A stretch of 64,000 nucleotides of DNA, from NCBI GenBank assembly GCA_030696695.1, contig JAUYRP010000034.1, positions 620,001 to 684,000 on the forward strand. The letters run 5' to 3'. The stretch is from Methylophilus sp. Its GTDB lineage: Bacteria; Pseudomonadota; Gammaproteobacteria; Burkholderiales; Methylophilaceae. This document shows, piece by piece, positions 1-64,000 of the stretch. Below the pieces are notes generated by a model. It did not search any database and was not told the origin of the DNA. It saw nothing but the letters and a program-made list of their open reading frames with translations. Within the stretch, counting starts at the first letter, position 1, and each line of letters opens with the position of its first letter. Both the position numbers and the translations under genes were made by a program.

Positions 1-1
1 T

Positions 2-625
2 ACCCTGTGGGAAAAAATGATGGAGGCTACCGGTGATAAGAGTAAAGGTGACTTTTTAAGTACTCATCCATCTTCACTAAACCGCATAGAGGCATTAAAA
101 GTACTTCAAGAACCAATGGCAAAAATATATCAAGAAAGATTGCCACTATATGCTAATTATGTTCCAGCGTATCAGTACGTCAGATCTAGCAAGGATTCAG
201 CAGGATTTTCATCTTCTAATGTAAGAGTCATTGAGGAAGGGAAGATCTCTTTAGTAGAGCCCCCAGTTATTGATTCAACGAAAGCGATTGCTTTTTATTC
301 TGCAGATTATGACGCTTTTAAACAAGGCAACCTTGAGATGAAATGTGCTACATGTAGCCTCAAGTTTTACCTAAATCAGAAAGATTTAAAAGTAATGCAT
401 GATAAACAAGATTGGCGTGGCTTAGTACAGAGCCTGATTAAAATTGGATATGAGTTTGATTTATCCTATTACTATTTGGCTGCAGCTGCAAATGGATTAG
501 GTTATAAAGAGTCTGCTGAGAAATATCTGACCAGGGCAAAAGAGTTATCTTCTGTTGAAAAAACCTCATGCGAGCTAGCAAAGATGATTAAGTGTACTGA
601 TGTAGTTGTATCTTTCAATGAGTAG
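2..625 (+). CDS. M48-type metallopeptidase, C-terminal part (5' end outside window)
   Basis: The reading frame is open from base 2, and the first residues (TLWEKM, then DFLSTHPSS and RI) match the conserved C-terminal end of the M48 peptidase domain, where an STHPSS-like motif follows the catalytic part. The HEXXH zinc motif would lie left of the window, so this is a truncated view of a longer gene. An ATG at 17 is internal, not the start. After the peptidase end there are about 150 further residues with a CxxC (CATC) and a helical, TPR/Sel1-like tail (YYYLAAAANGLGYKESAEKYL). Such proteins are usually periplasmic and act in envelope quality control; the role of this one is not known. The next gene starts 60 bp downstream on the same strand. 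Confidence 0.75.
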   Translation, partial: TLWEKMMEATGDKSKGDFLSTHPSSLNRIEALKVLQEPMAKIYQERLPLYANYVPAYQYVRSSKDSAGFSSSNVRVIEEGKISLVEPPVIDSTKAIAFYSADYDAFKQGNLEMKCATCSLKFYLNQKDLKVMHDKQDWRGLVQSLIKIGYEFDLSYYYLAAAANGLGYKESAEKYLTRAKELSSVEKTSCELAKMIKCTDVVVSFNE

Positions 626-685
626 CTAATCATTCATACCTGTTCTGTAACTGGAAAAAAATTTCAGAGCTAACAAGGAGGCGCG

Positions 686-1012
686 GTGATTCAAGTAATC
701 TTATTTTGCATTATTTGCGCCATATTTACACCACTGTCTTTGTATGCAGGAGATTCTACAAATTACGAGGATGCAGAATTAATTAAGTTAAGAATAAGAG
801 AGTTAGAATTAAAAAAGGAAATACTTGAGCTTGAGGCAAAGAAAAACGACAAAACTATTACTCAATCATCTTCTCCACAATCAAATGCCACTGTACCAAG
901 TACAAATTACTCTACATCAAATTCAAATTATATTCGTGGGCCCAGGGGAGGTTGTTACACATTTAGCAAGTCAGGTAATAAAAGATATGTAGATAGGAGT
1001 TTGTGTAATTGA
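686..1012 (+). CDS. small exported coiled-coil protein, unknown function
   Basis: This 108-residue protein starts with GTG at 686, chosen because a strong AGGAGG ribosome site lies a few bases upstream. It has an N-terminal signal peptide (hydrophobic residues 2-20, ending LYAG), a charged heptad-like helix rich in Glu, Lys and Leu (about residues 30-55), a Ser/Thr/Asn-rich linker, and a C-terminal module with the pattern GPRGGCY...SGNKRYVDRSLC. That C-terminal module recurs in small exported proteins of beta- and gammaproteobacteria with no established function. The two cysteines could form a disulfide. It is not recognised beyond this. It may belong to the same mobile island as the gene before it. 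Confidence 0.6.
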   Translation: MIQVILFCIICAIFTPLSLYAGDSTNYEDAELIKLRIRELELKKEILELEAKKNDKTITQSSSPQSNATVPSTNYSTSNSNYIRGPRGGCYTFSKSGNKRYVDRSLCN

Positions 1013-1138
1013 TACTGTAGCAATTTACAGTTTGATTATGCTGCTTTAAATTTTATTTAGACTGTTCTGGGTTGCAAATCAGTTTGGCGAGATTCGCAAG
1101 CTGTTGATTATAAACATAAAATAATTGAAAAAGCCGTT

Positions 1139-1183
1139 CTACGAACCAAGGGGTCAGGAGTTCGAATCTCTTCGGGCGCACCA
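1139..1183 (+). other. 3' fragment of a tRNA gene (probably tRNA-Arg ACG), likely island attachment site
   Basis: Bases 1139-1183 read as the 3' part of a tRNA: a CTACGAA anticodon loop, 3' anticodon stem CCAAG, T arm AGGAG/CTCTT around TTCGAAT, 3' acceptor strand CGGGCGC, discriminator A and encoded CCA. The matching 5' half (starting GCGCCCG, with a D arm and CTTGG stem) is absent; upstream is AT-rich sequence with no fit. This is what remains at the far end of an element integrated in a tRNA 3' end, so the intact tRNA should lie left of the window. The rest of the 328-bp gap 1013-1340 holds only the hairpin at 1191-1218 and no gene that I can support. Confidence 0.6.
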
Positions 1184-1190
1184 TATAAAA

Positions 1191-1218
1191 CAAGGGGTTA
1201 GCTTAGGCTAGCCCTTTG
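1191..1218 (+). terminator. hairpin after the tRNA fragment
   Basis: CAAGGGGTTAGC and GCTAGCCCTTTG pair over 12 positions (two G-U pairs) around a TTAG loop. The T-run behind it is weak (TCATTTTA). This is the usual form of a tRNA-gene terminator and was probably carried along with the tRNA 3' end. Confidence 0.5.
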
Positions 1219-1340
1219 TCATTTTACCGAATGTAGCTTGAATGTAGTCCTTCAAATGCGTAATGTTCAGTTAATGTGAATTACAACACATCATGCTATT
1301 GATAACTGCAGTTGCCTCACCTTATGAAGGTGAGCAACTT

Positions 1341-2141
1341 TTATCTATTCACTTTGGCGCGACGGTTTTTCACCAATAGCCATATCTCATCTGGTATTGT
1401 TGGTAGCATTTCAAAACCGGGTCTTGCAAAGAAATAGCCTTGAAATAATGTGACACCTTCATCGGCTAAAGTCAGGCATTCTTCTTTTGTTTCTATCCCT
1501 TCTGCAATCACTTTGATATTGAGTTGTTTGCAAATTGAAATAATCCCAAAAACCAACGCACGTCGTACATTGTCGCTATTCACATTGCGTGTGAGTGACA
1601 TATCTAGTTTGATAATGTCTGGTTGCCAATCAGCAAGTAAGTTCAGGCCCGCATAGCCTGCACCAAAGTCATCAATCGCCGTGGTGAATCGATGTTTTTT
1701 ATACTCTTTAAAAATATTACGTAAATGGTCGTTATCAATTACTTTTTCACCTTCAGTGACTTCAAACATAATGCGGTCGGTAGGGAAGTCCATTTCTGCA
1801 GCGGCCTCTAACGTAGCACGTATGCATGTCTCTGGTTTGTACACAGCATTTGGTAAGAAGTTAATGCTGAGCATGCCTTGTAAGTTTAGTTTCTTGGCAA
1901 GGTCTATGGCCTTGACACGTATAGCCTGATCAAAGCGATAACGATTGCTATCATTCACTTGTGACAGTATCGAAAATGCGCCTTCATTATTTGGCCCTCT
2001 CACGAGTGCTTCATAACCAAAAATTGTCTTGTTCGAAATATCTACAATTGGCTGAAATGCCATCGTAAACTCAATGCCAAGTTTTGTTTTGTCACGGCAA
2101 TCTTTACATCCAACGGATGAAAAACTCACAACATCTATCAT
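1341..2141 (-). CDS. EAL-domain c-di-GMP phosphodiesterase
   Basis: This 266-residue protein is almost entirely an EAL domain, the fold that hydrolyses cyclic di-GMP. Visible motifs are EALVRG near residue 43, SINFLPNAV, FEVTEGE, the metal-binding DDFGAGYAGL, KLDMSL, AEGIET and the terminal FQGYFFARP. These are the acidic residues and loop-6 region needed for catalysis, so activity is likely. The short N-terminus has CKDC, a possible metal or redox pair, resembling the EAL proteins related to YcgF. There is no membrane segment. It lies about 100 bp downstream of the GAF-GGDEF gene on the same strand; the pair may act as opposing enzymes of one signalling module. Confidence 0.88.
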   Translation of the reverse strand: MIDVVSFSSVGCKDCRDKTKLGIEFTMAFQPIVDISNKTIFGYEALVRGPNNEGAFSILSQVNDSNRYRFDQAIRVKAIDLAKKLNLQGMLSINFLPNAVYKPETCIRATLEAAAEMDFPTDRIMFEVTEGEKVIDNDHLRNIFKEYKKHRFTTAIDDFGAGYAGLNLLADWQPDIIKLDMSLTRNVNSDNVRRALVFGIISICKQLNIKVIAEGIETKEECLTLADEGVTLFQGYFFARPGFEMLPTIPDEIWLLVKNRRAKVNR

Positions 2142-2241
2142 GTTTATTAACCCCTACATCTTCAACTTAAAGCTGTACTTGTTTTTAATTATGTTCAAGT
2201 AGAAATTAAAATTTACAACAACGCTCGCAGTAATCATATGG

Positions 2242-3201
2242 TCATTTTCTTGATTTCTTTTGCTCATACATCTTCGCATCGGCCTCAGCCAGCAAGTCAT
2301 TGATAGAATCATGTTTTGCACTATCAAATTCGGCAATCCCATAGCTAAATTCTAGGTTATAACCTCTGCTAGCTTTTTTACTATATTCAGAAATGACTGT
2401 TTTTAAGCGATGTATCATCTCTTCGGTTTCATTTGCAGAGGTCATGGTTAATAGCACTGCAAACTCGTCACCACCTATTCGGCCTATCACGTCAGAGTCT
2501 CTGAACACATCACGTAAAACATTGCTAAAAACCTGCAACGCATAATCACCTTCCGCATGGCCGAAGGTATCGTTGATTGGCTTAAATTTGTCTAAATCAA
2601 TAAACAGCAAGGTTGCAGTACCGTTCACTCTCTTACATAAAGACAAAGCATGCTTTGAGAGTACTTCAAACCCACGACGGTTAGAAATCTTGGTGAGTTC
2701 ATCGATTGTTGCGAGTTGAATAGCTGCCACTTCTTGCTCAACTAAGCGTGCTAGATCTCGAAGTAAGACTTTATCTTCGTCATCAAACTCGCGTGGTGAT
2801 TGATCTATCAAGCATATCGTGCCCAATTTGCTTCCGTTTGACACGCTAATCGGGCAGCCTGCGTAAAATCGGATATTAGGCGCATCTGTCACTAAGGGAT
2901 TGTCGTTGAATCTTGGATCTAGAGCGGCATCTTGCACAGTAAAAATTTCGTCACCCAAAATTGCATGCCCACAAAACGAGATGTCTCTGGATGTTTCTTT
3001 TAGATTTAGGCCATATGAAGATAGAAACCATTGGCGGTCTGCGTCAATCAAACTCACCAAAGCGACAGGTACACCAAACACTCTTTTAGCTAGACGGGTA
3101 ATACGATCAAACCGCTCTTTTGGTGAGATGTCTAGAATGTTTAACGCTCTTAATGTGTCAATTCTAGTTTTTTCATCAGGGGGTATGGCAGGTTTTTGCA
3201 T
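2242..3201 (-). CDS. GAF-GGDEF diguanylate cyclase
   Basis: This 319-residue soluble protein has an N-terminal GAF domain (about residues 20-150, with LDISPKERFDRITRLAKRVFG and the FCGHAIL segment typical of GAF sensors fused to GGDEF) and a C-terminal GGDEF domain (about 160-318). The active-site motif GGDEF is intact, and an RDSD inhibitory (I-site) motif sits exactly five residues before it, so product feedback is expected. It makes c-di-GMP from two GTP. The start at 3201 gives a sensible GAF N-terminus. The EAL gene follows on the same strand. Confidence 0.9.
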   Translation of the reverse strand: MQKPAIPPDEKTRIDTLRALNILDISPKERFDRITRLAKRVFGVPVALVSLIDADRQWFLSSYGLNLKETSRDISFCGHAILGDEIFTVQDAALDPRFNDNPLVTDAPNIRFYAGCPISVSNGSKLGTICLIDQSPREFDDEDKVLLRDLARLVEQEVAAIQLATIDELTKISNRRGFEVLSKHALSLCKRVNGTATLLFIDLDKFKPINDTFGHAEGDYALQVFSNVLRDVFRDSDVIGRIGGDEFAVLLTMTSANETEEMIHRLKTVISEYSKKASRGYNLEFSYGIAEFDSAKHDSINDLLAEADAKMYEQKKSRK

Positions 3202-3448
3202 GCTTGATTCCTAACTTACTATTCAACGGTCTTGCTGTAAGTTAGGACTATATTTTATTTGTGCGCAATCTAATTTGGAGAACAAGTGCTATTAGCTGTA
3301 CTTGTTTTAAGGCTACATTGATTTTTATACCTTAATGGCTGTGTGATGATTGCGGCAATTTGCTTACGTTTAATCGACAATCCCATGGTTGGGTAATACA
3401 AAACGTGGATATCCGAGTCATGGCTACTAAAGCAAGGTGTTGATTCGA

Positions 3449-4429
3449 TTAGTAGTTGATCAGTGTGATATCTGCGCCACTGGCTAGTGCGTTGCCAATT
3501 AACGCTTTTACTTCTGGGCTGTTGAATTTGACCCCGTACGCAATATACGGGTAATCGTCTAATGGCGTATCTTTTGCAAAAAAGGACCATACGCTGTTTT
3601 TGTTGTAAAAGCGTTCTACATAACTGGTAATGGCAACTAAGGTGTATTGATTGGTATATTGGTTGGCATTGGATTTTTGTAGCCAAGGGCCGCCAGAGTC
3701 TCCATGTGTCGGCATGGGCTCCAATTCAGAATACTGGTTATTTTTATCTAGCCTATTGATTGCGGTTAAATAATTTAAAGAGCTGATGATTTCTTGCTTG
3801 TAGTGAAATTGCGCTCTGGCTTTGATATGAAGCATAGGGTCAGACGCTTCATAATGCTTGGGCATGACAGCATAAAAATCTTCCAAACTAGCTAAGGTTC
3901 GTTTTGTAGTGCAACGTGGGTTAAACAATGTTATTTCGTTCGTTGCATTGCCATATCCACACACCAACACGTCAGTTTGTGTTGGGTTGGTATCAATCGC
4001 CACAGATTTCACTTCTCTTGGCAGAGATTGATCGAATACTAAAATGGCGACATCTAGCGCCAAATTGTTCTGTATCTCGCTAAATGGGTAATAAAATGCG
4101 TTGCGCAAGTGGATATCATTAGTGAGATTAAAGTTTGTATCAGCGATGGTGATGTTAGGCAGTTGACTAGACGAATCAAACGCAATCTCTTTTAGGCAGT
4201 GACCGGCTGTGATCACGGTGAGCGGCTGTGTGCCGACAATCACGCTGCTGCAAGTGGATGCATATTTTTCCCATGCGTTAACAGAGTTTAGCCAGTGTTG
4301 ATGATGGATATTGAGTTTGATGGTGAATACTTCGTTGGCTGGTAATTCTTCTCCGTGGATGACTGCATAGGCACTGGATTGGATACAGAGTAATACGCAG
4401 ATCATGATATTTTTCATAGGCAATTTCAT
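3449..4429 (-). CDS. exported trypsin-like serine protease (S1 family)
   Basis: Counted from the ATG at 4429, the protein has 326 residues and a signal peptide of about 22 residues ending SSAYA. The catalytic triad is visible: His77 in TAGHC, Asp126 in LDVAIL and Ser245 in GDSGGP. Cys60/Cys78 fits the disulfide next to the catalytic His. An upstream ATG at 4483 would put 18 polar residues before the signal peptide and is less likely; 4417 is a third option. The substrate is unknown. The gene is divergent from the exported protein at 4616, and an operator-like dyad lies between them. A 247-bp gap (3202-3448) behind it contains no gene. Confidence 0.85.
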   Translation of the reverse strand: MKLPMKNIMICVLLCIQSSAYAVIHGEELPANEVFTIKLNIHHQHWLNSVNAWEKYASTCSSVIVGTQPLTVITAGHCLKEIAFDSSSQLPNITIADTNFNLTNDIHLRNAFYYPFSEIQNNLALDVAILVFDQSLPREVKSVAIDTNPTQTDVLVCGYGNATNEITLFNPRCTTKRTLASLEDFYAVMPKHYEASDPMLHIKARAQFHYKQEIISSLNYLTAINRLDKNNQYSELEPMPTHGDSGGPWLQKSNANQYTNQYTLVAITSYVERFYNKNSVWSFFAKDTPLDDYPYIAYGVKFNSPEVKALIGNALASGADITLINY

Positions 4430-4510
4430 CTCATTGTTCGTATGTGGAATCACTGCAAAAAACATTTGGTTTCGGTTTCCCATTTAATCATGGGCGTGCG
4501 GCCTTTAAGA

Positions 4511-4523
4511 AGGAAAAAATCCG
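4511..4523. promoter_or_regulatory. operator-like dyad AGGAA-AAA-ATCCG
   Basis: This is a weaker copy of the locus-wide GGGAA-N3-TTCCC motif; it matches the site at 45724-45736 in 11 of 13 bases. It lies between the divergent protease gene and the exported-protein gene, whose paralogue at 45.2 kb has the better copy in its promoter region. Confidence 0.4.
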
Positions 4524-4615
4524 CGCGCTTATTTCAAATAATCATGACGTGATATGGGGGGACGTACCCTATGATATTTCTTCAATCATTCATCAATGCA
4601 ACATGGGGGATATCA

Positions 4616-5080
4616 ATGATTAAGTATGTGCTTGCAATATTATTAAGCTTGCGTGTGATGACGCTACATGCCATGCCAGAAGACACCACAAATACGCATC
4701 AAGACCAGCCACCTGGTTTGATTACTTTTCCGCAGTTTTCGATTATTGGTAAATGGAATTATCAGCTACCCAATTCTAGCTGTGTTGAGACCTATGAGTT
4801 TTCAAGCGATGGTAACTTGAGAGCATCCAGCGCAGAACAAATCACGGATAGCATTTATTTTATTTCCGACCAACACAGTGAGTTTGCATTTTATAAATTA
4901 GAGCATCAAGTGGTGCGAGCTAATGGGGAGAAGGACTGCGATGGTGAAGTTTCACAGTCTGGGACGAGTGCTATGCATTATGTGCGTTTTGATGAAACTG
5001 GAAATAGCTTGGTCATGTGTAAAGATGAATCTGCCTACTTAGAACAATGCTTTGGCCCACTTTATCGAAGTGAGCTATAG
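4616..5080 (+). CDS. exported protein with SCVE/KDC/CxGP cysteine pattern, unknown function
   Basis: The start at 4616 is chosen because GGGGGA lies about 7 bases upstream and a clean signal peptide follows (MIKYVLAILLSLRVMTLHA); an ATG at 4571 would add 15 residues. The mature part, about 135 residues, has IIGKWNY, SCVETYEF, FYK, NGEKDC, GNSLVMC and CFGPLYR. The same order (GTWEW, SCVEIYIF, FYK, NGGKDC, GNQYVSC, CVGPFKR) is present in the protein at 45211-45642, so the two are paralogues with four conserved cysteines. The GxW start suggests a small lipocalin-like beta barrel, which is inference. No function is known to me. Confidence 0.7.
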   Translation: MIKYVLAILLSLRVMTLHAMPEDTTNTHQDQPPGLITFPQFSIIGKWNYQLPNSSCVETYEFSSDGNLRASSAEQITDSIYFISDQHSEFAFYKLEHQVVRANGEKDCDGEVSQSGTSAMHYVRFDETGNSLVMCKDESAYLEQCFGPLYRSEL

Positions 5081-5091
5081 GCTCCCCAACG

Positions 5092-5448
5092 TCAGTTAGG
5101 TAGTTTTTTTACGCTATGTATTGTCCAGTGTTGTTTGCCAGATACAGTGTTAGTACAACCTAGTGGAATCAACTCATTGTGATGGTTGAAAGTATGCTTG
5201 GTATGATCCGCTGTTTGCACATCCATAAACCAGCGGTCTACCCACACTTCAACGGATACACCTTGTTGACTGTTGCTAAGGGACATCATGCTCCCGTCTT
5301 TCAACGCACAGTCCGAATCTTCAGTTTCTATTAATTGAATATACGAGAAATCATCTGCGCCATTGGTCTCTGCCCAAGCGAGTGTTGAATGACCAAGCCA
5401 CAATAGGGCAAGTAGGCTGGTTAAATAAGATAGATAGCTGGGTTTCAT
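5092..5448 (-). CDS. small exported protein, unknown
   Basis: This protein has 118 residues with a signal peptide ending LAWA before residue 27. The mature part is about 92 residues with two cysteines (DCAL and LGCTN). I recognise no family. The start codon overlaps the stop of the lipoprotein gene before it (ATGA), so the two are translationally coupled. It is the last gene of a leftward run that begins with the two-component pair TCS1. Confidence 0.6.
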   Translation of the reverse strand: MKPSYLSYLTSLLALLWLGHSTLAWAETNGADDFSYIQLIETEDSDCALKDGSMMSLSNSQQGVSVEVWVDRWFMDVQTADHTKHTFNHHNELIPLGCTNTVSGKQHWTIHSVKKLPN

Positions 5449-5993
5449 GGTTGGCTTTTATTGGCGATTGAAAGTGACTGCATTTTTTTAATCGCTTGCG
5501 CATGTTGATGTTGGTGTTGCCTTAAATTGATATAAAACTGGCAATAGTCTCCAAAGTTGCCCACCAAGTGCGACTTTCTGACGGTTGTCATGCCCTCTAG
5601 TAATGCCAGCAACGTCACCTGAATATTAAACTTTTCCAGCAGATCTCGTGTTTGCACCACCCTGTTGGCAATAATTCGCTTATCTTCTTTAAATTGTAGG
5701 GATAAGTAATCAAGATGTTGTTCAAACTGCTCAGCCAGCACACTAGGCACGGTGTCATAAACCACGGCTTTGTTATCTTGAATGGCCAACCATTTGGCTG
5801 CGATTTTATTGTCCTGTGGTGCCAGAAAAGTAGTGGAATATAGCGTTTCAATGTCGATTTCATCTGGATTAATCTGCACTATTTGATGCGTATTATCCAT
5901 GTTAGCCATATCTGTATCCGTTTCATTTTTCTGGCAGCCGAGTAGCAAAATCATGCAAACAATCAGGGGGAATAGATTGACGCGCTTCATCAC
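5445..5993 (-). CDS. lipoprotein, unknown function
   Basis: This 182-residue protein has a lipoprotein signal: LLLGC at about residues 16-20 with Gln-Lys-Asn following. The mature protein is mostly helical with an acidic N-terminal part (NPDEIDIETLY) and a His/Gln-rich C-terminal stretch (RQHQHQHAQA) that could bind metal or be a simple-sequence linker. I recognise no domain. It overlaps the next gene by four bases and belongs to the leftward cluster of exported proteins behind RR1. Confidence 0.62.
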   Translation of the reverse strand: MMKRVNLFPLIVCMILLLGCQKNETDTDMANMDNTHQIVQINPDEIDIETLYSTTFLAPQDNKIAAKWLAIQDNKAVVYDTVPSVLAEQFEQHLDYLSLQFKEDKRIIANRVVQTRDLLEKFNIQVTLLALLEGMTTVRKSHLVGNFGDYCQFYINLRQHQHQHAQAIKKMQSLSIANKSQP

Positions 5994-6045
5994 GCTATCC
6001 GTATCAAGGCGGTTGAATGAAATGTGTGACTAGTGATGAATAGAT

Positions 6046-6681
6046 TCATGTTGCTACTGTGTGAATATCAGATTCAACATTGCTCAAGAGCATTAGGAGC
6101 GCCTCATACGCTGTTGCCGAAATGGTGATGTTGGCGGCAGAATGTCGCGGAGTTTGCATCAGGGTATCAAGTGTTCGTTTGATCTCTTCAATGGCCACAG
6201 TCATGGGTTTGTTGTTCGCAGAATTATCGAGTGGAGCGGATTGGAAATAGGGTGACAGTAGGGTGTAAGTGCCTGTGGTGAAGGCTAAAATCCGATCTCC
6301 TGGGAAATCATCAGAGACACTTAATTGGAGTGCTTCACTGCCTTGTAGCGACCGAATCGCATCAAACTTCCAATTGAACGGCCCATGAAATACCCATTCT
6401 GCCATCTCACGTGGGCTCACCTGTGTGCTCTTTTGTAGTTCATGAGTATTGGATAAATAAACTTGCGCCATCCATGTTTGCAGATTGGTTGCATAGTGCT
6501 CAAATAAGTCAGCACGAGATTTGGCAGGAGATAAAGCGTTGGCGCTTAAGTTAGCACTTGGCCGCGGGCTAGAAGTTGGCAGTTGGTTTGTGCGGGTTGC
6601 AGTGTCTGCCTCAGCGTTTACTGTAAAGCCAGCCGACACACAAAAGCAAAGTAGCGGAATGAATACGTGACGCACATGCAT
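6046..6681 (-). CDS. exported protein, unknown function
   Basis: This 211-residue protein has a signal peptide ending around VNAEA (residue 24), a Ser/Pro/Ala-rich spacer (residues 30-55), and a globular part with YATNLQTWMAQVYLSNTHE and MAEWVFHGPFNWKFDAIRSL. No cysteines remain after the signal peptide. I do not recognise the family. It lies 8 bp after the thioredoxin gene on the same strand, so both are probably co-transcribed. Confidence 0.6.
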   Translation of the reverse strand: MHVRHVFIPLLCFCVSAGFTVNAEADTATRTNQLPTSSPRPSANLSANALSPAKSRADLFEHYATNLQTWMAQVYLSNTHELQKSTQVSPREMAEWVFHGPFNWKFDAIRSLQGSEALQLSVSDDFPGDRILAFTTGTYTLLSPYFQSAPLDNSANNKPMTVAIEEIKRTLDTLMQTPRHSAANITISATAYEALLMLLSNVESDIHTVAT

Positions 6682-6689
6682 GATTTCAA

Positions 6690-7079
6690 CTAAGGTATTT
6701 GCGGTGAAGAGGCTTGGTTTTTTGCAAAGTGCCGATTAATTTCTGTTGTATTGATGTCCTTCCATAACTGAATCAGGTGTGAAAACTCCTCTGCATTCAT
6801 GGCACCATGTGTGCCGTCCACAATAATTTCGTCTCGAATGGCCAGCAAAGTGGGCACATGTTGGATATTAAAAAAATCAGCAATGTGTGGGTTTGCATCA
6901 ATATCGACTTTAGCAAAGGTAATCGCTGTGTGATAACTCGCCTCTGCATCAAACATTGGTTCAAACAATTGGCATGGCTCGCACCAATCCGCCGTAAATA
7001 ACACAATCACGAACGGGTGCTGCTGAATGATTTGTTTAAAGTTGCTTTCGTTAAGACTCATGGTTTTCATATCACTCAT
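6690..7079 (-). CDS. thioredoxin-fold protein with WCEPC active site
   Basis: This 129-residue protein has the thioredoxin fold: VIVLFTADWCEPC (Cys33, Cys36), FAKVDIDANP, HVPTLLAIRD with the cis-Pro of the VPT motif, and a helical C-terminus. The active site has Glu in place of the usual Gly (WCGPC), which should shift its redox potential. There is no signal peptide, unlike its neighbours, so it is probably cytoplasmic. An ATG at 7070 is an alternative start with a slightly better upstream sequence. Embedded among genes for exported proteins next to a methanol-dehydrogenase regulator, its partner is not evident. Confidence 0.82.
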   Translation of the reverse strand: MSDMKTMSLNESNFKQIIQQHPFVIVLFTADWCEPCQLFEPMFDAEASYHTAITFAKVDIDANPHIADFFNIQHVPTLLAIRDEIIVDGTHGAMNAEEFSHLIQLWKDINTTEINRHFAKNQASSPQIP

Positions 7080-7094
7080 TGTTGAATTAGCGAT

Positions 7095-7469
7095 TTAGAA
7101 CGCGAAGGAGAAGTTGACACATTTATCATTGGCAAATGTGAGTTCAATCAGTTTGTAGGTTTTTTTGTCGTTGAATTTTACAATCCTGCTGTAGTACCAC
7201 ATTTCTACTGCGTCTTTTTTCAAACGAGTGTCACCCGCCTTTTCAGTATATTGATCTGCGCTTTCGGGGCGGGTAGCCATTGCCTTTTTGTCTGGGTTAC
7301 CTAATTTTCTTTGCACTTCACTACGAGATTTCCCATCAAACGCATCGATAAATTCCTGCTCCGAATAGATAACCTTTTCGATAGATACTATTTGCTTGGC
7401 ATGTGTAATTGTGGACAGGCTGATGATGAATAAGCCAATAAAAATGCATACAGCGCGTGAAATAGACAT
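7095..7469 (-). CDS. exported BamE/OmlA-like small protein
   Basis: This 124-residue protein has a signal peptide ending THAK (about residue 24). The mature part has GKSRSEVQRKLGNPDK followed by a Tyr-rich segment (MWYYSRIVKFNDKKTYKLIELTF). This pattern of a short helix with LGxPD, then two to three beta strands, is that of the BamE/SmpA-OmlA fold. There is no lipobox, so it is probably a soluble periplasmic member. It is the first gene of the exported-protein run and sits 84 bp behind RR1, with two perfect palindromes in that gap. Confidence 0.65.
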   Translation of the reverse strand: MSISRAVCIFIGLFIISLSTITHAKQIVSIEKVIYSEQEFIDAFDGKSRSEVQRKLGNPDKKAMATRPESADQYTEKAGDTRLKKDAVEMWYYSRIVKFNDKKTYKLIELTFANDKCVNFSFAF

Positions 7470-7508
7470 ATGAGTTGCTTTACATAAGTGGTGGTCGATT
7501 TGCTTATG

Positions 7509-7526
7509 CTATAGGGTTGCCTATAG
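7509..7526. promoter_or_regulatory. palindrome CTATAGG-GTTG-CCTATAG
   Basis: Perfect 7-bp arms around GTTG lie in the promoter region of the BamE-like gene, about 40 bp before its start. It is not followed by a T-run, so an operator is more likely than a terminator. Confidence 0.35.
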
Positions 7527-7533
7527 GCGCAAT

Positions 7534-7548
7534 AGTGAATGATTCACT
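7534..7548. promoter_or_regulatory. palindrome AGTGAAT-G-ATTCACT, GTGAA-type operator-like site
   Basis: A perfect 15-bp palindrome directly behind the RR1 stop codon and upstream of the exported-protein cluster. Its GTGAA-N3-TTCAC core is the symmetric form of the GTGAA half-site seen at 9210 and 30042 and fits the locus-wide GKGAA-N3-TTCMC pattern. Confidence 0.45.
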
Positions 7549-7553
7549 CTTTA

Positions 7554-8213
7554 CTATGCCAAAGGTTCCCGTTTCCCTACTACGCCATGAAGAATTGCCA
7601 AGTGCACAAGATTGGCTGTAGTTTGCACATCTAATTTTTGTTTAATTTGCGTTTGGATATTGGCTACCGTTTTATAAGAGATATTCAGACTGTTGGATAT
7701 CTGGCTTAAAGAGTTGCCATCCACAATTTGTCTGAATACTTCAAACTCTCTAGCCGTCAGTTTTTCCAAAGGACGTTTGTTGTCATTGACATGATCGATG
7801 GCTAAATTTTGCGCAAGTTTTTGGCCGATATATCTTTGCCCATTCATAATCTTGTTGACTGCATCCAACAGCGTTTGCGCATCATCAGTTTTAATCACAT
7901 AGCCTTTTGCCCCTGCTTGGATGGCGCGCGTTGCGTAAATACTGTCTTCATGCATGCTGTAGATTAAGATTTTGGCGTTTTTGTCCCGTAGCAATATTCT
8001 GTTGAGTGCTTCTAAACCGCCTATGCCTGCCATGTCTAGATCAATAATGGCTAAATTGGGCTGGTGTTTTTGCCATAATAATATGGCCTCTTCGCCAGAG
8101 CCGCCTTCTGCTACCACGCTATAGCCCCATTGTTGCAACAGGCTCTTGAGCCCTTGCCTGACGACGACATGATCATCAATCAGCAGAATTGTTTTATTGG
8201 TTTGGTAGTTCAT
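7554..8213 (-). CDS. NarL/FixJ-type response regulator, TCS1
   Basis: This 219-residue protein has a receiver domain (residues 8-125; acidic pair at 13-14, phospho-acceptor Asp58 in AIIDLDM, Lys in GYVIKT) and a LuxR-type HTH (about 150-212; LTAREFEVF, recognition helix YKTVANIQTQIKQKL). Its start overlaps the sensor kinase stop by 4 bp. The HTH is close to those of RR2 and RR3 in this window (all share EFEVF and KT[VI]AN). Standing divergent from mxaF, it is a strong candidate regulator of methanol dehydrogenase, comparable in role to MxaB described in gammaproteobacterial methanotrophs; this is inference from context. Confidence 0.92.
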   Translation of the reverse strand: MNYQTNKTILLIDDHVVVRQGLKSLLQQWGYSVVAEGGSGEEAILLWQKHQPNLAIIDLDMAGIGGLEALNRILLRDKNAKILIYSMHEDSIYATRAIQAGAKGYVIKTDDAQTLLDAVNKIMNGQRYIGQKLAQNLAIDHVNDNKRPLEKLTAREFEVFRQIVDGNSLSQISNSLNISYKTVANIQTQIKQKLDVQTTANLVHLAILHGVVGKREPLA

Positions 8214-9172
8214 GGTGTCAATGTACCTTCATGATGTTTGAAATGCTGGGTAGGGATCAACACTTGTAAGGTTGTCCCTTGCGCGATGACACTGTGGATA
8301 TTGATTTCGCCTTGCAGGGCATGTATACGCTCACGCATGCCAATCAAGCCAAAGCCAAATTTTTTTGTACTTTTCTGAATGCCAATGCCATTGTCACGAA
8401 TCAGCAGTGAGATGGCAGCTTTTGCCTGATCAAACTTTAAAACGATATTGATTTGGCTGGCGTGGGCATGTTTTGAGATATTGGTTAACGCCTCCTGCAC
8501 AACCCGATAAATAGTAATGTTGGTTTTTTCACTCAATGATTGAATTGCATCATCAATCTCAATCTCGGCTTTAATTTTAGGGTTATACGTCATCCACTCC
8601 TGCACGACCGCTTTTACAGCGGCCACTATGCCTTGGCTATCCAATGTGGAGGGCCTTAAACGTCTAATCAGCTTTCTAGATATATTTCTGGTCATTCTGC
8701 AATTGTTAGAAATACGTTTGGCTAACAGTGCGATATTTTCATCTTGGTAACTGACCAGCGTCGCAATATCTAAACTAATGCCTGTCAAGAATTGACCAAT
8801 ATCATCATGCAGTTCTCTCGCCAACTCTAAGCGTTCACGCTCTTGTACTTCTAATACATGTTGCGTTAACAACTTATTTTCTGCGAGCAGCACTGCATTG
8901 TCTTTTTCCGCCAATTCTTTTAATGCAATGGTCTCTCTTAACTCCGCCATTCTATTTTTAGTAAAGAGCGCCATGGATAAAGCGATGAAGAGGATGAGGT
9001 ACGGTAATTCATCGAGTTGAAACTCCTCATACTTCGCCAAACTGTCAGAGATCAGTTCTGCCAGGTTGATATACAGCACAAAGCCATACAGCAGGCTGAC
9101 GCAAAAAGTTAGGAAAATGACATCACGTTTTACAGGGCTTAATGCCTGCCAGAGTTTTGTAAATACTTTCAT
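8210..9172 (-). CDS. NarX-type sensor histidine kinase, TCS1
   Basis: A membrane sensor kinase of about 320 residues: two hydrophobic segments in the first 75 residues enclosing a short loop (LAELISDSLAKYEEFQLDELPY), a coiled-coil linker, a HisKA_3 domain with ELHDDIGQF carrying the phospho-accepting His (residue 127 counted from the GTG at 9187), and a HATPase domain with VVQEALTNISKHA, DNGIGI and GFGLIGMRER. The ATG at 9172 is preferred over the GTG at 9187. There is no large periplasmic sensor domain, so the signal is probably membrane-borne or cytoplasmic. Divergent from mxaF, with about 230 bp of shared promoter region. Confidence 0.9.
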   Translation of the reverse strand: MKVFTKLWQALSPVKRDVIFLTFCVSLLYGFVLYINLAELISDSLAKYEEFQLDELPYLILFIALSMALFTKNRMAELRETIALKELAEKDNAVLLAENKLLTQHVLEVQERERLELARELHDDIGQFLTGISLDIATLVSYQDENIALLAKRISNNCRMTRNISRKLIRRLRPSTLDSQGIVAAVKAVVQEWMTYNPKIKAEIEIDDAIQSLSEKTNITIYRVVQEALTNISKHAHASQINIVLKFDQAKAAISLLIRDNGIGIQKSTKKFGFGLIGMRERIHALQGEINIHSVIAQGTTLQVLIPTQHFKHHEGTLTP

Positions 9173-9209
9173 GGCCCATATTTTCACTTAAATGGGCATG
9201 CCGATGATA

Positions 9210-9222
9210 GTGAATCATTCCC
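9210..9222. promoter_or_regulatory. operator-like dyad GTGAA-TCA-TTCCC
   Basis: The first of two GKGAA-N3-TTCCC-type sites in the hk1/mxaF divergent promoter region. With the site at 9300-9312 it forms a pair in which ATTCCCGCT is inverted relative to AGCGGGAAT, 90 bp apart (start to start). Confidence 0.5.
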
Positions 9223-9253
9223 GCTCATGGGGAAAAGTAAAAAAACTAATTCC

Positions 9254-9268
9254 AATTTGTAACAAATT
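9254..9268. promoter_or_regulatory. palindrome AATTTGT-A-ACAAATT upstream of mxaF
   Basis: A perfect 15-bp palindrome midway between the two dyads. A related AAATTGTAAC lies about 45 bp before the xoxF start, so it may be a second binding element common to both dehydrogenase promoters. Confidence 0.35.
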
Positions 9269-9299
9269 ATGACGAGAGGGAACCTTTTATCCCTACAGC

Positions 9300-9312
9300 G
9301 GGAATCATTCAT
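9300..9312. promoter_or_regulatory. operator-like dyad GGGAA-TCA-TTCAT
   Basis: The second dyad in the mxaF promoter region, about 95 bp before the start codon. The left arm is perfect, the right arm keeps TTC only. A related but longer-spaced inverted pair, GGGA-N8-TCCC, lies just left at 9278-9293. Confidence 0.45.
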
Positions 9313-9405
9313 CTTAATTAATCGTGCCGACAGGCTCAATATTCGGTTGCGCCATTGCAGATGTAATGGTTGGTTTTTAATTTTAACCTTATAGAGGGGA
9401 CATTT

Positions 9406-11196
9406 ATGAATAAGCGCAAACTGATAGGAGTGGCCGTAGGGGGGCTGCTAACCTTGAGTGTAAGCCACGCTGTGTATGCAGATGCGGATTTAGATAAACG
9501 CGTACAAGATCCAAATCAATGGGCTACACAAACGGGTAATTACTTTAGTCAACATAACAGCACGTTAACGCAAATCAACAAAAATAATGTAAAAAATGTA
9601 AAAGCGGCTTGGTCATTTTCAACTGGTGTTTTACATGGTCACGAAGGCGCACCATTGGTCATTGGTGACATGATGTATGTGCACTCTGCTTTTCCAAACA
9701 ATACATACGCCATTAACTTAAATGATCCAGGCAAAATTGTTTGGTCACATAAGCCAAAACAAGATGCTTCAACCAAAGCTGTGATGTGTTGTGACATTGT
9801 CGACCGCGGTGTGGCTTACGGCGCTGGTCAAATTGTGAAAAAACAGGCCGATGGTCACTTGCTTGCATTAGATGCAAAAACAGGCAAAGAAAACTGGAAA
9901 ATTGAGTTGTGCGACCCTAAAGTGGGTATGACATTAACCCAAGCGCCGTATGTGGTTAAAGACACAGTATTAATTGGTTGCTCTGGTGCTGAGCTAGGTG
10001 TGCGTGGTGCTGTGAACGCGGTGGATTTAAAAACAGGTGAATTGAAATGGCGTGCGTTTGCAACGGGTTCTGATGAGTCTGTACGTTTAGCTAAAAACTT
10101 TAACGAAAAAAATCCGCACTATGGTCAATTTGGTTTAGGTACTAAAACTTGGGAAGGTGACGCTTGGAAAATCGGCGGTGGCACTAACTGGGGTTGGTAT
10201 GCCTATGATCCAAAATTAAATCTGTTCTACTACGGTTCTGGTAACCCAGCACCATGGAATGAAACGATGCGTCCAGGTGATAACAAATGGACCATGACGA
10301 TTTGGGCACGTGATGTTGATACAGGCATGGCTAAATGGGGATATCAAAAGACGCCACATGATGAGTGGGATTTTGCTGGTGTGAACCAAATGGTGCTGAC
10401 TGATCAGCCTGTGAAAGGCAAAGTAACACCGCTGTTAACGCATATTGACCGCAACGGCATTATGTACACGTTGAATCGTGATACTGGTGAATTGATTTTA
10501 GCGGACAAAGTAGACCCAGCGGTTAACGTGTTCAAAAAAGTTGATTTGAAATCAGGCTTGCCAGTACGTGATCCAGAGTTCTCAACACGTATGGACCACA
10601 AAGGTACCAATATTTGTCCATCTGCGATGGGCTTCCACAACCAAGGGGTTGACTCATACGATCCTGAAAGCCGTACTTTATATGCTGGTTTAAACCACAT
10701 TTGTATGGACTGGGAGCCGTTTATGCTGCCATACCGTGCAGGTCAGTTCTTCGTGGGTGCAACACTCGCGATGTACCCTGGCCCAAATGGCCCAACCAAG
10801 AAAGAAATGGGTCAAGTACGTGCATTTGATACGGTCACAGGTAAAGTGAAATGGACCAAATGGGAGAAATTCGCGGCTTGGGGAGGTACTTTATACACCA
10901 AAGGCGGTTTGGTTTGGTACAACACATTAGATGGTCATATCAAAGCATTAGATAAGAACAATGGTAATGAGTTGTGGAAATTCAAAATGCCATCAGGTGG
11001 TATCGGTTCACCCATGACGTACTCATTCAAAGGTAAACAATACGTCGGTAGCATGTACGGCGTAGGTGGTTGGCCTGGTGTAGGTTTGGTGTTCGACTTA
11101 ACTGACCCAAGTGCTGGTTTAGGAGCAGTGGGTGCGTTTAAAGAGCTCCAACATCACACCAATATGGGTGGCGGTTTAATGGTGTTCAGTCTGTAA
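9406..11196 (+). CDS. mxaF: methanol dehydrogenase large subunit, Ca-dependent type
   Basis: This periplasmic PQQ enzyme oxidises methanol to formaldehyde. The 596-residue protein has a signal peptide (ending VYADA) and the eight-bladed quinoprotein propeller with Trp-docking repeats. The adjacent Cys128-Cys129 (VMCCDIV) forms the disulfide ring over PQQ. The catalytic Asp322 is in DEWDFAGVN; the residue two positions later is Ala324, as in calcium MxaF, not the extra Asp of lanthanide XoxF. The start at 9406 is set by GAGGGG upstream; 9370 is too early. It heads the mxaFJGIRSACKLD operon and is divergent from TCS1. Confidence 0.97.
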
Positions 11197-11214
11197 TTTG
11201 TAACTAGGGAAGCT

Positions 11215-11245
11215 GTGGCGTTGAGGTGTGTTGCCTCTTCGCCAC
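11215..11245 (+). promoter_or_regulatory. mxaF-mxaJ intergenic hairpin
   Basis: GTGGCG-TT-GAGG pairs with CCTC-TT-CGCCAC around a 7-base loop, with one symmetric internal TT/TT loop. No T-run follows. Such a hairpin behind a very abundant reading frame may stabilise the upstream mxaF message or partly stop transcription, lowering mxaJ expression. Confidence 0.45.
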
Positions 11246-11324
11246 GGCCAACTCAATCCTCAGTAGAAATCCTAGCTGTTGAGTCATTACTTAAGCGCAA
11301 TATAAATAAGGCGATACGAATTTT

Positions 11325-12149
11325 ATGTTTAAAAAACAACAAGTATTTAGTTTGCTTTCGATAGTAGCTGGTGTGTTTTGTTTGCTGACATCGCAAGCAC
11401 ATGCAGATGAGTTGAGAGTCTGCGCTGGTGAAAATGAAATGCCATTTTCGAATGTGAAAAAAGAAGGTTTTGAGAACGCGCTTGCTGAAATCATTGGGCA
11501 AGGGCTCGGTAAAAAAGTGGAATTTGTGTTTTGGAATGATCCACGATATTCGGTGCGTGATTTTTTAGATAAGAATAAATGTGATGTGGTGTTTGGTATG
11601 GACGCAGAAGATCCAAGAGTGTTGAAAACCAAGCCATATTTTAGAAGTGGCTATGTGTTTGTGACCAAAGAAGACCGTGAGATTGATGTTTCTTCTTGGA
11701 ATGATGATTTATTAAAAGTGAAGACGTTTCGCGTAGGTGTGCTGCCTGATAGCCCAGGCAAAGTGATGCTACTGCAAATCAATCGTTTTGATGACATGTT
11801 TGATTACTTTGCAGAGATTCAAGGCTACAAATCCACACGCAATAACTATGTCCGTGTTGAGCCATCCAGGCTGGTGAATGATGTAGAGAGTCAGAAATTG
11901 CATGCTGCGGAACTGTGGGCGCCAGAGGCGGCGCGCTATGTGCGCGATGCAAAATCGAAGCTAAAAATGCAGGTGATTAAAGATGATGCAAAAAAATCCA
12001 ATGGGGTGAAAGTGCCTATGCATTACGACGTGGTGATGGGCGTGCGTAAAGGCGACACCGCATTGCAGCAAGCACTTAATAAAGTGATTGATGAGAAAAA
12101 GCCTGAGATAGAAGCGCTGCTTAAACAAGAAGGTATTCCGTTGCTTTAG
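11325..12149 (+). CDS. mxaJ: MxaJ, periplasmic binding-protein-like methanol dehydrogenase partner
   Basis: This 274-residue protein has a signal peptide ending SQAHA and a bilobed solute-binding fold (family 3 type): LRVCAGENEMPFSN at the mature N-terminus, FRVGVLPDSPGKVML at the hinge, and a C-terminal helix ending KKPEIEALLKQEGIPLL. MxaJ is needed for production of active MxaFI in methylotrophs; the ligand is not established. It lies between mxaF and mxaG in the canonical order. The XoxJ part of the protein at 32292 is a distant homologue. Confidence 0.93.
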   Translation: MFKKQQVFSLLSIVAGVFCLLTSQAHADELRVCAGENEMPFSNVKKEGFENALAEIIGQGLGKKVEFVFWNDPRYSVRDFLDKNKCDVVFGMDAEDPRVLKTKPYFRSGYVFVTKEDREIDVSSWNDDLLKVKTFRVGVLPDSPGKVMLLQINRFDDMFDYFAEIQGYKSTRNNYVRVEPSRLVNDVESQKLHAAELWAPEAARYVRDAKSKLKMQVIKDDAKKSNGVKVPMHYDVVMGVRKGDTALQQALNKVIDEKKPEIEALLKQEGIPLL

Positions 12150-12174
12150 TGCGTAAAGATTTTTAATTGAATGG

Positions 12175-12822
12175 ATGAGTAAAGAGATGAAGTTGAGTAA
12201 TTCTATGGTTAAAGACGTGCGTGTTCACGCTGCGATTGCGGCTGTTGGATTGGCTGTGTATCTCACTGCGTGTAACTCCGCACAAGAGGTCACTAATCAA
12301 GGCGTAGCAAATAATGCTAACGAAAAGCATGCCACCGAACAGGTGAAGCTTGCTGAGGCAAAGTCAACAGAGGCAAAACCTGCTGCGGCTAAGCCCGCGA
12401 TCGAAGTACCTTCAGGCCCGATGCTAGATTTTCGCGGCACTATTTCTGGTGACCTGTTGGATTTTAATGACAAAAAGGGCGAAGACACGCCAGCTGTGAA
12501 GGCATTTAAAGTGACTGGGAAAAACCCCTATAACGATAATGATGCGATTGCCAAAAATGGCTACACCATTTTTGCAACGGCTTGCGCGGGTTGTCACGGG
12601 CATTTGGCAGAAGGTAAGTTAGGCCCAGCACTGGCAGATGATTATTGGACATACCCCAATAACGCAACCGATAAAGGTTTGTTTGAAACTATTTACGGCG
12701 GCGGGCAAGGCATGATGGGGCCGCAAAGAGGGTTGCTATCTCAGGATGAAATATTGCAAGTGATGAGCTGGTTAAGAAGTATTTATGAAGGCGATCCTAA
12801 GAAAGCGAAATGGAAAAAGTAG
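12175..12822 (+). CDS. mxaG: cytochrome cL, electron acceptor of methanol dehydrogenase
   Basis: This 215-residue class I c-type cytochrome has a single CAGCH heme site (Cys137, Cys140, His141) and a C-terminal domain with GGGQGMMGP, where the distal Met is expected. It takes electrons from PQQH2 in MxaF. The N-terminus carries AVYLTAC with Cys33, which fits a lipobox, followed by about 60 residues of Ala/Glu/Lys-rich linker before the heme domain, so the protein may be anchored to a membrane rather than free. An ATG at 12187 is an alternative start with a better ribosome site. Confidence 0.93.
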   Translation: MSKEMKLSNSMVKDVRVHAAIAAVGLAVYLTACNSAQEVTNQGVANNANEKHATEQVKLAEAKSTEAKPAAAKPAIEVPSGPMLDFRGTISGDLLDFNDKKGEDTPAVKAFKVTGKNPYNDNDAIAKNGYTIFATACAGCHGHLAEGKLGPALADDYWTYPNNATDKGLFETIYGGGQGMMGPQRGLLSQDEILQVMSWLRSIYEGDPKKAKWKK

Positions 12823-12902
12823 TTTTAAATTTGTGGTGAGCTGACTGGTGGCTTACTACAAGTAGACAGCAACACCAGCAACCATATGAGAAGGAGATAT
12901 AA

Positions 12903-13181
12903 ATGAAAAAAATCATGACTTTGGTAGTACTTGCGGGCGCGATGGTTGCATCTGGCTCTGCTTTGGCTTATGACGGACAAAACTGTAAAGAAGCAGGTAA
13001 TTGCTGGGAAGCAAAACCTGGATATCCAGCAAAAATTGCAGGTTCTAAATATGACCCAAAACATGACCCAGTAGAAGTGGGCAAACAAGAAGCCTCAATC
13101 AAAGCGATGGATGCACGCAATGCAAAACGTATTGCAAACGCTAAAGCAACCGGAAAATTTGATTACAGCGTCGCAGAGTAA
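12903..13181 (+). CDS. mxaI: methanol dehydrogenase small (beta) subunit
   Basis: This 92-residue protein has a 22-residue signal peptide ending SALA, then YDGQNCKEAGNCWEAKPGYP, whose two cysteines are those of the conserved disulfide of MxaI, and a long Lys/Ala-rich amphipathic helix that wraps round MxaF. The ribosome site AAGGAG, 6-7 bases upstream, is the strongest in the operon, in line with 1:1 stoichiometry with MxaF. MxaI has no counterpart in the xox cluster, as expected for lanthanide enzymes. Confidence 0.97.
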   Translation: MKKIMTLVVLAGAMVASGSALAYDGQNCKEAGNCWEAKPGYPAKIAGSKYDPKHDPVEVGKQEASIKAMDARNAKRIANAKATGKFDYSVAE

Positions 13182-13192
13182 ATTGATTGCAA

Positions 13193-13224
13193 CGTTAGCC
13201 GATGCTGAGAGGCATCGGCTAACG
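13193..13224 (+). promoter_or_regulatory. mxaI-mxaR intergenic hairpin, perfect 13-bp stem
   Basis: CGTTAGCCGATGC and its exact reverse complement GCATCGGCTAACG flank a TGAGAG loop. No T-run follows, so it is a probable mRNA-stabilising or processing element, or a partial terminator, separating the abundant structural genes mxaFJGI from the assembly genes mxaRSACKLD. Confidence 0.65.
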
Positions 13225-13308
13225 CACGTTGGTATTACCGCCACATACATAACAAGATTGATACACAAGTAATTGAGTCGTACACGCTTACCCACATTAA
13301 AGATTCCT

Positions 13309-14334
13309 ATGGCACATTTAATCAATGCAGATTTAGACTTATTTCGTCAGCAAGTAACGGTATTTGAAAACGCAATCAATGAGGTGGTGCTAGGCCTTAA
13401 CCGTGAAGTCCGGTTATTGACCATTGCGATTTTATCGCGTGGCCATGTGCTGCTTGAGGGGGATGTAGGCGTTGGCAAAACAACATTGCTTAGAGCAGCG
13501 GCAAAACTCATGGGTGGGCAATATCAACGCATTGAAGGCGCGGTGGATTTGATGCCGTCCGATTTTTTATACCATGCGTATATTGACCAACATGGACAGC
13601 CCTCGGTTGCCCCAGGCCCATTACTGCAACACGGTGAAGATTTAGCCGTGTTCTTTTTTAATGAGATCAATCGCGCAAGACCACAAGCCCACTCCATGCT
13701 GCTACGTTTAATGGCAGAGCGCTCAGCGCATGCGTTTAATCGCGAATATCATTTTCCACACCTCACTGTATTTGCGGATAGAAACAGATTAGAGCGTGAA
13801 GAAACATTTGAATTGCCTGCGGCGGCACGGGATCGTTTTTTTATGGAAATTAACATCAGCGCCCCCAATGATTTTGAATTACAGCGCGCACTAATGTTTG
13901 ATTTTAAGTTTCTGCAAGTAGATAAAATGATCGCTGGCCTGCCAGAAGCGGTCGTGCCTTATACCGCACTGAACGATTTATATGAGGCCATACAGAATCA
14001 TGTGCGGGCAGAGCCTGTATTCCAAGACTATGCCGTCAATCTATGGCGTGCTTTAAAAGACCCAGTTGCGGCGGGGATTTCATTGCCAGATGTGGATATG
14101 AGTCGATTGATTGCAGGTGGTGCCAGCCCTCGCGGTGTTGCCATGCTGATGACCGCCGCTCGTACCCGCGCTTGGCTGGAGCAGCGTGATTACCTCACAC
14201 CAGATGATATTCGCAGCGTGTTTCACCCAGTGATGATGCATCGCGTGTTTTTTACACCAGCTTATGAGTTAAGGCGTGCCGACATTGCCCCTAGATTATT
14301 AGACGCGGTGTTGTCACGTGTCTCGGCGCCATAG
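13309..14334 (+). CDS. mxaR: MoxR-family AAA+ ATPase of methanol dehydrogenase assembly
   Basis: This 341-residue MoxR-type ATPase has Walker A GDVGVGKTT near residue 50, Walker B VFFFNEINRARP, sensor and Arg-finger regions (LPAAARDRFFM) and a C-terminal lid helical domain. MoxR ATPases work with VWA-domain partners as chaperones that load cofactors; here the partners are mxaS, mxaC and mxaL. The ATG at 13309 is preferred over a TTG at 13273 because homology starts here. It is 58% or so like the second copy at 39029 by inspection of shared blocks; that value is not computed. Confidence 0.93.
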   Translation: MAHLINADLDLFRQQVTVFENAINEVVLGLNREVRLLTIAILSRGHVLLEGDVGVGKTTLLRAAAKLMGGQYQRIEGAVDLMPSDFLYHAYIDQHGQPSVAPGPLLQHGEDLAVFFFNEINRARPQAHSMLLRLMAERSAHAFNREYHFPHLTVFADRNRLEREETFELPAAARDRFFMEINISAPNDFELQRALMFDFKFLQVDKMIAGLPEAVVPYTALNDLYEAIQNHVRAEPVFQDYAVNLWRALKDPVAAGISLPDVDMSRLIAGGASPRGVAMLMTAARTRAWLEQRDYLTPDDIRSVFHPVMMHRVFFTPAYELRRADIAPRLLDAVLSRVSAP

Positions 14335-14358
14335 CGCTTCGCTTTAAGGCGGATATTG

Positions 14359-15213
14359 ATGGAAGCGTTTCACTACCATATCGCATGGCGTAGTCACGGC
14401 GGGCGTGTTGGCGGACATCCCACCAAAATAACGGGAGGGCATGCCGATTTCAATGCACACGTACCCCTCATGCAGAACTTTAATCCCAAGCGTATAGATC
14501 TGCGGGCGTCGTTAAAAACTGTGCCTAAACAGTTGATGGTACGTACTTTTCACGAACGTTATGCCATACAGGCGTATGCAGTGGTGGACATGTCTACCTC
14601 TATGAACTTTGTCGGGCAGCAACATAAATGGCAATTATCCACCGAGATTGTACAAGCCATTGCTTGGTCCGCTATCTGTAATGGCGACACGTTTGGTTGT
14701 GTTGCTGCAGACGATTCCTTGCGTATGGATGTGTATGAACCGAGCACGCACCGTGCTGCTGTGGTGGATGATATTGCAAGCAAAATGCGCAGTGTGCAAT
14801 TTACGCAGCCTGTGGGTATTAAGGCATTGCCTAGGGTGAACGAGCTATTGCCAACGCGTCGTTCGTTGGTTTTTTTAATCTCCGATTTTTATATGGGTGA
14901 GGCTTTATTAACCCAAAGCTTACAAAATCTCACTGCGCATGATGTGGTGCCGATCGTGATTTGGGACAGTGCTGAAATCAATGAATTGCCTGATTGGGGC
15001 TGGATGCGCGTCAACGACATGGAAGGCAACGGCACACGTAGTGTTTTTTTACGACCTGCACTCAAAAAGGCCATTCAACATGCTTATCACGCCCGGCAAC
15101 AGAGGCTCACGCAACTATTCACTAGTGCAGGCATTAGGTCACCTTTTTTTGTTTTAAATCAGTTTCATAGCGAAGCGATGACCCAGCATATGTTAGAGGA
15201 CAGTGGATGTTAG
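14359..15213 (+). CDS. mxaS: MxaS, DUF58/VWA-like assembly protein
   Basis: This 284-residue soluble protein of the DUF58 type has an Arg/Asp-rich N-terminal block (KRIDLRASLKT), then a VWA-like domain with VDMSTSMNF as MIDAS-like motif and LVFLISDFYMGEA. It is required with MxaR, A, C, K and L for active MxaF, probably for calcium insertion, in Methylobacterium. The start codon ATG 14359 is one codon into the longer TTG option. Its end overlaps mxaA by 7 bases, indicating translational coupling. Confidence 0.88.
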   Translation: MEAFHYHIAWRSHGGRVGGHPTKITGGHADFNAHVPLMQNFNPKRIDLRASLKTVPKQLMVRTFHERYAIQAYAVVDMSTSMNFVGQQHKWQLSTEIVQAIAWSAICNGDTFGCVAADDSLRMDVYEPSTHRAAVVDDIASKMRSVQFTQPVGIKALPRVNELLPTRRSLVFLISDFYMGEALLTQSLQNLTAHDVVPIVIWDSAEINELPDWGWMRVNDMEGNGTRSVFLRPALKKAIQHAYHARQQRLTQLFTSAGIRSPFFVLNQFHSEAMTQHMLEDSGC

Positions 15214-16109
15214 TGAAATTACGATTATGTTGGTTAGTGTTGCTGATGTTGCCATTGACTGCACAGGCAGCAGCGGCAGCGTCATTGCAATCACAATTTA
15301 AAGTACACAGTGAAACGCGCGAGCTAGGGTATCACTTGGGCGATATTGCATTACAAACGGTCACTGTCGAGACGCCTGAAGGGTATGTACTGGATGCGTC
15401 TTCGTTACCTACGGTAGGCAAAAAAACGTATTTTGATTTAGTGAAGATTGAAACAAAACAACGAAGACTCAATGCGAATACGCAATTTACGATTGACCTA
15501 TACTGGCAAAATTTTAGGTCTGTACAGGAAGTGCGTAGCTATAAGCTCGCGGCATTGTCTTTGCAATTCGTCAAAGACAAGCGCTCAATTAAAGTGCCAG
15601 TCAAGGCGGCATCTATTATTGTTTCACCGGTCATTCCTACCGTATTGGATGCTGCACATCTCAAACCAAGGGCAGACGCCATGCCCCCTGTGATGGGCTA
15701 TGTGACTGAGATTGTCATATGCATGATCAGTGCGGCCCTTTTGCTCGCTACTTTGTTATATCTAGCTTGGCAGCAAGACTGGCTAGGCTTTCATGCTAAG
15801 CGGGGCAAACCGTTTCGTTTGGCGTATCGTCAGTTGCGTCGTCTGCGCAATGACATGAGTGAAACTGCATCATTTGGCGCGGTAAAAGCTATTAGAAATG
15901 CCTTTGATAGCACCATGCAATCCAGCATGAGTTCTGAGCAACTGCCGCAAGTGTTTAAGCAACACAAGGGTTTTGCTGCGTTAGAAATGGAGATACGTCA
16001 TTTCTATCAAGTGTCTGATGTGTTTCTGTTTTCGAATCAACCACTTGATATGTCAGTCAAGCAGCTGATGGGCTTTACCAAAAAATTGATGCAGTTGGAA
16101 CAGCGCTAA
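15207..16109 (+). CDS. mxaA: MxaA, membrane-anchored assembly protein
   Basis: This 300-residue protein has a signal peptide ending AQAAA, a periplasmic beta-rich domain (residues 28-160), one transmembrane segment (VTEIVICMISAALLLATLLYLAW, residues about 168-190, quoted in two parts: VTEIVICMISAALL and LATLLYLAW) and a cytoplasmic helical tail. MxaA has been linked to calcium insertion in methanol dehydrogenase. It overlaps mxaS and abuts mxaC (TAATG), so the S-A-C genes are read as a coupled block. Confidence 0.86.
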   Translation: MLVKLRLCWLVLLMLPLTAQAAAAASLQSQFKVHSETRELGYHLGDIALQTVTVETPEGYVLDASSLPTVGKKTYFDLVKIETKQRRLNANTQFTIDLYWQNFRSVQEVRSYKLAALSLQFVKDKRSIKVPVKAASIIVSPVIPTVLDAAHLKPRADAMPPVMGYVTEIVICMISAALLLATLLYLAWQQDWLGFHAKRGKPFRLAYRQLRRLRNDMSETASFGAVKAIRNAFDSTMQSSMSSEQLPQVFKQHKGFAALEMEIRHFYQVSDVFLFSNQPLDMSVKQLMGFTKKLMQLEQR

Positions 16110-17116
16110 TGTTGGGTTTACTCAATGAACTCAGATGTCATGAGGTTTGGCCACTGTATTTTTTGCCGCTTGCCTTATTGCCTTGGTGGATTAAAGCCGA
16201 GGCCCAGTTTCAATACCCCTCGATTTCTATGATTCCACATGACCCATTTTCTATTTGGGTGGAACGCATATGGCGCATCAGTGCAACGTTACTGATCACA
16301 AGTTTGCTGCTGGCGATGTGCAAGCCTTACTTGGCTGAGCAGAAAGTGGATCGTTATGGCAATGGTGCGCACATCATGGTGGTGCTCGATAGAAGTGGCA
16401 GCATGAATGATGATTTTGCAGACCGGCCAGAGCAGGGGAGTGCATCAAAAATGGCAGCAGCAAGACGTGTGCTGACAGAATTTACTGAGAATAGCCGTCA
16501 AGATTTGATTGGCATGATTACGTTTAGCACATCGCCTATGTTAGTGGCTGCCTTGGGTAATGATAGAAAAGCTGTTTTGTCAGGCTTGAGCGCGACAGAA
16601 GCGGGCGGGATGGGTTTCACTGCCGTGGATAAAGGCTTGGCGATGGCGCTGGATTTTTTTGAAGGTAAACCAGTGACAGGTTCGAGAGTGGTGTTATTAG
16701 TCTCGGACGGTGCCGCACATTTAGATGCCAAAACACAAGACTTTTTACGTAATGGGTTTGTGCGCCAACAAGCGTCATTGTTTTGGATTTATCTGCGCTC
16801 TAAAAATGGTGCAAGCTTAAATGAAAAATTAGCAGAAGACGACGACCAAGCAGCCCCAGAATATGCGTTAAATCAATACTTTCAAACTTTGGGCGTGCCC
16901 TACCAAGCCTATATGGCAGAGGACCCCTCGCAGGTAAAGGCTGCGATGCAGAGTATTGCCAAGCTCAAAAATAAACCCGTGAAGTATCAGGAAGTGATTG
17001 CAAGAAAAGACATAGGTTATCTGTGTTACATGACTGCATTACTCGCTACCGTTGTCATGTTTGGTTTGTATCTAACGGAGGTTCGCACATGGCGCATCAA
17101 TACAATTGGAAAATAA
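16109..17116 (+). CDS. mxaC: MxaC, VWA-domain membrane protein
   Basis: This 335-residue protein has two N-terminal hydrophobic segments, a VWA domain with a complete MIDAS motif DRSGS (Asp94) plus the Thr of MGFTAVDKG and LLVSDGA, and a C-terminal transmembrane helix (YMTALLATVVMFGLYL). VWA domains bind a divalent cation and a partner, here presumably MxaR or MxaL. It starts inside the mxaA stop (TAATG) and its end overlaps mxaK by 28 bases. Confidence 0.9.
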   Translation: MLGLLNELRCHEVWPLYFLPLALLPWWIKAEAQFQYPSISMIPHDPFSIWVERIWRISATLLITSLLLAMCKPYLAEQKVDRYGNGAHIMVVLDRSGSMNDDFADRPEQGSASKMAAARRVLTEFTENSRQDLIGMITFSTSPMLVAALGNDRKAVLSGLSATEAGGMGFTAVDKGLAMALDFFEGKPVTGSRVVLLVSDGAAHLDAKTQDFLRNGFVRQQASLFWIYLRSKNGASLNEKLAEDDDQAAPEYALNQYFQTLGVPYQAYMAEDPSQVKAAMQSIAKLKNKPVKYQEVIARKDIGYLCYMTALLATVVMFGLYLTEVRTWRINTIGK

Positions 17117-17646
17117 TCGCTGTGCTGATGCTGGCTTTACTTGGCATGACGGTGACTGCCACCCGTGTGTACCAGCATCATCAATATAACCAAATGTTGA
17201 ACACGCCCGCGCAAAGTGCGCAGAAAACAGCCCCCTATTTGATGATGAATGCCTGGAAATTAAGCCAAACACTGGCCTATGAGCAGAAGGCATTAGATTT
17301 ATATAGCCAAGTATTGATTAGTACACAACCAGACCTCAAGAAGAGGGCGTATTACAACAGTGCCAATATTCGCTTAAAGCAGGCATTGCGACTGTTAGAT
17401 ACACAAGGCTATGGGGCATGGGATCAAGTGACTCCGTTGCTTGCACTTGCTAAAGACGGATATAGAAATGCGCTCAGCCTAGACCCCCATTGGCTAGAGG
17501 CAAAGTACAACATGGAATTGGCGTTGAGGCTTGCGCCAGATATTAAATCGTCACAACGTAAAAGCAAGCAAGACGAAGAAGAGCCCGAAGGCTTGCCACA
17601 AAAAGGGTGGCCGAGTATTCCAGGCTTTCCAAGAGGCATGCCTTGA
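17089..17646 (+). CDS. mxaK: MxaK, membrane-anchored TPR-like assembly protein
   Basis: The 185-residue protein starts at ATG 17089 with ACGGAGG before it, inside the mxaC reading frame; 17023 is too early. It has one N-terminal membrane anchor (IIAVLMLALLGMTVTA) and a helical TPR-like part (YYNSANIRLKQALRLLD; DGYRNALSLDPHWLEAKYNMELALRL). The tail is Glu/Lys-rich and ends PSIPGFPRGMP. MxaK is required in Methylobacterium for calcium-dependent assembly; the biochemical role is not known. Confidence 0.87.
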   Translation: MAHQYNWKIIAVLMLALLGMTVTATRVYQHHQYNQMLNTPAQSAQKTAPYLMMNAWKLSQTLAYEQKALDLYSQVLISTQPDLKKRAYYNSANIRLKQALRLLDTQGYGAWDQVTPLLALAKDGYRNALSLDPHWLEAKYNMELALRLAPDIKSSQRKSKQDEEEPEGLPQKGWPSIPGFPRGMP

Positions 17647-18665
17647 GCTTCAACCATCTAAAAGCATCCTTACGTGATTACCGTGGAATATTGCTGCTGG
17701 CAATATTGGCCATGTTGCTTATCACCATGTTTAAGCCGACGGTGCGCTTGCCATCACCAGTGCAGCGTTGGTTGATCGTGGTGGATATTACGCAAAGTAT
17801 GAACGTGAGTGATTATTGGGTGGAGCAAAAATCAGTCAGCCGATTAGCGTTCTCTAAACGCGCCATCAGGCAAGCGCTGAGCCATTTGCCATGCGGTTCA
17901 GAAGTGGCGCTAGGGGTGTTTACCGAGCGTTCAGTCGTCACATTATTAAAGCCTTTGGAAGTGTGTGAACACTTTAATGCCTTGGATGAAACGGTTGCCC
18001 AACTAGACTGGCGCATGGCATGGGCAGCAGATTCTTTTGTGGCGCATGGGCTGTACGATGCGATTAACAAGGTAAAAAAAATCAATCAACACCTTAGGTT
18101 GGCATTTATTACCGACGGTCATCAAGCGCCTCCTTTGAGTGAAGGCAATACTCCGCAGTTTGAAGGTAAGGCGGGGCAGGTATTTGGCACCATCTTAGGT
18201 GTGGGCGGAAGCAAACCTACCCCTATCCCTAAGTTAGATGAAAAAAATAACGTGACGGGGTATTGGGATAAAGAAGAAGTGATGCGGTTTGCCACTTTTG
18301 GTGTTAACCGAAAAACTCAGTCGGTATTAGAGATGGAAGAAGGCTACCACGGTCGAAATGCACCACACGGCAACAATCCCGCAGAAGCTGAAGAAGCCCA
18401 TTTATCTGCACTGGATGCAACGCACCTAGCCGCCTTAGCGAATCAGACAGGCTTGGCGTACAGCACATTGCATCAGCTAGACACGCTGTCAGCCAAACTC
18501 AATGCATCGCAATTTGCGACATGGCAGCCTTCTACTATTGATTTGCGGCCTTGGCTGGCCATCATTTGTTTCATCATGACACTGCTCTATTTAATTCCAC
18601 AGCGGATATTTAGGCATGTCGGTCGTTTGGTTTTATTGAGGAGAAAAAATGAAGTATCTAATTAG
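17643..18665 (+). CDS. mxaL: MxaL, VWA-domain membrane protein (TTG start)
   Basis: I place the start at TTG 17643: it overlaps the mxaK stop as TTGA and has AAGAGG 7 bases upstream, whereas 17607 lies deep in mxaK. The 340-residue protein has a membrane segment (GILLLAILAMLLITMF), a VWA domain with the MIDAS-like DITQS and LAFITDGHQAP, a Gly/His-rich loop (EEGYHGRNAPHGNN) and a C-terminal transmembrane helix. It works with MxaR, S, A, C and K. Its end overlaps mxaD by 17 bases. Confidence 0.88.
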   Translation: MSFNHLKASLRDYRGILLLAILAMLLITMFKPTVRLPSPVQRWLIVVDITQSMNVSDYWVEQKSVSRLAFSKRAIRQALSHLPCGSEVALGVFTERSVVTLLKPLEVCEHFNALDETVAQLDWRMAWAADSFVAHGLYDAINKVKKINQHLRLAFITDGHQAPPLSEGNTPQFEGKAGQVFGTILGVGGSKPTPIPKLDEKNNVTGYWDKEEVMRFATFGVNRKTQSVLEMEEGYHGRNAPHGNNPAEAEEAHLSALDATHLAALANQTGLAYSTLHQLDTLSAKLNASQFATWQPSTIDLRPWLAIICFIMTLLYLIPQRIFRHVGRLVLLRRKNEVSN

Positions 18666-19158
18666 CGTGTTATCTATTGTTTCCACCACTGCATTAGCGC
18701 ATGGCCCCACCCCGCAAAAAACGGATGAGTCAGTATTGGTCAATTTGGCGCCTGAGTTGGTATGGAAAAAGTTGAGTGAGCCTTGTGCCATTCAACAATG
18801 GCACCCATCCGTCACAGCATGCGAATCTACTGAGCAAAATAAGCGTGTGCTCACCCTTAAAACTGGAGGTAAGGTGTATGAGGAATTTGATGAGGTGCTG
18901 GCGAGTGAAATGAAAATTTCGTATCGACTCGGTACAAATAGCGATACGAAAGCTTTGCCAGTCAGCTCGCTCAATGGTCGCATCAGCATTAAGCCAGAGG
19001 GTGCTGGTTCACGTGTGTCTTGGATGGCGCGTTACTACCGTGTGGATACCACCAATGAACCACCTAAGGGGATGGATGATGAGTCTGCACGCAATGCTGT
19101 GAATGATTATGTGAAACAAGGCCTTGCAAACTTAGAGGCAAATCCATCAAAAAAGTAA
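18649..19158 (+). CDS. mxaD: MxaD, exported SRPBCC-fold protein
   Basis: The 169-residue protein starts after TGAGGAG. It has a short signal peptide (ending ALAHG) and a START/Bet v1-like SRPBCC domain with CAIQQWHPSV and VSWMARYY. MxaD has been reported in Methylobacterium to help the interaction between methanol dehydrogenase and cytochrome cL. Two further homologues lie in the xox cluster (35744 and 36340), both with the same QWHP motif. Confidence 0.9.
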   Translation: MKYLISVLSIVSTTALAHGPTPQKTDESVLVNLAPELVWKKLSEPCAIQQWHPSVTACESTEQNKRVLTLKTGGKVYEEFDEVLASEMKISYRLGTNSDTKALPVSSLNGRISIKPEGAGSRVSWMARYYRVDTTNEPPKGMDDESARNAVNDYVKQGLANLEANPSKK

Positions 19159-19163
19159 GCAAC

Positions 19164-19239
19164 GCTAACTCGGCGAGTGTCACGCGTAAGCCCGCACAGT
19201 GGTGGGGCAGGTTCGTGAACCTATTTAAATAGAGTTAGC
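19164..19239 (+). promoter_or_regulatory. structured leader before the ABC transporter genes
   Basis: GCTAACTC at 19164-19171 is complementary to GAGTTAGC at 19232-19239, enclosing a perfect hairpin AGGTTC-GT-GAACCT (19209-19222). Between mxaD and the ABC ATPase, this could be an mRNA leader or processing element. No known riboswitch class is recognised. Confidence 0.3.
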
Positions 19240-19324
19240 AGAGAGACACGTGTTTGCAATCAAGGCTGTGACGCCAAACGTTAAATACGCGTTGCGTCTC
19301 ATGTCTTACATGAAGAAAAGTCGT

Positions 19325-20248
19325 ATGGTGAACAATATTACTGTAGAAGTGAAGGCAGTCTCGCGCGTTTACCAAGCGCGTAAAGTAGTTAATGCGCTGA
19401 GCCTGAAACTTGAGCAAGGGAGGTTGCTGGGTTTGCTAGGGGCCAATGGTGCTGGCAAAACCACTACCATGAAAATGATGGCTGGGCATTTAATGCCGAC
19501 CACAGGGGCTATTCATATTTGCGGTATTAATATCACACAAAAACCCACCGAAGCCAAAGCCCTGATAGGTTACTTGCCTGAACATCGTCCACTGTATAAA
19601 GAACTCACCGTGGATGAGTATTTAGAGATTGCCGCGCGGTTTCACAAACTGTCGTCACGCCGTATCAAGCAATCCATTGCCTATGTGAAAGAACGTTGTG
19701 GCTTAACAGATGTGGGTAAGCGCGTGATAGAGCAATTATCCAATGGCTACCAGCAGCGCGTGGGTATTGCCCAAGCGATTATTCACGCACCGATGGTGGT
19801 GATATTGGATGAGCCAACGGTGGGTTTAGACCCGATTCAAATCAGGCAGGTGAGAAGTTTAATGCGTGAAATTGCACAAGACGCCAGTGTGATTTTTTCT
19901 ACCCACTTATTGCCGGAAGTGGAAATGATTTGTGACGATGTACATATTCTTGATCAAGGCCATACTGTTTATCAGGCGGATATCCATACCTTGCAACACC
20001 ACATGCAAACACGTTCACTGGTCGCTGCATTTAAACGACCAACCAATCTCCAAGCCCTTTACCAGTTGCCCAATGTGCTTGGCATGTATCATCAAAATGA
20101 ACATACGGTGGTGGTTCAGTATCAACACGCTTCACCCGCAGAAGCGCTGGTGACGATGGCTGTGCAACAGGACTGGGGTTTGTATTTGTTGAATGAGCAG
20201 CAGTCAACGTTAGAAGATGTATTTATTCAATTAGCGCAGCCGTCTTAA
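19325..20248 (+). CDS. ABC transporter ATP-binding protein, GldA-like
   Basis: From ATG 19325 the protein has 307 residues: Walker A GANGAGKTT, Q-loop, signature LSNGYQQRV, Walker B MVVILDEPTVGLDP and His-switch STHLL, then a ~90-residue C-terminal extension. A GTG at 19250 would add 25 residues unlike the family. With the two following genes it forms the three-part set ATPase, ABC-2 permease and periplasmic GldG-like protein known as Gld-type. It follows mxaD, so it may belong to the same transcript and help exported MDH assembly; the substrate is unknown. Confidence 0.88.
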   Translation: MVNNITVEVKAVSRVYQARKVVNALSLKLEQGRLLGLLGANGAGKTTTMKMMAGHLMPTTGAIHICGINITQKPTEAKALIGYLPEHRPLYKELTVDEYLEIAARFHKLSSRRIKQSIAYVKERCGLTDVGKRVIEQLSNGYQQRVGIAQAIIHAPMVVILDEPTVGLDPIQIRQVRSLMREIAQDASVIFSTHLLPEVEMICDDVHILDQGHTVYQADIHTLQHHMQTRSLVAAFKRPTNLQALYQLPNVLGMYHQNEHTVVVQYQHASPAEALVTMAVQQDWGLYLLNEQQSTLEDVFIQLAQPS

Positions 20249-20257
20249 GAGGTGTTC

Positions 20258-21004
20258 ATGTTGTTTCAAGTAATTAGAAAAGAAATCAAGCTGCTGTTTG
20301 CGAGCTATATTGGCTGGGGCATGCTGGCGATGTTTGCACTGGTGATGGGGGTGCTCTACACGCAATCACTCAGCGAATACATGCAAGTGATGCTAGGGCA
20401 TGTGCCGACAGTAGAACAAATTGGCCTGACAAAATACATAGGCGCCAATCTATTTGGCAGTGCCTCATTAATAATGCTGGTGTTTATCCCGCTACTTTCC
20501 ATGCGTTTGTTGGCAGAGGAGCAAAAAAATCTCACCATGGCGTTTATGTTGAGTGCACCTATCTCGCTGGGTGAGATTGTGCTGGGCAAGTTTTTAAGTT
20601 TGATCGGTTTTTTGATGCTGATGTTGGTCTATTTGGTGTTGATTATATGCATTCTCAATCTATGGACAGACATGGATTTTGGCTATATTTTCGCTAATGT
20701 ATTGGGCCTTGCTTTATTAGTGAGTAGCTTTTCTGCCATCAGTTTGTTTATTTCCAGCTTAACGCGCCAACCCATATTGGCCGCTACACTGTCATTTTTG
20801 GTATTGATTCTATTTTTATTCTTAGATCAATTATTTGAGCAGCAGACCAATACAATCTGGGCATCTTTATCGATGATGCAGCGCTACAAATCTTTTGCAG
20901 TAGGCTTGTTGAATACAGCGGATATTGCGTTCTATCTACTGGTGTCTGGGGCTTTTATTTTTTTCACCATTCGTACACTAGAACACCAACGAGTGTACGG
21001 TTAA
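20258..21004 (+). CDS. ABC-2 type permease, GldF-like
   Basis: The 248-residue protein has six hydrophobic segments typical of ABC-2 permeases (IGWGMLAMFALVMGVLY, LIMLVFIPLLSMRLLAEE, FLMLMLVYLVLIICIL, IFANVLGLALLVSSF, ATLSFLVLILFLFLD, IAFYLLVSGAFIFF). The motif RLLAEEQKNLTMAFMLSAPIS is the usual cytoplasmic loop after TM2 (quoted here as RLLAEEQ and FMLSAPIS in essence). The start ATG 20258 has AGAGG 6 bases before it; GTG 20252 is the alternative. It lies 9 bp behind the ATPase gene. Confidence 0.87.
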   Translation: MLFQVIRKEIKLLFASYIGWGMLAMFALVMGVLYTQSLSEYMQVMLGHVPTVEQIGLTKYIGANLFGSASLIMLVFIPLLSMRLLAEEQKNLTMAFMLSAPISLGEIVLGKFLSLIGFLMLMLVYLVLIICILNLWTDMDFGYIFANVLGLALLVSSFSAISLFISSLTRQPILAATLSFLVLILFLFLDQLFEQQTNTIWASLSMMQRYKSFAVGLLNTADIAFYLLVSGAFIFFTIRTLEHQRVYG

Positions 21005-21033
21005 TTGTCAGTCAACATCCATAAGGTCTAGGT

Positions 21034-22389
21034 ATGAAGTTAAATCAACAAAGCATGATGGGCTGGGTCATGCATACCAAATTGTTTCTGGTGATGATGC
21101 TATGTCTGTGTCTATTGTTAGGCTATGTGGCCAACCAGTATTTTTGGCGGGTAGATTTAACACAAAACAGTCGTAATAGCTTGTCTCAGGCGAGCGTTGA
21201 GTTGCTAGCGCGCATGCCAAGTACCATCCAAGTGACGGTATTTGCCTCTAAAGATGATGTGACCAATGGTGACAAGTTTCGCCAAAGTATGTTGGATTTT
21301 ATGGCGCGCTATCAACGCGTTAAGCCTAACATCACATTGCGAATATTGAGTGCGCAGGAAACCCCCACCTTAGCGCGAGAAGAAAACATCACCGTGGATG
21401 GTGAGATGGTGGTGAACTACCAACAACAATCTATGCATATTGTTCCACCGCTCAATGAGGAAAGATTTACCAATCTGCTTCTAAGATTATCGCGTTCAGA
21501 AAGCCGCTACGTTGGCGTATTGCCAAGCCTTACACAGGTTGACCAGCATAGTAACGAAGGACGAGGCTTGTTGATTAAAACGCTCAATCGCCAAGGGTAT
21601 ACCGTAAAAAAAATCGCTGACAACGAGAGGCTTTTGAGTGCAGCCAATCTTGGTACTCTGATTCTCGACGCATCCATGGCATTAGATAACAATGAAACTG
21701 CATTCGTACAACAACACGTTGCGCGTGGCGGTAATCTGTTGTGGCTGGTCGATCATCAAAGTGCTGACAATCTTGCAGTACTCACTGAACAGTTAGGGCT
21801 TAAAGTCTCAGGCAGCATCATCAAGCAACAGGCTTCAGTCACAGAGGATGGTGCGCATAGCCAAGTGTATGCAAACTATTATGCGCAGCATGCGATTACC
21901 CAACAGTTTTCAATGAAAACAGTATTTAGTGCAGCGCATGAACTCACAGGCAAACCGCCGTTGCAACAAGGCTGGAAAGTAACGCCTTTGGTATTGGTTG
22001 CATCTGCCCACGCTGATGCATCACAGCAAGCTTTTCATAAGACAAGTGTGTCAGAGCCAGTAATCGTGCCTCATCAAGTTGTGTTGGCCTACGAGCGTCA
22101 AGTCAAAGAAAAAATGCAACGCATTGTGGTGATCGGCGATACGCGGTTCTTAGATCAGCCGTCTTTGAATCACGTAGCCAACAAACAGTTGGTGGCCAAT
22201 ATCATGCAGTGGTTAACGTTTGATGCCATCAAGTTGACGATTAAACCCAAGCGCCTTAACGATGTGAATATGATTGTGCCCGAACAATCTATTCTGCCAA
22301 AACTCGTCGGATACACAGTGCAATATCTCATTCCAGCAGTGCTGATGTTTTTAACATTCTATGTATTACATAGACGCAGAAAGTCTTAA
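21034..22389 (+). CDS. GldG-like ABC transporter auxiliary protein
   Basis: The 451-residue protein has an N-terminal transmembrane helix (LVMMLCLCLLLGYVANQYF), a large periplasmic region beginning VDLTQNSRNSLSQASVELL, typical of GldG/DUF4350-type proteins, a segment DASMALDNNETAFVQQHVARGGNLLWLVD as in GldG (the run NLLWLVDHQ is the key part), and a C-terminal helix (QYLIPAVLMFLTFYVL). Proteins of this kind sit with GldA/GldF-like partners and are thought to form the exported part of the complex. Last gene before TCS2. Confidence 0.82.
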   Translation: MKLNQQSMMGWVMHTKLFLVMMLCLCLLLGYVANQYFWRVDLTQNSRNSLSQASVELLARMPSTIQVTVFASKDDVTNGDKFRQSMLDFMARYQRVKPNITLRILSAQETPTLAREENITVDGEMVVNYQQQSMHIVPPLNEERFTNLLLRLSRSESRYVGVLPSLTQVDQHSNEGRGLLIKTLNRQGYTVKKIADNERLLSAANLGTLILDASMALDNNETAFVQQHVARGGNLLWLVDHQSADNLAVLTEQLGLKVSGSIIKQQASVTEDGAHSQVYANYYAQHAITQQFSMKTVFSAAHELTGKPPLQQGWKVTPLVLVASAHADASQQAFHKTSVSEPVIVPHQVVLAYERQVKEKMQRIVVIGDTRFLDQPSLNHVANKQLVANIMQWLTFDAIKLTIKPKRLNDVNMIVPEQSILPKLVGYTVQYLIPAVLMFLTFYVLHRRRKS

Positions 22390-22468
22390 TTCACTCACAA
22401 GTTAAGTGATTAAAACGCTGCACGAATACTCGTGGAAATTGACAATGCAGCAAGGGTGTAGGCTTGTG

Positions 22469-22509
22469 GCAGTGAATAACTCGGGAATTTTTCCCAAGGC
22501 CTTCACTGC
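22469..22509. promoter_or_regulatory. nested 41-bp dyad with perfect GGGAA-TTT-TTCCC core
   Basis: The core 22483-22495 is the best copy of the locus-wide motif. Outer arms GCAGTGAA (22469-22476) and TTCACTGC (22502-22509) share exactly the same centre of symmetry (22489), six bases from each core arm. It lies 42 bp before the hk2 start, so it probably controls TCS2. Confidence 0.6.
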
Positions 22510-22550
22510 AAGTAACTATAATATGTCTATGTCTATTTGAATGTGTCTCC

Positions 22551-23918
22551 ATGAGTCTCCAGCTAAAACTAAATTTAATGATTACTGGCTTATTGCTGTC
22601 GTTATTGGCGCTCAGCTTTTATTCCATTACCCATAATGCTAGGGAAGATGTTCGTGCGGAAATTGAATCTACTTCTAATTTAGTGCTCCATCTTTTGGAT
22701 GCAGAAATTATTCATTACAGCTCGGATTTTGGCTGGTTAAATCGTGGTTCAGATGGCCCTGCAACCATTTTTAGATTGAAGAGCTTGGGCAATATTCGCC
22801 ACCTGAGAATTGATTTTTATGACGTCAATGGTCGGTTGCGCGAAACAAACAAAAGTGTCATTGCGGATAGTGAGATTAGCCATCCACCACAATGGTTTGT
22901 CAGTGCAATGGACTTATCTAAACTGGCCGTTGCAGAAACACGAAAAAACATTATTTTAAATGGTCGTTTCCTGGGCGAGCTTGTCATTACGCCTGATCCA
23001 AGCTATGAAATTGCAGAGGTCTGGGAGGACACGATAGGGTTGCTGACCTTAGTGGCTATTTTCTTTGTACTGATGAATCTGTTTGCTTACTTTGCTGTGA
23101 AATATACCTTCACACCTGTTAAACAAATTATTTCGGCGTTAACGAATATTGAAAAAGGGAACTTTGAAAGCCGATTGCCGGAGTTTAAGCAAGTGGAGCT
23201 AAAGGAAATTGGCGCTAAATTTAACTTGATGGCGCATAACCTCCAACAAAGTACAGAAAATAATCATCGCTTGACGCAGCAGATTATTAATTTGCAAGAA
23301 GATGAGCGTAAGCGATTGGCACAAGATATCCACGATGAAATTGGCCAATATTTAACAGCGATTCATGTCGATGCCAGTGCAATCGCTGCCGCTAAAAAAT
23401 TAGCCAGTGCCAAAGAGAGTGCCATAGCGATAGGCGCAGTCACCAGACAAATGATGTATACCATTCATGATTTGCTGCAAAGGTTGCGCCCACGCGTACT
23501 TGATGAGCTGGGTCTAAGTTTGGCGCTTGCTGAACTGGCACATCATTGGCGAGAACGTAACAGCAATACCATTCTTATTCATAACATCGCCAATAAACTG
23601 GGTGATGTAGATGAAACCTCTGCCGTCACAGCCTATAGGATTATGCAAGAGTGTTTAACCAATGTGAGTAAGCACGCAAATGCACGCAGGCTCAATATCG
23701 ACATCAAACACGATGAAAAAAACATCTATATGGAGATAGTCGATGACGGTAATGGTTTTGATGTGAACCAGCACACTAGAGGCTACGGACTGGCTGGCAT
23801 GCAAGAACGCGTGCAGGGGCTGCGTGGCAGTATGGTAGTCGAAAGCACTATCGGAAAAGGTACGAAAATCAAAGTGAGCTTGCCCAAGCAATCGCAATAC
23901 ATAGAGGATAAAGAATAG
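22551..23918 (+). CDS. NarX-type sensor histidine kinase, TCS2
   Basis: A 455-residue membrane kinase: transmembrane helix about residues 9-27, a periplasmic sensor region of about 135 residues (28-163), a second helix (IGLLTLVAIFFVLMNLFAYF in part), a HAMP domain (185-235), HisKA_3 with DIHDEIGQY (His261), and HATPase with VTAYRIMQECLTN, DDGNGF and GYGLAGMQER. It differs from HK1 and HK3 by having a real periplasmic domain and HAMP linker, so it is the best candidate in the window for sensing an outside signal such as a metal or methanol (inference). RR2 starts 2 bp behind. Confidence 0.93.
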   Translation: MSLQLKLNLMITGLLLSLLALSFYSITHNAREDVRAEIESTSNLVLHLLDAEIIHYSSDFGWLNRGSDGPATIFRLKSLGNIRHLRIDFYDVNGRLRETNKSVIADSEISHPPQWFVSAMDLSKLAVAETRKNIILNGRFLGELVITPDPSYEIAEVWEDTIGLLTLVAIFFVLMNLFAYFAVKYTFTPVKQIISALTNIEKGNFESRLPEFKQVELKEIGAKFNLMAHNLQQSTENNHRLTQQIINLQEDERKRLAQDIHDEIGQYLTAIHVDASAIAAAKKLASAKESAIAIGAVTRQMMYTIHDLLQRLRPRVLDELGLSLALAELAHHWRERNSNTILIHNIANKLGDVDETSAVTAYRIMQECLTNVSKHANARRLNIDIKHDEKNIYMEIVDDGNGFDVNQHTRGYGLAGMQERVQGLRGSMVVESTIGKGTKIKVSLPKQSQYIEDKE

Positions 23919-23920
23919 TC

Positions 23921-24562
23921 ATGGGACGCCTAAAAATATTGCTGGTAGATGATCACGCGGTAGTGCGGTCAGGGTTAAGAAGGTTGTTGGAAATGAACAA
24001 CAGCATGGATGTGGTCGCCGAAGCGGATTCTGGAGAGATAGCCTATCAACTCTATGGGGAAATGAACCCAGATATTGTCATCATGGATATTTCTATGCCA
24101 GGTATGGGGGGGATAGAGTCAGCGAAGCGCATATTGCAACGATATAGCCACGCAAAAATCATTATATTTTCGATGCATGAAGCGGTTTCATTTGCGTCGC
24201 AAGCCCTCAAAACGGGCGTGAAAGGGTTTGTCACCAAAAATGGAATGGCAGAAGATTTACTGCATGCGGTGCTCGACGTGTCTAAAGGAAAAACTTTTCT
24301 GAGTGCGGGCATTGCGCAAAAAATTGCATTACAAACGTTGATTGGTGATGACGACCCGATGCATCAACTCTCTACTAGAGAGTTTGAAGTATTTCGCTTG
24401 TTGGCGGAAGGCAGGCGCGTAGAAGAAGTGGCGGACATGCTCAAAATTAGTCAGAAAACAGTGGCCAACTACTACACCATCATTAAGCAAAAACTCGGAG
24501 TATCCAGCCCCGTAGAGATGGTGCGGCTGGCGATGAAACATGGCTTAATCATTGATAACTGA
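23921..24562 (+). CDS. NarL/FixJ-type response regulator, TCS2
   Basis: This 213-residue protein has a receiver domain (acidic pair at 10-11, phospho-Asp56 in VIMDISMPGMGG, Lys in GFVTKN) and a LuxR-type HTH with LSTREFEVF and recognition region QKTVANYYTIIKQKL. It is the cognate partner of HK2. Its HTH shares the KTVAN core with RR1 and RR3, which suggests that the three regulators may recognise overlapping DNA sites. A transcript from the nested dyad would carry hk2, rr2 and probably the Sel1 gene. Confidence 0.93.
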   Translation: MGRLKILLVDDHAVVRSGLRRLLEMNNSMDVVAEADSGEIAYQLYGEMNPDIVIMDISMPGMGGIESAKRILQRYSHAKIIIFSMHEAVSFASQALKTGVKGFVTKNGMAEDLLHAVLDVSKGKTFLSAGIAQKIALQTLIGDDDPMHQLSTREFEVFRLLAEGRRVEEVADMLKISQKTVANYYTIIKQKLGVSSPVEMVRLAMKHGLIIDN

Positions 24563-24603
24563 TCAATCAATACCAATAAAAAATACCATTAAAAAGGATA
24601 AGT

Positions 24604-25419
24604 ATGAAAAAAGTGATGTACGTAATCGCAATGGTGTATTCGATGGCGGCTAGCATGCCGTGCGTAGCAGGATTTGATGAAGGCAAAGCGGCATTTATGG
24701 CAAAAGATTTTGCCAAAGCTTACAAAGAATTTGAGCCGCTAGCCAACAAGGGCGACGTTAAATCACAACACTTGCTAGGCATGATGTACGACGAAGGGCA
24801 AGGGGTGCCACAAAATTACACTAAGGCCGCCGAATGGTATATGAAGGCCGCAAAGTTAGGGCATCAAGACTCGCAATATAATCTTGGCGTGATGTACGCC
24901 CAAGGACAAGGCGTGTTGCAGGATGATGCGAAATCTGCGGACTGGTTTTTGAAAGCGGCACAGCAAGGTCATGTGCTGTCACAGTTTGCATTAGGGCGTT
25001 TGTATATTTTGGGTAGAGGTGTAAAGGCCGATGGCAAACTTGCCAACGATTGGTATAGAAAAGCCGCTGAGCAGCATCACTTCAAAGCGCAACTTGCCTT
25101 GGGTAAAAATTATTTGGATGGCAATGGCATAAAGAAGGATTTGCCATTGGCGGAGAAATGGATACGTCAATCCGCTGAGCAAGGGCACCATAAAGCCCAA
25201 TATGAATTGGGTTTGATGTATAAAGATGGCCTAGGCTTGAAAAAGGATGCAAAACTGTCTTACATGTGGCTAGAGCTGGCGGCTAGACAAGAACATCAAG
25301 GGGCCATACTGGCAAGAGATGCTTTAGCCAAAACCATGAAAGCCGAAGATATTGCGGCGGCAAAATTACAAGCATCCGCTTGGACACCCGTTATCTTGGA
25401 TAAAAAGCCAGCTACTTAG
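24604..25419 (+). CDS. exported Sel1-repeat protein
   Basis: The 271-residue protein starts behind AAAAGGATAAGT. It has a signal peptide ending CVAGF and six Sel1-like repeats, each of 36 residues (AKAYKEFEPLANKGDVKSQ, LLGMMYDEGQGVPQNYTKA, then similar units to about residue 235). Sel1 repeats form alpha-solenoids for protein contacts. It is 41 bp behind RR2 on the same strand, so it may be an exported partner in signal sensing for HK2; this is inference from position. Followed by a hairpin and a strong terminator. Confidence 0.85.
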   Translation: MKKVMYVIAMVYSMAASMPCVAGFDEGKAAFMAKDFAKAYKEFEPLANKGDVKSQHLLGMMYDEGQGVPQNYTKAAEWYMKAAKLGHQDSQYNLGVMYAQGQGVLQDDAKSADWFLKAAQQGHVLSQFALGRLYILGRGVKADGKLANDWYRKAAEQHHFKAQLALGKNYLDGNGIKKDLPLAEKWIRQSAEQGHHKAQYELGLMYKDGLGLKKDAKLSYMWLELAARQEHQGAILARDALAKTMKAEDIAAAKLQASAWTPVILDKKPAT

Positions 25420-25531
25420 ACGCAATAATGAATAACTAAATATGTAATAGGATACCTATCAAGTGAGGGTAGGTATTAAAGACAGTGCAGTACATAAAGA
25501 TAGTGCTTAAGAATAGCAACATCAAAAAAGT

Positions 25532-25566
25532 AAAAAGCCACGCAATGCAAGGTGCGTGGCTTTTTT
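25532..25566 (+). terminator. Rho-independent terminator behind the TCS2-Sel1 unit
   Basis: AAAAAGCCACGC and GCGTGGCTTTTT form a perfect 12-bp stem with a 10-base loop and a T-run. It closes the hk2-rr2-Sel1 transcript. Confidence 0.85.
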
Positions 25567-25675
25567 GCTTTTGCTAACCTAGACCAAATCAGCTAAGCCG
25601 TCATTTGGAGATAACGTGAGCTCATATTAAACAAACTAGCATGGCGCAGTAATGGGAGGACCTCATTAGATGAAT

Positions 25676-25688
25676 AGGATTATTTCCT
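25676..25688. promoter_or_regulatory. operator-like dyad AGGAT-TAT-TTCCT
   Basis: AGGA-N5-TCCT is symmetric and matches the locus-wide motif except for the outer G/C pair and one inner base. Upstream of the better site at 25812 before the TonB receptor. Confidence 0.35.
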
Positions 25689-25811
25689 GACTGTTAATTT
25701 AACTTTTGAAACACATGTGTTACAGCATTGCACCAGTCTTGTACTCTAATCAATCTATAAGCTCGTTTTTTGTTTTATTCCGGCGTATCCATTACAAATT
25801 CACGCGTATTT

Positions 25812-25824
25812 GGGATTTATTCCC
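25812..25824. promoter_or_regulatory. operator-like dyad GGGAT-TTA-TTCCC
   Basis: Extended symmetry TTGGGA-N5-TCCCAA (25810-25826) about 80 bp before the TonB-receptor start. One of five exact GGGA-N5-TCCC occurrences, all in or near this locus. Confidence 0.5.
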
Positions 25825-25907
25825 AATGCATTGAGTGAATTATTTATTCAATGAATTGAATCATCCCGCCCATAATTTCTAGAGTTTATGTGGAGAACAA
25901 GGGAGCG

Positions 25908-28178
25908 ATGATGAACGTGAATAAAAAAATAATTGCATTAGTGGTTGCAAGTGTATTCTGCCAGTTAGCAATTGCAGAAGAAAACGTGGACGATAAAAGT
26001 ATTGCGCTAGAATCAATCGTAGTAAAGGGTATCTTGCCTGAAAAGTTGGAATCAGTGCCAGGCTCTTATTCAATTGTGGATGAGAAGGAGCTTGAAGCGA
26101 GAAGACCGTTTTCAATCAAAGAGGCATTAAGTTCAGTACCAGGTCTCAATATCATTCAAAATGAAGATCCGCTTGGACTCGCACAAAACATTGGTTTACG
26201 CGGAATGGATCCAAGGCGTAGTGCAAGAACACTGCTGATGGAAGATGGTCTGCCACTTTATTTAGCACCATACGGAGATCCGTCTTCTCACTACATTCCT
26301 ATGCTAGAACGTGTACAACGTATAGAGGTGGTGAAAGGGTCAGGTCAGGTGCTGTACGGCCCACAAACTGTAGGCGGCATGATTAATTTTGTTACACGTC
26401 CAATCCCAAAAGATGGTATCCATGGGACGGTATCAGGCATGGTTGGAAATAACGATTTTACAGGCGTGTATGCCAACATAGGTGCTGGTGGTGAAATGGG
26501 TGGCGTCATGTTAGATATCTCTAACAAAAAAGGCGATGGTATTCGCGATAACCATGAGTTTGAAGTGACTGATATCACACTAAAAGGGCAGCTAAACATC
26601 AATGACCAACATACTCTAGTGGCAAAAGTGGGTACTTACCAAGAGCACTCCAATGTATCTGAAACAGGCTTGGGTACTATCGATTATGCGCGTGATAAAT
26701 TCCAAGCGCCTTCTGGCAAAAACGATGCTTTTGAACATGACCGTAAATTTGCGCAGTTGCAGCACATCTTTGATATTAACGATAACGCAAGATTAACCAC
26801 ACAAGCTTATTATGTGCATGCTTACCGTAGCTCATTTCGTCAAACGGATGCGCCTGGCGGATATGATGATGAGGAGGTGGGCCAGTCTACAGGTGTCACC
26901 ATTATGGACCGCTGCTCTGGCTTAGTGCTTACTGAGGAAACGGCTGATACCTGTGGTGGTCGCCATCGTCCGAGAAGTTACAACTATTACGGTTTTGAAC
27001 CGCGCCTAGACTTTAAACATAGTTGGTTTGGGGTAGAAAGCGACGCCGTGGTTGGCTTTAGGCTACATCAAGAAGACATCAAACGTCAGCAATACAGAAG
27101 CGCAAATCCGTTAGCGCAGAATTTGGCTTGGGCAAAAGCCAATGGTCAGTTTAGAGAAGATATTCGTATTGAAGTCGAAACAAAATCGTACTATGCGCAA
27201 AACACACTTCATATCGGAGATTTTGATATTACTCCAGGGGTGCGTGTGGAAGACATGGAGTTTAGAACTAGGGTCAATCAAGCGGGTGGTGATCCTCAAA
27301 ATGCAAATGTCACCAATAACCAGACAGAAGTGTTGCCCGGTTTTGGTGTGGCTTGGAATGGCATCGCTAATACGACTGTATTCGCTGGTGTGCATAAAGG
27401 ATTTTCTCCACCACGCCCAGATCGTGATTTACGCGCTGATGGACCAAACACGGCTGAGGTCGATAAAACTTCACCCGAAACCAGTATTAATTGGGAATTT
27501 GGCTTACGTTCTAAATTCTTCAAGGGTGTTGCGTTTGAATCTACTTTATTCCACACCAAGTTTGAAGATATTGTAGTGAGAACGACTTCCGGTTCTTTTG
27601 ATAATGCGGGTAAAGCCGTGATGACAGGTATTGAGTTTGCTGGACGTGTTGATTTTGGGCAGATTTTTGACACAGCGCATAATTTCTATGCAATGGCGAA
27701 TTACACCAACCTATGGACAGCGAAATTTGACAGCACCAGCGTCAATGCATTTTCTACAGTGAATGGATTGGGTGAAATTGAAACTGCGGGTGATGGGGTA
27801 ATTAGCGGTAAGCGTTTACCTTACGCGCCAAAACATATGGCATCTATTAGCTTTGGTTATCAACATCCTGTAGGTTTAGATGCCCGAGTTGGCTTGGACT
27901 ATATCAGCAACCAAGAGGTGGATGGACCTTTCCGTGATTATGTATTAAATGCAGCTGACCCAACAGGTGCAGACGCAACACTGTCTGGCTTGTCTGGGGA
28001 TATCCCTTCTTACACTTTGTTTAATGCGTCTGTTAACTTTAAGCCAGTAGGCTCAAAAATGACTTATTTCTTAAGTGGACATAACTTAACCGACAAAGAG
28101 TATTTGGCTAGTCGGGTGGATGGGATGTCTGCTGGTCGTGGACGCCAAGTATTTGGTGGAGTTCGATTTGACTTCTAA
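25908..28178 (+). CDS. TonB-dependent outer membrane receptor, FecA-like
   Basis: The 756-residue protein starts at ATG 25908 (or 25911) behind AAGGGAG. It has a signal peptide ending AIAEE, a short N-terminus, a TonB-box-like segment (ESIVVKGI), a plug domain (NIGLRGMDPRRSARTLLMEDGLPLYLAPYG; the key pattern is LRGMDPRRSARTL) with VKGSGQVLYGPQTVGGMINF, and a 22-strand barrel ending in Phe (GGVRFDF). It resembles FecA-type receptors for metal chelates. Its place between the mxa and xox operons, with operator-like dyads, makes a lanthanide-chelate importer plausible, as for LanA and LutH; unproven. No signalling-domain extension is seen. Confidence 0.9.
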   Translation: MMNVNKKIIALVVASVFCQLAIAEENVDDKSIALESIVVKGILPEKLESVPGSYSIVDEKELEARRPFSIKEALSSVPGLNIIQNEDPLGLAQNIGLRGMDPRRSARTLLMEDGLPLYLAPYGDPSSHYIPMLERVQRIEVVKGSGQVLYGPQTVGGMINFVTRPIPKDGIHGTVSGMVGNNDFTGVYANIGAGGEMGGVMLDISNKKGDGIRDNHEFEVTDITLKGQLNINDQHTLVAKVGTYQEHSNVSETGLGTIDYARDKFQAPSGKNDAFEHDRKFAQLQHIFDINDNARLTTQAYYVHAYRSSFRQTDAPGGYDDEEVGQSTGVTIMDRCSGLVLTEETADTCGGRHRPRSYNYYGFEPRLDFKHSWFGVESDAVVGFRLHQEDIKRQQYRSANPLAQNLAWAKANGQFREDIRIEVETKSYYAQNTLHIGDFDITPGVRVEDMEFRTRVNQAGGDPQNANVTNNQTEVLPGFGVAWNGIANTTVFAGVHKGFSPPRPDRDLRADGPNTAEVDKTSPETSINWEFGLRSKFFKGVAFESTLFHTKFEDIVVRTTSGSFDNAGKAVMTGIEFAGRVDFGQIFDTAHNFYAMANYTNLWTAKFDSTSVNAFSTVNGLGEIETAGDGVISGKRLPYAPKHMASISFGYQHPVGLDARVGLDYISNQEVDGPFRDYVLNAADPTGADATLSGLSGDIPSYTLFNASVNFKPVGSKMTYFLSGHNLTDKEYLASRVDGMSAGRGRQVFGGVRFDF

Positions 28179-28205
28179 TCATTAGTATTGAATTACCTAG
28201 GTTTT

Positions 28206-28229
28206 AAAGGGGCGTAAGCCCCTTTTTTT
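28206..28229 (+). terminator. Rho-independent terminator behind the TonB receptor
   Basis: AAAGGGGC-GTAA-GCCCCTTT followed by further T residues, 28 bp behind the receptor stop codon. Confidence 0.9.
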
Positions 28230-28278
28230 ATTGAACATTATGGAAAGTTATTAAGCAGGCGCCAAGTACAAGTATAGG

Positions 28279-28308
28279 TGCAACTGCAAGTGCAAGTGCA
28301 AGTGCAAT
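28279..28308. repeat. tandem hexamer, five units of TGCAAN
   Basis: TGCAAC, three TGCAAG and TGCAAT stand head to tail between the convergent ends of the TonB-receptor and rr3 genes. A short simple repeat, open to slippage; no function evident. Confidence 0.7.
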
Positions 28309-28320
28309 TTGTGCTGAATG

Positions 28321-28962
28321 TTAAACCTGTAAGATGTTTAATTTAATCGCAGCCAGTACCAATTGCGAGCCGTTTTCTACATTCAGCTTTTGGCGCAAAC
28401 GCGTTTGCGTATTGGCAATGGTCTTGTAATCAAGGTGCAAAGTCTTCGCAATATCTTCCAATGTTAAGCCTTTTGCCAATAACTGAAATACCTCAAACTC
28501 TCGTGCACTCAAGTCATTGGTGATTGTATGTTCATCCGCTTGATTGATGGCAATTTGTTGTGCAATATCTGGGCTGATATAACGCTTTCCTTTTGCCACC
28601 GTAATAATAGCCTCAACTAATACCTCAGGTGCGCTGGCTTTGCTGACATAGCCTTTCGCGCCACTTTGTAGCGCTCTCGATGAATATACTGGGCTGTCAT
28701 GCATGCTGAATATGACAATATTTGCTTTGGTGTCCCTACTCACAATTCTACGTAAAGTCTCTAGGCCGCCAATACCAGTCATTGATAAATCCATAATCAC
28801 GACATCTGGTTTGAGTTCAAAATACGCTTGGTAGCCATGTTCTCCGCTACTGGATTCACCTACCACAACGATATCTGCGCTCTCTAGTAAGTGGCGATAC
28901 CCTTGCCTCACGACCGCATGATCATCTACCAGTAATACGGAGATTTGTTTTCTTGTCATCAT
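28321..28962 (-). CDS. NarL/FixJ-type response regulator, TCS3
   Basis: This 213-residue protein has a receiver domain (VDDH at 12-15, phospho-Asp58 in VIMDLSMTGIGG, Lys in GYVSKA) and a LuxR-type HTH (LSAREFEVF, recognition region DYKTIANTQTRLRQKL). The start overlaps the hk3 stop as ATGA. It is closest in layout to RR1 (with an N-terminal basic leader and a pair located divergent from a methanol dehydrogenase gene). Probable regulator of xoxF and/or mxaF. Confidence 0.92.
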   Translation of the reverse strand: MMTRKQISVLLVDDHAVVRQGYRHLLESADIVVVGESSSGEHGYQAYFELKPDVVIMDLSMTGIGGLETLRRIVSRDTKANIVIFSMHDSPVYSSRALQSGAKGYVSKASAPEVLVEAIITVAKGKRYISPDIAQQIAINQADEHTITNDLSAREFEVFQLLAKGLTLEDIAKTLHLDYKTIANTQTRLRQKLNVENGSQLVLAAIKLNILQV

Positions 28963-30020
28963 GTACCCACCATTGGAATGACGATAGATAACTGACAGCC
29001 ATGACCAGCTTTAGTACTTAAGTTGAAACTGCCTAGATGATTCTCAACTCGCTCGCGCATGCCTGCAATGCCTAGGCCTTTGCTGGTGAGATGAGGATTA
29101 AAGCCAATGCCATCGTCGATGATGCGCAATGTTAATTGCTGGTTAGCTGCTTCAATATCGATGTCGATTTTTCTTGCATTCGCATGTCTAGCCGCATTGG
29201 TTAGGCACTCTTGCACAATGCGATACACGTCAATCGCTAAATCTTCTTGCATTTGGTCGATATTGCCAGTGACATGTAATGTATAAATAGTTTTGTTGTT
29301 TGATTCCGTATGCGTAGCGGTTTGCCATGTGGAAACTAAATGGTTCAAGGCTGCATGGAGTCCTAAATCATCTAAGGCAACAGGTCTTAGTCGATACATC
29401 AACTGTTTTGCCATTTGATAGGCATGCGATGCATGTTCGGAAATCCTGCTTGCGATGGCTTGTATTTTTTCATCGCACTTTGATACAGATTTTAACGAGG
29501 CGGATTCTAGTCGAATAGCATTCAAATACTGCCCCAGTTCGTCGTGTAAGTCTTGCGCAATTTTTCGACGCTCATTTTCTTGCATGCGCGTGGCATGTTG
29601 AAGCAGGCTATGGTTGTGCGTTAAAAGCGATCGAATCTCCATCCACCTTCTCCATGAAAACCATACGGTTGCCACCAGCATGGCCAAGGTTGCCAATGGC
29701 AACTCATCAATATTCAGTGTGCTTTCATGATGCGCTGCCCACTCAATGTATTGCTCGGAAAAATTAAAAAAAGAGGAGATCAAGAACACCACAAAGAAAG
29801 TGGTGGGAATGAGTAATGCATCCCAAATAAATGAAGATTTAAGTGTGGTCTGGCAGGCAGGATTTTGTGATGCAAACAGCATGCGCACAATGTAATGGAA
29901 AGATACCCAACCCACTATCGTCTTTCGTCCCGTATTAATTAGGAAAAATTCCCAAAAGTAGACAGCGCAAAACCATAAAAAGTAGAAAAGCGCACGATGA
30001 AGTCTTGGTTGCGCATGCAT
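28959..30020 (-). CDS. NarX-type sensor histidine kinase, TCS3
   Basis: The frame gives 353 residues. The C-terminal half has HisKA_3 with DLHDELGQY (His159) and HATPase with VDVYRIVQECLTNAARHA-like N box (key part QECLTNAARHA), DDGIGF and GLGIAGMRER. The homology with HK1 begins near residue 47, at SSFIWDALLI and the NIDELP segment before the second membrane helix, so an ATG at 29882 is a possible true start. That would place the dyad at 29941 in its promoter instead of its coding region. No ribosome site is clear for either start. Divergent from xoxF. Confidence 0.88.
   Translation of the reverse strand: MHAQPRLHRALFYFLWFCAVYFWEFFLINTGRKTIVGWVSFHYIVRMLFASQNPACQTTLKSSFIWDALLIPTTFFVVFLISSFFNFSEQYIEWAAHHESTLNIDELPLATLAMLVATVWFSWRRWMEIRSLLTHNHSLLQHATRMQENERRKIAQDLHDELGQYLNAIRLESASLKSVSKCDEKIQAIASRISEHASHAYQMAKQLMYRLRPVALDDLGLHAALNHLVSTWQTATHTESNNKTIYTLHVTGNIDQMQEDLAIDVYRIVQECLTNAARHANARKIDIDIEAANQQLTLRIIDDGIGFNPHLTSKGLGIAGMRERVENHLGSFNLSTKAGHGCQLSIVIPMVGT
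29941..29953. promoter_or_regulatory. operator-like dyad AGGAA-AAA-TTCCC inside the hk3 5' region
   Basis: Matches the motif in all arm positions except the first G. It lies about 60 bp upstream of the alternative hk3 start 29882 and inside the longer reading frame. Confidence 0.35.
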
Positions 30021-30041
30021 TTATATATTCCCAAATTCGCT

Positions 30042-30054
30042 GTGAATTTTTCCC
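30042..30054. promoter_or_regulatory. operator-like dyad GTGAA-TTT-TTCCC in the hk3/xoxF divergent region
   Basis: Same GTGAA-N3-TTCCC arrangement as the site at 9210 between hk1 and mxaF; a lone TTCCC half-site lies 14 bp to the left (30028-30032). It is about 125 bp before the xoxF start. Confidence 0.5.
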
Positions 30055-30177
30055 ATCGTTCAACGGGAGCTATTCTCAATCTACAAAGAGTACATGGGCA
30101 TATAGTGGCGTCGAGGTGCAATTGTAATAAATTGTAACTTAACCCCTGAATAAATTTTATAACTAAGGAGAGTGTGA

Positions 30178-32079
30178 ATGAAGCAACATTGGACATTTAA
30201 GGCCATGTTTGCTGCATTGGGTACGGTAGCCGCATTGGGCATGAGTATTCAAGCATCCGCAAACGAAGAAATCATCAAGCGCAGTAAAGACCATAATATG
30301 TGGGCGGCGCCTGGTCAAAATTTAGCATTACATCGTCATAGCCAACTCAAAGATATTAATACTGGCAACGTTAAGAACTTACAAATGATTTGGTCTCAAT
30401 CTTCAGGCACGCTGCGCGGTCATGAAGGTCAGCCAGTGGTGGTGGAACACAATGGCAAGCCTATGATGTATATGGTTTCAGGTTGGCCAAATATCGTACA
30501 AGCATTGGATTTATCGAATCCTGATCAACCAAAACAAATTTGGAATTACACCAAAAAATCTGACCGTGATGAATCTGCTGTGCCACGTGCATGTTGCGAT
30601 ACGATTAACCGCGGTTTGAACTACGCCGATGGCAAAGTTGTATTTCATACTTTAGATGGTTTCTTGATTGCACTAGATGCAACCACTGGTAAAGAAGTTT
30701 GGGTGACTAAACATGCATTCCCAGAAAAAGGTGAGACACACTCAGGCCCAGCAATGGTAGCGGAAGGTTTGGTGGTAGCTGGCTTTGGTGGTGATGAATT
30801 TGCTGCCCGCGGCCGTACTGTTGCTTATGACCTTAAAACAGGTAAAGAGGTTTGGAAATGCCATAGTACTGGTTCAGACAAAGACCTTTGCTTAACACCA
30901 GACACCAATAAAGCGAATCCACACTATGGTTTGTATGGCCAAAACACTGGCTTAACTTATCCAGGCGATGAATGGAAAATTGGCGGCGGCGCACCTTGGG
31001 CATGGTTCAGCTATGATCCAAAATTACGTGTGATGTACGCAGGTACAGGTAACCCTGGCCACTGGTCACCAGCGTATCGCTGCGGTGAAACAGGTGCAAA
31101 TCTTACACACGAAAAATGTAATACTGTTGATCCAAAAACAAATGTTGGTAAGTTTGATAATAAATGGTCCATGACAATTATGGCCCGTAAAATCGACACG
31201 GGTGAAATGGTTTGGGCTTATCAAAAAACACCATTCGACCAATGGGATTATGACGGTGTAAACGAAAACATCTTGGTCGATGGTTTAAAAGTGGATGGTA
31301 AATCATACGATGCACTCGTGAACTTTGACCGTAACGGTTTTGCTTATGTGCTTGATCGTAAAGATGGTACTTTGTTGCGCGCTCACAAGTTTGTAACAGT
31401 GAACTGGGCAGAAAAAGTAGATTTAAAATCTGGTCGTCCACTCAAAGTTAAAGAGCACTCACCATTTGCGCGTGATGTGAATACGCAAGCTTGTCCATCT
31501 GCAATGGGTGGTAAAGATCAGCAGCCTGCGGCAGTAGATCCAAAAGAGCCAAACGTATTCTATGTACCTACCAATAACTGGTGTATGGAAGATGAACCAC
31601 AAGAGCGTACACATACACAACAAGGTACTGTTTACGTGTTTGCTAACGTGTATATGTACCCAGAAAAACCAGGTGTGACTGGTAAGTTGAAAAAATTCGA
31701 CGTAGTGACTGGTAAAACAATCTGGGAAGTATCTGATCCATATCCAAACTGGAGTGGTGTGTTAGTGACTGATGGTGGCTTAGCATTCTACGGTTCATTG
31801 GGTGGTGACTTCCGCGCGGTCGATCGTAAATCAGGCAAAGTGTTGTGGAGCCGTAAATTAGCTTCAGGCATTATCGGCAACCCTATCACTTACAAAATCA
31901 AAGGCAAACAATATGTGTCTGTATGGACAGGTATTGGCGGCTGGATTGGTCTACCTGTAACAGCAGGCTTAGACATGGATGATAAATACGGTGCGATTGG
32001 TGCTACTGCCATGGCCAAAGCCACAGGTCTCGATAAGATTCCTCAAGGCGGCACACTGTTCACATTCCGTGTGGACTAG
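30178..32079 (+). CDS. xoxF: lanthanide-dependent methanol dehydrogenase, XoxF4 type
   Basis: The 633-residue periplasmic quinoprotein starts behind AAGGAG and has a signal peptide ending IQASA. Cys139-Cys140 form the vicinal disulfide (RACCDTI). DQWDYDGVN carries the catalytic Asp357 and the extra Asp359 that marks lanthanide enzymes, in contrast to Ala in MxaF. Around residues 301-325 there is an insertion with two cysteines (RCGETG...HEKC) not present in MxaF here; together with the Methylophilaceae setting this points to clade XoxF4. It oxidises methanol with PQQ and a light rare-earth ion, passing electrons to XoxG. TCS3 is divergent. Confidence 0.95.
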   Translation: MKQHWTFKAMFAALGTVAALGMSIQASANEEIIKRSKDHNMWAAPGQNLALHRHSQLKDINTGNVKNLQMIWSQSSGTLRGHEGQPVVVEHNGKPMMYMVSGWPNIVQALDLSNPDQPKQIWNYTKKSDRDESAVPRACCDTINRGLNYADGKVVFHTLDGFLIALDATTGKEVWVTKHAFPEKGETHSGPAMVAEGLVVAGFGGDEFAARGRTVAYDLKTGKEVWKCHSTGSDKDLCLTPDTNKANPHYGLYGQNTGLTYPGDEWKIGGGAPWAWFSYDPKLRVMYAGTGNPGHWSPAYRCGETGANLTHEKCNTVDPKTNVGKFDNKWSMTIMARKIDTGEMVWAYQKTPFDQWDYDGVNENILVDGLKVDGKSYDALVNFDRNGFAYVLDRKDGTLLRAHKFVTVNWAEKVDLKSGRPLKVKEHSPFARDVNTQACPSAMGGKDQQPAAVDPKEPNVFYVPTNNWCMEDEPQERTHTQQGTVYVFANVYMYPEKPGVTGKLKKFDVVTGKTIWEVSDPYPNWSGVLVTDGGLAFYGSLGGDFRAVDRKSGKVLWSRKLASGIIGNPITYKIKGKQYVSVWTGIGGWIGLPVTAGLDMDDKYGAIGATAMAKATGLDKIPQGGTLFTFRVD

Positions 32080-32111
32080 TCAGACATAAGTTGATGTAGT
32101 CAATGTCATTG

Positions 32112-32149
32112 AATCGAGGGTGGTGCTCAGGCATCACCTTCGATTTTTT
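32112..32149 (+). terminator. Rho-independent terminator behind xoxF
   Basis: AATCGAGGGTGGTGC and GCATCACCTTCGATT pair around TCAG (two G-U pairs) and a T-run follows. It would let xoxF be far more abundant than the genes behind it. Confidence 0.85.
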
Positions 32150-32291
32150 ATTGGAATGTGCATGATTGATTGTGCGTGCATATTGCAATAAAAGTAGCTA
32201 ACTGTTGTTAAATTGTTATTAAAGTTAGCTAAATGTAAGGATTAAAGGTTTGTTTATGGTGAATACATTTGATGTGAATGGAGTTTTTTCT

Positions 32292-33944
32292 ATGCGTGAA
32301 AATAAGACAGTAAGCCGTGCTTTGCTAATGGTATTGGGAACATTATTTTCTTTGGCTGGATATGCCAGCGATGAAAGCAATGTGACAGAGAAATATGTCA
32401 CCGAGAAAAAAATGGAAGCCTTACGTGTGTGTGCAGACCCAGGCAATATGCCGATGTCGAATGATAAAGGGGAAGGCTATGCGAACAAGATCGCCGCTAT
32501 TATTGCAGAGGGCTTAGGTACGCACGTGACCTACTTTTATCGTCCTTATTTGAATAGAGGTCTGACACGTCAAACCTTTGATAACAATGAGTGCGATATT
32601 TTAATGGACATGACGCCAGATGATGAACGCATGCTCACCACCAAGCCGCTCTATAAAAGTACGTTTGTATTGGCTTATCGCAGTGATAAGGGCATTGATA
32701 TTAAAAGTTTGCATGACCCTAAGCTGTTGAATGATTATAAAGTTGGGGTATTTCAACATTCTGCGATACGCACTGTATTACAAGAGCGTGGCATTAAACG
32801 TGAAAACACGGTGGTGAGAACGATTGCGCATGATGCTGACTTGCGCCTTGAACGACAACCTCATATGGATGTACAAAATATGATAGATGGGCAGTTAGAT
32901 GTGGCGGCGATTTGGGGCCCAATGGCGGGTTGGTATAAAACAATTAAACACGAGCCAATTACCATCGTGCCTGTAAACAGACTTGAAGACGTCACGCCTA
33001 TGGAGTTTCCATTGGCGATTGGTATGCGCAGAAATGCCAAAGACCTTAAAGCTAGGATAGAAGCGGTGATGCTCAAAGACAAAGATAAGATCCAAAAAGT
33101 GTTCGACGATTATGGTGTGCCTTTGGTGCAGTGCGAAGAGTGTGTGATCTCAGGCACGCTTCCCTCGCATGGTCCATACAAAAAGGTAGCGCGAAAAGCG
33201 CATGTGCCAGATCAATCGGACATCGCTACCTTGCCAGCCAAGGTGGACGAAGCGCTCAAACAAGGTTCTACCTTGGAACAGGAATTACATAACGCAACCA
33301 TCGCACGAGACTCCACGCGCATTGAATATCTGCTTAAACGTGGGGCGAAGGTCAATGCCAAAGACAATGAGGGACAAACACCGTTGATGGTGGCTGTGAA
33401 AAGTGGGGATATTAGCGTCATCAATGGCTTGCTTGCTTATGAGGCCGACCCGAACATGCAAGACAACGATGGCTGGACAGCCGCAATGCATGCTGTGCGT
33501 TCCAATGAACCAAAAATCTTCAGATTGCTTGGTAAATATAAAGCGGATTTTAATTTGGTCAACCATGATGAATTAACTGCGCTTGCGATGGCGGTCATCG
33601 ACAACAAAGCCAACGCTGCCGTGGCAATGTTGGACTACAACGCAAATCCAGATTATGCAATGGGCTTAGCTAAATACAATGCATTGATGCTGGCGGTTAC
33701 TAAAAATAACCAGCAAATGGCGCAAACCTTATTGCAGTACAAAGCCAACCCGAATGCACAGAATATTTCTGGCGTTACGCCGTTAATGGCAGCAGCTCAG
33801 GCCAACTTAGACATGATGGTAAGTTTGCTGGTTAAGGCAGGCGCCAATGTGAATGTTAAAAATGTAGAAGGCAAGACTGCATTGGCATTAGCCAAAGAGC
33901 ATGACGCTGAAAAAGCTGTCGAATTACTTCAAAAATCCCTGTAA
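32292..33944 (+). CDS. xoxJ: XoxJ-like binding protein fused to ankyrin repeats
   Basis: From ATG 32292 (TGGAG upstream; 32256 and 32250 are alternatives) the protein has 550 residues. After a signal peptide ending GYASD comes a MxaJ/XoxJ-type solute-binding domain (about 43-280; LRVCADPGNMPMSND, YKVGVFQHSAIRTVL, LDVAAIWGPMAGWY). A Cys-pair linker (QCEEC) leads to about six ankyrin repeats (335-550; e.g. RGAKVNAKDNEGQTPLMVAV, ADPNMQDNDGWTAAMHAV, ANPNAQNISGVTPLMAAA). XoxJ is thought to act on apo-XoxF; ankyrin repeats should add a protein-binding surface in the periplasm. Confidence 0.88.
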   Translation: MRENKTVSRALLMVLGTLFSLAGYASDESNVTEKYVTEKKMEALRVCADPGNMPMSNDKGEGYANKIAAIIAEGLGTHVTYFYRPYLNRGLTRQTFDNNECDILMDMTPDDERMLTTKPLYKSTFVLAYRSDKGIDIKSLHDPKLLNDYKVGVFQHSAIRTVLQERGIKRENTVVRTIAHDADLRLERQPHMDVQNMIDGQLDVAAIWGPMAGWYKTIKHEPITIVPVNRLEDVTPMEFPLAIGMRRNAKDLKARIEAVMLKDKDKIQKVFDDYGVPLVQCEECVISGTLPSHGPYKKVARKAHVPDQSDIATLPAKVDEALKQGSTLEQELHNATIARDSTRIEYLLKRGAKVNAKDNEGQTPLMVAVKSGDISVINGLLAYEADPNMQDNDGWTAAMHAVRSNEPKIFRLLGKYKADFNLVNHDELTALAMAVIDNKANAAVAMLDYNANPDYAMGLAKYNALMLAVTKNNQQMAQTLLQYKANPNAQNISGVTPLMAAAQANLDMMVSLLVKAGANVNVKNVEGKTALALAKEHDAEKAVELLQKSL

Positions 33945-33963
33945 TTACAAGCAACTTCAAATT

Positions 33964-33999
33964 AGGAAATTATCCCAGCGATAGTTGGGATAATTTCTG
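33964..33999. promoter_or_regulatory. double operator-like inverted repeat upstream of xoxG
   Basis: AGGAA-ATT-ATCCC (33964-33976) and GGGAT-AAT-TTCTG (33987-33999) are two copies of the motif; together they make a perfect 12-bp inverted repeat (GAAATTATCCCA/TGGGATAATTTC, 8-base spacer). No T-run follows, so it is more likely a double operator or an mRNA hairpin than a terminator. Confidence 0.5.
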
Positions 34000-34074
34000 C
34001 CAACAATAATAACTGCAGGGCGTTTAATCTCGTGTTGCTGTTATTACGCAATTTATATTTTGAAAGGTCACGCG

Positions 34075-34722
34075 ATGAATAAACGTTTTATAGGGGTCAC
34101 TACTTTGTTGTTGAGTTTGGTAGCACATTCTGCATTTGCGGACGATGTTACAAGCTTAAAGTCTAAAAAATTAGCACTGAATCAAACCCAGATGTCACAT
34201 CTTATGATGTTGGCCGCAGCGGATGTGCCTGCTGAGGAGCCCGCTGTAGGTGCGGATGGTTTTAGATTGCCACCCCAAAAAGTAAAGTCAACGGCTGCAG
34301 CGATTGCGCCATTGGGATCAGATAAATCTCCACATGAAGTGGCGATGGCCGCAGAAAAAGGGACATTGAAAAATCCATACTCTTACACGTTAATGAATCC
34401 TGATTTAGTCGAAGCGGGAAGAAAAAAATACATGGGCGTTAGCTGTAACGGCTGTCACGGCGGTAATGGTGGTGGTGGCATGTGTCCACCGTTATCTAAC
34501 GAGACATGGGTGTATGGCGCAGATGATGACACACTGTTTAGATTGATTGCCTTAGGCAGTGATGAGTTACAAAAGCAAGGCTATACGCGTAAAGGCCGTG
34601 AAAATGTAGTGGGCCCGATGCCGCCGCATGGCAACATCGTAAAAACAGAAGATGACTTATGGCGCATTATTTATTTCATTCGCGGTAATTTCCGCGGCGA
34701 TCCAAAAAATATCAAATGGTAA
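34075..34722 (+). CDS. xoxG: cytochrome c partner of XoxF
   Basis: The 215-residue protein starts at ATG 34075 behind GAAAGG; signal peptide ending SAFAD. It has one heme site CNGCH (Cys124, Cys127, His128) followed by GGNGGGGMCPP, and a C-terminal part with VGPMPPHG that should supply the distal Met. The end, RGDPKNIKW, matches that of MxaG (EGDPKKAKW), showing the relation. It accepts electrons from XoxF. Unlike MxaG it has no lipobox. Confidence 0.9.
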   Translation: MNKRFIGVTTLLLSLVAHSAFADDVTSLKSKKLALNQTQMSHLMMLAAADVPAEEPAVGADGFRLPPQKVKSTAAAIAPLGSDKSPHEVAMAAEKGTLKNPYSYTLMNPDLVEAGRKKYMGVSCNGCHGGNGGGGMCPPLSNETWVYGADDDTLFRLIALGSDELQKQGYTRKGRENVVGPMPPHGNIVKTEDDLWRIIYFIRGNFRGDPKNIKW

Positions 34723-34728
34723 GCTGCT

Positions 34729-35712
34729 GTGCCGTGTAAACATCTCACCAAGCTGGTATCTGCGTTGTGTTTATCTGGCGCTGCACTGATGAGTGCAGCG
34801 GTTGCAGTGTCCGCCCCTTTTGCCTACGTCACCAATCAAGGTGACCACACGGTGAGTATCGTTGATGTTGAAAGTAATCGCGTGATTCAGCGGGTGCCAG
34901 TAGGTAAATCCCCCGTGGGTGTGGCCATCGATACCATATCGAATCGCGCTTACTTTTCTAATGTTGAAAGCCGTTCAGTCAGTGTCGTAGACATCAACAC
35001 CAATCAAGTCATCCATAGCATTCAATTGACCATTGCCCCAGTAGGGCTGGTGTTAAACAAAACAGGTGGTCAGTTATATGTGGCCGATTGGTTTCACGAC
35101 CAAATCTTGGTGTTTGACACAACGCAGTATACGCAAGTGGCGACTATCGCCATGGGTAAAGCCCCTGCAGGCATGGTGCTAAGTAGAGAAGGTGCTAGCT
35201 TGTATGTTGCTAATCGTGACAGCAATGATGTGGGTGTGATTGATACACGCACGCACAAGATTGTGAACAAAATCAATGTGGGTAAACATCCATTTGGTGT
35301 TGCGCTGTCTGGTAATGGTCAGTTTGTGTATGTGGTCAATGTGGAAAGCAATTCAGTCTCTGTCATTGATGTAAAACGGGATATCGTCGTCGCCACAGTG
35401 CCTGTCGGTGAGCATCCATATTGTGTGACCACTAATTCGGACGGCACAACGCTCTACGTAACCAACACCCATGAAGACACCGTTTCTGTGATTGACGCTA
35501 AAACATATCAAGTGAAACACGTCATCAAAGTAGGCGGCACGCCAGAAGGTATTGCGTTTGACCATCAACATCAGCGTGTGTACGTCGCCAGTTGGATGGA
35601 TAACGCACTGACCGTGATAGATGCCAAAACAAATCAAGTCATTAAAAGCATAGCAACGGGATCACAACCACGTGCTTTTGGTGCTTTTATTGCAACACCT
35701 TCAATTCAATAA
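34729..35712 (+). CDS. exported YVTN beta-propeller protein
   Basis: The 327-residue protein starts with GTG 6 bp behind xoxG and has a signal peptide ending VAVSA. The mature part is seven YVTN repeats (FAYVTNQGDHTVSIVDVE, AYFSNVESRSVSVVDIN, LYVTNTHEDTVSVIDAK), a seven-bladed propeller. Proteins of this type are regularly linked to PQQ-dependent alcohol oxidation, with unknown activity. A second propeller protein is encoded at 37085. Probably co-transcribed with xoxG. Confidence 0.88.
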   Translation: MPCKHLTKLVSALCLSGAALMSAAVAVSAPFAYVTNQGDHTVSIVDVESNRVIQRVPVGKSPVGVAIDTISNRAYFSNVESRSVSVVDINTNQVIHSIQLTIAPVGLVLNKTGGQLYVADWFHDQILVFDTTQYTQVATIAMGKAPAGMVLSREGASLYVANRDSNDVGVIDTRTHKIVNKINVGKHPFGVALSGNGQFVYVVNVESNSVSVIDVKRDIVVATVPVGEHPYCVTTNSDGTTLYVTNTHEDTVSVIDAKTYQVKHVIKVGGTPEGIAFDHQHQRVYVASWMDNALTVIDAKTNQVIKSIATGSQPRAFGAFIATPSIQ

Positions 35713-35743
35713 TTTTCTCAAGTATTAAAAAATAGGAGTCTGT

Positions 35744-36283
35744 ATGCGTATTTTTTCTCAATTATTACTAGCCGTTTGTTTTTTACCTTTAACCCTTTCA
35801 GCAGCCAATGCGCCAAGCCAACAAAAGGTGATTCGTGAAGTAGTGATTAAAGCAGATGCCGCCAAAGTGTGGGCTGTGGTGAAGGATTTTGGTGGCATTC
35901 ACCAATGGCATCCGGCGGTAGAAAGTACTACCACAGAAACCAAAGCAGATGATACTGGCGCAGTATTGCTACATCGCACGCTCACGCTCAAAGGGGGCGG
36001 CACCTTATTAGAAAAGCAGACTATCAATTCTGATGAGGAAATGAAGTTGGAATATCGGATTGTAGAGGGTGTGCTTCCTGTCAGTGGTTATCGCTCTAAT
36101 ATGATAGTAAAAGCTGGTCCAAATAATGGCGAAACAACGGTGACTTGGACAGGCCGTTTCTACAATAAAGCAAACAAAGTGGATGCCCCTGCAGGTGAAG
36201 ACAATGCCACAGCGGTCAAGGCGATTGAAGGTGTTTATGATGCCGGCTTGCCTAACCTTAAAAAAATCATAGAGGCTCAGTAA
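35744..36283 (+). CDS. MxaD-like SRPBCC protein, xox copy 1
   Basis: The 179-residue exported protein starts behind AGGAG; signal peptide ending SAANA. It has an SRPBCC domain with GGIHQWHPAVESTTTETKAD and VTWTGRFYNKANKVDAPAGEDN (key parts HQWHP and GRFYNKAN). It shares these with the following gene and, less closely, with MxaD at 18649. A role in aiding XoxF-cytochrome contact is inferred from MxaD. Confidence 0.87.
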   Translation: MRIFSQLLLAVCFLPLTLSAANAPSQQKVIREVVIKADAAKVWAVVKDFGGIHQWHPAVESTTTETKADDTGAVLLHRTLTLKGGGTLLEKQTINSDEEMKLEYRIVEGVLPVSGYRSNMIVKAGPNNGETTVTWTGRFYNKANKVDAPAGEDNATAVKAIEGVYDAGLPNLKKIIEAQ

Positions 36284-36339
36284 GCCGCTATGGGTTGTAG
36301 GCATTAAGAATTGCGTCGGGATAAATATAGGAACTAAGT

Positions 36340-36882
36340 ATGAAAAAATTATGGGTAAGTTTAGCCATGTTGATGATGGTGCCGCTCAGCGCTGTCGCAC
36401 ATGGGCCAAGTGGCCAAAAGGTAGTGAAAGAATTTGAAGTGAACGCAGCGCCAGCAAAAGTGTGGACTTTAATAAAAGACTTTGGCGCGATTCAACAGTG
36501 GCATCCAGATGTGGTGAGTGTGAAGGTGGAGACCAAAGCCGATGCGGACAGTGGTAAGGAGTTGTTGCATCGGTTAGTGACGCTCAAAGACGGCACGGCT
36601 TTTTTGGAAAAGCTGCGCGAGGTCAATGATGCAGAGATGAAATTGGACTACAAAATGGTAGATGCGTCAGAAAGCACGATTGCTGTCAGTAATTATCGAA
36701 CAGTGGTATACGTGAAACAAGGCGCTACACCCAACCAATCAATTGTCAGTTTGACCGCACGCTTTTATAACAAGGCAAACACTATGGAGGCACCACCAGG
36801 TGCAGATAATCCTGCTGCGAATAAAGCTATTAATGCTTTGTACGATGCAGCAGCGATTGGTCTTAAAAAAGCACTGGAGTGA
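36340..36882 (+). CDS. MxaD-like SRPBCC protein, xox copy 2
   Basis: The 180-residue exported protein has a signal peptide ending AVAHG (same ending as in MxaD) and the SRPBCC domain with FGAIQQWHPDV, ARFYNKANTMEAPPGADNP (key part ARFYNKAN) and a C-terminal helix. It stands 56 bp behind copy 1; the two look like a tandem duplication followed by divergence. Confidence 0.87.
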   Translation: MKKLWVSLAMLMMVPLSAVAHGPSGQKVVKEFEVNAAPAKVWTLIKDFGAIQQWHPDVVSVKVETKADADSGKELLHRLVTLKDGTAFLEKLREVNDAEMKLDYKMVDASESTIAVSNYRTVVYVKQGATPNQSIVSLTARFYNKANTMEAPPGADNPAANKAINALYDAAAIGLKKALE

Positions 36883-36894
36883 GGATAGGTATTC

Positions 36895-36907
36895 GGGAAT
36901 AAGTCCC
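36895..36907. promoter_or_regulatory. operator-like dyad GGGAA-TAA-GTCCC
   Basis: An exact GGGA-N5-TCCC site just behind the second MxaD-like gene. A terminator lies between it and the next gene, so its target may be the possible small RNA at 36908-37054. Confidence 0.5.
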
Positions 36908-37054
36908 ACTCATTTCTGTGAGTTTTGGAGTATCAATCACGGGAGAAACGTTTGATACTAATGGTGCTCAATCGAGATCAAAACAATATCGAAATTAAAA
37001 CAATAAAGTTCGCAAACACTAAAACTAGGCATGCTATCCGCCTAGTTTTTTTTT
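36908..37054 (+). ncRNA. possible small RNA between operator-like site and terminator
   Basis: The stretch begins at an operator-like dyad, holds a hairpin with 8-bp perfect arms AGTATCAA/TTGATACT (36929-36959) exposing GGGAG in the loop, and ends in a strong terminator (37021-37054). It has no open frame of note. Alternatively it is just the 3' UTR of the MxaD-like gene. No RNA family is recognised. Confidence 0.3.
37021..37054 (+). terminator. Rho-independent terminator
   Basis: AAAACTAGGC and GCCTAGTTTT form a 10-bp stem with a 9-base loop and a long T-run. It separates the upstream xox genes from the second propeller gene. Confidence 0.9.
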
Positions 37055-37084
37055 AGCACCACTATTCGTGTCACTAGGAGATAT

Positions 37085-38050
37085 ATGAATAAAACATTTT
37101 TACCATTGGCTATTTCAGCCTTAGTATCCAGCGCGTTTGTTTCAACGTTGTATGCTGCACCGTTAGCTTATGTGCCTAATGAGAAAGATGGCAATGTGTC
37201 AGTGATTGATACTGAGACAGATAAAGTGATTTACCAACTGCCTAAAAAGGGGCAGTTCGGTAAAAAAATTCAAGCTGTTGCTATTCAGCCCGATGGTAAA
37301 AAACTGTACGTGGTGGTGAGAGATAAAAACGCAGTCGCCATTGTTAATTTAGACACACACAAACAAGAAAGTCTGGTGAAAGTGGGGGATGAGCCTGAGG
37401 GTATTAGCATTTCACCCGATGGTAAAACACTAGCCGCTTGTTTAGAGGAAGAAAATGCGGTGTCATTTGTGGATTTAGCTACAGCAAAATTAGCCCACAC
37501 TGCAAAAACGCAAGGACGTAACCCTGAGCACTGTGAATATTCACCAGAAGGCAAGTGGTTGTTGGCAAGTAATGAAGAGAGTGGCGATGTGGATGTGATT
37601 GACGTTGCAACCCATCAATCTGTGCATTTGATCAAAGCTACTAAGCACCCAAGAGGCGTCGGTTTTTCACCTGATGGAAAATTAGCCTATATTGCTAACG
37701 AAGCAGCCAACTTGGTTGAGGTCGTGTCCGTGGGAGATTGGGCTATCTTGCACCGCATCCCCGTTGGTTTACGCTCCAATGGTATCAAGGTGTCGCATGA
37801 TGGTAGCCGCGTCTATGTGAGTAATGGTGGCGACCATAATATCAGTGTGATTGATACTGCTAGCAATACTGTTACGAACACAATTCCGGTAGGCAAACGT
37901 CCATGGAATATGGCACTTACACCAGATGGCAAAAAGTTATACGTCGCAAATGGTCGAAGCAATAGCGTATCAGCTATCGATACCACCACACTGAAAGTCA
38001 TCAAAGAAATCCCTGTAGGGCAATTGCCTTGGGGTGTGGTGATTAAGTAA
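37085..38050 (+). CDS. exported YVTN beta-propeller protein, second copy
   Basis: The 321-residue protein starts behind AGGAGA; signal peptide ending LYAAP. It has seven YVTN/PQQ-associated propeller repeats (LAYVPNEKDGNVSVIDTE, VYVSNGGDHNISVIDTA, LYVANGRSNSVSAIDTT). It is related to the protein at 34729 but not a close copy. Such proteins are annotated as associated with PQQ-dependent catabolism. It begins a new transcript after the terminator at 37054. Confidence 0.88.
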   Translation: MNKTFLPLAISALVSSAFVSTLYAAPLAYVPNEKDGNVSVIDTETDKVIYQLPKKGQFGKKIQAVAIQPDGKKLYVVVRDKNAVAIVNLDTHKQESLVKVGDEPEGISISPDGKTLAACLEEENAVSFVDLATAKLAHTAKTQGRNPEHCEYSPEGKWLLASNEESGDVDVIDVATHQSVHLIKATKHPRGVGFSPDGKLAYIANEAANLVEVVSVGDWAILHRIPVGLRSNGIKVSHDGSRVYVSNGGDHNISVIDTASNTVTNTIPVGKRPWNMALTPDGKKLYVANGRSNSVSAIDTTTLKVIKEIPVGQLPWGVVIK

Positions 38051-38132
38051 CTGCTATCGCTGAGGTGGGGCAGAGGTACTGTAGCGCATTACTTCTGTTC
38101 TGCTGTTTAAATGGCGATTAGGTCAAAATAAA

Positions 38133-38933
38133 ATGCTTAAGTTATGTAATGTGTTTAAGTGTTATGTGATTGCGCTCATCTATTTTTCACATATTCCTGC
38201 GGCAATTGCGGCACCTGTTATTGATCATTGGTCTGTGATTCAAGCGGCATTTTTTGCTGGAAAAACAGTTCAACTTAATCCAGCCTATATTCAAATTGAG
38301 GCGCCTATTCAGGCAGAAGATGCAGCCATCGTTCCAGTGGCGATGCAAGTGCATATTCCCGATGCACACATCGCACGTGTGTATCTTTTTACAGATGCAA
38401 ATCCAATCGTTCACACCGCCACTTTTATTCCACAGCAACCCGTCAGCCAGTTCAAACTGTCTACACGTATCCGTTTGGAAAGTAACAGCTATTTTCGTGT
38501 GATTGTAGAAGATAGTCGGGGGCATTTATTCATGCACGCGGTACCCATCAAAACGCCAGGCGGTGGCTGTGGTGGTGGAATAACAGCAGATGAGGCAGTG
38601 TTGCGTGCAAGCTCGGGGGAGATGAAGATACAAACCCATTGGCTAACGTCGCCTGCTTTACCCGAGATATCTTTTTATATTAAACACCCCATGCGCACCG
38701 GTTTTGAAAGAACGACACAAGGCTATTATGCCAAAGCTTGGTTTATCAATTACCTAGCATTTCAAGTAGATCACGTGGATTTTATGCAAGCTGAGTTAGG
38801 GCCAGGCATCAGTGCCAACCCTTACTTGCGCTTTTCATTATTGAATGGACATTCGGGTCAGTTGATGGTCGAGGCTAAAGATAACGAAGGCAAGGTATTT
38901 CATCAGCAATTTGCGATTACCAAGCCGCCCTAA
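38133..38933 (+). CDS. quinoprotein-associated fused SoxYZ-like carrier
   Basis: The 266-residue exported protein has a signal peptide ending AIAAP, a SoxY-like immunoglobulin domain (about 45-145), a PGGGCGGG motif with Cys146, and a SoxZ-like domain (about 165-266; IKTHW-type strands, LAFQVDHVDFMQAELGPGISANP in part). In SoxYZ the GGCGG cysteine at the SoxY C-terminus carries sulfur intermediates; here it is internal because SoxY and SoxZ are fused. Fused forms occur near PQQ alcohol dehydrogenases. What it carries in methanol oxidation is unknown. Confidence 0.85.
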   Translation: MLKLCNVFKCYVIALIYFSHIPAAIAAPVIDHWSVIQAAFFAGKTVQLNPAYIQIEAPIQAEDAAIVPVAMQVHIPDAHIARVYLFTDANPIVHTATFIPQQPVSQFKLSTRIRLESNSYFRVIVEDSRGHLFMHAVPIKTPGGGCGGGITADEAVLRASSGEMKIQTHWLTSPALPEISFYIKHPMRTGFERTTQGYYAKAWFINYLAFQVDHVDFMQAELGPGISANPYLRFSLLNGHSGQLMVEAKDNEGKVFHQQFAITKPP

Positions 38934-38948
38934 TCAGGCATTGCAATC

Positions 38949-38961
38949 GGGATATTTTCCC
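38949..38961. promoter_or_regulatory. operator-like dyad GGGAT-ATT-TTCCC before the second mxaR
   Basis: An exact GGGA-N5-TCCC site about 70 bp before the mxaR2 start and behind the SoxYZ-like gene, suggesting that the second assembly-gene set has its own regulated promoter. Confidence 0.5.
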
Positions 38962-39028
38962 TATCCGACCATTCAAAAAGTCTGTTCAATACAGCTTTGT
39001 ATACCTCACCCATTCAACATCTATCACC

Positions 39029-40048
39029 ATGAATTCAGATCAAGTGTTAATCGATTGGCGCAACCGTGCGCTGATGCTGGAAAAAGAACTCAATCAAATC
39101 ATCTTAGGGTTATCTCCAGCGATTCGCCTGCTATTGATTGCCATGTTCTCTAAAGGGCATGTGTTACTGGAAGGCAATGTTGGGGTGGGCAAAACAACCT
39201 TGCTCAGAGCCGCAGCAAGAGGGCTGGGTGGTGGTTACCAGCGTGTGGAAGGCACGATAGATTTAATGCCGCAAGATTTGATTTATCACACCTACATTGA
39301 TACTGAAGGCAAACCTAAAGTGGAAGCCGGTCCGATCGTGGCACAGGGCGAAAACTTATCAGTATTCTTCTTTAATGAGATCAACCGCGCCAGACCGCAA
39401 GTGCATTCCTTGTTGTTGCGTGTGATGGCGGAGCGCAGTGTGAGTGCATTTAATCAAGAGCATTATTTTCCGCATTTACAAGTATTTGCAGACAGAAATG
39501 CAGTAGAGCGTGATGAAACATTCGAGTTGCCAGGCGCAGCACGTGATCGCTTTTTAATGGAAATAGAAATTGCACCATCGAATGACAGTGAGATACACAA
39601 AGCATTGACATTTGATGCGCGCTTTCACGATACAGATACGCTGATTAGTGGGGTGAGTGCTGGATTGTTGGACTTTAGAGCGCTCACCGCATTTGCCAGT
39701 CAACTGCAGCAGCGCGTCACAGCAAACGCAGCGGTGCAAGACTATGTTGAACATTTGCGCAAAGCCACTCACCGACCTCAGGATTATGGTGTTGTGTTGC
39801 CTGAAGTGGACATGGATGATTTGATGCTGGCAGGTATGGGGCCTAGAGGCTGCAGTATGCTGGTGCGCGCGGCCAAAGTGTCAGCTTGGCTAGATGGGCG
39901 TTTAAATTTAACACCAGAAGACATTGCAGCCGTATTTCATCCAGTGGTTGCGCATCGTGTATTTTTCTCGCCTATTTACGAGTTACAAAGAAACTGGCTA
40001 GCCAAAGCCTATACGCAAGCCATTTTAAAGCAAGTGCCCACGGCATAA
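39029..40048 (+). CDS. second MxaR-like MoxR ATPase
   Basis: The 339-residue AAA+ ATPase has Walker A GNVGVGKTT near residue 48, Walker B VFFFNEINRARPQ and LPGAARDRFLM. It aligns end to end with MxaR at 13309 (shared YQR[IV]EG, DLMP, HP in the lid VFHPV, RVFF). It heads a full second set in the order R-S-A-C-K-L. Probably loads a metal, perhaps the lanthanide, or PQQ into XoxF4; this is inference from placement. Confidence 0.9.
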   Translation: MNSDQVLIDWRNRALMLEKELNQIILGLSPAIRLLLIAMFSKGHVLLEGNVGVGKTTLLRAAARGLGGGYQRVEGTIDLMPQDLIYHTYIDTEGKPKVEAGPIVAQGENLSVFFFNEINRARPQVHSLLLRVMAERSVSAFNQEHYFPHLQVFADRNAVERDETFELPGAARDRFLMEIEIAPSNDSEIHKALTFDARFHDTDTLISGVSAGLLDFRALTAFASQLQQRVTANAAVQDYVEHLRKATHRPQDYGVVLPEVDMDDLMLAGMGPRGCSMLVRAAKVSAWLDGRLNLTPEDIAAVFHPVVAHRVFFSPIYELQRNWLAKAYTQAILKQVPTA

Positions 40049-40062
40049 TTTAAGCCAATCAT

Positions 40063-40914
40063 ATGAAGCAACAGTGGATTGACTACCGCATTCAATGGAA
40101 GCCAACGGGGCATCAATCCGGTGCAATGCGTGGATTATCTGCGGGTATTGGCGATCATCTGCGTGCTCTGGCGCTTTTGCGAGATTATCCTGACCCGAGA
40201 CGCCTCGATTTAAGAGCAAGTTTGCGCGACCCATTTGAGCGCTTGTTTGTGAGAGATACCTATTTAAACACCGCACTTAAATTGATTGTGCTGGTGGATG
40301 CCACCGCCTCTATGGGCTATGTGGGGGCAGTGAATCGCTGGCAAGTCGCGCAAGAAATAGCTGCGCAATTGGCATTGTCTGCTTATCGTAGTGGCGATGC
40401 CTTTGGCCTATATGTTGCCAATCAAGCATTGATACGAGAAGGCACATTACCCCCTAGGCTTAATCGTTCAGCCTGGTTGTGGATTCAGCAACACTTGCAT
40501 CGCGTCAAACCGCAAGGTAATCGAATGGATGGCTTAATTAAGGTGACATCGCAATTGCCTAGAAAGCGCAGTTTGGTTTTTTTGGTGTCTGATTTTAGAT
40601 GGTCGGAAAGCGACACCAACATGATGTTTAAAAAACTCAATCATCATGACGTGATTCCTATCGTGTTAGAAGATCCGTTTGAGGTATCGCAAGCGCCTAA
40701 ACAAGGCATGGCTATTTTGCAAGATGCGGAAACTGGGCAATCCAAATTTGTATGGATGCGTGCAGGGCTCATCCAATCGCTACAAAATAAAAGATTGCAG
40801 CATACGCAAATGCTGCATCAACTGAGTCGTCGATACGGCTATAAGCCATTTTTGGTACACGGAAGTTTTAATCCAATGGCCTTGACGCATTACTTCATGG
40901 AGCGCCAGACATGA
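40063..40914 (+). CDS. second MxaS-like DUF58/VWA protein
   Basis: This 283-residue soluble protein has PRRLDLRASLRDPFE, a MIDAS-like VDATASMGY and LVFLVSDFRWSES, parallel to MxaS (KRIDLRASLKT, VDMSTSMNF, LVFLISDFYMGEA). It sits 14 bp behind the second ATPase gene and overlaps the second mxaA by four bases (ATGA). Confidence 0.87.
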   Translation: MKQQWIDYRIQWKPTGHQSGAMRGLSAGIGDHLRALALLRDYPDPRRLDLRASLRDPFERLFVRDTYLNTALKLIVLVDATASMGYVGAVNRWQVAQEIAAQLALSAYRSGDAFGLYVANQALIREGTLPPRLNRSAWLWIQQHLHRVKPQGNRMDGLIKVTSQLPRKRSLVFLVSDFRWSESDTNMMFKKLNHHDVIPIVLEDPFEVSQAPKQGMAILQDAETGQSKFVWMRAGLIQSLQNKRLQHTQMLHQLSRRYGYKPFLVHGSFNPMALTHYFMERQT

Positions 40915-41843
40915 AGTGCTTGTATTACTTTATTCTGATGTTATGTTTGCCAGTTACCGTACTAGGGAGTGACGCTCCACCGATTAATGTGGAAGTGGCA
41001 ATGCGCGATAGTGGTTATCGCTTGGGCGATTTTATTCATCAGACAATCACCCTCACTTTACCAAAGCACACCACGCTAGATGAAGAAAGTTTACCGCTCA
41101 CAGGTTACGTCAAACCTTGGTTAGATTTATCAACGGCGACCTATACCCAGCAAAATGAAACCATCAAGTTGTATCTGACTTGGCAGATTTTTGCTACCGT
41201 GGAGATTGCACAAACGCTTAAAACGCCTGCACTGGTGTTAAAAACGAAAGAAAAACCTGTGCAAGAGATTATGATTCCGACGCAGCCCTTTTACTATTCC
41301 CCAGTTTTGCCTTATCCCTTGGCAGAAACAAAAAGACACGCGGATTTGTTGCCTATCCCATTCAATGAGCAGACACCATTATTGGGCTTGATATTGTTTA
41401 GCACGATAGGCGTGATATTGATGATGTATTGGATGTGGTTAAAAGACTGGCTACCTTGGCCAAAAAATCCCGGCCCGATTGCAACATTGGCAAAGTCAAT
41501 GCGCCACAAAACGGCACAGACTATGCAAGCCAAAGATTTACAAGCCATATTGCAAGCCTTAAGTGCAAGCGCTGGCGAAAGTTTGTTTCCATCCAGCCTG
41601 CATCGTCTATTCAACACAGCACCATTTTTGCGACCTTTCCAAGCCGAGATTGAACAATGCTTTGCAGTTGCATGGCGCACTTTATATGACGAACATCCAT
41701 TTAGTATTCGTCAGAGCGCAACTGTATTGACATCAGCGCAACCGATTCACATAGATTGGATTGCGCAGGCTGCAGTGGCGGAACGCTTATATTTAAGAAA
41801 CGCTGCACCTACGTCAGCGAAGCATGCGCAAACGTCGAAATGA
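40911..41843 (+). CDS. second MxaA-like membrane protein
   Basis: The 310-residue protein has a signal peptide ending VLGSD, a periplasmic beta domain with RDSGYRLGDFIHQTITL (cf. RELGYHLGDIALQTVTV in MxaA; shared core GYxLGD), one transmembrane helix (LLGLILFSTIGVILMMYWMW in part) and a helical cytoplasmic tail. The overlap at both ends (ATGA) couples it to its neighbours. Confidence 0.85.
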   Translation: MKCLYYFILMLCLPVTVLGSDAPPINVEVAMRDSGYRLGDFIHQTITLTLPKHTTLDEESLPLTGYVKPWLDLSTATYTQQNETIKLYLTWQIFATVEIAQTLKTPALVLKTKEKPVQEIMIPTQPFYYSPVLPYPLAETKRHADLLPIPFNEQTPLLGLILFSTIGVILMMYWMWLKDWLPWPKNPGPIATLAKSMRHKTAQTMQAKDLQAILQALSASAGESLFPSSLHRLFNTAPFLRPFQAEIEQCFAVAWRTLYDEHPFSIRQSATVLTSAQPIHIDWIAQAAVAERLYLRNAAPTSAKHAQTSK

Positions 41844-42907
41844 GTCATTTACATTTTTTAAAACCAGAGTTGTTATGGTTATTGCCTTTGGCGCTATTGC
41901 CGCTACTCTCGCATGGTGTTAAACAATTTAGCTACCCAAGTTTGGCGGATTGGCCAAAAGATTTAGCTTCGCTCAATGTGCGCTGGGCAATTCGTTTATT
42001 AGCTGCATTGGTCATCTTCAGTCTTGTCATTGCCGCAGCGGCACCGTTTACAGAGGGCGGCACAGAAAGTCGTGTGGGGCTAGGCGCGGAAATTGTGGTG
42101 GTGTTAGACCGTAGCGGCAGTATGTCAGAAGGATTAAAGGGGCGTGATTACAATCGGCAGTCGGCAGAGGCGGGCGAGTCAGATACGCATTTTTTGAGCA
42201 AGATTGAAGCAGCACGTGCAGTATTGCTAAAGTTCATGCAACAGCGACCAGCCGATACGTTTGGCATGGTGGTGTTCAATGCGTCACCCATCAGCGTAGC
42301 ACCGTTGTCCTCAGACCGTGCATTGGCAGAAGCTGCGTTATTAAGTGCGCAAAGCCAAAGTACGGGCTTTACTGCACTTGGCCGCGCCTTAGCGCTTGCC
42401 CTTGATCATTTTGAAGACCGTCCCTACACCGCGTCTAGATTGATTTTGTTGGTATCGGACGGCGATGCTGTGATTGAAGGGGAAGATCAAGAAGTATTAA
42501 AACAAGCTTTTATTCGTCAGCGTGCTCAGCTCATGTGGATATATGTAAGGGGGGAACGGGAGCAAAGTATATTAGACACGGTCATCGCAGGCGATAATGA
42601 AATTATCACAGCACAAGATACCGCCTACGCCACGCAGCAGCAAACGGCCTCTATGCATCAAGTATTTTCACAATTGGGGATGCCGTATCAAGCGTTTGAG
42701 GTTGATAGCGAGCAAGGTCTCAATAACGCAATTCAAGCTGTAAGCAACGCCACCAATAAACCAACGCGTTACGAATACCGTCTGCCAAGAAAACACTACG
42801 CACATTATTTTTATGGAATAGCGATTGTACTCATGGGTTTGCTGTTCTGGATTAAGCAACAAGAAATAGTTGTTTGGCAACCCTCATCCTTCAGCAAGTC
42901 TAGGTGA
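41840..42907 (+). CDS. second MxaC-like VWA membrane protein
   Basis: Starting at ATG 41840, inside the stop of the preceding gene, the 355-residue protein has two N-terminal membrane helices, a VWA domain with complete MIDAS DRSGS (Asp90), TGFTALGRA and LLVSDGDAVI, and a C-terminal helix (YFYGIAIVLMGLLFWI). An earlier TTG at 41756 lies within the mxaA-like frame and is rejected. Confidence 0.88.
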   Translation: MSHLHFLKPELLWLLPLALLPLLSHGVKQFSYPSLADWPKDLASLNVRWAIRLLAALVIFSLVIAAAAPFTEGGTESRVGLGAEIVVVLDRSGSMSEGLKGRDYNRQSAEAGESDTHFLSKIEAARAVLLKFMQQRPADTFGMVVFNASPISVAPLSSDRALAEAALLSAQSQSTGFTALGRALALALDHFEDRPYTASRLILLVSDGDAVIEGEDQEVLKQAFIRQRAQLMWIYVRGEREQSILDTVIAGDNEIITAQDTAYATQQQTASMHQVFSQLGMPYQAFEVDSEQGLNNAIQAVSNATNKPTRYEYRLPRKHYAHYFYGIAIVLMGLLFWIKQQEIVVWQPSSFSKSR

Positions 42908-42911
42908 CCTC

Positions 42912-43511
42912 ATGCATATCACTCTCAATCAACAACGATATTGGATTAAGTATTCGCAGGCCTTGGTGGTCAGTGCAAGTTTGCTTAGCTTTTTAGGGGC
43001 TATATTTTGTGCCCATGCATGGTGGCAAGCGCGCCAACTGAATATTGCCTATCAAAATAACACCCTCATCAAACAGTCTATTGCACTGCATGAGGCACAA
43101 AAAGCCTACAGCATTGGTTATCTGCAAGCCAAAAATGGTCAACCTAAACTTGCCATGCAATCATTGATGATTGCAGAAGCTTCAAAAGATCTAGATATTA
43201 GGGCGCGCGCTAAATTTGCACTGGGTAATTTGTATTTTGATAGTGCGATTGCCGCTACGAATATCGCCAATGGCGGTGCCCACCAGCAGGCAGTGGCGCA
43301 TATTGAATTAGCAAGAGAAGCCTATAAAGGTGCGCTGCGCATCAAGCCAGATATGCAAGTAGCAAGGTTTAATTTGGAGTTGTTAGATAGATTGAGCCCA
43401 GAAAAGCGTACGCAGGGTTGGGAGGCTGAGACCGATGGCGTGACGTTACAGCCATTTAAGCGTAATGGCACTGCGATGATGCGAGATAACAAACGCAGGG
43501 GCTTGCCATAA
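42912..43511 (+). CDS. second MxaK-like protein
   Basis: Starting at ATG 42912 behind AGGTGA, the 199-residue protein has a membrane anchor (LVVSASLLSFLGAIFCAHAW in part) and a TPR-like helical part (AREAYKGALRIKPDMQVARFNLELLDRL), matching the last TPR of MxaK (GYRNALSLDPHWLEAKYNMELAL). Its tail ends KRRGLP. The stop overlaps the mxaL-like start (TAATG). Confidence 0.83.
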   Translation: MHITLNQQRYWIKYSQALVVSASLLSFLGAIFCAHAWWQARQLNIAYQNNTLIKQSIALHEAQKAYSIGYLQAKNGQPKLAMQSLMIAEASKDLDIRARAKFALGNLYFDSAIAATNIANGGAHQQAVAHIELAREAYKGALRIKPDMQVARFNLELLDRLSPEKRTQGWEAETDGVTLQPFKRNGTAMMRDNKRRGLP

Positions 43512-44515
43512 TGGGTTTGACCATCCAACCACTCAAGGATTGGTCATGGAGAAAAGCCTTGGTGCATATTCGTCGCTGGCTACATCAATCTTGGCGAAAT
43601 GGCAGCCTGTGTTTGATTATCGCTGCCATCATATTATTACCTGTTTGGTTTACACCCACCACACAAATGCAAAGTCTGGTGCAAGACACTTTATTTGTCA
43701 TTGATATCAGCGAGAGTATGAATGTGCAAGATGTTGATTATCCACGTCCACATACTTCGCGTCTGCACTTGGCAAAAGAAGTGGTGAGGGAGTCAATGGC
43801 TAGTTTGCCTTGTGGCTCTAGAGTATCCATTGCGTTATTTGCTGGGGATGAGTCGATTGTGCTATTTGAGCCATTGGAAGTTTGCCGACATTTCTCCGCG
43901 ATTGAGCAAGTCGTCGCCAGACTGCAAACCAAAATGCGCTGGGTTGGCGATTCTTGGGTGGTCAGAGCGTTAGTAATGAGCATTAAAGAAGCGCATAAGC
44001 GGCAGTTAAACGTGGTGATGGTGACCGATGGTGATGAAATGCCACATCATAGTGCTCCGCGACTCACTGATTTGCTAAGTCTCAAGGACAAAGCAAAAGG
44101 TTTGCTAGTAGGGGTAGGGGGCCAAGCATTGCAACCCGTGCCTAAGCTTAATGATCAGCAACAGATTGTTGGCTATTGGACACCAGAGGAAGCGGTGATG
44201 GAAGGTAACCATCCTAATTTATTAGCCTATGTTAAAGCGCTTCAACCTGGAGAGCGTGCTGCTGCAGGCGCGTTAGATGAAGTGGGTGAGCATTTGTCTG
44301 CACTGAACAAACCCTTGCTAAAAGCTGTAGCAGAGGCGAGTAAATTTGACTTTGTACATATTCAACAGCCACAGCAAGCAGTAAGCGCACTGAATAATGC
44401 TGACCTACAGAAAACTTCACTTGCAGAGCGTGATGCCAGTTGGCTATTTGCGCTGGCGAGCATCTTACTGTTTTTAATAGCTTGGTTTTGGCATCGTATT
44501 TTTTCGCAGGCTTAA
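43511..44515 (+). CDS. second MxaL-like VWA membrane protein
   Basis: The 334-residue protein has a membrane helix (LCLIIAAIILLPVWF), a VWA domain with the MIDAS motif DISES and VVMVTDGDEMPHHS, and a C-terminal helix (WLFALASILLFLIAWFW). It parallels MxaL (DITQS, LAFITDGHQAP, GVGG...PVPKL block). Its end converges with the minus-strand gene at 44512, overlapping by four bases. Confidence 0.88.
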   Translation: MGLTIQPLKDWSWRKALVHIRRWLHQSWRNGSLCLIIAAIILLPVWFTPTTQMQSLVQDTLFVIDISESMNVQDVDYPRPHTSRLHLAKEVVRESMASLPCGSRVSIALFAGDESIVLFEPLEVCRHFSAIEQVVARLQTKMRWVGDSWVVRALVMSIKEAHKRQLNVVMVTDGDEMPHHSAPRLTDLLSLKDKAKGLLVGVGGQALQPVPKLNDQQQIVGYWTPEEAVMEGNHPNLLAYVKALQPGERAAAGALDEVGEHLSALNKPLLKAVAEASKFDFVHIQQPQQAVSALNNADLQKTSLAERDASWLFALASILLFLIAWFWHRIFSQA

Positions 44516-45189
44516 TCGTTTTGCACTCGTAGACGTTCAACCAACACAATCTCACAGGCACCATCGCCACTATCACTGCGCACTCGTGATGTTGCCCAAA
44601 TAAAACCGTCTTCATCTTTAATATCGACTAAATAGCCTACCAACTCAACTACATCACCTTTTTTTACGTTGGCTAACGCCTTGGCTATCTCTTCGGTATT
44701 TGGCACTAAGTGCAAGTTTGTACTGTTAAGTTCCAACTCTTTGCGTGGAATGGGAAACTCGCTGACATTCCAGTAATAAAAACGATTGTTTTGCCTGACA
44801 TTGATCTCTTTAATGATATTAGGATCAGACATTGCTCCCCAGCCTACCACCATGTCGTATGGCGCAATATCGGCACGCTCATCCCCAATGTAGTGGCGCT
44901 TAGACAGTACTAATCCAGTAATCTTAAACTCATCAGAATAGCCAATTTCATAGTTATTTCTTTTATGCCAAACGTACTCAGTTAAAGCTTTTTGATATGG
45001 GATGTCATGGACTCTAATGCCTGTGTGCATAGCAGAAAAGGTAGCATAGTGGCTTTGGTTTTTGCGTGCGTCAATTTGTAAACTAAAATCAACAGACTCT
45101 GGATTGGGCGCGGCTGGCTTTGTATCAAGCGTGTCTGCATGTACTTTGGTGATGCAAGCGAGTACCAGTGGTATGCAACGATATTTCAA
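44512..45189 (-). CDS. exported protein, unknown function
   Basis: This 225-residue protein has a short signal peptide ending KVHAD and no further cysteine until the C-terminal end (DGACE). Segments such as YDMVVGWGAMSDPNII, FYYWNVSEFPIPRKELELNSTNLHLVPN (key part YYWNVSEFPIP) and VKKGDVVELVGYLVDI define a widespread bacterial family I know only as hypothetical; the last segment reads like an OB-fold strand pair. It stands 21 bp behind the paralogous exported protein and is probably co-transcribed with it. Confidence 0.7.
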   Translation of the reverse strand: MKYRCIPLVLACITKVHADTLDTKPAAPNPESVDFSLQIDARKNQSHYATFSAMHTGIRVHDIPYQKALTEYVWHKRNNYEIGYSDEFKITGLVLSKRHYIGDERADIAPYDMVVGWGAMSDPNIIKEINVRQNNRFYYWNVSEFPIPRKELELNSTNLHLVPNTEEIAKALANVKKGDVVELVGYLVDIKDEDGFIWATSRVRSDSGDGACEIVLVERLRVQND

Positions 45190-45210
45190 TGCATGGCTCC
45201 TACGATATCA

Positions 45211-45642
45211 CTATTGAATACGCTTAAAAGGGCCTACGCAATCATTAATCTCTTCTGTGTCGCAAGAGACATATTGATTTCCAGAAGGATGAAACATCAC
45301 AAATTTGTTGTACTCATCCCCGGTGTTGTCCTCGTAGCTTTCGCCACAATCTTTACCACCGTTGTCTTTCACAATAGTCAGCTTTACCTTGTAAAATCCA
45401 TTGTCGGTGGGTTTGTCAGCAATTTCATAGCGTGCGGTAGACGTTTCTTCTCCGCTAGTGATATGGCCCGATTGCTCAATGCCAAAGATATATATTTCCA
45501 CACAACTGTTTTTGATGTTGACCCATTCCCAAGTGCCTTGCAGTGGATTGGTATTAGCCTCGTTAGCAAGCGTGCTGCTTAAGCTTAAGCACATAGCAAC
45601 GAACACTTTGAAACAAAATTGTAAGCCGCGTAATAGCATCAT
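45211..45642 (-). CDS. exported protein, paralogue of the one at 4616-5080
   Basis: This 143-residue protein has a signal peptide ending TLANE. The mature part has LQGTWEW, SCVEIYIF, FYKVKL, NGGKDCGE, GNQYVSC and CVGPFKRIQ, in the same order as the protein at 4616 (IGKWNY, SCVETYEF, FYKLEH, NGEKDCDG, GNSLVMC, CFGPLYR). The GTW start with a small cysteine-containing beta domain recalls lipocalin-like stress proteins. Function unknown. A strong dyad lies about 80 bp before its start. Confidence 0.72.
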   Translation of the reverse strand: MMLLRGLQFCFKVFVAMCLSLSSTLANEANTNPLQGTWEWVNIKNSCVEIYIFGIEQSGHITSGEETSTARYEIADKPTDNGFYKVKLTIVKDNGGKDCGESYEDNTGDEYNKFVMFHPSGNQYVSCDTEEINDCVGPFKRIQ

Positions 45643-45723
45643 ATTGTCGTCCGTGTCTAATCGTCATTGAAGATGCTATTAATTAATTATCAATGTAGAT
45701 AAATCAAGCACTTTCGAAAATCA

Positions 45724-45736
45724 GGGAAAAAATCCC
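45724..45736. promoter_or_regulatory. operator-like dyad GGGAA-AAA-ATCCC
   Basis: Symmetric as AGGGA-N5-TCCCT (45723-45737). It lies in the region between the minus-strand exported-protein gene and a possible plus-strand small frame at 45775, and is the right-most copy of the motif seen. Confidence 0.5.
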
Positions 45737-45774
45737 TAATTTTGTTGGGATAACTTATTTTGTTGGATGAGCAG

Positions 45775-45891
45775 ATGTCTGCAGATATATATGTTACAGG
45801 GTTGAGGCTAGATGAAGTCGGGCTAGATCAAGCTGGCATAAATGAAACTGGCTTATGTGAGCCCAAACGCATTACATCGCAAATGTATTAA
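45775..45891 (+). CDS. possible 38-residue peptide with pentapeptide periodicity
   Basis: A frame from ATG 45775 to TAA 45889-45891 encodes a peptide whose middle reads GLRLDEV-GLDQA-GINET-GL, a five-residue period rich in Asp, Glu and Asn. It is mirrored in the DNA as 15-bp units (from 45806). A weak GGATGAG ribosome-like sequence precedes it, and a dyad stands about 40 bp before its start. It may be a real small gene or only a degenerate tandem repeat. No family recognised; no signal peptide. Confidence 0.25.
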   Translation: MSADIYVTGLRLDEVGLDQAGINETGLCEPKRITSQMY

Positions 45892-45922
45892 GCTGTTGCT
45901 GAGCGCTACCCTACTCTAGATT

Positions 45923-46180
45923 TTAGTTACAAGCCCTAGTGCTATTAGGGCGATTAGCTTCGTAAAAATGGCCATCGATGTTGATTTGTAGACTTTGCCA
46001 ATCTTGCAATTGTGCCTCTGCTTGCGGCTGATTAATACCATAAGTGCGTTGAATAATTCGGCGTAAGCGCTCTCGGTTACCTTCGACCATATCTAACTGT
46101 TCGTTACTAATTTCAGTCCAGTTTTGCTTAATCTTACCTTTAAAAACATCCCAGTTATTTTCTACTTGTTCCCAATCCAT
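45923..46180 (-). CDS. CsbD-like stress protein
   Basis: The start at 46180 is set by TTGGAGG, 5 bases upstream; the longer frame to 46273 has none. The 85-residue protein has the CsbD pattern MDWEQVENNWDVFKGKIKQNW, then a helix with EGNRERLRRIIQRTYGINQ and AEAQLQDWQ (split here; key residues W-N4-F-K-G-K). CsbD-like proteins are small helical general-stress proteins of unknown mechanism. The last 14 residues (FYEANRPNSTRACN) are an extension. Confidence 0.82.
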   Translation of the reverse strand: MDWEQVENNWDVFKGKIKQNWTEISNEQLDMVEGNRERLRRIIQRTYGINQPQAEAQLQDWQSLQINIDGHFYEANRPNSTRACN

Positions 46181-46423
46181 TTGGCCTCCAATCTTTGTAA
46201 ATGCATGATTTAATTCAGTATATAGAGATTGAATAGTATTGGCATCATTAAGTTCTAGATTAAATTGAAACAAAGTGTATCAATATGTAAGGCAATTTTT
46301 ACGGCATAGAGCATAGCTGGATTTAATATTCTATTTGATAATATAAATATTACTATTAAGTATTTTTAATTATTAAATGTGTTTGTTAAAGTGCCATCAT
46401 ACTTTCGACGCTACACAATTCTA

Positions 46424-46618
46424 ATGAACTTAATTGATTCTAAATTAATAGAAAAAGAACAAGATGTATTAGCCGCTATTGCGAATGCAATTGCTCTGAT
46501 ACAAAAGCAAACTGGCTATGGATCAGTTGAAGTGACGGTGCATGATGGACGTGTCACGCAAATTGAGCGGCGAGAAAAAGTGAGATTTGAAACTAAATCA
46601 AACACAATAAAAAAATAG
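46424..46618 (+). CDS. YezD-like small protein (DUF2292)
   Basis: From ATG 46424 the protein has 64 residues; the GTG at 46379 would add 15. The pattern EKEQDVLAAIANAIALIQ, then YGSVEVTVHDGRVTQIERREKVRF (key part SVEVTVHDGRVTQIER) is the YezD/DUF2292 signature: one helix and a beta hairpin. These small proteins often stand next to sulfate or sulfonate transport genes, as here before a porin and the sulfate ABC transporter. Probable DNA- or RNA-binding regulator; unproven. The 243-bp divergent gap before it is AT-rich with no other feature. Confidence 0.78.
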   Translation: MNLIDSKLIEKEQDVLAAIANAIALIQKQTGYGSVEVTVHDGRVTQIERREKVRFETKSNTIKK

Positions 46619-46696
46619 CTACCAACAGCTGGCGCTAAATTACTTTTTACAAACCCCTGACCAGACCACTGGAAGACGTATTAGGAGTTTATTCAA

Positions 46697-48409
46697 ATGC
46701 AATACAAAACAATCATTCGCGCACTAGCGCTTTCAGGAGTCATTCTTGCCCCTAACATTACTTGGGCGGATGTTTCATACAATAACGAGGGATGGGATTC
46801 GTTTAATAATAATCAACCTGTGCAAGTAGCAGATGTGACAGAAGATGTCCCTGCAAACAAAGAGGCGCAAGAACAACAGGCAAAGGTAAAAGCACGCCTT
46901 GCAGAAATTGTAGAAGAAGAAAAAGCAGCCAAACGTGCGGCCACCGGTTATTACGTTGAGCGTAAAAGTTACGGTACAGGTCGTGAAACAGAACCTCCGC
47001 GGTATGTAAAGCAACTGAATAAAACTTGGCTGAAAGATTACGACACATTTGCCGATGTGGATTGGTTAGATATTGGTCTAGATTATCGTGTGCGTTATGA
47101 GTATCGCGACAACGACTTTAGACGCGGACGTGACACCATTGATGAGCCTATTTTATTACGCACACGTGGGTTTGTCGCCATTAAAAACATTTTAGATCCT
47201 CTACGTTTTACGCTAGAAGTGGAAGATGCTCGTCGCAATCACAGTCAATTTACACGTGAGTTTGATACTCGCGATGTCAACTATGCCGAACCGATTCAAG
47301 CCTATGCAGAGCTTTACTTTAAAGATACGCCACTAGGTAAAGATGATCTAGGCAATGAGCGCCCTATTAGCGTGCGTGCTGGTCGCCATGCTTTTGAATA
47401 TACCGACCGCCGTTTGCTAGCTAGAAACGAATGGCGCAACACCACCAATAACTTTCAAGGCGTACGGACCATTATTGGTCAACAAAAAAATGACTGGCAG
47501 TTAGATTTGCTGGCGCTCAAGCCAGTGCAACGCTTTACCAATCAACTGGATGAAGTAGATCATGCCCAAGATTTCTATGGCGTGATCGGCGATTGGCGTC
47601 GCTGGTCCGAAGTGGTGACCTTACAGCCTTATTACTACTTGCTAAAACAAGATGGCAACAAAGTTGAATATGACGCCAATGGTAGAGCGGCTGCTGCCAA
47701 TACCAAAATCGATCGTGAAATTCACACCGCAGGTATTCGCGCTTATGGCGTGGTGGGTAAAACGGGCTGGGATTACGACGTGAGCTATGCAAAACAGTGG
47801 GGCAATCAAGATCGCCTAAGCAATGCTGGGGCCTTTATTGCTGAACTTGACCACGATGCTTACGCCTATAACGCAGAAGTTGGCTACAGCTTTAACCATC
47901 CATGGAAGCCAAGACTAAGTGCGTTCTACGGTGTTGCGAGTGGTGATAAAAACCCAATCGATGGCAAAAATAATCGCTTTGAAAGATTGTTCGGCTTTGC
48001 GCGTCCTTGGTCCAACAACGATTACTTTCAAATGGAAAACTTAGTCGCGCCAAAAGTGCGGGTAGAGTTTGATCCCAAAGTATCTTGGTTAGAAGGCTTA
48101 AAGGTAGATGCTGGTTATAGCTGGTATCGTTTAGATCAAGAGCGCGACCGTTGGAACGGCGCAGGCTTGCGCGATAACACTGGTCGCAGTGGCAAGGACG
48201 TGGGTGAAGAAGTCGATATCCGCGTACGTTTCCCTATCAATAAGTATATTGCAGCTAACTTAGGTTACGCACATTTCTGGGCGGGTGACTTTACTAAAGA
48301 AACAACAGCCAGAGCCGGCGCGCCTACTGGCGGCACCAATCAGGCTGACCCAAGACGTAGGGATAATTCTAATTTCTTCTACACAGAAATTTCTGTGAGC
48401 GCATTTTAG
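46697..48409 (+). CDS. outer membrane porin, alginate-export-type barrel
   Basis: The 570-residue protein has a signal peptide ending ITWAD, an Ala/Glu/Lys-rich helical segment (residues 45-80) that may be a periplasmic coiled coil, and a large beta barrel with RVRYEYRDNDFRRG, LLRTRGFVAIKN, RAGRHAFEYTDRRLLARNEWRN in part, ending ISVSAF with the terminal Phe of outer membrane barrels. It fits the alginate_exp/AlgE-like domain. Standing just before the sulfate-binding protein gene, it may admit sulfate or sulfonates; substrate not shown. Confidence 0.82.
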   Translation: MQYKTIIRALALSGVILAPNITWADVSYNNEGWDSFNNNQPVQVADVTEDVPANKEAQEQQAKVKARLAEIVEEEKAAKRAATGYYVERKSYGTGRETEPPRYVKQLNKTWLKDYDTFADVDWLDIGLDYRVRYEYRDNDFRRGRDTIDEPILLRTRGFVAIKNILDPLRFTLEVEDARRNHSQFTREFDTRDVNYAEPIQAYAELYFKDTPLGKDDLGNERPISVRAGRHAFEYTDRRLLARNEWRNTTNNFQGVRTIIGQQKNDWQLDLLALKPVQRFTNQLDEVDHAQDFYGVIGDWRRWSEVVTLQPYYYLLKQDGNKVEYDANGRAAAANTKIDREIHTAGIRAYGVVGKTGWDYDVSYAKQWGNQDRLSNAGAFIAELDHDAYAYNAEVGYSFNHPWKPRLSAFYGVASGDKNPIDGKNNRFERLFGFARPWSNNDYFQMENLVAPKVRVEFDPKVSWLEGLKVDAGYSWYRLDQERDRWNGAGLRDNTGRSGKDVGEEVDIRVRFPINKYIAANLGYAHFWAGDFTKETTARAGAPTGGTNQADPRRRDNSNFFYTEISVSAF

Positions 48410-48448
48410 TTGAATGAATATAAAAAGTTAAATAAAGGAAAGATAAAG

Positions 48449-49456
48449 ATGTACACAAAATTTAGTATAAAAAAATGGTTGGTCGCAATTGCACTTGCAA
48501 GTCCGTTGTTATCGTTGGCCGCAGATATTTCATTACTCAATGTTTCCTATGACCCAACGCGGGAACTGTATGTGGAATACAACGCTGCCTTTGCCAAGCA
48601 TTGGAAAGCCAAAACAGGCGACAATGTGACAGTGAAACAATCACACGGCGGCTCAGGTAAACAAGCCCGTGGCGTGATTGATGGCTTGCCAGCAGATGTG
48701 GTGACATTAGCACTTTCTTATGATATCGACGAGATTGGAGCAAAAGCGAAACTGACTCCGAAAGATTGGCAGAAACGCTTACCACATAATAGCTCACCAT
48801 ATACCTCGACCATTGTATTGCTGGTGCGCAAAGGCAATCCTAAAGGGATTAAGGACTGGAACGATTTGGTTAAACCTGGCGTTTCTGTGATTACACCCAA
48901 CCCAAAAACCTCAGGTGGCGCGCGTTGGAACTATTTAGCGGCTTATGCGTATGCACTTAAACAAAATAATAATGACGATGCTAAAGCGCGTGCGTTTGTC
49001 GGCAAGCTATTTAAAAATGTGCCAGTGTTAGATAGTGGTGCGCGTGGTTCTACGACTACTTTTGTGGAGCGTGGGATTGGTGATGTGTTTATCTCATGGG
49101 AAAACGAGGCATTTTTAGCCCAAAAAGAATTAGGTCCAGATAAGTTTGAAATAGTTGTACCTTCACTTTCTATCTTGGCAGAACCACCTGTGACTATGAT
49201 TGATAAAGTGGTAGACAAACGTAAAACACGGGCAGTGGCGCAAGCCTATTTAGAGTATTTATATTCTGAAGAAGGTCAGGAAATCGCTGCTAAAAATTAC
49301 TATCGTCCTACATTGGATTTTGTGGCTAAAAAATACGAGAAGCAATTCCCCGCGATTAACTTAATTAAAATTGATGATGTGTTTGGTGGTTGGCAAAAAG
49401 CGCAAAAAATTCACTTTGCTGACGGTGGTGTGTTTGATGCCATCTATCAAAAGTAA
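48449..49456 (+). CDS. sbp: sulfate-binding periplasmic protein
   Basis: From ATG 48449 (AAGGAAAG upstream) the protein has 335 residues with a signal peptide ending LSLAAD. Motifs are [42 protein letters not shown] in part, [15 protein letters not shown] and SWENEAFL, all diagnostic for the Sbp/CysP family that binds sulfate by hydrogen bonds. The longer TTG frame at 48410 touches the porin stop and is unlikely. It feeds CysTWA encoded behind it. Confidence 0.94.
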
Positions 49457-49516
49457 TGAGTGGGTCAATACAAGCAAACTTAATTTAAGAACCCAGTGTT
49501 ATTGAAGCCCATTGTC

Positions 49517-50347
49517 ATGTCTAAAAAAACCAACGTATTACCGGGCTTTAATCTCTCGCTTGGTTACACCTTGCTCTATTTGAGCTTAATTGTACTGATT
49601 CCACTCTCTGCCGCATTCATCAAAACCACAGAGTTAAGTCTCTCTGAATTTTGGAACATCGTCACTGCCCCTAGAGTGGTAGCTTCATACAAGCTTACCT
49701 TTGGTGCGTCTTTGATTGGTGCATCAATCAACGCTGTGTTTGGTTTGCTTACCGCGTGGGTGTTGGTACGTTACGATTTTTTCGGCAAAAAGCTGATTGA
49801 TGCATTTGTGGATTTGCCGTTTGCTTTGCCAACCGCGGTAGCAGGCATCGCACTGACTGCGGTATACGCCAAAAATGGTTGGATTGGCTCAATATTAGAA
49901 CCCAATGGGATTCACGTTGCCTTTACCCCGCTGGGCGTAGTAATTGCGCTGACATTTATTGGTTTGCCGTTTGTGGTACGTACGGTGCAACCTGTTCTGG
50001 AGGACTTGGAAAGTGAAACTGAAGAGGCTGCTGCCAGTTTAGGTGCTAATCGCTGGCAAACTTTTTATAAAGTCATTTTCCCAGCATTACTGCCTGCTTT
50101 AATGACAGGCTTTGCATTGGCTTTTGCAAGAGCAGTGGGTGAATATGGTTCAGTCATTTTCATCGCAGGCAATATGCCGATGGTATCTGAAATCACGCCA
50201 CTGATTATTATTACCAAACTTGAACAATATGATTACACAGGCGCTACTGCAGTGGCCGTGGTGATGCTGGTGATTTCGTTCTTGTTACTACTCATGATTA
50301 ATGGCTTGCAATGGTGGGCTAACCGCCGAAATGCAGAAGCGATTTAA
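49517..50347 (+). CDS. cysT: sulfate ABC transporter permease CysT
   Basis: From ATG 49517 the protein has 276 residues with six membrane helices (LGYTLLYLSLIVLIPLSAAF in part; INAVFGLLTAWVLVRYDF). It has DLPFALPTAVAGIAL, and the coupling-loop EAA motif EEAAASLGANRWQTFYKVIFP. VGEYGSVIFIAGNMP is typical of CysT/CysU. The start at 49496 would add seven residues. It forms a heterodimer with CysW. Confidence 0.94.
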   Translation: MSKKTNVLPGFNLSLGYTLLYLSLIVLIPLSAAFIKTTELSLSEFWNIVTAPRVVASYKLTFGASLIGASINAVFGLLTAWVLVRYDFFGKKLIDAFVDLPFALPTAVAGIALTAVYAKNGWIGSILEPNGIHVAFTPLGVVIALTFIGLPFVVRTVQPVLEDLESETEEAAASLGANRWQTFYKVIFPALLPALMTGFALAFARAVGEYGSVIFIAGNMPMVSEITPLIIITKLEQYDYTGATAVAVVMLVISFLLLLMINGLQWWANRRNAEAI

Positions 50348-50355
50348 GGAATAAT

Positions 50356-51258
50356 ATGTCTACCATTTCAGTCACACAACACAGCCGTTATCAGGCCAAA
50401 GTGGCCCGCAGTCGAGCGACTTCTGAACCTGCATGGATTCGTTGGGTACTCATCGCAATAGCGCTGGCTTTCTTAACTTTATTTTTGTTTATTCCATTGG
50501 CTGCAGTCTTTACCGAAGCATTGCGTAAGGGGTTTGATACCTATATTAATGCTTTGGTCGACCCAGATGCCTTATCAGCCATACAGCTTACTTTGATTGC
50601 AGCAGCCATTGCATTGCCACTAAACCTCGTGTTTGGTGTGGCGGCGGCATGGGCCATTGCTAAATTTGATTTCAAAGGGAAAAGCATTCTCATTACCTTG
50701 ATTGATTTGCCATTTGCAGTGTCGCCTGTGGTGGCAGGGTTGATCTATGTATTGATTTTTGGTTTGCAAGGTTGGTTTGGAGAGTGGTTATTAGATCACG
50801 ATATGAAAGTGATTTTTGCTATTCCGGGCATTGTGTTGGCCACCGTGTTTGTGACCTTTCCTTTTATAGCGCGTGAATTGATTCCACTGATGCAAGCGCA
50901 AGGTAAAGATGAAGAAGAGGCAGCGTTGGTGTTGGGTGCTTCTGGCTGGCAAATTTTGTGGCGAGTCACTTTGCCCAATATTAAATGGGGTTTGCTCTAC
51001 GGCATGATTTTAACCAATGCGCGTGCGATGGGTGAGTTTGGAGCGGTGTCTGTGGTCTCTGGGCATATTCGAGGCATGACCAATACCATGCCATTGCTTG
51101 TGGAGATTTTATACAACGAGTACCAATATGCAGCGGCCTTTGCTGTGGCATCGCTACTCGCGTTGCTGGCGTTGGTGACACTAGCACTTAAGACTTTCGT
51201 TGAATGGCAAGCCGCTAAAAACGCAGAAGAGACAGAACTGGCTGTGATGCAGTCCTAA
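50356..51258 (+). CDS. cysW: sulfate ABC transporter permease CysW
   Basis: The 300-residue protein starts behind AGGAATA. It has a cytoplasmic N-terminus of about 30 residues, six membrane helices, DLPFAVSPVVAGLIYV, the EAA loop EEEAALVLGASGWQILWRVTLPNIKW (key part EEAALVLGASGWQ) and MGEFGAVSVVSGHIRG, the usual CysW features. It is 8 bp behind cysT. Confidence 0.94.
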   Translation: MSTISVTQHSRYQAKVARSRATSEPAWIRWVLIAIALAFLTLFLFIPLAAVFTEALRKGFDTYINALVDPDALSAIQLTLIAAAIALPLNLVFGVAAAWAIAKFDFKGKSILITLIDLPFAVSPVVAGLIYVLIFGLQGWFGEWLLDHDMKVIFAIPGIVLATVFVTFPFIARELIPLMQAQGKDEEEAALVLGASGWQILWRVTLPNIKWGLLYGMILTNARAMGEFGAVSVVSGHIRGMTNTMPLLVEILYNEYQYAAAFAVASLLALLALVTLALKTFVEWQAAKNAEETELAVMQS

Positions 51259-51314
51259 TTGTGAAGCGAAGCATAAGGCGTTTCAGATTTGGAACATAAT
51301 TAAGGAAATAGGGC

Positions 51315-52382
51315 ATGAGTATCGAAATCAATCACATTAGTAAATCATTTGGCAAATTTAATGCCCTGCAAGATATCAATTTCACCGTGCCATCAGGTGA
51401 GTTGGTTGCGCTGTTAGGCCCATCTGGTTGCGGTAAAACCACATTGCTACGAATTATCGCAGGCTTAGAGTCACCTGGTGAGGGCCGCATTGCTTTTCAT
51501 GGGGATGACACAACAGATTTGGATGTGCGCAAACGCCAAGTGGGCTTTGTGTTTCAGCACTATGCATTGTTCAGACACATGACAGTATTCGAAAATGTCG
51601 CATTTGGCTTAAGGGTTCGGCCGAAAACGACACGCCCCAATGAGGCGGAGATTCGACGTCGCGTGCACGAGTTACTTAATTTAGTGCAGTTAGATTGGTT
51701 GGCTGATCGCTACCCACCACAACTGTCAGGTGGGCAACGTCAGCGTATAGCATTGGCACGTGCATTGGCAGTGGAGCCGAAAGTGTTACTGCTTGATGAA
51801 CCGTTTGGTGCGTTAGATGCAAAAGTACGTAAAGATTTGCGTCGCTGGCTGCGCCGATTGCATGACGAACTGCATATCACCAGTGTCTTTGTCACACATG
51901 ACCAAGAAGAAGCATTAGAAGTCGCTGATACTATTGTGGTGATGAACCATGGCAAAGTCGAGCAAATAGGCTCACCACAACAAGTGTATGATCAACCTGC
52001 CTCGCCTTTTGTATATCAGTTTTTAGGCAACGTGAACCAATTTGAGAGCCGCGTAACAAAAGGGCGAGCGAAAATTGAAGACATTCACATCGACTCAACT
52101 GAGCATCATGCTGTAGAAGATGCCGATGCCTTGGCCTATGTGCGGCCACATGATATTGAGGTGTTTACAGAGCCTAATGGTCACGCGAGTTTTCCAGCTA
52201 CCGTGAGTTATATTCACTCGCTAGGACCTTTAGTAAGGCTGGAGTTACAACGAAACGCCGAGAATACAATCATCGAGGCAGAACTCACGCGCGAGCGCTT
52301 TTTGCAACTGCAACTCAAAGAGGGGTCACAAGTGCATGTGCGCCCTAGGCATGTACGTGTATTCTTAAAGCCATCTGCATGA
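51315..52382 (+). CDS. cysA: sulfate ABC transporter ATPase CysA
   Basis: The 355-residue protein has Walker [11 protein letters not shown]-loop FVFQHYALF, signature [15 protein letters not shown], Walker [13 protein letters not shown] and His-switch VTHDQEEA, then a C-terminal TOBE-like domain with [11 protein letters not shown], typical of CysA. It powers sulfate uptake by CysT/CysW. Start behind AAGGAAATAGGG. Its stop is 4 bp from the stop of the convergent small gene. Confidence 0.95.
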
Positions 52383-52386
52383 GTTG

Positions 52387-52608
52387 CTAATCATAATCAT
52401 CGGCATCCTTTATAGTTGCCGATGTATTGGCGCTTAGACATTCAAAGCCCGCTTTTTCCATTTGCACGCGGTATTCGCAAGTGGGGGAGTGCCCCTCTAA
52501 ATTGCCATTGATAGCAGTCGTTTCTTGCTTGCAAAATACGCAACGATAACGATGCGCCTGACCTTCAATATGTTCTTGCGGATAATCAATGTAGAAAACT
52601 CTTTTCAT
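52387..52608 (-). CDS. small zinc-ribbon-like protein, unknown
   Basis: This 73-residue protein has YRCVFCKQETTAINGNLEGHSPTCEYR (CxxC, then His and Cys), which looks like a one-zinc finger. No signal peptide. A clear GGAGCAACG-type ribosome region precedes the start (minus strand AAGGAGCAACGT). I recognise no family. Confidence 0.6.
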   Translation of the reverse strand: MKRVFYIDYPQEHIEGQAHRYRCVFCKQETTAINGNLEGHSPTCEYRVQMEKAGFECLSANTSATIKDADDYD

Positions 52609-52911
52609 ACGTTGCTCCTTAATTACGCCCTAGTATAAACAGTCGCAAAACCCATCGTCTTGTTGTTCAATTATCCCCCAATCCTACATCATTTCAACAT
52701 GTGATGACTAATGCGCGCGGGGTTAAATCATGATAATATGCGCACTTTGCTGATTCAGGTGAATCCTGTTTAAGTGGTTGTTTGAAAATTAGTTTTTAAC
52801 AAAAACTATGACATGGTATCCAACCATTACTTCATGTACTCCAGTGCACATTTGTTGAAGGCTTGCATATGAAATCAGCTCCATTAAAACACCTAATTTA
52901 TTGACGCATCA
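52609..52911. other. 303-bp gap upstream of ispB
   Basis: Divergent promoter region for the small zinc-ribbon gene and ispB. It holds short frames only (for example a 16-codon frame from ATG 52809-ish and an 11-codon one just before ispB), no tRNA, no terminator and no copy of the dyad motif. I see nothing else that I can support. Confidence 0.4.
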
Positions 52912-53880
52912 GTGGCTTTACAATCATTTCAAATTAACATCGCAAACGATATGAAGGCAGTGGACACAGTGATTCGTCACTCATTGCATTCAGAAGTCCC
53001 GCTGATCAATCAAGTTTCAGAGTACATCATCCATAGCGGTGGCAAACGCTTGCGTCCAGCATTGGTGTTGTTGTCTGCCAATTTGTTTCAAGGCGTGCAG
53101 GCAACACATCATCAACTAGCGGCTATCGTAGAGTTCATTCATACCGCGACACTATTGCATGACGATGTCGTCGATGAGTCTGATTTACGTCGTGGAAAGT
53201 CTACTGCCAATCATGTATTTGGAAATGCAGCCAGCGTGCTGGTGGGCGATTTTTTATATTCTCGCGCTTTCCAAATGATGGTGACCCTGCAAAATATGCG
53301 TGTGATGGAGATATTGGCGGAAGCGACGAATACCATCTCTGAAGGTGAAGTGCTGCAATTGCTGAATGTGCGTAAAGTAGACGTTACAGAAGAAGCCTAT
53401 TTAAAAGTCATTCACTTTAAAACGGCTAAATTATTTGAGGCAGCTACGCGTTTAGGCGCAGTGATGAGCAACGCAGATGCAGAACAAGAGCAAGGGTTAG
53501 CGGCCTATGGCATGCATTTAGGCACAGCGTTTCAATTGATTGATGATGTGTTAGATTTAAGTGGTGACCCAGCGCAAATCGGTAAAAAATTAGGCAACGA
53601 TTTAGCAGAAGGCAAGCCTACATTGCCGTTGTTGTATGCCATGCAACATGGCACAGAGTCAGAGGCTGCGCTGATTAAAGCTGCCATTACGCAAGGCGAT
53701 TTGGCGCAATTAGAGGCGGTATTGGCAACGTTGGCATCCACAGGTGCTTTGGAGTATGTGCGTAAAGTGGCGAGAAAAGAGGCAGACTTAGCGTGTCAGG
53801 CAATCTCCTCATTTGCACACCATCCACATCATCAAGCGTTGACAGATTTGGCCGACTTTGCAGTGACACGCCAATATTAA
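52912..53880 (+). CDS. ispB: polyprenyl (octaprenyl) diphosphate synthase
   Basis: The 322-residue protein starts with GTG at 52912. It has GGKRLRP, the first Asp-rich motif LLHDDVVDESDLRRG, and the second LIDDVLDLSGD, plus GNDLAEGKPTLPLLYA (key part GNDLAEGK), as in IspB. It makes the long-chain isoprenyl side chain of ubiquinone. Monocistronic, closed by the terminator at 53904. Confidence 0.93.
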   Translation: MALQSFQINIANDMKAVDTVIRHSLHSEVPLINQVSEYIIHSGGKRLRPALVLLSANLFQGVQATHHQLAAIVEFIHTATLLHDDVVDESDLRRGKSTANHVFGNAASVLVGDFLYSRAFQMMVTLQNMRVMEILAEATNTISEGEVLQLLNVRKVDVTEEAYLKVIHFKTAKLFEAATRLGAVMSNADAEQEQGLAAYGMHLGTAFQLIDDVLDLSGDPAQIGKKLGNDLAEGKPTLPLLYAMQHGTESEAALIKAAITQGDLAQLEAVLATLASTGALEYVRKVARKEADLACQAISSFAHHPHHQALTDLADFAVTRQY

Positions 53881-53903
53881 CCCTATAAATTTGATCCAAA
53901 AAA

Positions 53904-53931
53904 ACGGCCTATTGCATCGCTAATAGGCCGT
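53904..53931. terminator. bidirectional terminator between ispB and the convergent gene
   Basis: ACGGCCTATT and AATAGGCCGT form a 10-bp perfect stem. A-run on the left side gives a T-run for the minus-strand gene; on the right side the T-run for ispB is short. Confidence 0.8.
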
Positions 53932-53954
53932 GTCTTGTGCTTTCAATTCGTACA

Positions 53955-54365
53955 TTAATTCAAAATAATTTGCTCACCTGTTGCGTGATAGTAGCTTAAG
54001 TGGGCACATTCGCTGGTGCCAGTTGTCAGTGAGCCATCAAACAAAGCCTCACCGTCCACATCTACCACTGCATAACCATTATGGTAAAGCGTGACTTCCG
54101 CTTGCTTAGGGCTCATTGTTTTACGTGGCTGATGCTCGGCAGACTGTTTTTGGCGCATCATAAAACTAATGCAAGTCTCTTCTTCATCCTCGCCGTAAAT
54201 TTCCCATGAACGATCACCCGTCAATTGGGCTAACCAACCAGGCAAATCCACTTCCACGCGACAAATGATCGGTTCATCCCAAGCGGGGTGGTCAAATTGA
54301 TTTAATTCAACCTGTGTTTTGTCAACTTGCGTTCTGTCGAATACTTTATTGTCGTTTGTCATCAT
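53955..54365 (-). CDS. conserved protein of unknown function
   Basis: This 136-residue soluble protein has an Asp/Glu-rich middle (WEIYGEDEEETCISFMMRQ) and a beta-rich C-terminal part (EVTLYHNGYAVVDVDGEALFDGSL). No signal peptide, no membrane helix. I recognise no family. Start from ATG 54365, with AAAGGACAG upstream on the minus strand. Confidence 0.6.
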   Translation of the reverse strand: MMTNDNKVFDRTQVDKTQVELNQFDHPAWDEPIICRVEVDLPGWLAQLTGDRSWEIYGEDEEETCISFMMRQKQSAEHQPRKTMSPKQAEVTLYHNGYAVVDVDGEALFDGSLTTGTSECAHLSYYHATGEQIILN

Positions 54366-54531
54366 CTGTCCTTTGCCTCAATTACATCTATTATGTGGTG
54401 ACTATTCAATACTATTCAAGAGCCTTGCAATATTGATCTAGCAATTTCTACACCAAAATCATTTTCGATATTGCACACATATATTAACGGTGCGATGATT
54501 GCAAAAGTTTACATCCACGTACAAGGTTATT

Positions 54532-55404
54532 ATGTTCGATTTTTTCGCACCATTGTCAGAATTATTACGCAGTGAACCTACATTATTTATTTCCCTCTCC
54601 GTGATTTTTGGCCTTTTGGTGGGCAGTTTTCTCAATGTGGTGATTCACCGCATGCCTATCATAATGGAGCGAGAATGGCATGCTAACTGCCTTGAATTAC
54701 AAGGCAAAGATGTCCCTGAAAATACCACATACAATTTGGTGACACCGCGTTCTGCTTGCCCTAAGTGCCAGCACAACATCACAGCCTTAGAGAATATTCC
54801 AGTGATTAGCTATCTATTTTTAAAGGGAAAATGCAGTGGATGCCAATCGCCTATCAGTGTGCGCTACCCCATCATCGAGGCAGTCACAGGCTTGCTCATA
54901 GGGGCTGTCGCAGTGAAGTTTGGGTATAGCACGACCACCTTATTTGCGTGGGTGTTTGTGTTTGCTTTAATTACACTGACATGCATTGATTTTGATACAC
55001 AATTACTGCCCGATGACATTACATTACCCTTGCTGTGGCTGGGCTTGTTGTTCAATTTAAACAACGGTTTCGTCAGCTTATCGTCAGCAGTGATTGGCGC
55101 TATGGCGGGCTATTTGATTCTTTGGTCAATCTATTGGCTATTCAAATTAGTGACGGGTAAAGAAGGCATGGGCTATGGTGACTTTAAACTACTAGCAGCC
55201 ATAGGCGCTTGGTTTGGTTGGCAATTGTTGCCTGCGGTGATTTTGTTAAGTTCAGTCATCGGTGCAGTGATTGGCATTGCCATGATTGTATTCAAAAATA
55301 AAGATAGGCAGACGGCCATTCCATTTGGTCCATTTTTAGCATTAGCGGGCATGGCCGCGTTGTTTTATGGCCAACAACTCGCTGCTTTTTACTTAGTCCG
55401 ATAA
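54532..55404 (+). CDS. pilD: type IV prepilin leader peptidase / N-methylase
   Basis: From ATG 54532 (CAAGG upstream) the protein has 290 residues. It has GSFLNVVIHRMP, the tetracysteine zinc motif CPKCQHN...KCSGCQSP, and the two catalytic aspartates in CIDFDTQLLPDD and GYGDFKLLAAIGAW, with eight or so membrane helices. It cleaves and methylates type IV pilin and type II secretion prepilins. It is the first of the pilD-coaE-zapD-yacG cluster common in betaproteobacteria. Confidence 0.95.
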   Translation: MFDFFAPLSELLRSEPTLFISLSVIFGLLVGSFLNVVIHRMPIIMEREWHANCLELQGKDVPENTTYNLVTPRSACPKCQHNITALENIPVISYLFLKGKCSGCQSPISVRYPIIEAVTGLLIGAVAVKFGYSTTTLFAWVFVFALITLTCIDFDTQLLPDDITLPLLWLGLLFNLNNGFVSLSSAVIGAMAGYLILWSIYWLFKLVTGKEGMGYGDFKLLAAIGAWFGWQLLPAVILLSSVIGAVIGIAMIVFKNKDRQTAIPFGPFLALAGMAALFYGQQLAAFYLVR

Positions 55405-55420
55405 ATATATTGGTGCATAA

Positions 55421-56029
55421 ATGAATGTGGTTGCACTGACAGGAGGCATCGGTAGCGGTAAATCAGAAGCCACACGCATATTTAAAACGCTAGGTGTGCC
55501 AGTGGTCGATGTGGACGATATTGCCCATGCGTTAACCGCTGCAGGAGCCCCCTTAGTGGCTGAAATCGCAACTGCGTTTGGTGCTGAATATGCCACGAAA
55601 GAGGGGGCGCTGAACCGTCCGCTGATGCGAATACTGGTGTTTAATCAGCCAAAAGCCAGAGAAACATTAAATGCCATCATGCATCCTGCAATTTTTGAAG
55701 AAGCCAAGCGCCAATTAAAAGCCTTAGCGTCATCTCCTTATGCTGTGTTGGCGATTCCTTTATTACAAGAGAGTCCGCGGTATTTGCCATATATTCAGCA
55801 TGTATTGGTCATCGACTGTGATCCAGCATTGCAGCTCACTCGTGTGATGCAACGCAGTGGGCTCACTGAACAGGAGGCTACTAAAATGATAGCGGCACAA
55901 GCTTCACGTGAGCGTCGGTTAGCGATTGCAGATACTGTCATCAACAACGACGAAGATTTGCCTGCGCTGCAAGAAAAAATTGCGCTATTTCACAAAAATT
56001 ACATTAATACTTGCATAGTTAGCAAATAA
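55421..56029 (+). CDS. coaE: dephospho-CoA kinase
   Basis: The 202-residue protein has the P-loop GGIGSGKSEA, VVDVDDIAH, RPLMRILVFNQP and VLVIDCDPALQLTRVMQRSGLTEQEA in part, and QASRERRLAIADTVINND (key part ADTVINN), the CoaE signature. It phosphorylates dephospho-CoA in the last step of coenzyme A synthesis. It is 16 bp behind pilD. Confidence 0.95.
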   Translation: MNVVALTGGIGSGKSEATRIFKTLGVPVVDVDDIAHALTAAGAPLVAEIATAFGAEYATKEGALNRPLMRILVFNQPKARETLNAIMHPAIFEEAKRQLKALASSPYAVLAIPLLQESPRYLPYIQHVLVIDCDPALQLTRVMQRSGLTEQEATKMIAAQASRERRLAIADTVINNDEDLPALQEKIALFHKNYINTCIVSK

Positions 56030-56085
56030 ATCTGATAATTCACTGCAATTTACAACCATAAGTAAGCTGACTTAATACCCTAATC

Positions 56086-56841
56086 GTGTCTAGCTACGAA
56101 TTTCCATTTAATGAGCGCATCAGAACCTATCTTCGGTTGGAAGATTTGTTCACTAAAGTGCTGCATCATGTCAACGTAGGGCACGAATTTAATCATCACG
56201 CTGCACTCATTTCCATCCTGCAAATGCTCGATATTATTGATCGCGCTGACCTTAAAATGGATCTACTACAAGAGCTTGAACGTCAAAAATCCCATCTGCA
56301 ACATTTACGCGGCAATCCAAATATCTCCGAAGATGCGCTGAATACTACCATTGCCAGCTTAGAGAAAAGCGCTTTGGCTTTGCGTGGCGACACACTTAAA
56401 TTGGGCCAAGCATTGCGTGAAAACGATTGGCTGATGAGCATTAAACAACGTGCCAATATTCCTGGTGGTGTATGTGAGTTTGATCTGCCTTCATACCATC
56501 ATTGGCTGTATTTGGGCGAAGAACGCAGACGCAAAGACTTTGATACGTGGTTATCTCGCTTAATGCCTATGCACCAAGCTATTCAGACTATTCTTCAGAT
56601 TTTAAGAGGCAGTGGGGAGTTAGTGAAGCTTGTGGCACGCCAAGGCGCATTTCAACAATTATTGGGTGGTGTCAGGCCGGCGCAGTTACTAAGAATTGAA
56701 ATCGAGGATTCACCTTGTTTTCCCGAAGTCAGTGCCAATAAATATGCCATTAATATTCGCTTCAATAGTTTAGATTTTGTGCAAAAACCTAAGCAATGTG
56801 ACCATGATGTTGAATTCTCCATGGTCATTTGTAATTTCTAA
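56086..56841 (+). CDS. zapD: cell division protein ZapD
   Basis: The 251-residue protein starts with GTG at 56086. YEFPFNERIRTYLRLEDLF is the conserved ZapD (DUF1342) opening, with ISILQMLDIIDRADLKMDLLQELERQ in part and C-terminal CDHDVEFSMVICNF-type end (key part DVEFSMVIC). ZapD bundles FtsZ filaments at midcell. It is the third gene of the pilD-coaE-zapD-yacG block. Confidence 0.94.
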   Translation: MSSYEFPFNERIRTYLRLEDLFTKVLHHVNVGHEFNHHAALISILQMLDIIDRADLKMDLLQELERQKSHLQHLRGNPNISEDALNTTIASLEKSALALRGDTLKLGQALRENDWLMSIKQRANIPGGVCEFDLPSYHHWLYLGEERRRKDFDTWLSRLMPMHQAIQTILQILRGSGELVKLVARQGAFQQLLGGVRPAQLLRIEIEDSPCFPEVSANKYAINIRFNSLDFVQKPKQCDHDVEFSMVICNF

Positions 56842-56858
56842 ACCTAAGGCTAGTTGTC

Positions 56859-57053
56859 GTGTCAGAAATTTCCAAAAAACGTTTAGTCAATTGTCCTCAA
56901 TGCGGACAACCTGCAGAGTTTAGTTCTGAAAATCCATTCCGTCCTTTTTGCTCAAAGCGTTGTCAATTGGTTGACCTTGGCGATTGGGCAAACGAGCGAT
57001 TCCGCATTCCCGACACTACGCCACCTACACTGGATGACGAACAATCCAATTGA
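56859..57053 (+). CDS. yacG: DNA gyrase inhibitor / zinc-binding protein YacG
   Basis: The 64-residue protein starts with GTG at 56859. It has the Cys4 zinc motif VNCPQCGQP...FCSKRCQLVDLGDWANERFRIP, essentially invariant in YacG, which binds GyrB and inhibits its DNA binding. 17 bp behind zapD. Confidence 0.94.
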   Translation: MSEISKKRLVNCPQCGQPAEFSSENPFRPFCSKRCQLVDLGDWANERFRIPDTTPPTLDDEQSN

Positions 57054-57137
57054 ATTATGTCTGGGATTGATAGTCACTATGACTACGTAATCAGATTTAA
57101 GCAATCACTCAGTTAAACCCATTAAGGTCTTATTATC

Positions 57138-57575
57138 ATGAACGTTATATTCCGTAATTCATTCGCAGCCATCATACTGATGCTACTCAGTAGCCTAGCG
57201 CATGCCGAAGTCACGATCTCTGATGCTTGGGTGCGTGCCACGGCGCCGGGACAAAAAGTGGGTGCTGCCTATATGACTTTGCAAAGCCCTCAGGCGGTGA
57301 AGTTGGTGTACGCAGAAAGCAAGAGCGCGGATGAAGTTGAAATTCATAGCATGAGTATGACCAATGGCATTATGAAGATGCGCAAGCTTGAGGCGCTCAG
57401 TTTATTGCCGAACAAGCCAGAAAAGCTTGCTCCCGGAGGATTTCATCTCATGTTGTTTGGCTTGAAAGCGCCACTCAAAGCGGGAGAAAAGGTGACTTTA
57501 ACGCTGTGTTTTAAAGATGATAAAGATCAGATTACGCATCAGGATATTACAGTGCCCATTAAAGAGCCTAATTAA
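57138..57575 (+). CDS. periplasmic copper chaperone PCu(A)C
   Basis: The 145-residue protein has a signal peptide ending LAHAE. It has the PCuAC fold: ISDAWVRATAPGQKVGAAYMTL, then VEIHSMSMTNGIMKMRKL and GGFHLMLFGLK, giving the Met/His copper site (H-x-M ... M ... H-x-M). It delivers Cu(I) to cytochrome oxidase CuA or scavenges copper. It stands alone after yacG. Confidence 0.92.
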   Translation: MNVIFRNSFAAIILMLLSSLAHAEVTISDAWVRATAPGQKVGAAYMTLQSPQAVKLVYAESKSADEVEIHSMSMTNGIMKMRKLEALSLLPNKPEKLAPGGFHLMLFGLKAPLKAGEKVTLTLCFKDDKDQITHQDITVPIKEPN

Positions 57576-57590
57576 TAGGTTTCGCCAGTA

Positions 57591-58556
57591 TTAGGTTTCA
57601 TTAGCCTGCCATGCACCACGTTGCATTGCAATGCCCCTCGCCCCACAGCGCAATGCCAAAGGTAAGTGCTGAGATTGCATGCCACCCAGTGCATAAATGG
57701 GGATATGGTAGTTCTGTATCGTTTCTGCAAAAGTTTCCCAGCCTAGAGGTGTAGCATCCGGATGACTCTCTGTGCGCAACACAGGGGATAGCACCGCAAA
57801 ATCTAAGCCCAGTTGTTCTGCGTGGTTAAGTTCGGCCTTGTGATGGCAAGATGCGCCGACAATCAAATCGTCTGGTTTTCTATCAAGTTGCATCAGTGCA
57901 TAGCTGTTTAAATGTACACCATGTGCACCCAGCGCACTTGCCAAATCTATGTCTGCGCTCAGCATTACCTTTGTGCCATATGGTGCGCATAACGCTAATA
58001 CTTCATGTGTAAGCGCTGAGAGGGCATCCACATTCAAGTGCTTTTCTCGAATTTGGATGAGCTGTAAACCCTGATCTAAAGCTTTGGCCAATGCTACTAA
58101 AAACTGCGCTTTACCCATTTCAGCCACATGGCTGATGGCATATAGGTTAGGTAAGGCTAATGCATGCATAATCGGTGCATTGGCTGGCAGAATAGGGCTC
58201 ACATCAATGTGGCTTGGTGATTGCCAAGCAAGCGCCTGCCCTTCTAATGCTGAGACTTCATCTTGCCATGCAAACACAAAGAAAAAATGGAGTAATACCG
58301 TCTTGGCTTCGGCATCGTGTGTAGCCGGGTAATCGTAGCGTCGAGTAAGCCAAGGCTGAATATCCGTGGGTGTCACACCTAGCTCTTCTTGTAGCTCCCG
58401 CGTAAGTGCGTGCTGAGGTGCCTCTCCAATTTCAATTTTGCCACCTGGAAACTCCCACCAACCTGCCCAGCCTTTGCCCTGCGGACGACTCGCCAACAAA
58501 AACTCACCGTTTTGTTTTTGCAGTATCGCAACCGCTACTTGCACAACCTTACTCAT
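57591..58556 (-). CDS. Nudix hydrolase fused to ThiE-like domain
   Basis: From ATG 58556 the protein has 321 residues. The N-terminal MutT domain (1-130) has the Nudix box GGKIEIGEAPQHALTRELQEELGV (key residues G-x5-E-x7-REx2EE). The C-terminal TIM-barrel part (about 140-320) has LIQIREKHL, GVHLNSYAL, VGASCHH and YALGGM, as in thiamine phosphate synthase/TenI. This fusion is known from many proteobacteria: it removes 8-oxo-dGTP; the second domain is of unsure activity. It overlaps the preceding ATPase gene by 8 bases. Confidence 0.9.
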   Translation of the reverse strand: MSKVVQVAVAILQKQNGEFLLASRPQGKGWAGWWEFPGGKIEIGEAPQHALTRELQEELGVTPTDIQPWLTRRYDYPATHDAEAKTVLLHFFFVFAWQDEVSALEGQALAWQSPSHIDVSPILPANAPIMHALALPNLYAISHVAEMGKAQFLVALAKALDQGLQLIQIREKHLNVDALSALTHEVLALCAPYGTKVMLSADIDLASALGAHGVHLNSYALMQLDRKPDDLIVGASCHHKAELNHAEQLGLDFAVLSPVLRTESHPDATPLGWETFAETIQNYHIPIYALGGMQSQHLPLALRCGARGIAMQRGAWQANET

Positions 58557-59418
58557 GAGCGGGAGATAATTTAAGTTTGCCTGCGTAATCGCGTGCAAAT
58601 TGATAGGCGACTCGGCCACTTCGTGCGCCACGCGACAGTGAAAAGTCTAATGCCGCTTTGCGCGCTAGATCATCGAATGCAATATCAAAAGTCTTTAACC
58701 AGCTTGCAGCAATCAGCAAATATTCGTCTTGGTCAAATGCATAAAAACTGAGCCATAAGCCAAACCGTTCCGCCAGTGCGGTTTTTTCTTCGATGGTATC
58801 TCCTGGGCGAATTTCGCCATCAGCATGTGTTGTCGGTAGATTATCGGCAAACATTTCAGGCATTAAATTTTTTCGATTAGAAGTGGCATAGACCAGCACA
58901 TTGTCAGAAGTATTGGCAATAGAACCATCTAAGACCACCTTGAGTGCTTTGTAGCCTTCGTCATTGGCTTCAAAGGTGAGGTCATCACAGAAGATAATAA
59001 ATTTTTCTGGGCGGTGGCGAATTATGCTGACAATCTCTGCTAAATGTACCAAGTCATGACGCTCTACTTCAATCATGCGTAGACCTTGTGCTGAAAACTG
59101 AGTGAGCAGGGCTTTGACTAGCGTAGACTTACCCGTCCCGCGCGCGCCAGTGAGCAGCACGTTATTGGCGGGTAACCCTTGTAAAAACTGGCGGGTGTTG
59201 CGCACCACCTCTGCTTTTTGTCGGTCGGCAAACAAAATACTGCTCAATAGAATGGCATGAGGGTGCGTAATGGCTTGTAATTCACCTTTGCTAAATTTTG
59301 CCACCCAGCGCCAAGCGATGGCTGACCAATCAATTGGCGCATTGGTGACAGGCAAGATTGTCTCCAGCTTATTGATTAAGCGTTCAGCGCGATTGATTAA
59401 GTTTTCTAGTGAGCTCAT
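58549..59418 (-). CDS. AAA ATPase, DUF815 family
   Basis: This 289-residue ATPase has Walker A GARGTGKST, Walker B IIFCDDLTFE, sensor-1 VLVYATSNRKNLM and a lid with YLLIAASWLKTFDI. DUF815 proteins are common next to mutT in betaproteobacteria; the substrate is unknown. Its end overlaps the Nudix gene, so they are co-translated. The 208-bp gap behind it up to argJ (59419-59626) is the 3' side of argJ and contains no gene. Confidence 0.9.
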   Translation of the reverse strand: MSSLENLINRAERLINKLETILPVTNAPIDWSAIAWRWVAKFSKGELQAITHPHAILLSSILFADRQKAEVVRNTRQFLQGLPANNVLLTGARGTGKSTLVKALLTQFSAQGLRMIEVERHDLVHLAEIVSIIRHRPEKFIIFCDDLTFEANDEGYKALKVVLDGSIANTSDNVLVYATSNRKNLMPEMFADNLPTTHADGEIRPGDTIEEKTALAERFGLWLSFYAFDQDEYLLIAASWLKTFDIAFDDLARKAALDFSLSRGARSGRVAYQFARDYAGKLKLSPAHE

Positions 59419-59626
59419 ATTTATATTAGTCTGGCTTAAATTTTTATTAAATTCATAACGTTAGTTTGTGATGTAAGGCTAGACAGATGCAAGCAACCAT
59501 CACTGGAAAATGCTCAGGCAAGATGAAGTACGCGGCACGAAAGACAAATTAAATGCAGGCAGTACAGATAGTACGGCAAGTTTAATTTATCTTGAAGTAA
59601 CAAAGTAATTCACTTGTATGTGCATT

Positions 59627-60853
59627 TTATGAACGGTAGTCAGCATTAATTTTGACGTAATCATATGAAAAATCACACGTCCAAATCGTCACATCTGCTT
59701 TGCCTCGATTGAGCACTACCCGCACTAAAATATCAGATTCCTTCATGATGGCGGCCCCTTGTGCTTCTTCATAACTCGTTGCTCTGCCGCCTTTTTCGGC
59801 AACCAGTACATCACCTAAATAGAGTTCCATATTATTCACATCTAAATCGTCAATCCCAGCATAACCAATAGCGGCTAAGATACGACCTAAGTTAGGGTCA
59901 GAGGCAAAAAATGCAGTTTTAATCAGTGGGGAGTGGGCAATGGCATAAGCCACTTTGCGGCATTCAGCTTCATCTTTGCCACCTTCCACTTTCACAGTCA
60001 TAAATTTAGTGGCGCCTTCACCATCACGCACAATCGCTTGTGCTAGTTCAATAGCAACATCGGTAAGGGCGTCACGCAACGTAACAAAGTCAGCACTTTG
60101 CTCAGTCACCATAGTGTTTCCAGCTAGGTGGGTTGCCATCATAATCAGGCTGTCATTTGTAGACGTATCGCCATCCACGGTGATGCAGTTAAACGATTTG
60201 TTCACTGCATGGTGGATGATGTTTTCCAAAGCCGTTTGGCTGATGGCTGCATCCGTTGCAATGTAACCCAACATGGTGGCCATATTGGGGTGAATCATGC
60301 CAGAGCCTTTACTGATGCCAGTGATGGTCACGGTTTTTCCGTCAATCTGCAGTTGACGGGAAGTGCCTTTGGCCACAATGTCGGTGGTCATAATGGCTTC
60401 TGCCGCATTCAGCCAGTTGTCTTCTTTCAGGTTTGCGATGGCAGCTGGTATGCCTGCAATGACTTTATCCACAGGCAATGGCTCTAAAATCACGCCGGTA
60501 GAAAAAGGCAACACTTGGTTGGCTTGAACATTAAGTTGTTTGCTTAACGCTTCGCAGCTTTGTTGTGCTCTCAACAAGCCATCTTCGCCTGTGCCTGCAT
60601 TAGCGCAACCCGTGTTCACTAATAAAGCGCGTATGCCGCTGGCTTGCGACAAATGGGATTTACAAAGCGTCACAGGAGCCGCGCAAAAGCGATTCTGTGT
60701 GAATACGCCAGCGACGGCGCTGTGTTCTGCCAATGTCATCACCAGTACATCTTTGCGGTTAGGCTTGCGTACATGGGCTACTGCATAGCCTAGTTGAACG
60801 CCTTTTACAGGTAATAGAGATTCCGCTTTGGGTGCGCTTAATTTGACAGGCAT
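59627..60853 (-). CDS. argJ: bifunctional glutamate/ornithine N-acetyltransferase
   Basis: From ATG 60853 the protein has 408 residues (60862 is an alternative three codons earlier; the long frame to 60985 is not supported). It has [47 protein letters not shown] (key: autocleavage before the Thr of ATML) and [10 protein letters not shown], all typical of ArgJ. It recycles acetyl groups in arginine synthesis. Cytoplasmic; monocistronic. Confidence 0.95.
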
Positions 60854-61053
60854 TGCAATCATTCCACAAAATTTAAAGAGGTTTATTTTAACGTATTCAG
60901 CTGAGATAAGCGCGTTAATTGGACATGTAATCGGCTTCAAGTAATAAGTTGCTAGATTTCTGCTATGTGGTTGATACGCTTGCACTTAATGCTAGTTAAA
61001 TGCATATTGTGATACACTAAAAAGCTAAAAATAATTATACAAACAACATCTAA

Positions 61054-62190
61054 ATGTTGACCCAGGGCGGGATGTCAAAAATGATGGAATCCAAACAAAC
61101 GCATATCCATATTGAGAAGATTAAGCTGCTGTATATGCATAGCTTGATTCCAATTGTCTTAAGCGCGGTTGCAGGGCTGTTTTTAGTAGCCGCTTTATGG
61201 AAGCTCGCAGACCGTCAACATTTGCTCATCTGGTTTGGCATTACCCTGTTGCTTGCGTTAGTACGCATCGTCATTATTTCAAAGTTTAAGCAAACTCACC
61301 CGCAGGGGCACGATGTATTGCAATGGGAAAAGCCTTATTCGATTAGCTTGTTGTTGGTGTTTTTGTCATGGAGTGCTGGGCTGATTTGGATTATGCCCAG
61401 AGATAATCTCACAGCAATCTTTATTCTGAATACTTTTTCATTAGGGTTGGCTGGTGCGGCTATTTCTTGGTACAGCCCGCTGCGCTATCTGCAAATCGCT
61501 TCTGTCTCATTGGCCTTGGTGCCCATGATTATTGTGTTACTCACTTTGGGCTACGAGCAGACATTTTGGGTGGGCATTGCTGCATGCTGTATGTATGTGT
61601 CTTGTATTATCACCAGCATCCTGCTGCAAAAGACATTCAATGGCAACCTTGAACTTGCTTACGATTTAGAGCAAGCCAAAATGAGTGCGGAGGACATGGC
61701 GCGCACAGATGCCTTAACCGGCCTGAATAACCGTAGGGCATTCTTTGATAAAGCGCGCTTGCTGTTTGATTACTGCAAAAGCAATCAGCAGCCGGTAAGT
61801 GCGTTGATGTTAGACGTCGATCACTTTAAAAGCATCAACGATAGCTACGGACACGCCTCAGGGGATATGGCGCTGAGCTGTTTAGCAGAGTTACTCAAAA
61901 ATAATTTGAGAGAATCAGATGTGCTGTGCCGCTTTGGTGGAGAGGAGTTTGCGGTGTTGCTGCCGAATACGGTGGTGGCCGAAGCGGAAGATGTGGCCAA
62001 CTACCTCAAGCGCACGATGATGAATTCGACTATCGTGATTGCGCAGGAAAATTTATTGTCTTTGACGGCTAGTTTTGGCGTATCAGATATTGGCGACACT
62101 TTGGAAGACTTGTTAAGCCATGCGGATAAAGCCATGTACATCGCCAAAAATAATGGCCGCAACCACGTGGTCAGATATCAGCCCGATTAG
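61054..62190 (+). CDS. membrane GGDEF diguanylate cyclase
   Basis: This 378-residue protein (starts at 61072 and 61081 also possible) has five to six membrane helices in residues 30-200 (IPIVLSAVAGLFLVAALW, WFGITLLLALVRIVII, ISLLLVFLSWSAGLIWI and others) and a GGDEF domain (about 220-375). The active site is GGEEF, with I-site RESD five residues upstream, so it is a feedback-inhibited cyclase. The sensor part is a MASE-like membrane domain with no periplasmic loop of size. Its end is 1 bp from the cysS stop (convergent). Confidence 0.9.
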   Translation: MLTQGGMSKMMESKQTHIHIEKIKLLYMHSLIPIVLSAVAGLFLVAALWKLADRQHLLIWFGITLLLALVRIVIISKFKQTHPQGHDVLQWEKPYSISLLLVFLSWSAGLIWIMPRDNLTAIFILNTFSLGLAGAAISWYSPLRYLQIASVSLALVPMIIVLLTLGYEQTFWVGIAACCMYVSCIITSILLQKTFNGNLELAYDLEQAKMSAEDMARTDALTGLNNRRAFFDKARLLFDYCKSNQQPVSALMLDVDHFKSINDSYGHASGDMALSCLAELLKNNLRESDVLCRFGGEEFAVLLPNTVVAEAEDVANYLKRTMMNSTIVIAQENLLSLTASFGVSDIGDTLEDLLSHADKAMYIAKNNGRNHVVRYQPD

Positions 62191-62191
62191 T

Positions 62192-63598
62192 TTATGCCCT
62201 GCGCCATGTGGTGCCCTGTGGCGTATCTTCTAGAATAATGCCAGCATCCGCTAATTCTTTACGAATACGATCGGCTTCCGGAAAATTTTTGGCTTTTTTG
62301 GCTTCAGCTCGCAAAATAAGCATTTCGCTGATTTGCTGGCTTCCAAACCCAGTAACAGTGCCAGTAGCATCTTGTGTGATTGATAACAAACTTTGGTTTG
62401 TGATTGTCCCTTCACCTTGTAAAAATTCATCTGGGCTACGTTGCAATAACCCTAAAACTCCAGCTAGTTGCTTCATGAGTGTCAGTGCTTCTACACTTTT
62501 CTCTTTCGCCAATTCAAACAATACTGCCATGGCTTCTGGGGTATTGAAATCATCGTCCATCGCTTCTTTAAAGCGTTTGGCTTGTGGTTGGTTCCAGTCC
62601 ATGTTGTGAGCACTTACTTCATGGCCACGTAAAGCTGTATATAGTCTTGTCAGTGCAGCCTTGGCATCATCTAAATGTTTGTCTGAGTAATTGAGTGGGC
62701 TGCGATAGTGGGCGCGCAGAATAAAGAAACGGACCACTTCTGGATCGTACTTAGCTAGCACCTCACGAATAGTGAAAAAGTTACCCAGCGATTTGGACAT
62801 CTTTTCATCATCTACGCGTACAAACCCATTGTGCATCCAATAGTTGGCCATTTGGCAACTATGTGCAGCTTCAGATTGCGCAATCTCATTTTCGTGATGC
62901 GGGAACTGTAAATCTTGACCACCACCGTGAATATCAAAGTGCGCGCCTAAGTGTTCAGCACTCATGACGGAACATTCAATGTGCCAGCCGGGGCGTCCTT
63001 TGCCCCAAGGTGAGTCCCAGTTTGGCTCGTTCGGCTTAACCGATTTCCATAGCACAAAATCTAAGGGATCTTGTTTAAAAGTATCTACTTCTACACGCTC
63101 GCCTGCGCGCAAATCATCCAAGGTTTTGCCAGACAGTTTGCCATAGTCGTTAAAGCTACGTACTTTGTAAAATACATCACCATTGCTGGCTTGGTAGGCA
63201 TGACCTTTTTCAATGAGTTTACCAATCATGTCCAACATGCCTTGTATATGCTGGGTTGCACGAGGCTCCATATCTGGACGAATAATGCCAAGTTTTACCG
63301 AATCCTCATCCATTGCCTCGATAAAACGTTGGGTCAGCACATCAATCGTCTCACCGTTTTCATTGGCACGCTTGATGATTTTGTCATCAATATCGGTGAT
63401 GTTGCGCACATACGTCACTTCGTAATCACTTGCACGAAACCAGCGCGAAATCATGTCAAACACCACCATCACACGCGCGTGACCTAAATGACAGTAGTCG
63501 TACACGGTCATCCCACATACGTACATACGTACTTTATTGGCTTCAATCGGGGTAAAGGTTTGTTTGTCGCGCGCGAGGGTGTTGTATATTTTTAACAT
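62192..63598 (-). CDS. cysS: cysteinyl-tRNA synthetase
   Basis: The 468-residue protein has [19 protein letters not shown] with the HIGH-like motif HLGH, the zinc ligands in [10 protein letters not shown] and [11 protein letters not shown], and KMSKSLGNF. Length and layout are those of bacterial CysRS. Convergent with the GGDEF gene; divergent from the TPR gene that follows. Confidence 0.96.
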
Positions 63599-63756
63599 GC
63601 GGTAGGAATTTAATATTAAATGGCGTAAGCGTTGTGATTAGAATTGTTCAATATGAAAAAAGTAAAATTAATCAGTGATTAAGCAAGCGAGCTATTGTGG
63701 TATGACCTAAGCTATTGATAGAATTAGGCAATCAACCACTGTTCAAGTATAACATA

Positions 63757-64000
63757 ATGAATATCTTCGATTCTTCCCAAGGCAAAAAGCAAATGCACAC
63801 AATAATCATAAAAAGTTTGTTAGTCATCACACTCGGATTTTCTGCTTGGAGTTTCGCAGTGGCTGGGAATACCAACGCAGCACTAAAAGAAATTAATCTG
63901 CTTTCAGAGCAGGGTAATCAGGCGGCAGCGTTGGAAAAAGTAAATACTTACTTAAGTGCAAACCCTAAAGATGCAGAAGCGCTATTTATGAAAGGCGTGA
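63757..64000 (+). CDS. exported TPR protein, N-terminal part (3' end outside window)
   Basis: The frame opens at ATG 63757 (63793 is an alternative) and runs off the window. It has a signal peptide (SLLVITLGFSAWSFAVAG) and the first TPR-like helices (ALKEINLLSEQGNQAAALEKVNTYLSANPKDAEALFMKGV in part; key parts LLSEQGNQAAAL and ANPKDAEALFMKG). It is divergent from cysS. Role unknown from this part. Confidence 0.65.
   Translation, partial: MNIFDSSQGKKQMHTIIIKSLLVITLGFSAWSFAVAGNTNAALKEINLLSEQGNQAAALEKVNTYLSANPKDAEALFMKGV

Follow-up and report, generated by a model that had tools for sequence, protein, structure and literature searches.

A 13-bp inverted repeat as a candidate operator of methanol dehydrogenase genes in Methylophilus

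Described regulators and the locus

The choice between MxaF (calcium) and XoxF (lanthanide) in methylotrophs is known genetically. NarL-family regulators such as RcsB, BvgA and NarL bind short inverted repeats as dimers, and some members use TTCC-like half-sites; the spacing and outer bases of the RcsB, BvgA and NarL operators differ from those of the dyad considered here, RGGAA-N3-TTCCY. Three further systems are, with these, the closest described. In Methylomicrobium buryatense, the kinase MxaY and the response regulator MxaB control mxaF and xoxF, with MxaY raising the mxaB transcript (PMC5018670), and MxaY has been reported with a LapD/MoxY domain (PMC6115532). PedS2/PedR2 of Pseudomonas putida controls two PQQ dehydrogenases oppositely in response to lanthanides (PMC6115532). 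In the CrbS/CrbR system of Pseudomonas, activation by the LuxR-family response regulator needs an imperfect inverted repeat (ACTU) at -52 to -36, a motif found through promoter comparison and confirmed with reporters (PMC5715377).

The 64-kb stretch of Methylophilus DNA analysed here (the window) encodes, alongside the dyads, regulators with receiver and GerE (LuxR) domains, each beside a histidine kinase. RR1 (7554..8213) with hk1 (8210..9187) and RR3 (28321..28962) with hk3 (28959..29882 from its probable start; the listed reading frame extends to 30020) lie on the reverse strand, while hk2 (22551..23918), a kinase with a HAMP domain, and RR2 (23921..24562), the proposed main binder, lie on the forward strand. 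All three regulators are of the NarL/LuxR type and have KTxANxxTxxxQKL in common, the residue following KTxAN being Y in RR2, I in RR1 and T in RR3; solved relatives of RR2 include RcsB and NarL. The match of hk2 to LapD_MoxY_N, a MoxY-type sensor domain, scores 22.7 bits, under the cut-off of 25. Among the best matches listed per protein in NCBIfam (at most 25), none passed a curated cut-off for the three regulators and three kinases.

Dyads in the window

The initial annotation had reported five exact GGGA-N5-TCCC sites, and all five are present (22483, 25812, 36895, 38949 and 45724), confined to 23 kb. The expectation for the window is 0.39, and five or more arose in 0/100 shuffles; the earlier estimate of about one chance occurrence of an eight-fixed-base pattern per 64 kb was too high, recomputation giving 0.25–0.39. 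Among 2816 four-base palindromes with spacers of 0–10, this pattern ranks second over the 64 kb (p 7e-6, or ~0.02 when corrected for that number of tests) and first within the initial 46 kb. A matrix built from 62 dyad sites of other genomes, excluding the genome itself and its nearest relative G012, returned ten of the 13 originally proposed sites at ranks 1–10, with 9300, 25676 and 4511 at ranks 12, 15 and 21. Training sites were chosen for likeness to the original consensus, so these ranks indicate that the window sites fit a family pattern and are not an independent discovery. The close variants that had been proposed (7535, 9210, 9300, 25676, 29941, 30042, 33964 and 4511) are retained save for the weak 4511, which was dropped on account of its rank and the lack of any counterpart (≤2 mismatches) before exp1 in G009 or G012. 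No intergenic site had been noticed by eye right of 46 kb, and indeed the sole entry there among the 25 best, 48632, falls within an ORF.

At the left of the locus, the dyad GTGAATCATTCAC (7535..7547, reverse strand) precedes a gene at 7095-7469, has counterparts in G009 and G012, and lies 23 bp from a degenerate dyad (7558-7570). GTGAATCATTCCC (9210..9222, unstranded) is situated between hk1 and mxaF and GGGAATCATTCAT (9300..9312, forward) precedes mxaF; the former has a counterpart in 13/13 genus genomes whose stretch includes mxaF, the latter likewise in 13/13. A single dyad, GGGAATTTTTCCC (22483..22495, forward), marks the hk2-rr2 promoter, with a -10-like TATAAT (22517..22522, forward) 21 bp after it and the hk2 ATG at 22551. 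The TonB receptor gene is preceded by the exact dyad A GGGATTTATTCCC (25812..25824, forward), by dyad B GTGAATTATTTAT (25835..25847, forward) 23 bp after it, and by a weaker upstream site, AGGATTATTTCCT (25676..25688, unstranded), which reads GGGATTATTTCCT in G012. Two of the original gene assignments were revised. The site at 29941, GGGAATTTTTCCT (29941..29953, reverse), is now placed in the probable hk3-rr3 promoter because hk3 probably starts with the ATG at 29882, and has GATAGT 21 bp on. The site at 36895 is dyad A GGGAATAAGTCCC (36895..36907, forward, exact) and precedes a PQQ-associated beta-propeller gene at 37085, its dyad B, GTGAGTTTTGGAG (36918..36930, forward), being degenerate with 4/10 matches. 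The xoxF promoter holds dyad A GTGAATTTTTCCC (30042..30054, forward), dyad B GGGAGCTATTCTC (30065..30077, forward) 23 bp later, and a -10-like TATAGT (30101..30106, forward) found in 8/8 aligned genomes. Dyads A and B also precede xoxG (AGGAAATTATCCC, 33964..33976, and GGGATAATTTCTG, 33987..33999, both forward), and exact sites precede the MoxR-like gene mxaR2 at 39029 (GGGATATTTTCCC, 38949..38961, forward) and a small gene at 45211-45642 (GGGATTTTTTCCC, 45724..45736, reverse).

The promoters follow two recurring layouts. At hk2 and hk3, a lone dyad precedes a -10-like box by 21-24 bp; xoxF, tonB, xoxG and yncE2 have a pair of dyads spaced by 23 bp, of which the nearer, often degenerate, takes the place of the lone dyad relative to the box. 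Near-identical sites were counted once in the second-dyad, -10 offset and half-site comparisons. Over 25 genus-by-gene representatives, a second dyad at +23 bp averages 4.44/10 matches, vs a maximum of 3.52 in 1000 flank shuffles that did not keep relatedness. The best -10 offset is 23 bp past the dyad for hk2 (score >3 at 15/24 sites) and, for eight other genes taken together, 46 bp past dyad A (14/28 sites), with no clear -10 offset found at the mxaF, hk1 and hk3 sites; in the mxaF alignment, two lineages differ by 21 bp in how far the second dyad lies from a conserved ATTCGG. Across 120 genomes, the strict dyad followed by TATANT at 22–24 bp occurs 12 times vs 6 for the control, and at 45–47 bp 4 times vs 11, with neither combination found in the genome itself. 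These patterns are uninformative, and the -10 geometry thus rests on aligned loci only.

Conservation and genome-wide frequency

The hk2 comparison covered 15 genus genomes (our own and 14 of the 21 others, the remaining seven being G013, G014, G015, G018, G019, G020 and G021, two of which, G015 and G021, have an hk2-like match) and 40 further loci, one from each of 39 of the 65 other-genus genomes in which RR2 was matched and a further copy from G016; all such counts come from related genomes and are not independent events. The exact dyad stands before hk2 in 13/15 genus genomes, including our own. At ≤1 mismatch, with our genome and G012 excluded, it is found in 12/13 genus genomes and 14/40 further loci, either figure being reached by 0/319 control half-sites. 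The looser RGGA-N5-TCCY lies within 150 bp before hk2 in 34/40 further loci and is missing there from 6/40 (335 controls: mean 0.19, maximum 6). Among Methylophaga-like RR2 loci, AGGA-N5-TCCT occurs 66-115 bp upstream of hk2 in 5/6, the remaining locus (L208) having no dyad within 150 bp before hk2; in another, L204, the xoxF tandem recurs upstream of xoxF. With the same exclusions and ≤1 mismatch, the dyad precedes mxaF in 11/11 and 5/6, tonB in 6/9, and the beta-propeller gene in 5/11 (reached by 1/319 controls) and 6/7. Outside our genome and G012, counts were not clearly over controls for xoxF (2/5), mxaR2 (2/5) and yncE1 (2/10 and 0/6), and orthologs of xoxG and exp2 were too few for the control half-site test. 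Close XoxF proteins occur in 9/80 family genomes; on plasmids, all 482 XoxF records fall below 60% identity.

Genome-wide abundance was dropped as evidence for the dyad. In the whole 2.98-Mb genome there are 11 exact GGGA-N5-TCCC sites vs 14 for the reversed control, 5/11 of them inside the window, and 41 GGGAA-N3-TTCCC sites at ≤1 mismatch vs 32; summed over 22 genus genomes the totals are 274 vs 270. Since 8/41 of the dyads lie in the 2% of the genome that the window represents while the total is near control, the signal is local. Equal frequency elsewhere and a lack of conservation between strains had been named as grounds for abandoning the idea; instead, the dyad is concentrated in the window and kept between strains, between genera and in Methylophaga-like genomes. 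Among 39 loci examined around exact sites outside the window (including L151 and L154, both in stretches also taken around hk2), 8/39 adjoin MDH or MoxR-like genes as judged by eye and most others are unexplained; 11/40 such sites fall within called ORFs.

Proposed operator, alternatives and known systems

At the level of sequence, we regard as established that the dyads exist and are conserved, that pairs are spaced by 23 bp, that in aligned promoters they keep a set position with respect to the -10-like box, and that they accompany MDH, TonB and regulator genes. From these, the dyad is likely to be the operator of a methanol dehydrogenase regulon under a set of paralogous NarL/FixJ-type response regulators, RR2 (paired with hk2) foremost among them, and probably the site of regulators controlling both the calcium and the rare-earth form of methanol dehydrogenase. 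A NarL-type regulator had already been suggested as binder, a suggestion favoured by the dyad before hk2 (13/15, 34/40 and 5/6 loci) at an activator-like position. The phosphorylated regulator would bind RGGAA-N3-TTCCY as a dimer; at the hk2-rr2 operon, which encodes RR2 itself, one dimer would sit ~41 bp before the transcription start, adjoining RNA polymerase, in an arrangement of class II activation and autoregulation. The promoters of xoxF, tonB, xoxG and the beta-propeller gene would bind another dimer 23 bp (about two helical turns) farther upstream, on the same DNA face. RR1 and RR3 perhaps read variants of the RR2 site. We infer that RR2 binds and activates, and likewise the transcription start positions; the signal would be methanol and/or calcium vs lanthanide.

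Chance or base composition is hardly credible as a source of these dyads: the exact pattern is not over-represented across whole genomes, but we take conservation and the second-dyad statistics (0/319; 335 controls; 1000 shuffles) as refuting it. It is unlikely that one other, unlinked regulator, such as a global methylotrophy regulator, binds the dyad and has the hk-rr genes merely among its targets. Sites do precede genes distant from the hk2 cluster, and exact GGGAAWWWTTCCC occurs in some genomes lacking an RR2 match at threshold (five sites in G027, three in G087). However, the excess over control is about fourfold in the 79 genomes where RR2 was matched at E ≤1e-60 (81 sites vs 20) and about twofold in the other 41 (14 vs 6), and the hk2-rr2 site is among the most conserved, accompanying RR2 relatives into Methylophaga-like genomes. 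Repression, with the dyads shutting MDH genes off, is quite improbable: in its favour, 22-35 bp separate the start codon of hk1 from the dyads preceding it, whereas at hk2, hk3 and xoxF the dyad is centred 28-30 bp upstream of the -10-like box, where class II activators bind, and CrbR offers a precedent for activation from a repeat at -52 to -36 (PMC5715377, in the part available).

A possibility of appreciable weight, at somewhat less than even chances, is that RR1 and RR3 rather than RR2 read the sites of mxaF and of the other kinase genes, the targets then forming two regulons that are partly separate and have related operators; this would refine rather than oppose an RR2 operator, and the chances of the two overlap. 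The half-site GTGAA is found in 10/11 mxaF, 4/4 hk1, 2/2 yncE1 and 1/1 hk3 sites vs 0/24 hk2, 0/8 tonB, 0/11 yncE2 and 0/4 mxaR2 sites, GGGAA marks hk2, tonB and accessory genes, and the residue after KTxAN distinguishes the three regulators. Against this, xoxF in g7 and g15, adjacent to hk2-rr2 and with no hk3-rr3 in the stretch examined, keeps its tandem with GGGA instead of GTGA; moreover, the sites were collected at ≤1 mismatch, many from orthologous promoters, so that the split partly reflects shared descent. A joint reading, which we consider possible but doubtful, would have one 13-bp dyad serve all three regulators, with base 2 of the half-site (GGGAA/GTGAA) sorting RR2 from RR1/RR3 targets, a lone dyad denoting autoregulation and a pair spaced by 23 bp denoting MDH, metal-receptor and cytochrome genes, the circuit and operator being common to Methylophilaceae and Methylophaga-like bacteria.

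With a defined operator and a regular promoter geometry, the cis side of the switch would become testable with a handful of reporters. The operator also points to MoxR-like and XoxF-like genes in other parts of the genome as predicted regulon members, and to co-regulation of the TonB receptor with XoxF, which makes that receptor a candidate lanthanide importer. The three paralogous regulators of the locus are proposed to differ by a single base in specificity.

Sites of this kind are ordinary; this particular operator is absent from the literature examined, in the parts available. The accessible text of PMC5018670 describes no operator for MxaB, that of PMC6115532 mentions no motif, binding site or palindrome for PedS2/PedR2, and no operator sequence for the MxaF/XoxF switch was found in the available parts of a literature including these two, PMC12997753, PMC5715377 and PMC3728764; a literature search with the exact dyad sequence gave no match. 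Relative to CrbR, the ACTU repeat differs (e.g. TACTACCATCGTCGAAT), the regulon serves acetate utilisation, and the part available describes no tandem (PMC5715377); as the dyad core differs by eye from the ACTU examples printed there, we consider it a site of the same kind and not an ACTU member. Two-component control of PQQ dehydrogenases would be shared with PedS2/PedR2, whose sensor domain is reportedly unlike that of MxaY (PMC6115532). As for NarL/FixJ operators, the dyad is a short inverted repeat preceding genes that include the regulator's own operon. The likeness to MxaY/MxaB, drawn from the available description, lies in the pairing of kinase and response regulator, the hk2 match to LapD_MoxY_N being sub-threshold; MxaB is an orphan in M. 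buryatense, whereas here three kinase–regulator pairs in one locus share the dyad, and, as for a switch of that type, candidate regulatory sites precede mxaF, xoxF and the regulator gene.

Distribution of the dyad in the window and genome

The five exact copies of GGGA-N5-TCCC reported in the initial annotation are present in the window, against a mean of 0.39 in 100 shuffles, none of which reached five. Among 2816 four-base palindromes (spacers 0-10), this pattern ranks second across the 64 kb, and first when only the leading 46 kb are counted. Across the whole genome, the exact dyad occurs at 11 sites and its reversed pattern at 14, with five of the 11 inside the window; GGGAA-N3-TTCCC with up to one mismatch occurs 41 times as compared to 32 for the control, with 8 of the 41 in the window. 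Given genomic counts near the reversed control and the window's share of them, the dyad is not a genome-wide feature and is concentrated at the methanol dehydrogenase (MDH) locus.

The window was also scanned with a matrix built from 62 sites in other genomes, excluding both the source genome and its nearest relative, G012. With training sites picked for likeness to the originally proposed consensus, the ten best positions (in order 22483, 25812, 30042, 45724, 38949, 29941, 36895, 9210, 33964 and 7535) had all been proposed beforehand; rank 11 fell to 10862, within mxaF, and 9300 and 25676 came 12th and 15th. The proposed site at 4511 ranked only 21st, and neither G009 nor G012 shows a counterpart to it; it was dropped. 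The reported absence of intergenic sites right of 46 kb holds, as only 48632, internal to an ORF, lies there among the 25 best positions.

The locus contains mxaF with the genes that follow it, three HisKA_3 kinases (hk1-hk3), three receiver-GerE regulators (RR1-RR3), a TonB receptor, xoxF, an ankyrin-bearing XoxJ-like protein, a cytochrome c, a quinoprotein-associated SoxYZ protein, a second MoxR-like set, and a PQQ-associated beta-propeller protein whose match falls below that family's NCBIfam cut-off. The names mxaF, xoxF, xoxJ, xoxG and mxaR2 were assigned from domains, gene order and previous labels, and the match of hk2 to the MoxY sensor domain is below cut-off. The XoxJ-like gene (32250-33944) fuses a binding-protein domain (a weak SBP_bac_3 match) to a long ankyrin-repeat tail, and the two related MoxR-type sets lie after mxaF (13273-18665) and after xoxF (39029-44515).

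As listed, the hk3 ORF (28959-30020) begins at 30020 and would take in the site at 29941. Because the corresponding frame in G012 contains a stop inside the leader, hk3 is probably over-extended, its likely start being the ATG at 29882. With that start, site 29941 would lie 59 bp upstream, with GATAGT 21 bp past the dyad, which is the geometry of hk2. Dyad 9210 lies 35 bp from the listed start of hk1, so that, with hk3 corrected, a dyad would stand close upstream of all three kinase genes.

Conservation and a proposed wider regulon

Conservation between related strains, a check called for in the initial annotation, is borne out: sites are kept across the genus, in other genera, and in five of six Methylophaga-like loci. 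Of the 21 other genomes in the genus, 14 supplied a stretch around hk2. Counting our own, 13 of 15 carry the exact dyad before hk2; G011 departs from it at one position and G006 at two. These genus dyads lie 61-68 bp upstream of the start and form a conserved island amid poorly alignable DNA. Upstream of mxaF, GTGAA-N3-TTCCC and GGGAAT-N2-TTCAT occur in 13/13 genomes, leaving out G001 and G016, whose stretches lack mxaF. In that region (9210-9406), two genus lineages are spaced differently: a conserved ATTCGG lies 21 bp, or two helical turns, farther from the second dyad in one than in the other. Methylophilus sp. 14 (L142 / L205) has a second hk2-rr2 pair, which adjoins an mxaR2 set and has its own exact dyad.

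Relatives of RR2 (E 1e-60 or better) occur in 79 of 120 family genomes. Among 40 further hk2 loci (39 from other genera and a second copy in G016), which represent related genomes rather than independent events, a dyad with at most one mismatch precedes hk2 in 14, a count matched by none of 319 control half-sites. The relaxed RGGA-N5-TCCY lies within 150 bp before hk2 in 34 (335 controls: mean 0.19, maximum 6), and was not found within that distance in G032, G047, G049, G059, G093 and G113. In these same loci, sites at mxaF (5/6), tonB (6/9) and the beta-propeller gene (6/7) exceeded all 319 controls; those at xoxF (2/5), mxaR2 (2/5) and yncE1 (0/6) were not clearly above them.

Outside the family, six loci with an RR2 57-65% identical derive from genomes labelled Methylophaga (L202, L204), Piscirickettsiaceae (L207, L208, L209) or just Proteobacteria (L203), all of which we take to be Gammaproteobacteria. 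All six, from MAGs, hold hk2-rr2; sel1 is also present in L202-L204, and L203 and L204 have xoxF as well. AGGA-N5-TCCT stands 66-115 bp before hk2 in L202, L203, L204, L207 and L209, and is absent before hk2 in L208; the additional hk-rr pairs lying farther away in L203 and L204 lack the dyad. Before xoxF, L204 carries AGGAATAAATCCT and, 23 bp on, AGGAACTACTCTC, the xoxF tandem again, down to the terminal CTCAATC. Across these six MAGs, this gene set, with a related operator in five, is possibly an exchanged cassette.

We surveyed 39 loci around 40 exact sites outside the window, naming genes by eye from translated N-termini. In five loci the dyad precedes a MoxR-like gene at a distance from hk2 or on a different contig (L152, L162, L166, L174, L179), and in three it stands by a PQQ dehydrogenase: on a contig other than that of hk2 (L175), in a genome without an RR2 match at threshold (L155), and ~22 kb from rr2, within an ORF called on the opposite strand (L192). 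Other sites precede a TonB receptor (L171), a cytochrome c (L144) and a PAS-containing, chemotaxis-receptor-like gene (L173, site 2051, 70 bp upstream); the last could tie methanol use to taxis. Eleven of the 40 sites fall within called ORFs, and others among the 39 loci are without explanation.

Promoter layout

Two putative promoter layouts recur, one with a single dyad (hk2) and one with tandem dyads. At hk2, the best -10-like offset is ~23 bp after the dyad (15/24 sites scoring >3), where, allowing one base of slack, 11 representatives match on average 4.18 of 6 positions vs 2.75 averaged over offsets. For eight other genes (xoxF, tonB, yncE2, mxaR2, yncE1, soxYZ, exp2, pkc2) a 46-bp offset scores best (14/28). 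A second, weaker dyad follows the upstream member, dyad A, by 23 bp, averaging 4.44 of 10 matches over 25 non-hk2 genus-by-gene representatives vs a maximum of 3.52 in 1000 flank shuffles; some sites lack it (mxaR2 in G125, exp2 in G000 and hk1 in G009, 1-2 of 10). From these two distances, the downstream member, dyad B, occupies the position of the single hk2 dyad. Aligned across three genera, eight xoxF promoters read dyad, 10 bp, RGGA-dyad, ~23 bp, TATAGT. The offset scan gave no clear offset for mxaF, hk1 and hk3 sites, and strict genome-wide composite patterns were uninformative. With predicted starts and a -10 box beginning at -12, the near dyad would centre at about -41 and the far dyad at about -64, and two dimers may bind one face of the DNA.

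Candidate regulator and known systems

RR2 is the favoured candidate for binding the dyad, because the best-scoring window site lies in its own promoter, the site accompanies relatives of RR2 beyond the family, and exact GGGAAWWWTTCCC outnumbers its control where RR2 is present. The counts are 81 vs 20 in the 79 genomes with RR2 and 14 vs 6 in the other 41, where eight of the 14 come from G027 and G087 and 21 of the 41 genomes are assumed to be the remainder of the same draw. RR1 shares 42% identity with each of RR2 and RR3. All three share KTxANxxTxxxQKL, presumably the NarL-family recognition helix, with a different residue after AN in each; some relatives read KTVSN or KTAAN instead. Allowing up to one mismatch and counting near-identical sites once, GTGAA half-sites are confined to mxaF (10/11), hk1 (4/4), hk3 (1/1), yncE1 (2/2) and x7095 (the gene at 7095-7469; 1/2), with 0/51 in hk2, tonB, yncE2, mxaR2, exp2, xoxG and mxaS sites. 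The sole xoxF site in this set also lacks GTGAA, the site that xoxF and hk3 share in the window and in G012 (GTGAATTTTTCCC) having been entered under hk3. We hypothesize a one-base difference in specificity between regulators.

Gene content, and analogy to MxaY (PMC5018670), would suggest a lanthanide link. The nearest regulatory circuits to this locus are MxaY/MxaB and PedS2/PedR2, and the text examined yielded no operator for either. Literature searches with the exact dyad sequences returned 0 matches; this operator, its regulon and its tandem geometry were not found in the portions of the literature searched, and the kind of operator is known. Judged from sequence, the dyad is predicted to work like a NarL/FixJ activator operator, of which the closest proven case found is the ACTU repeat of CrbR at -52 to -36, which differs in sequence from the dyad described here (PMC5715377).
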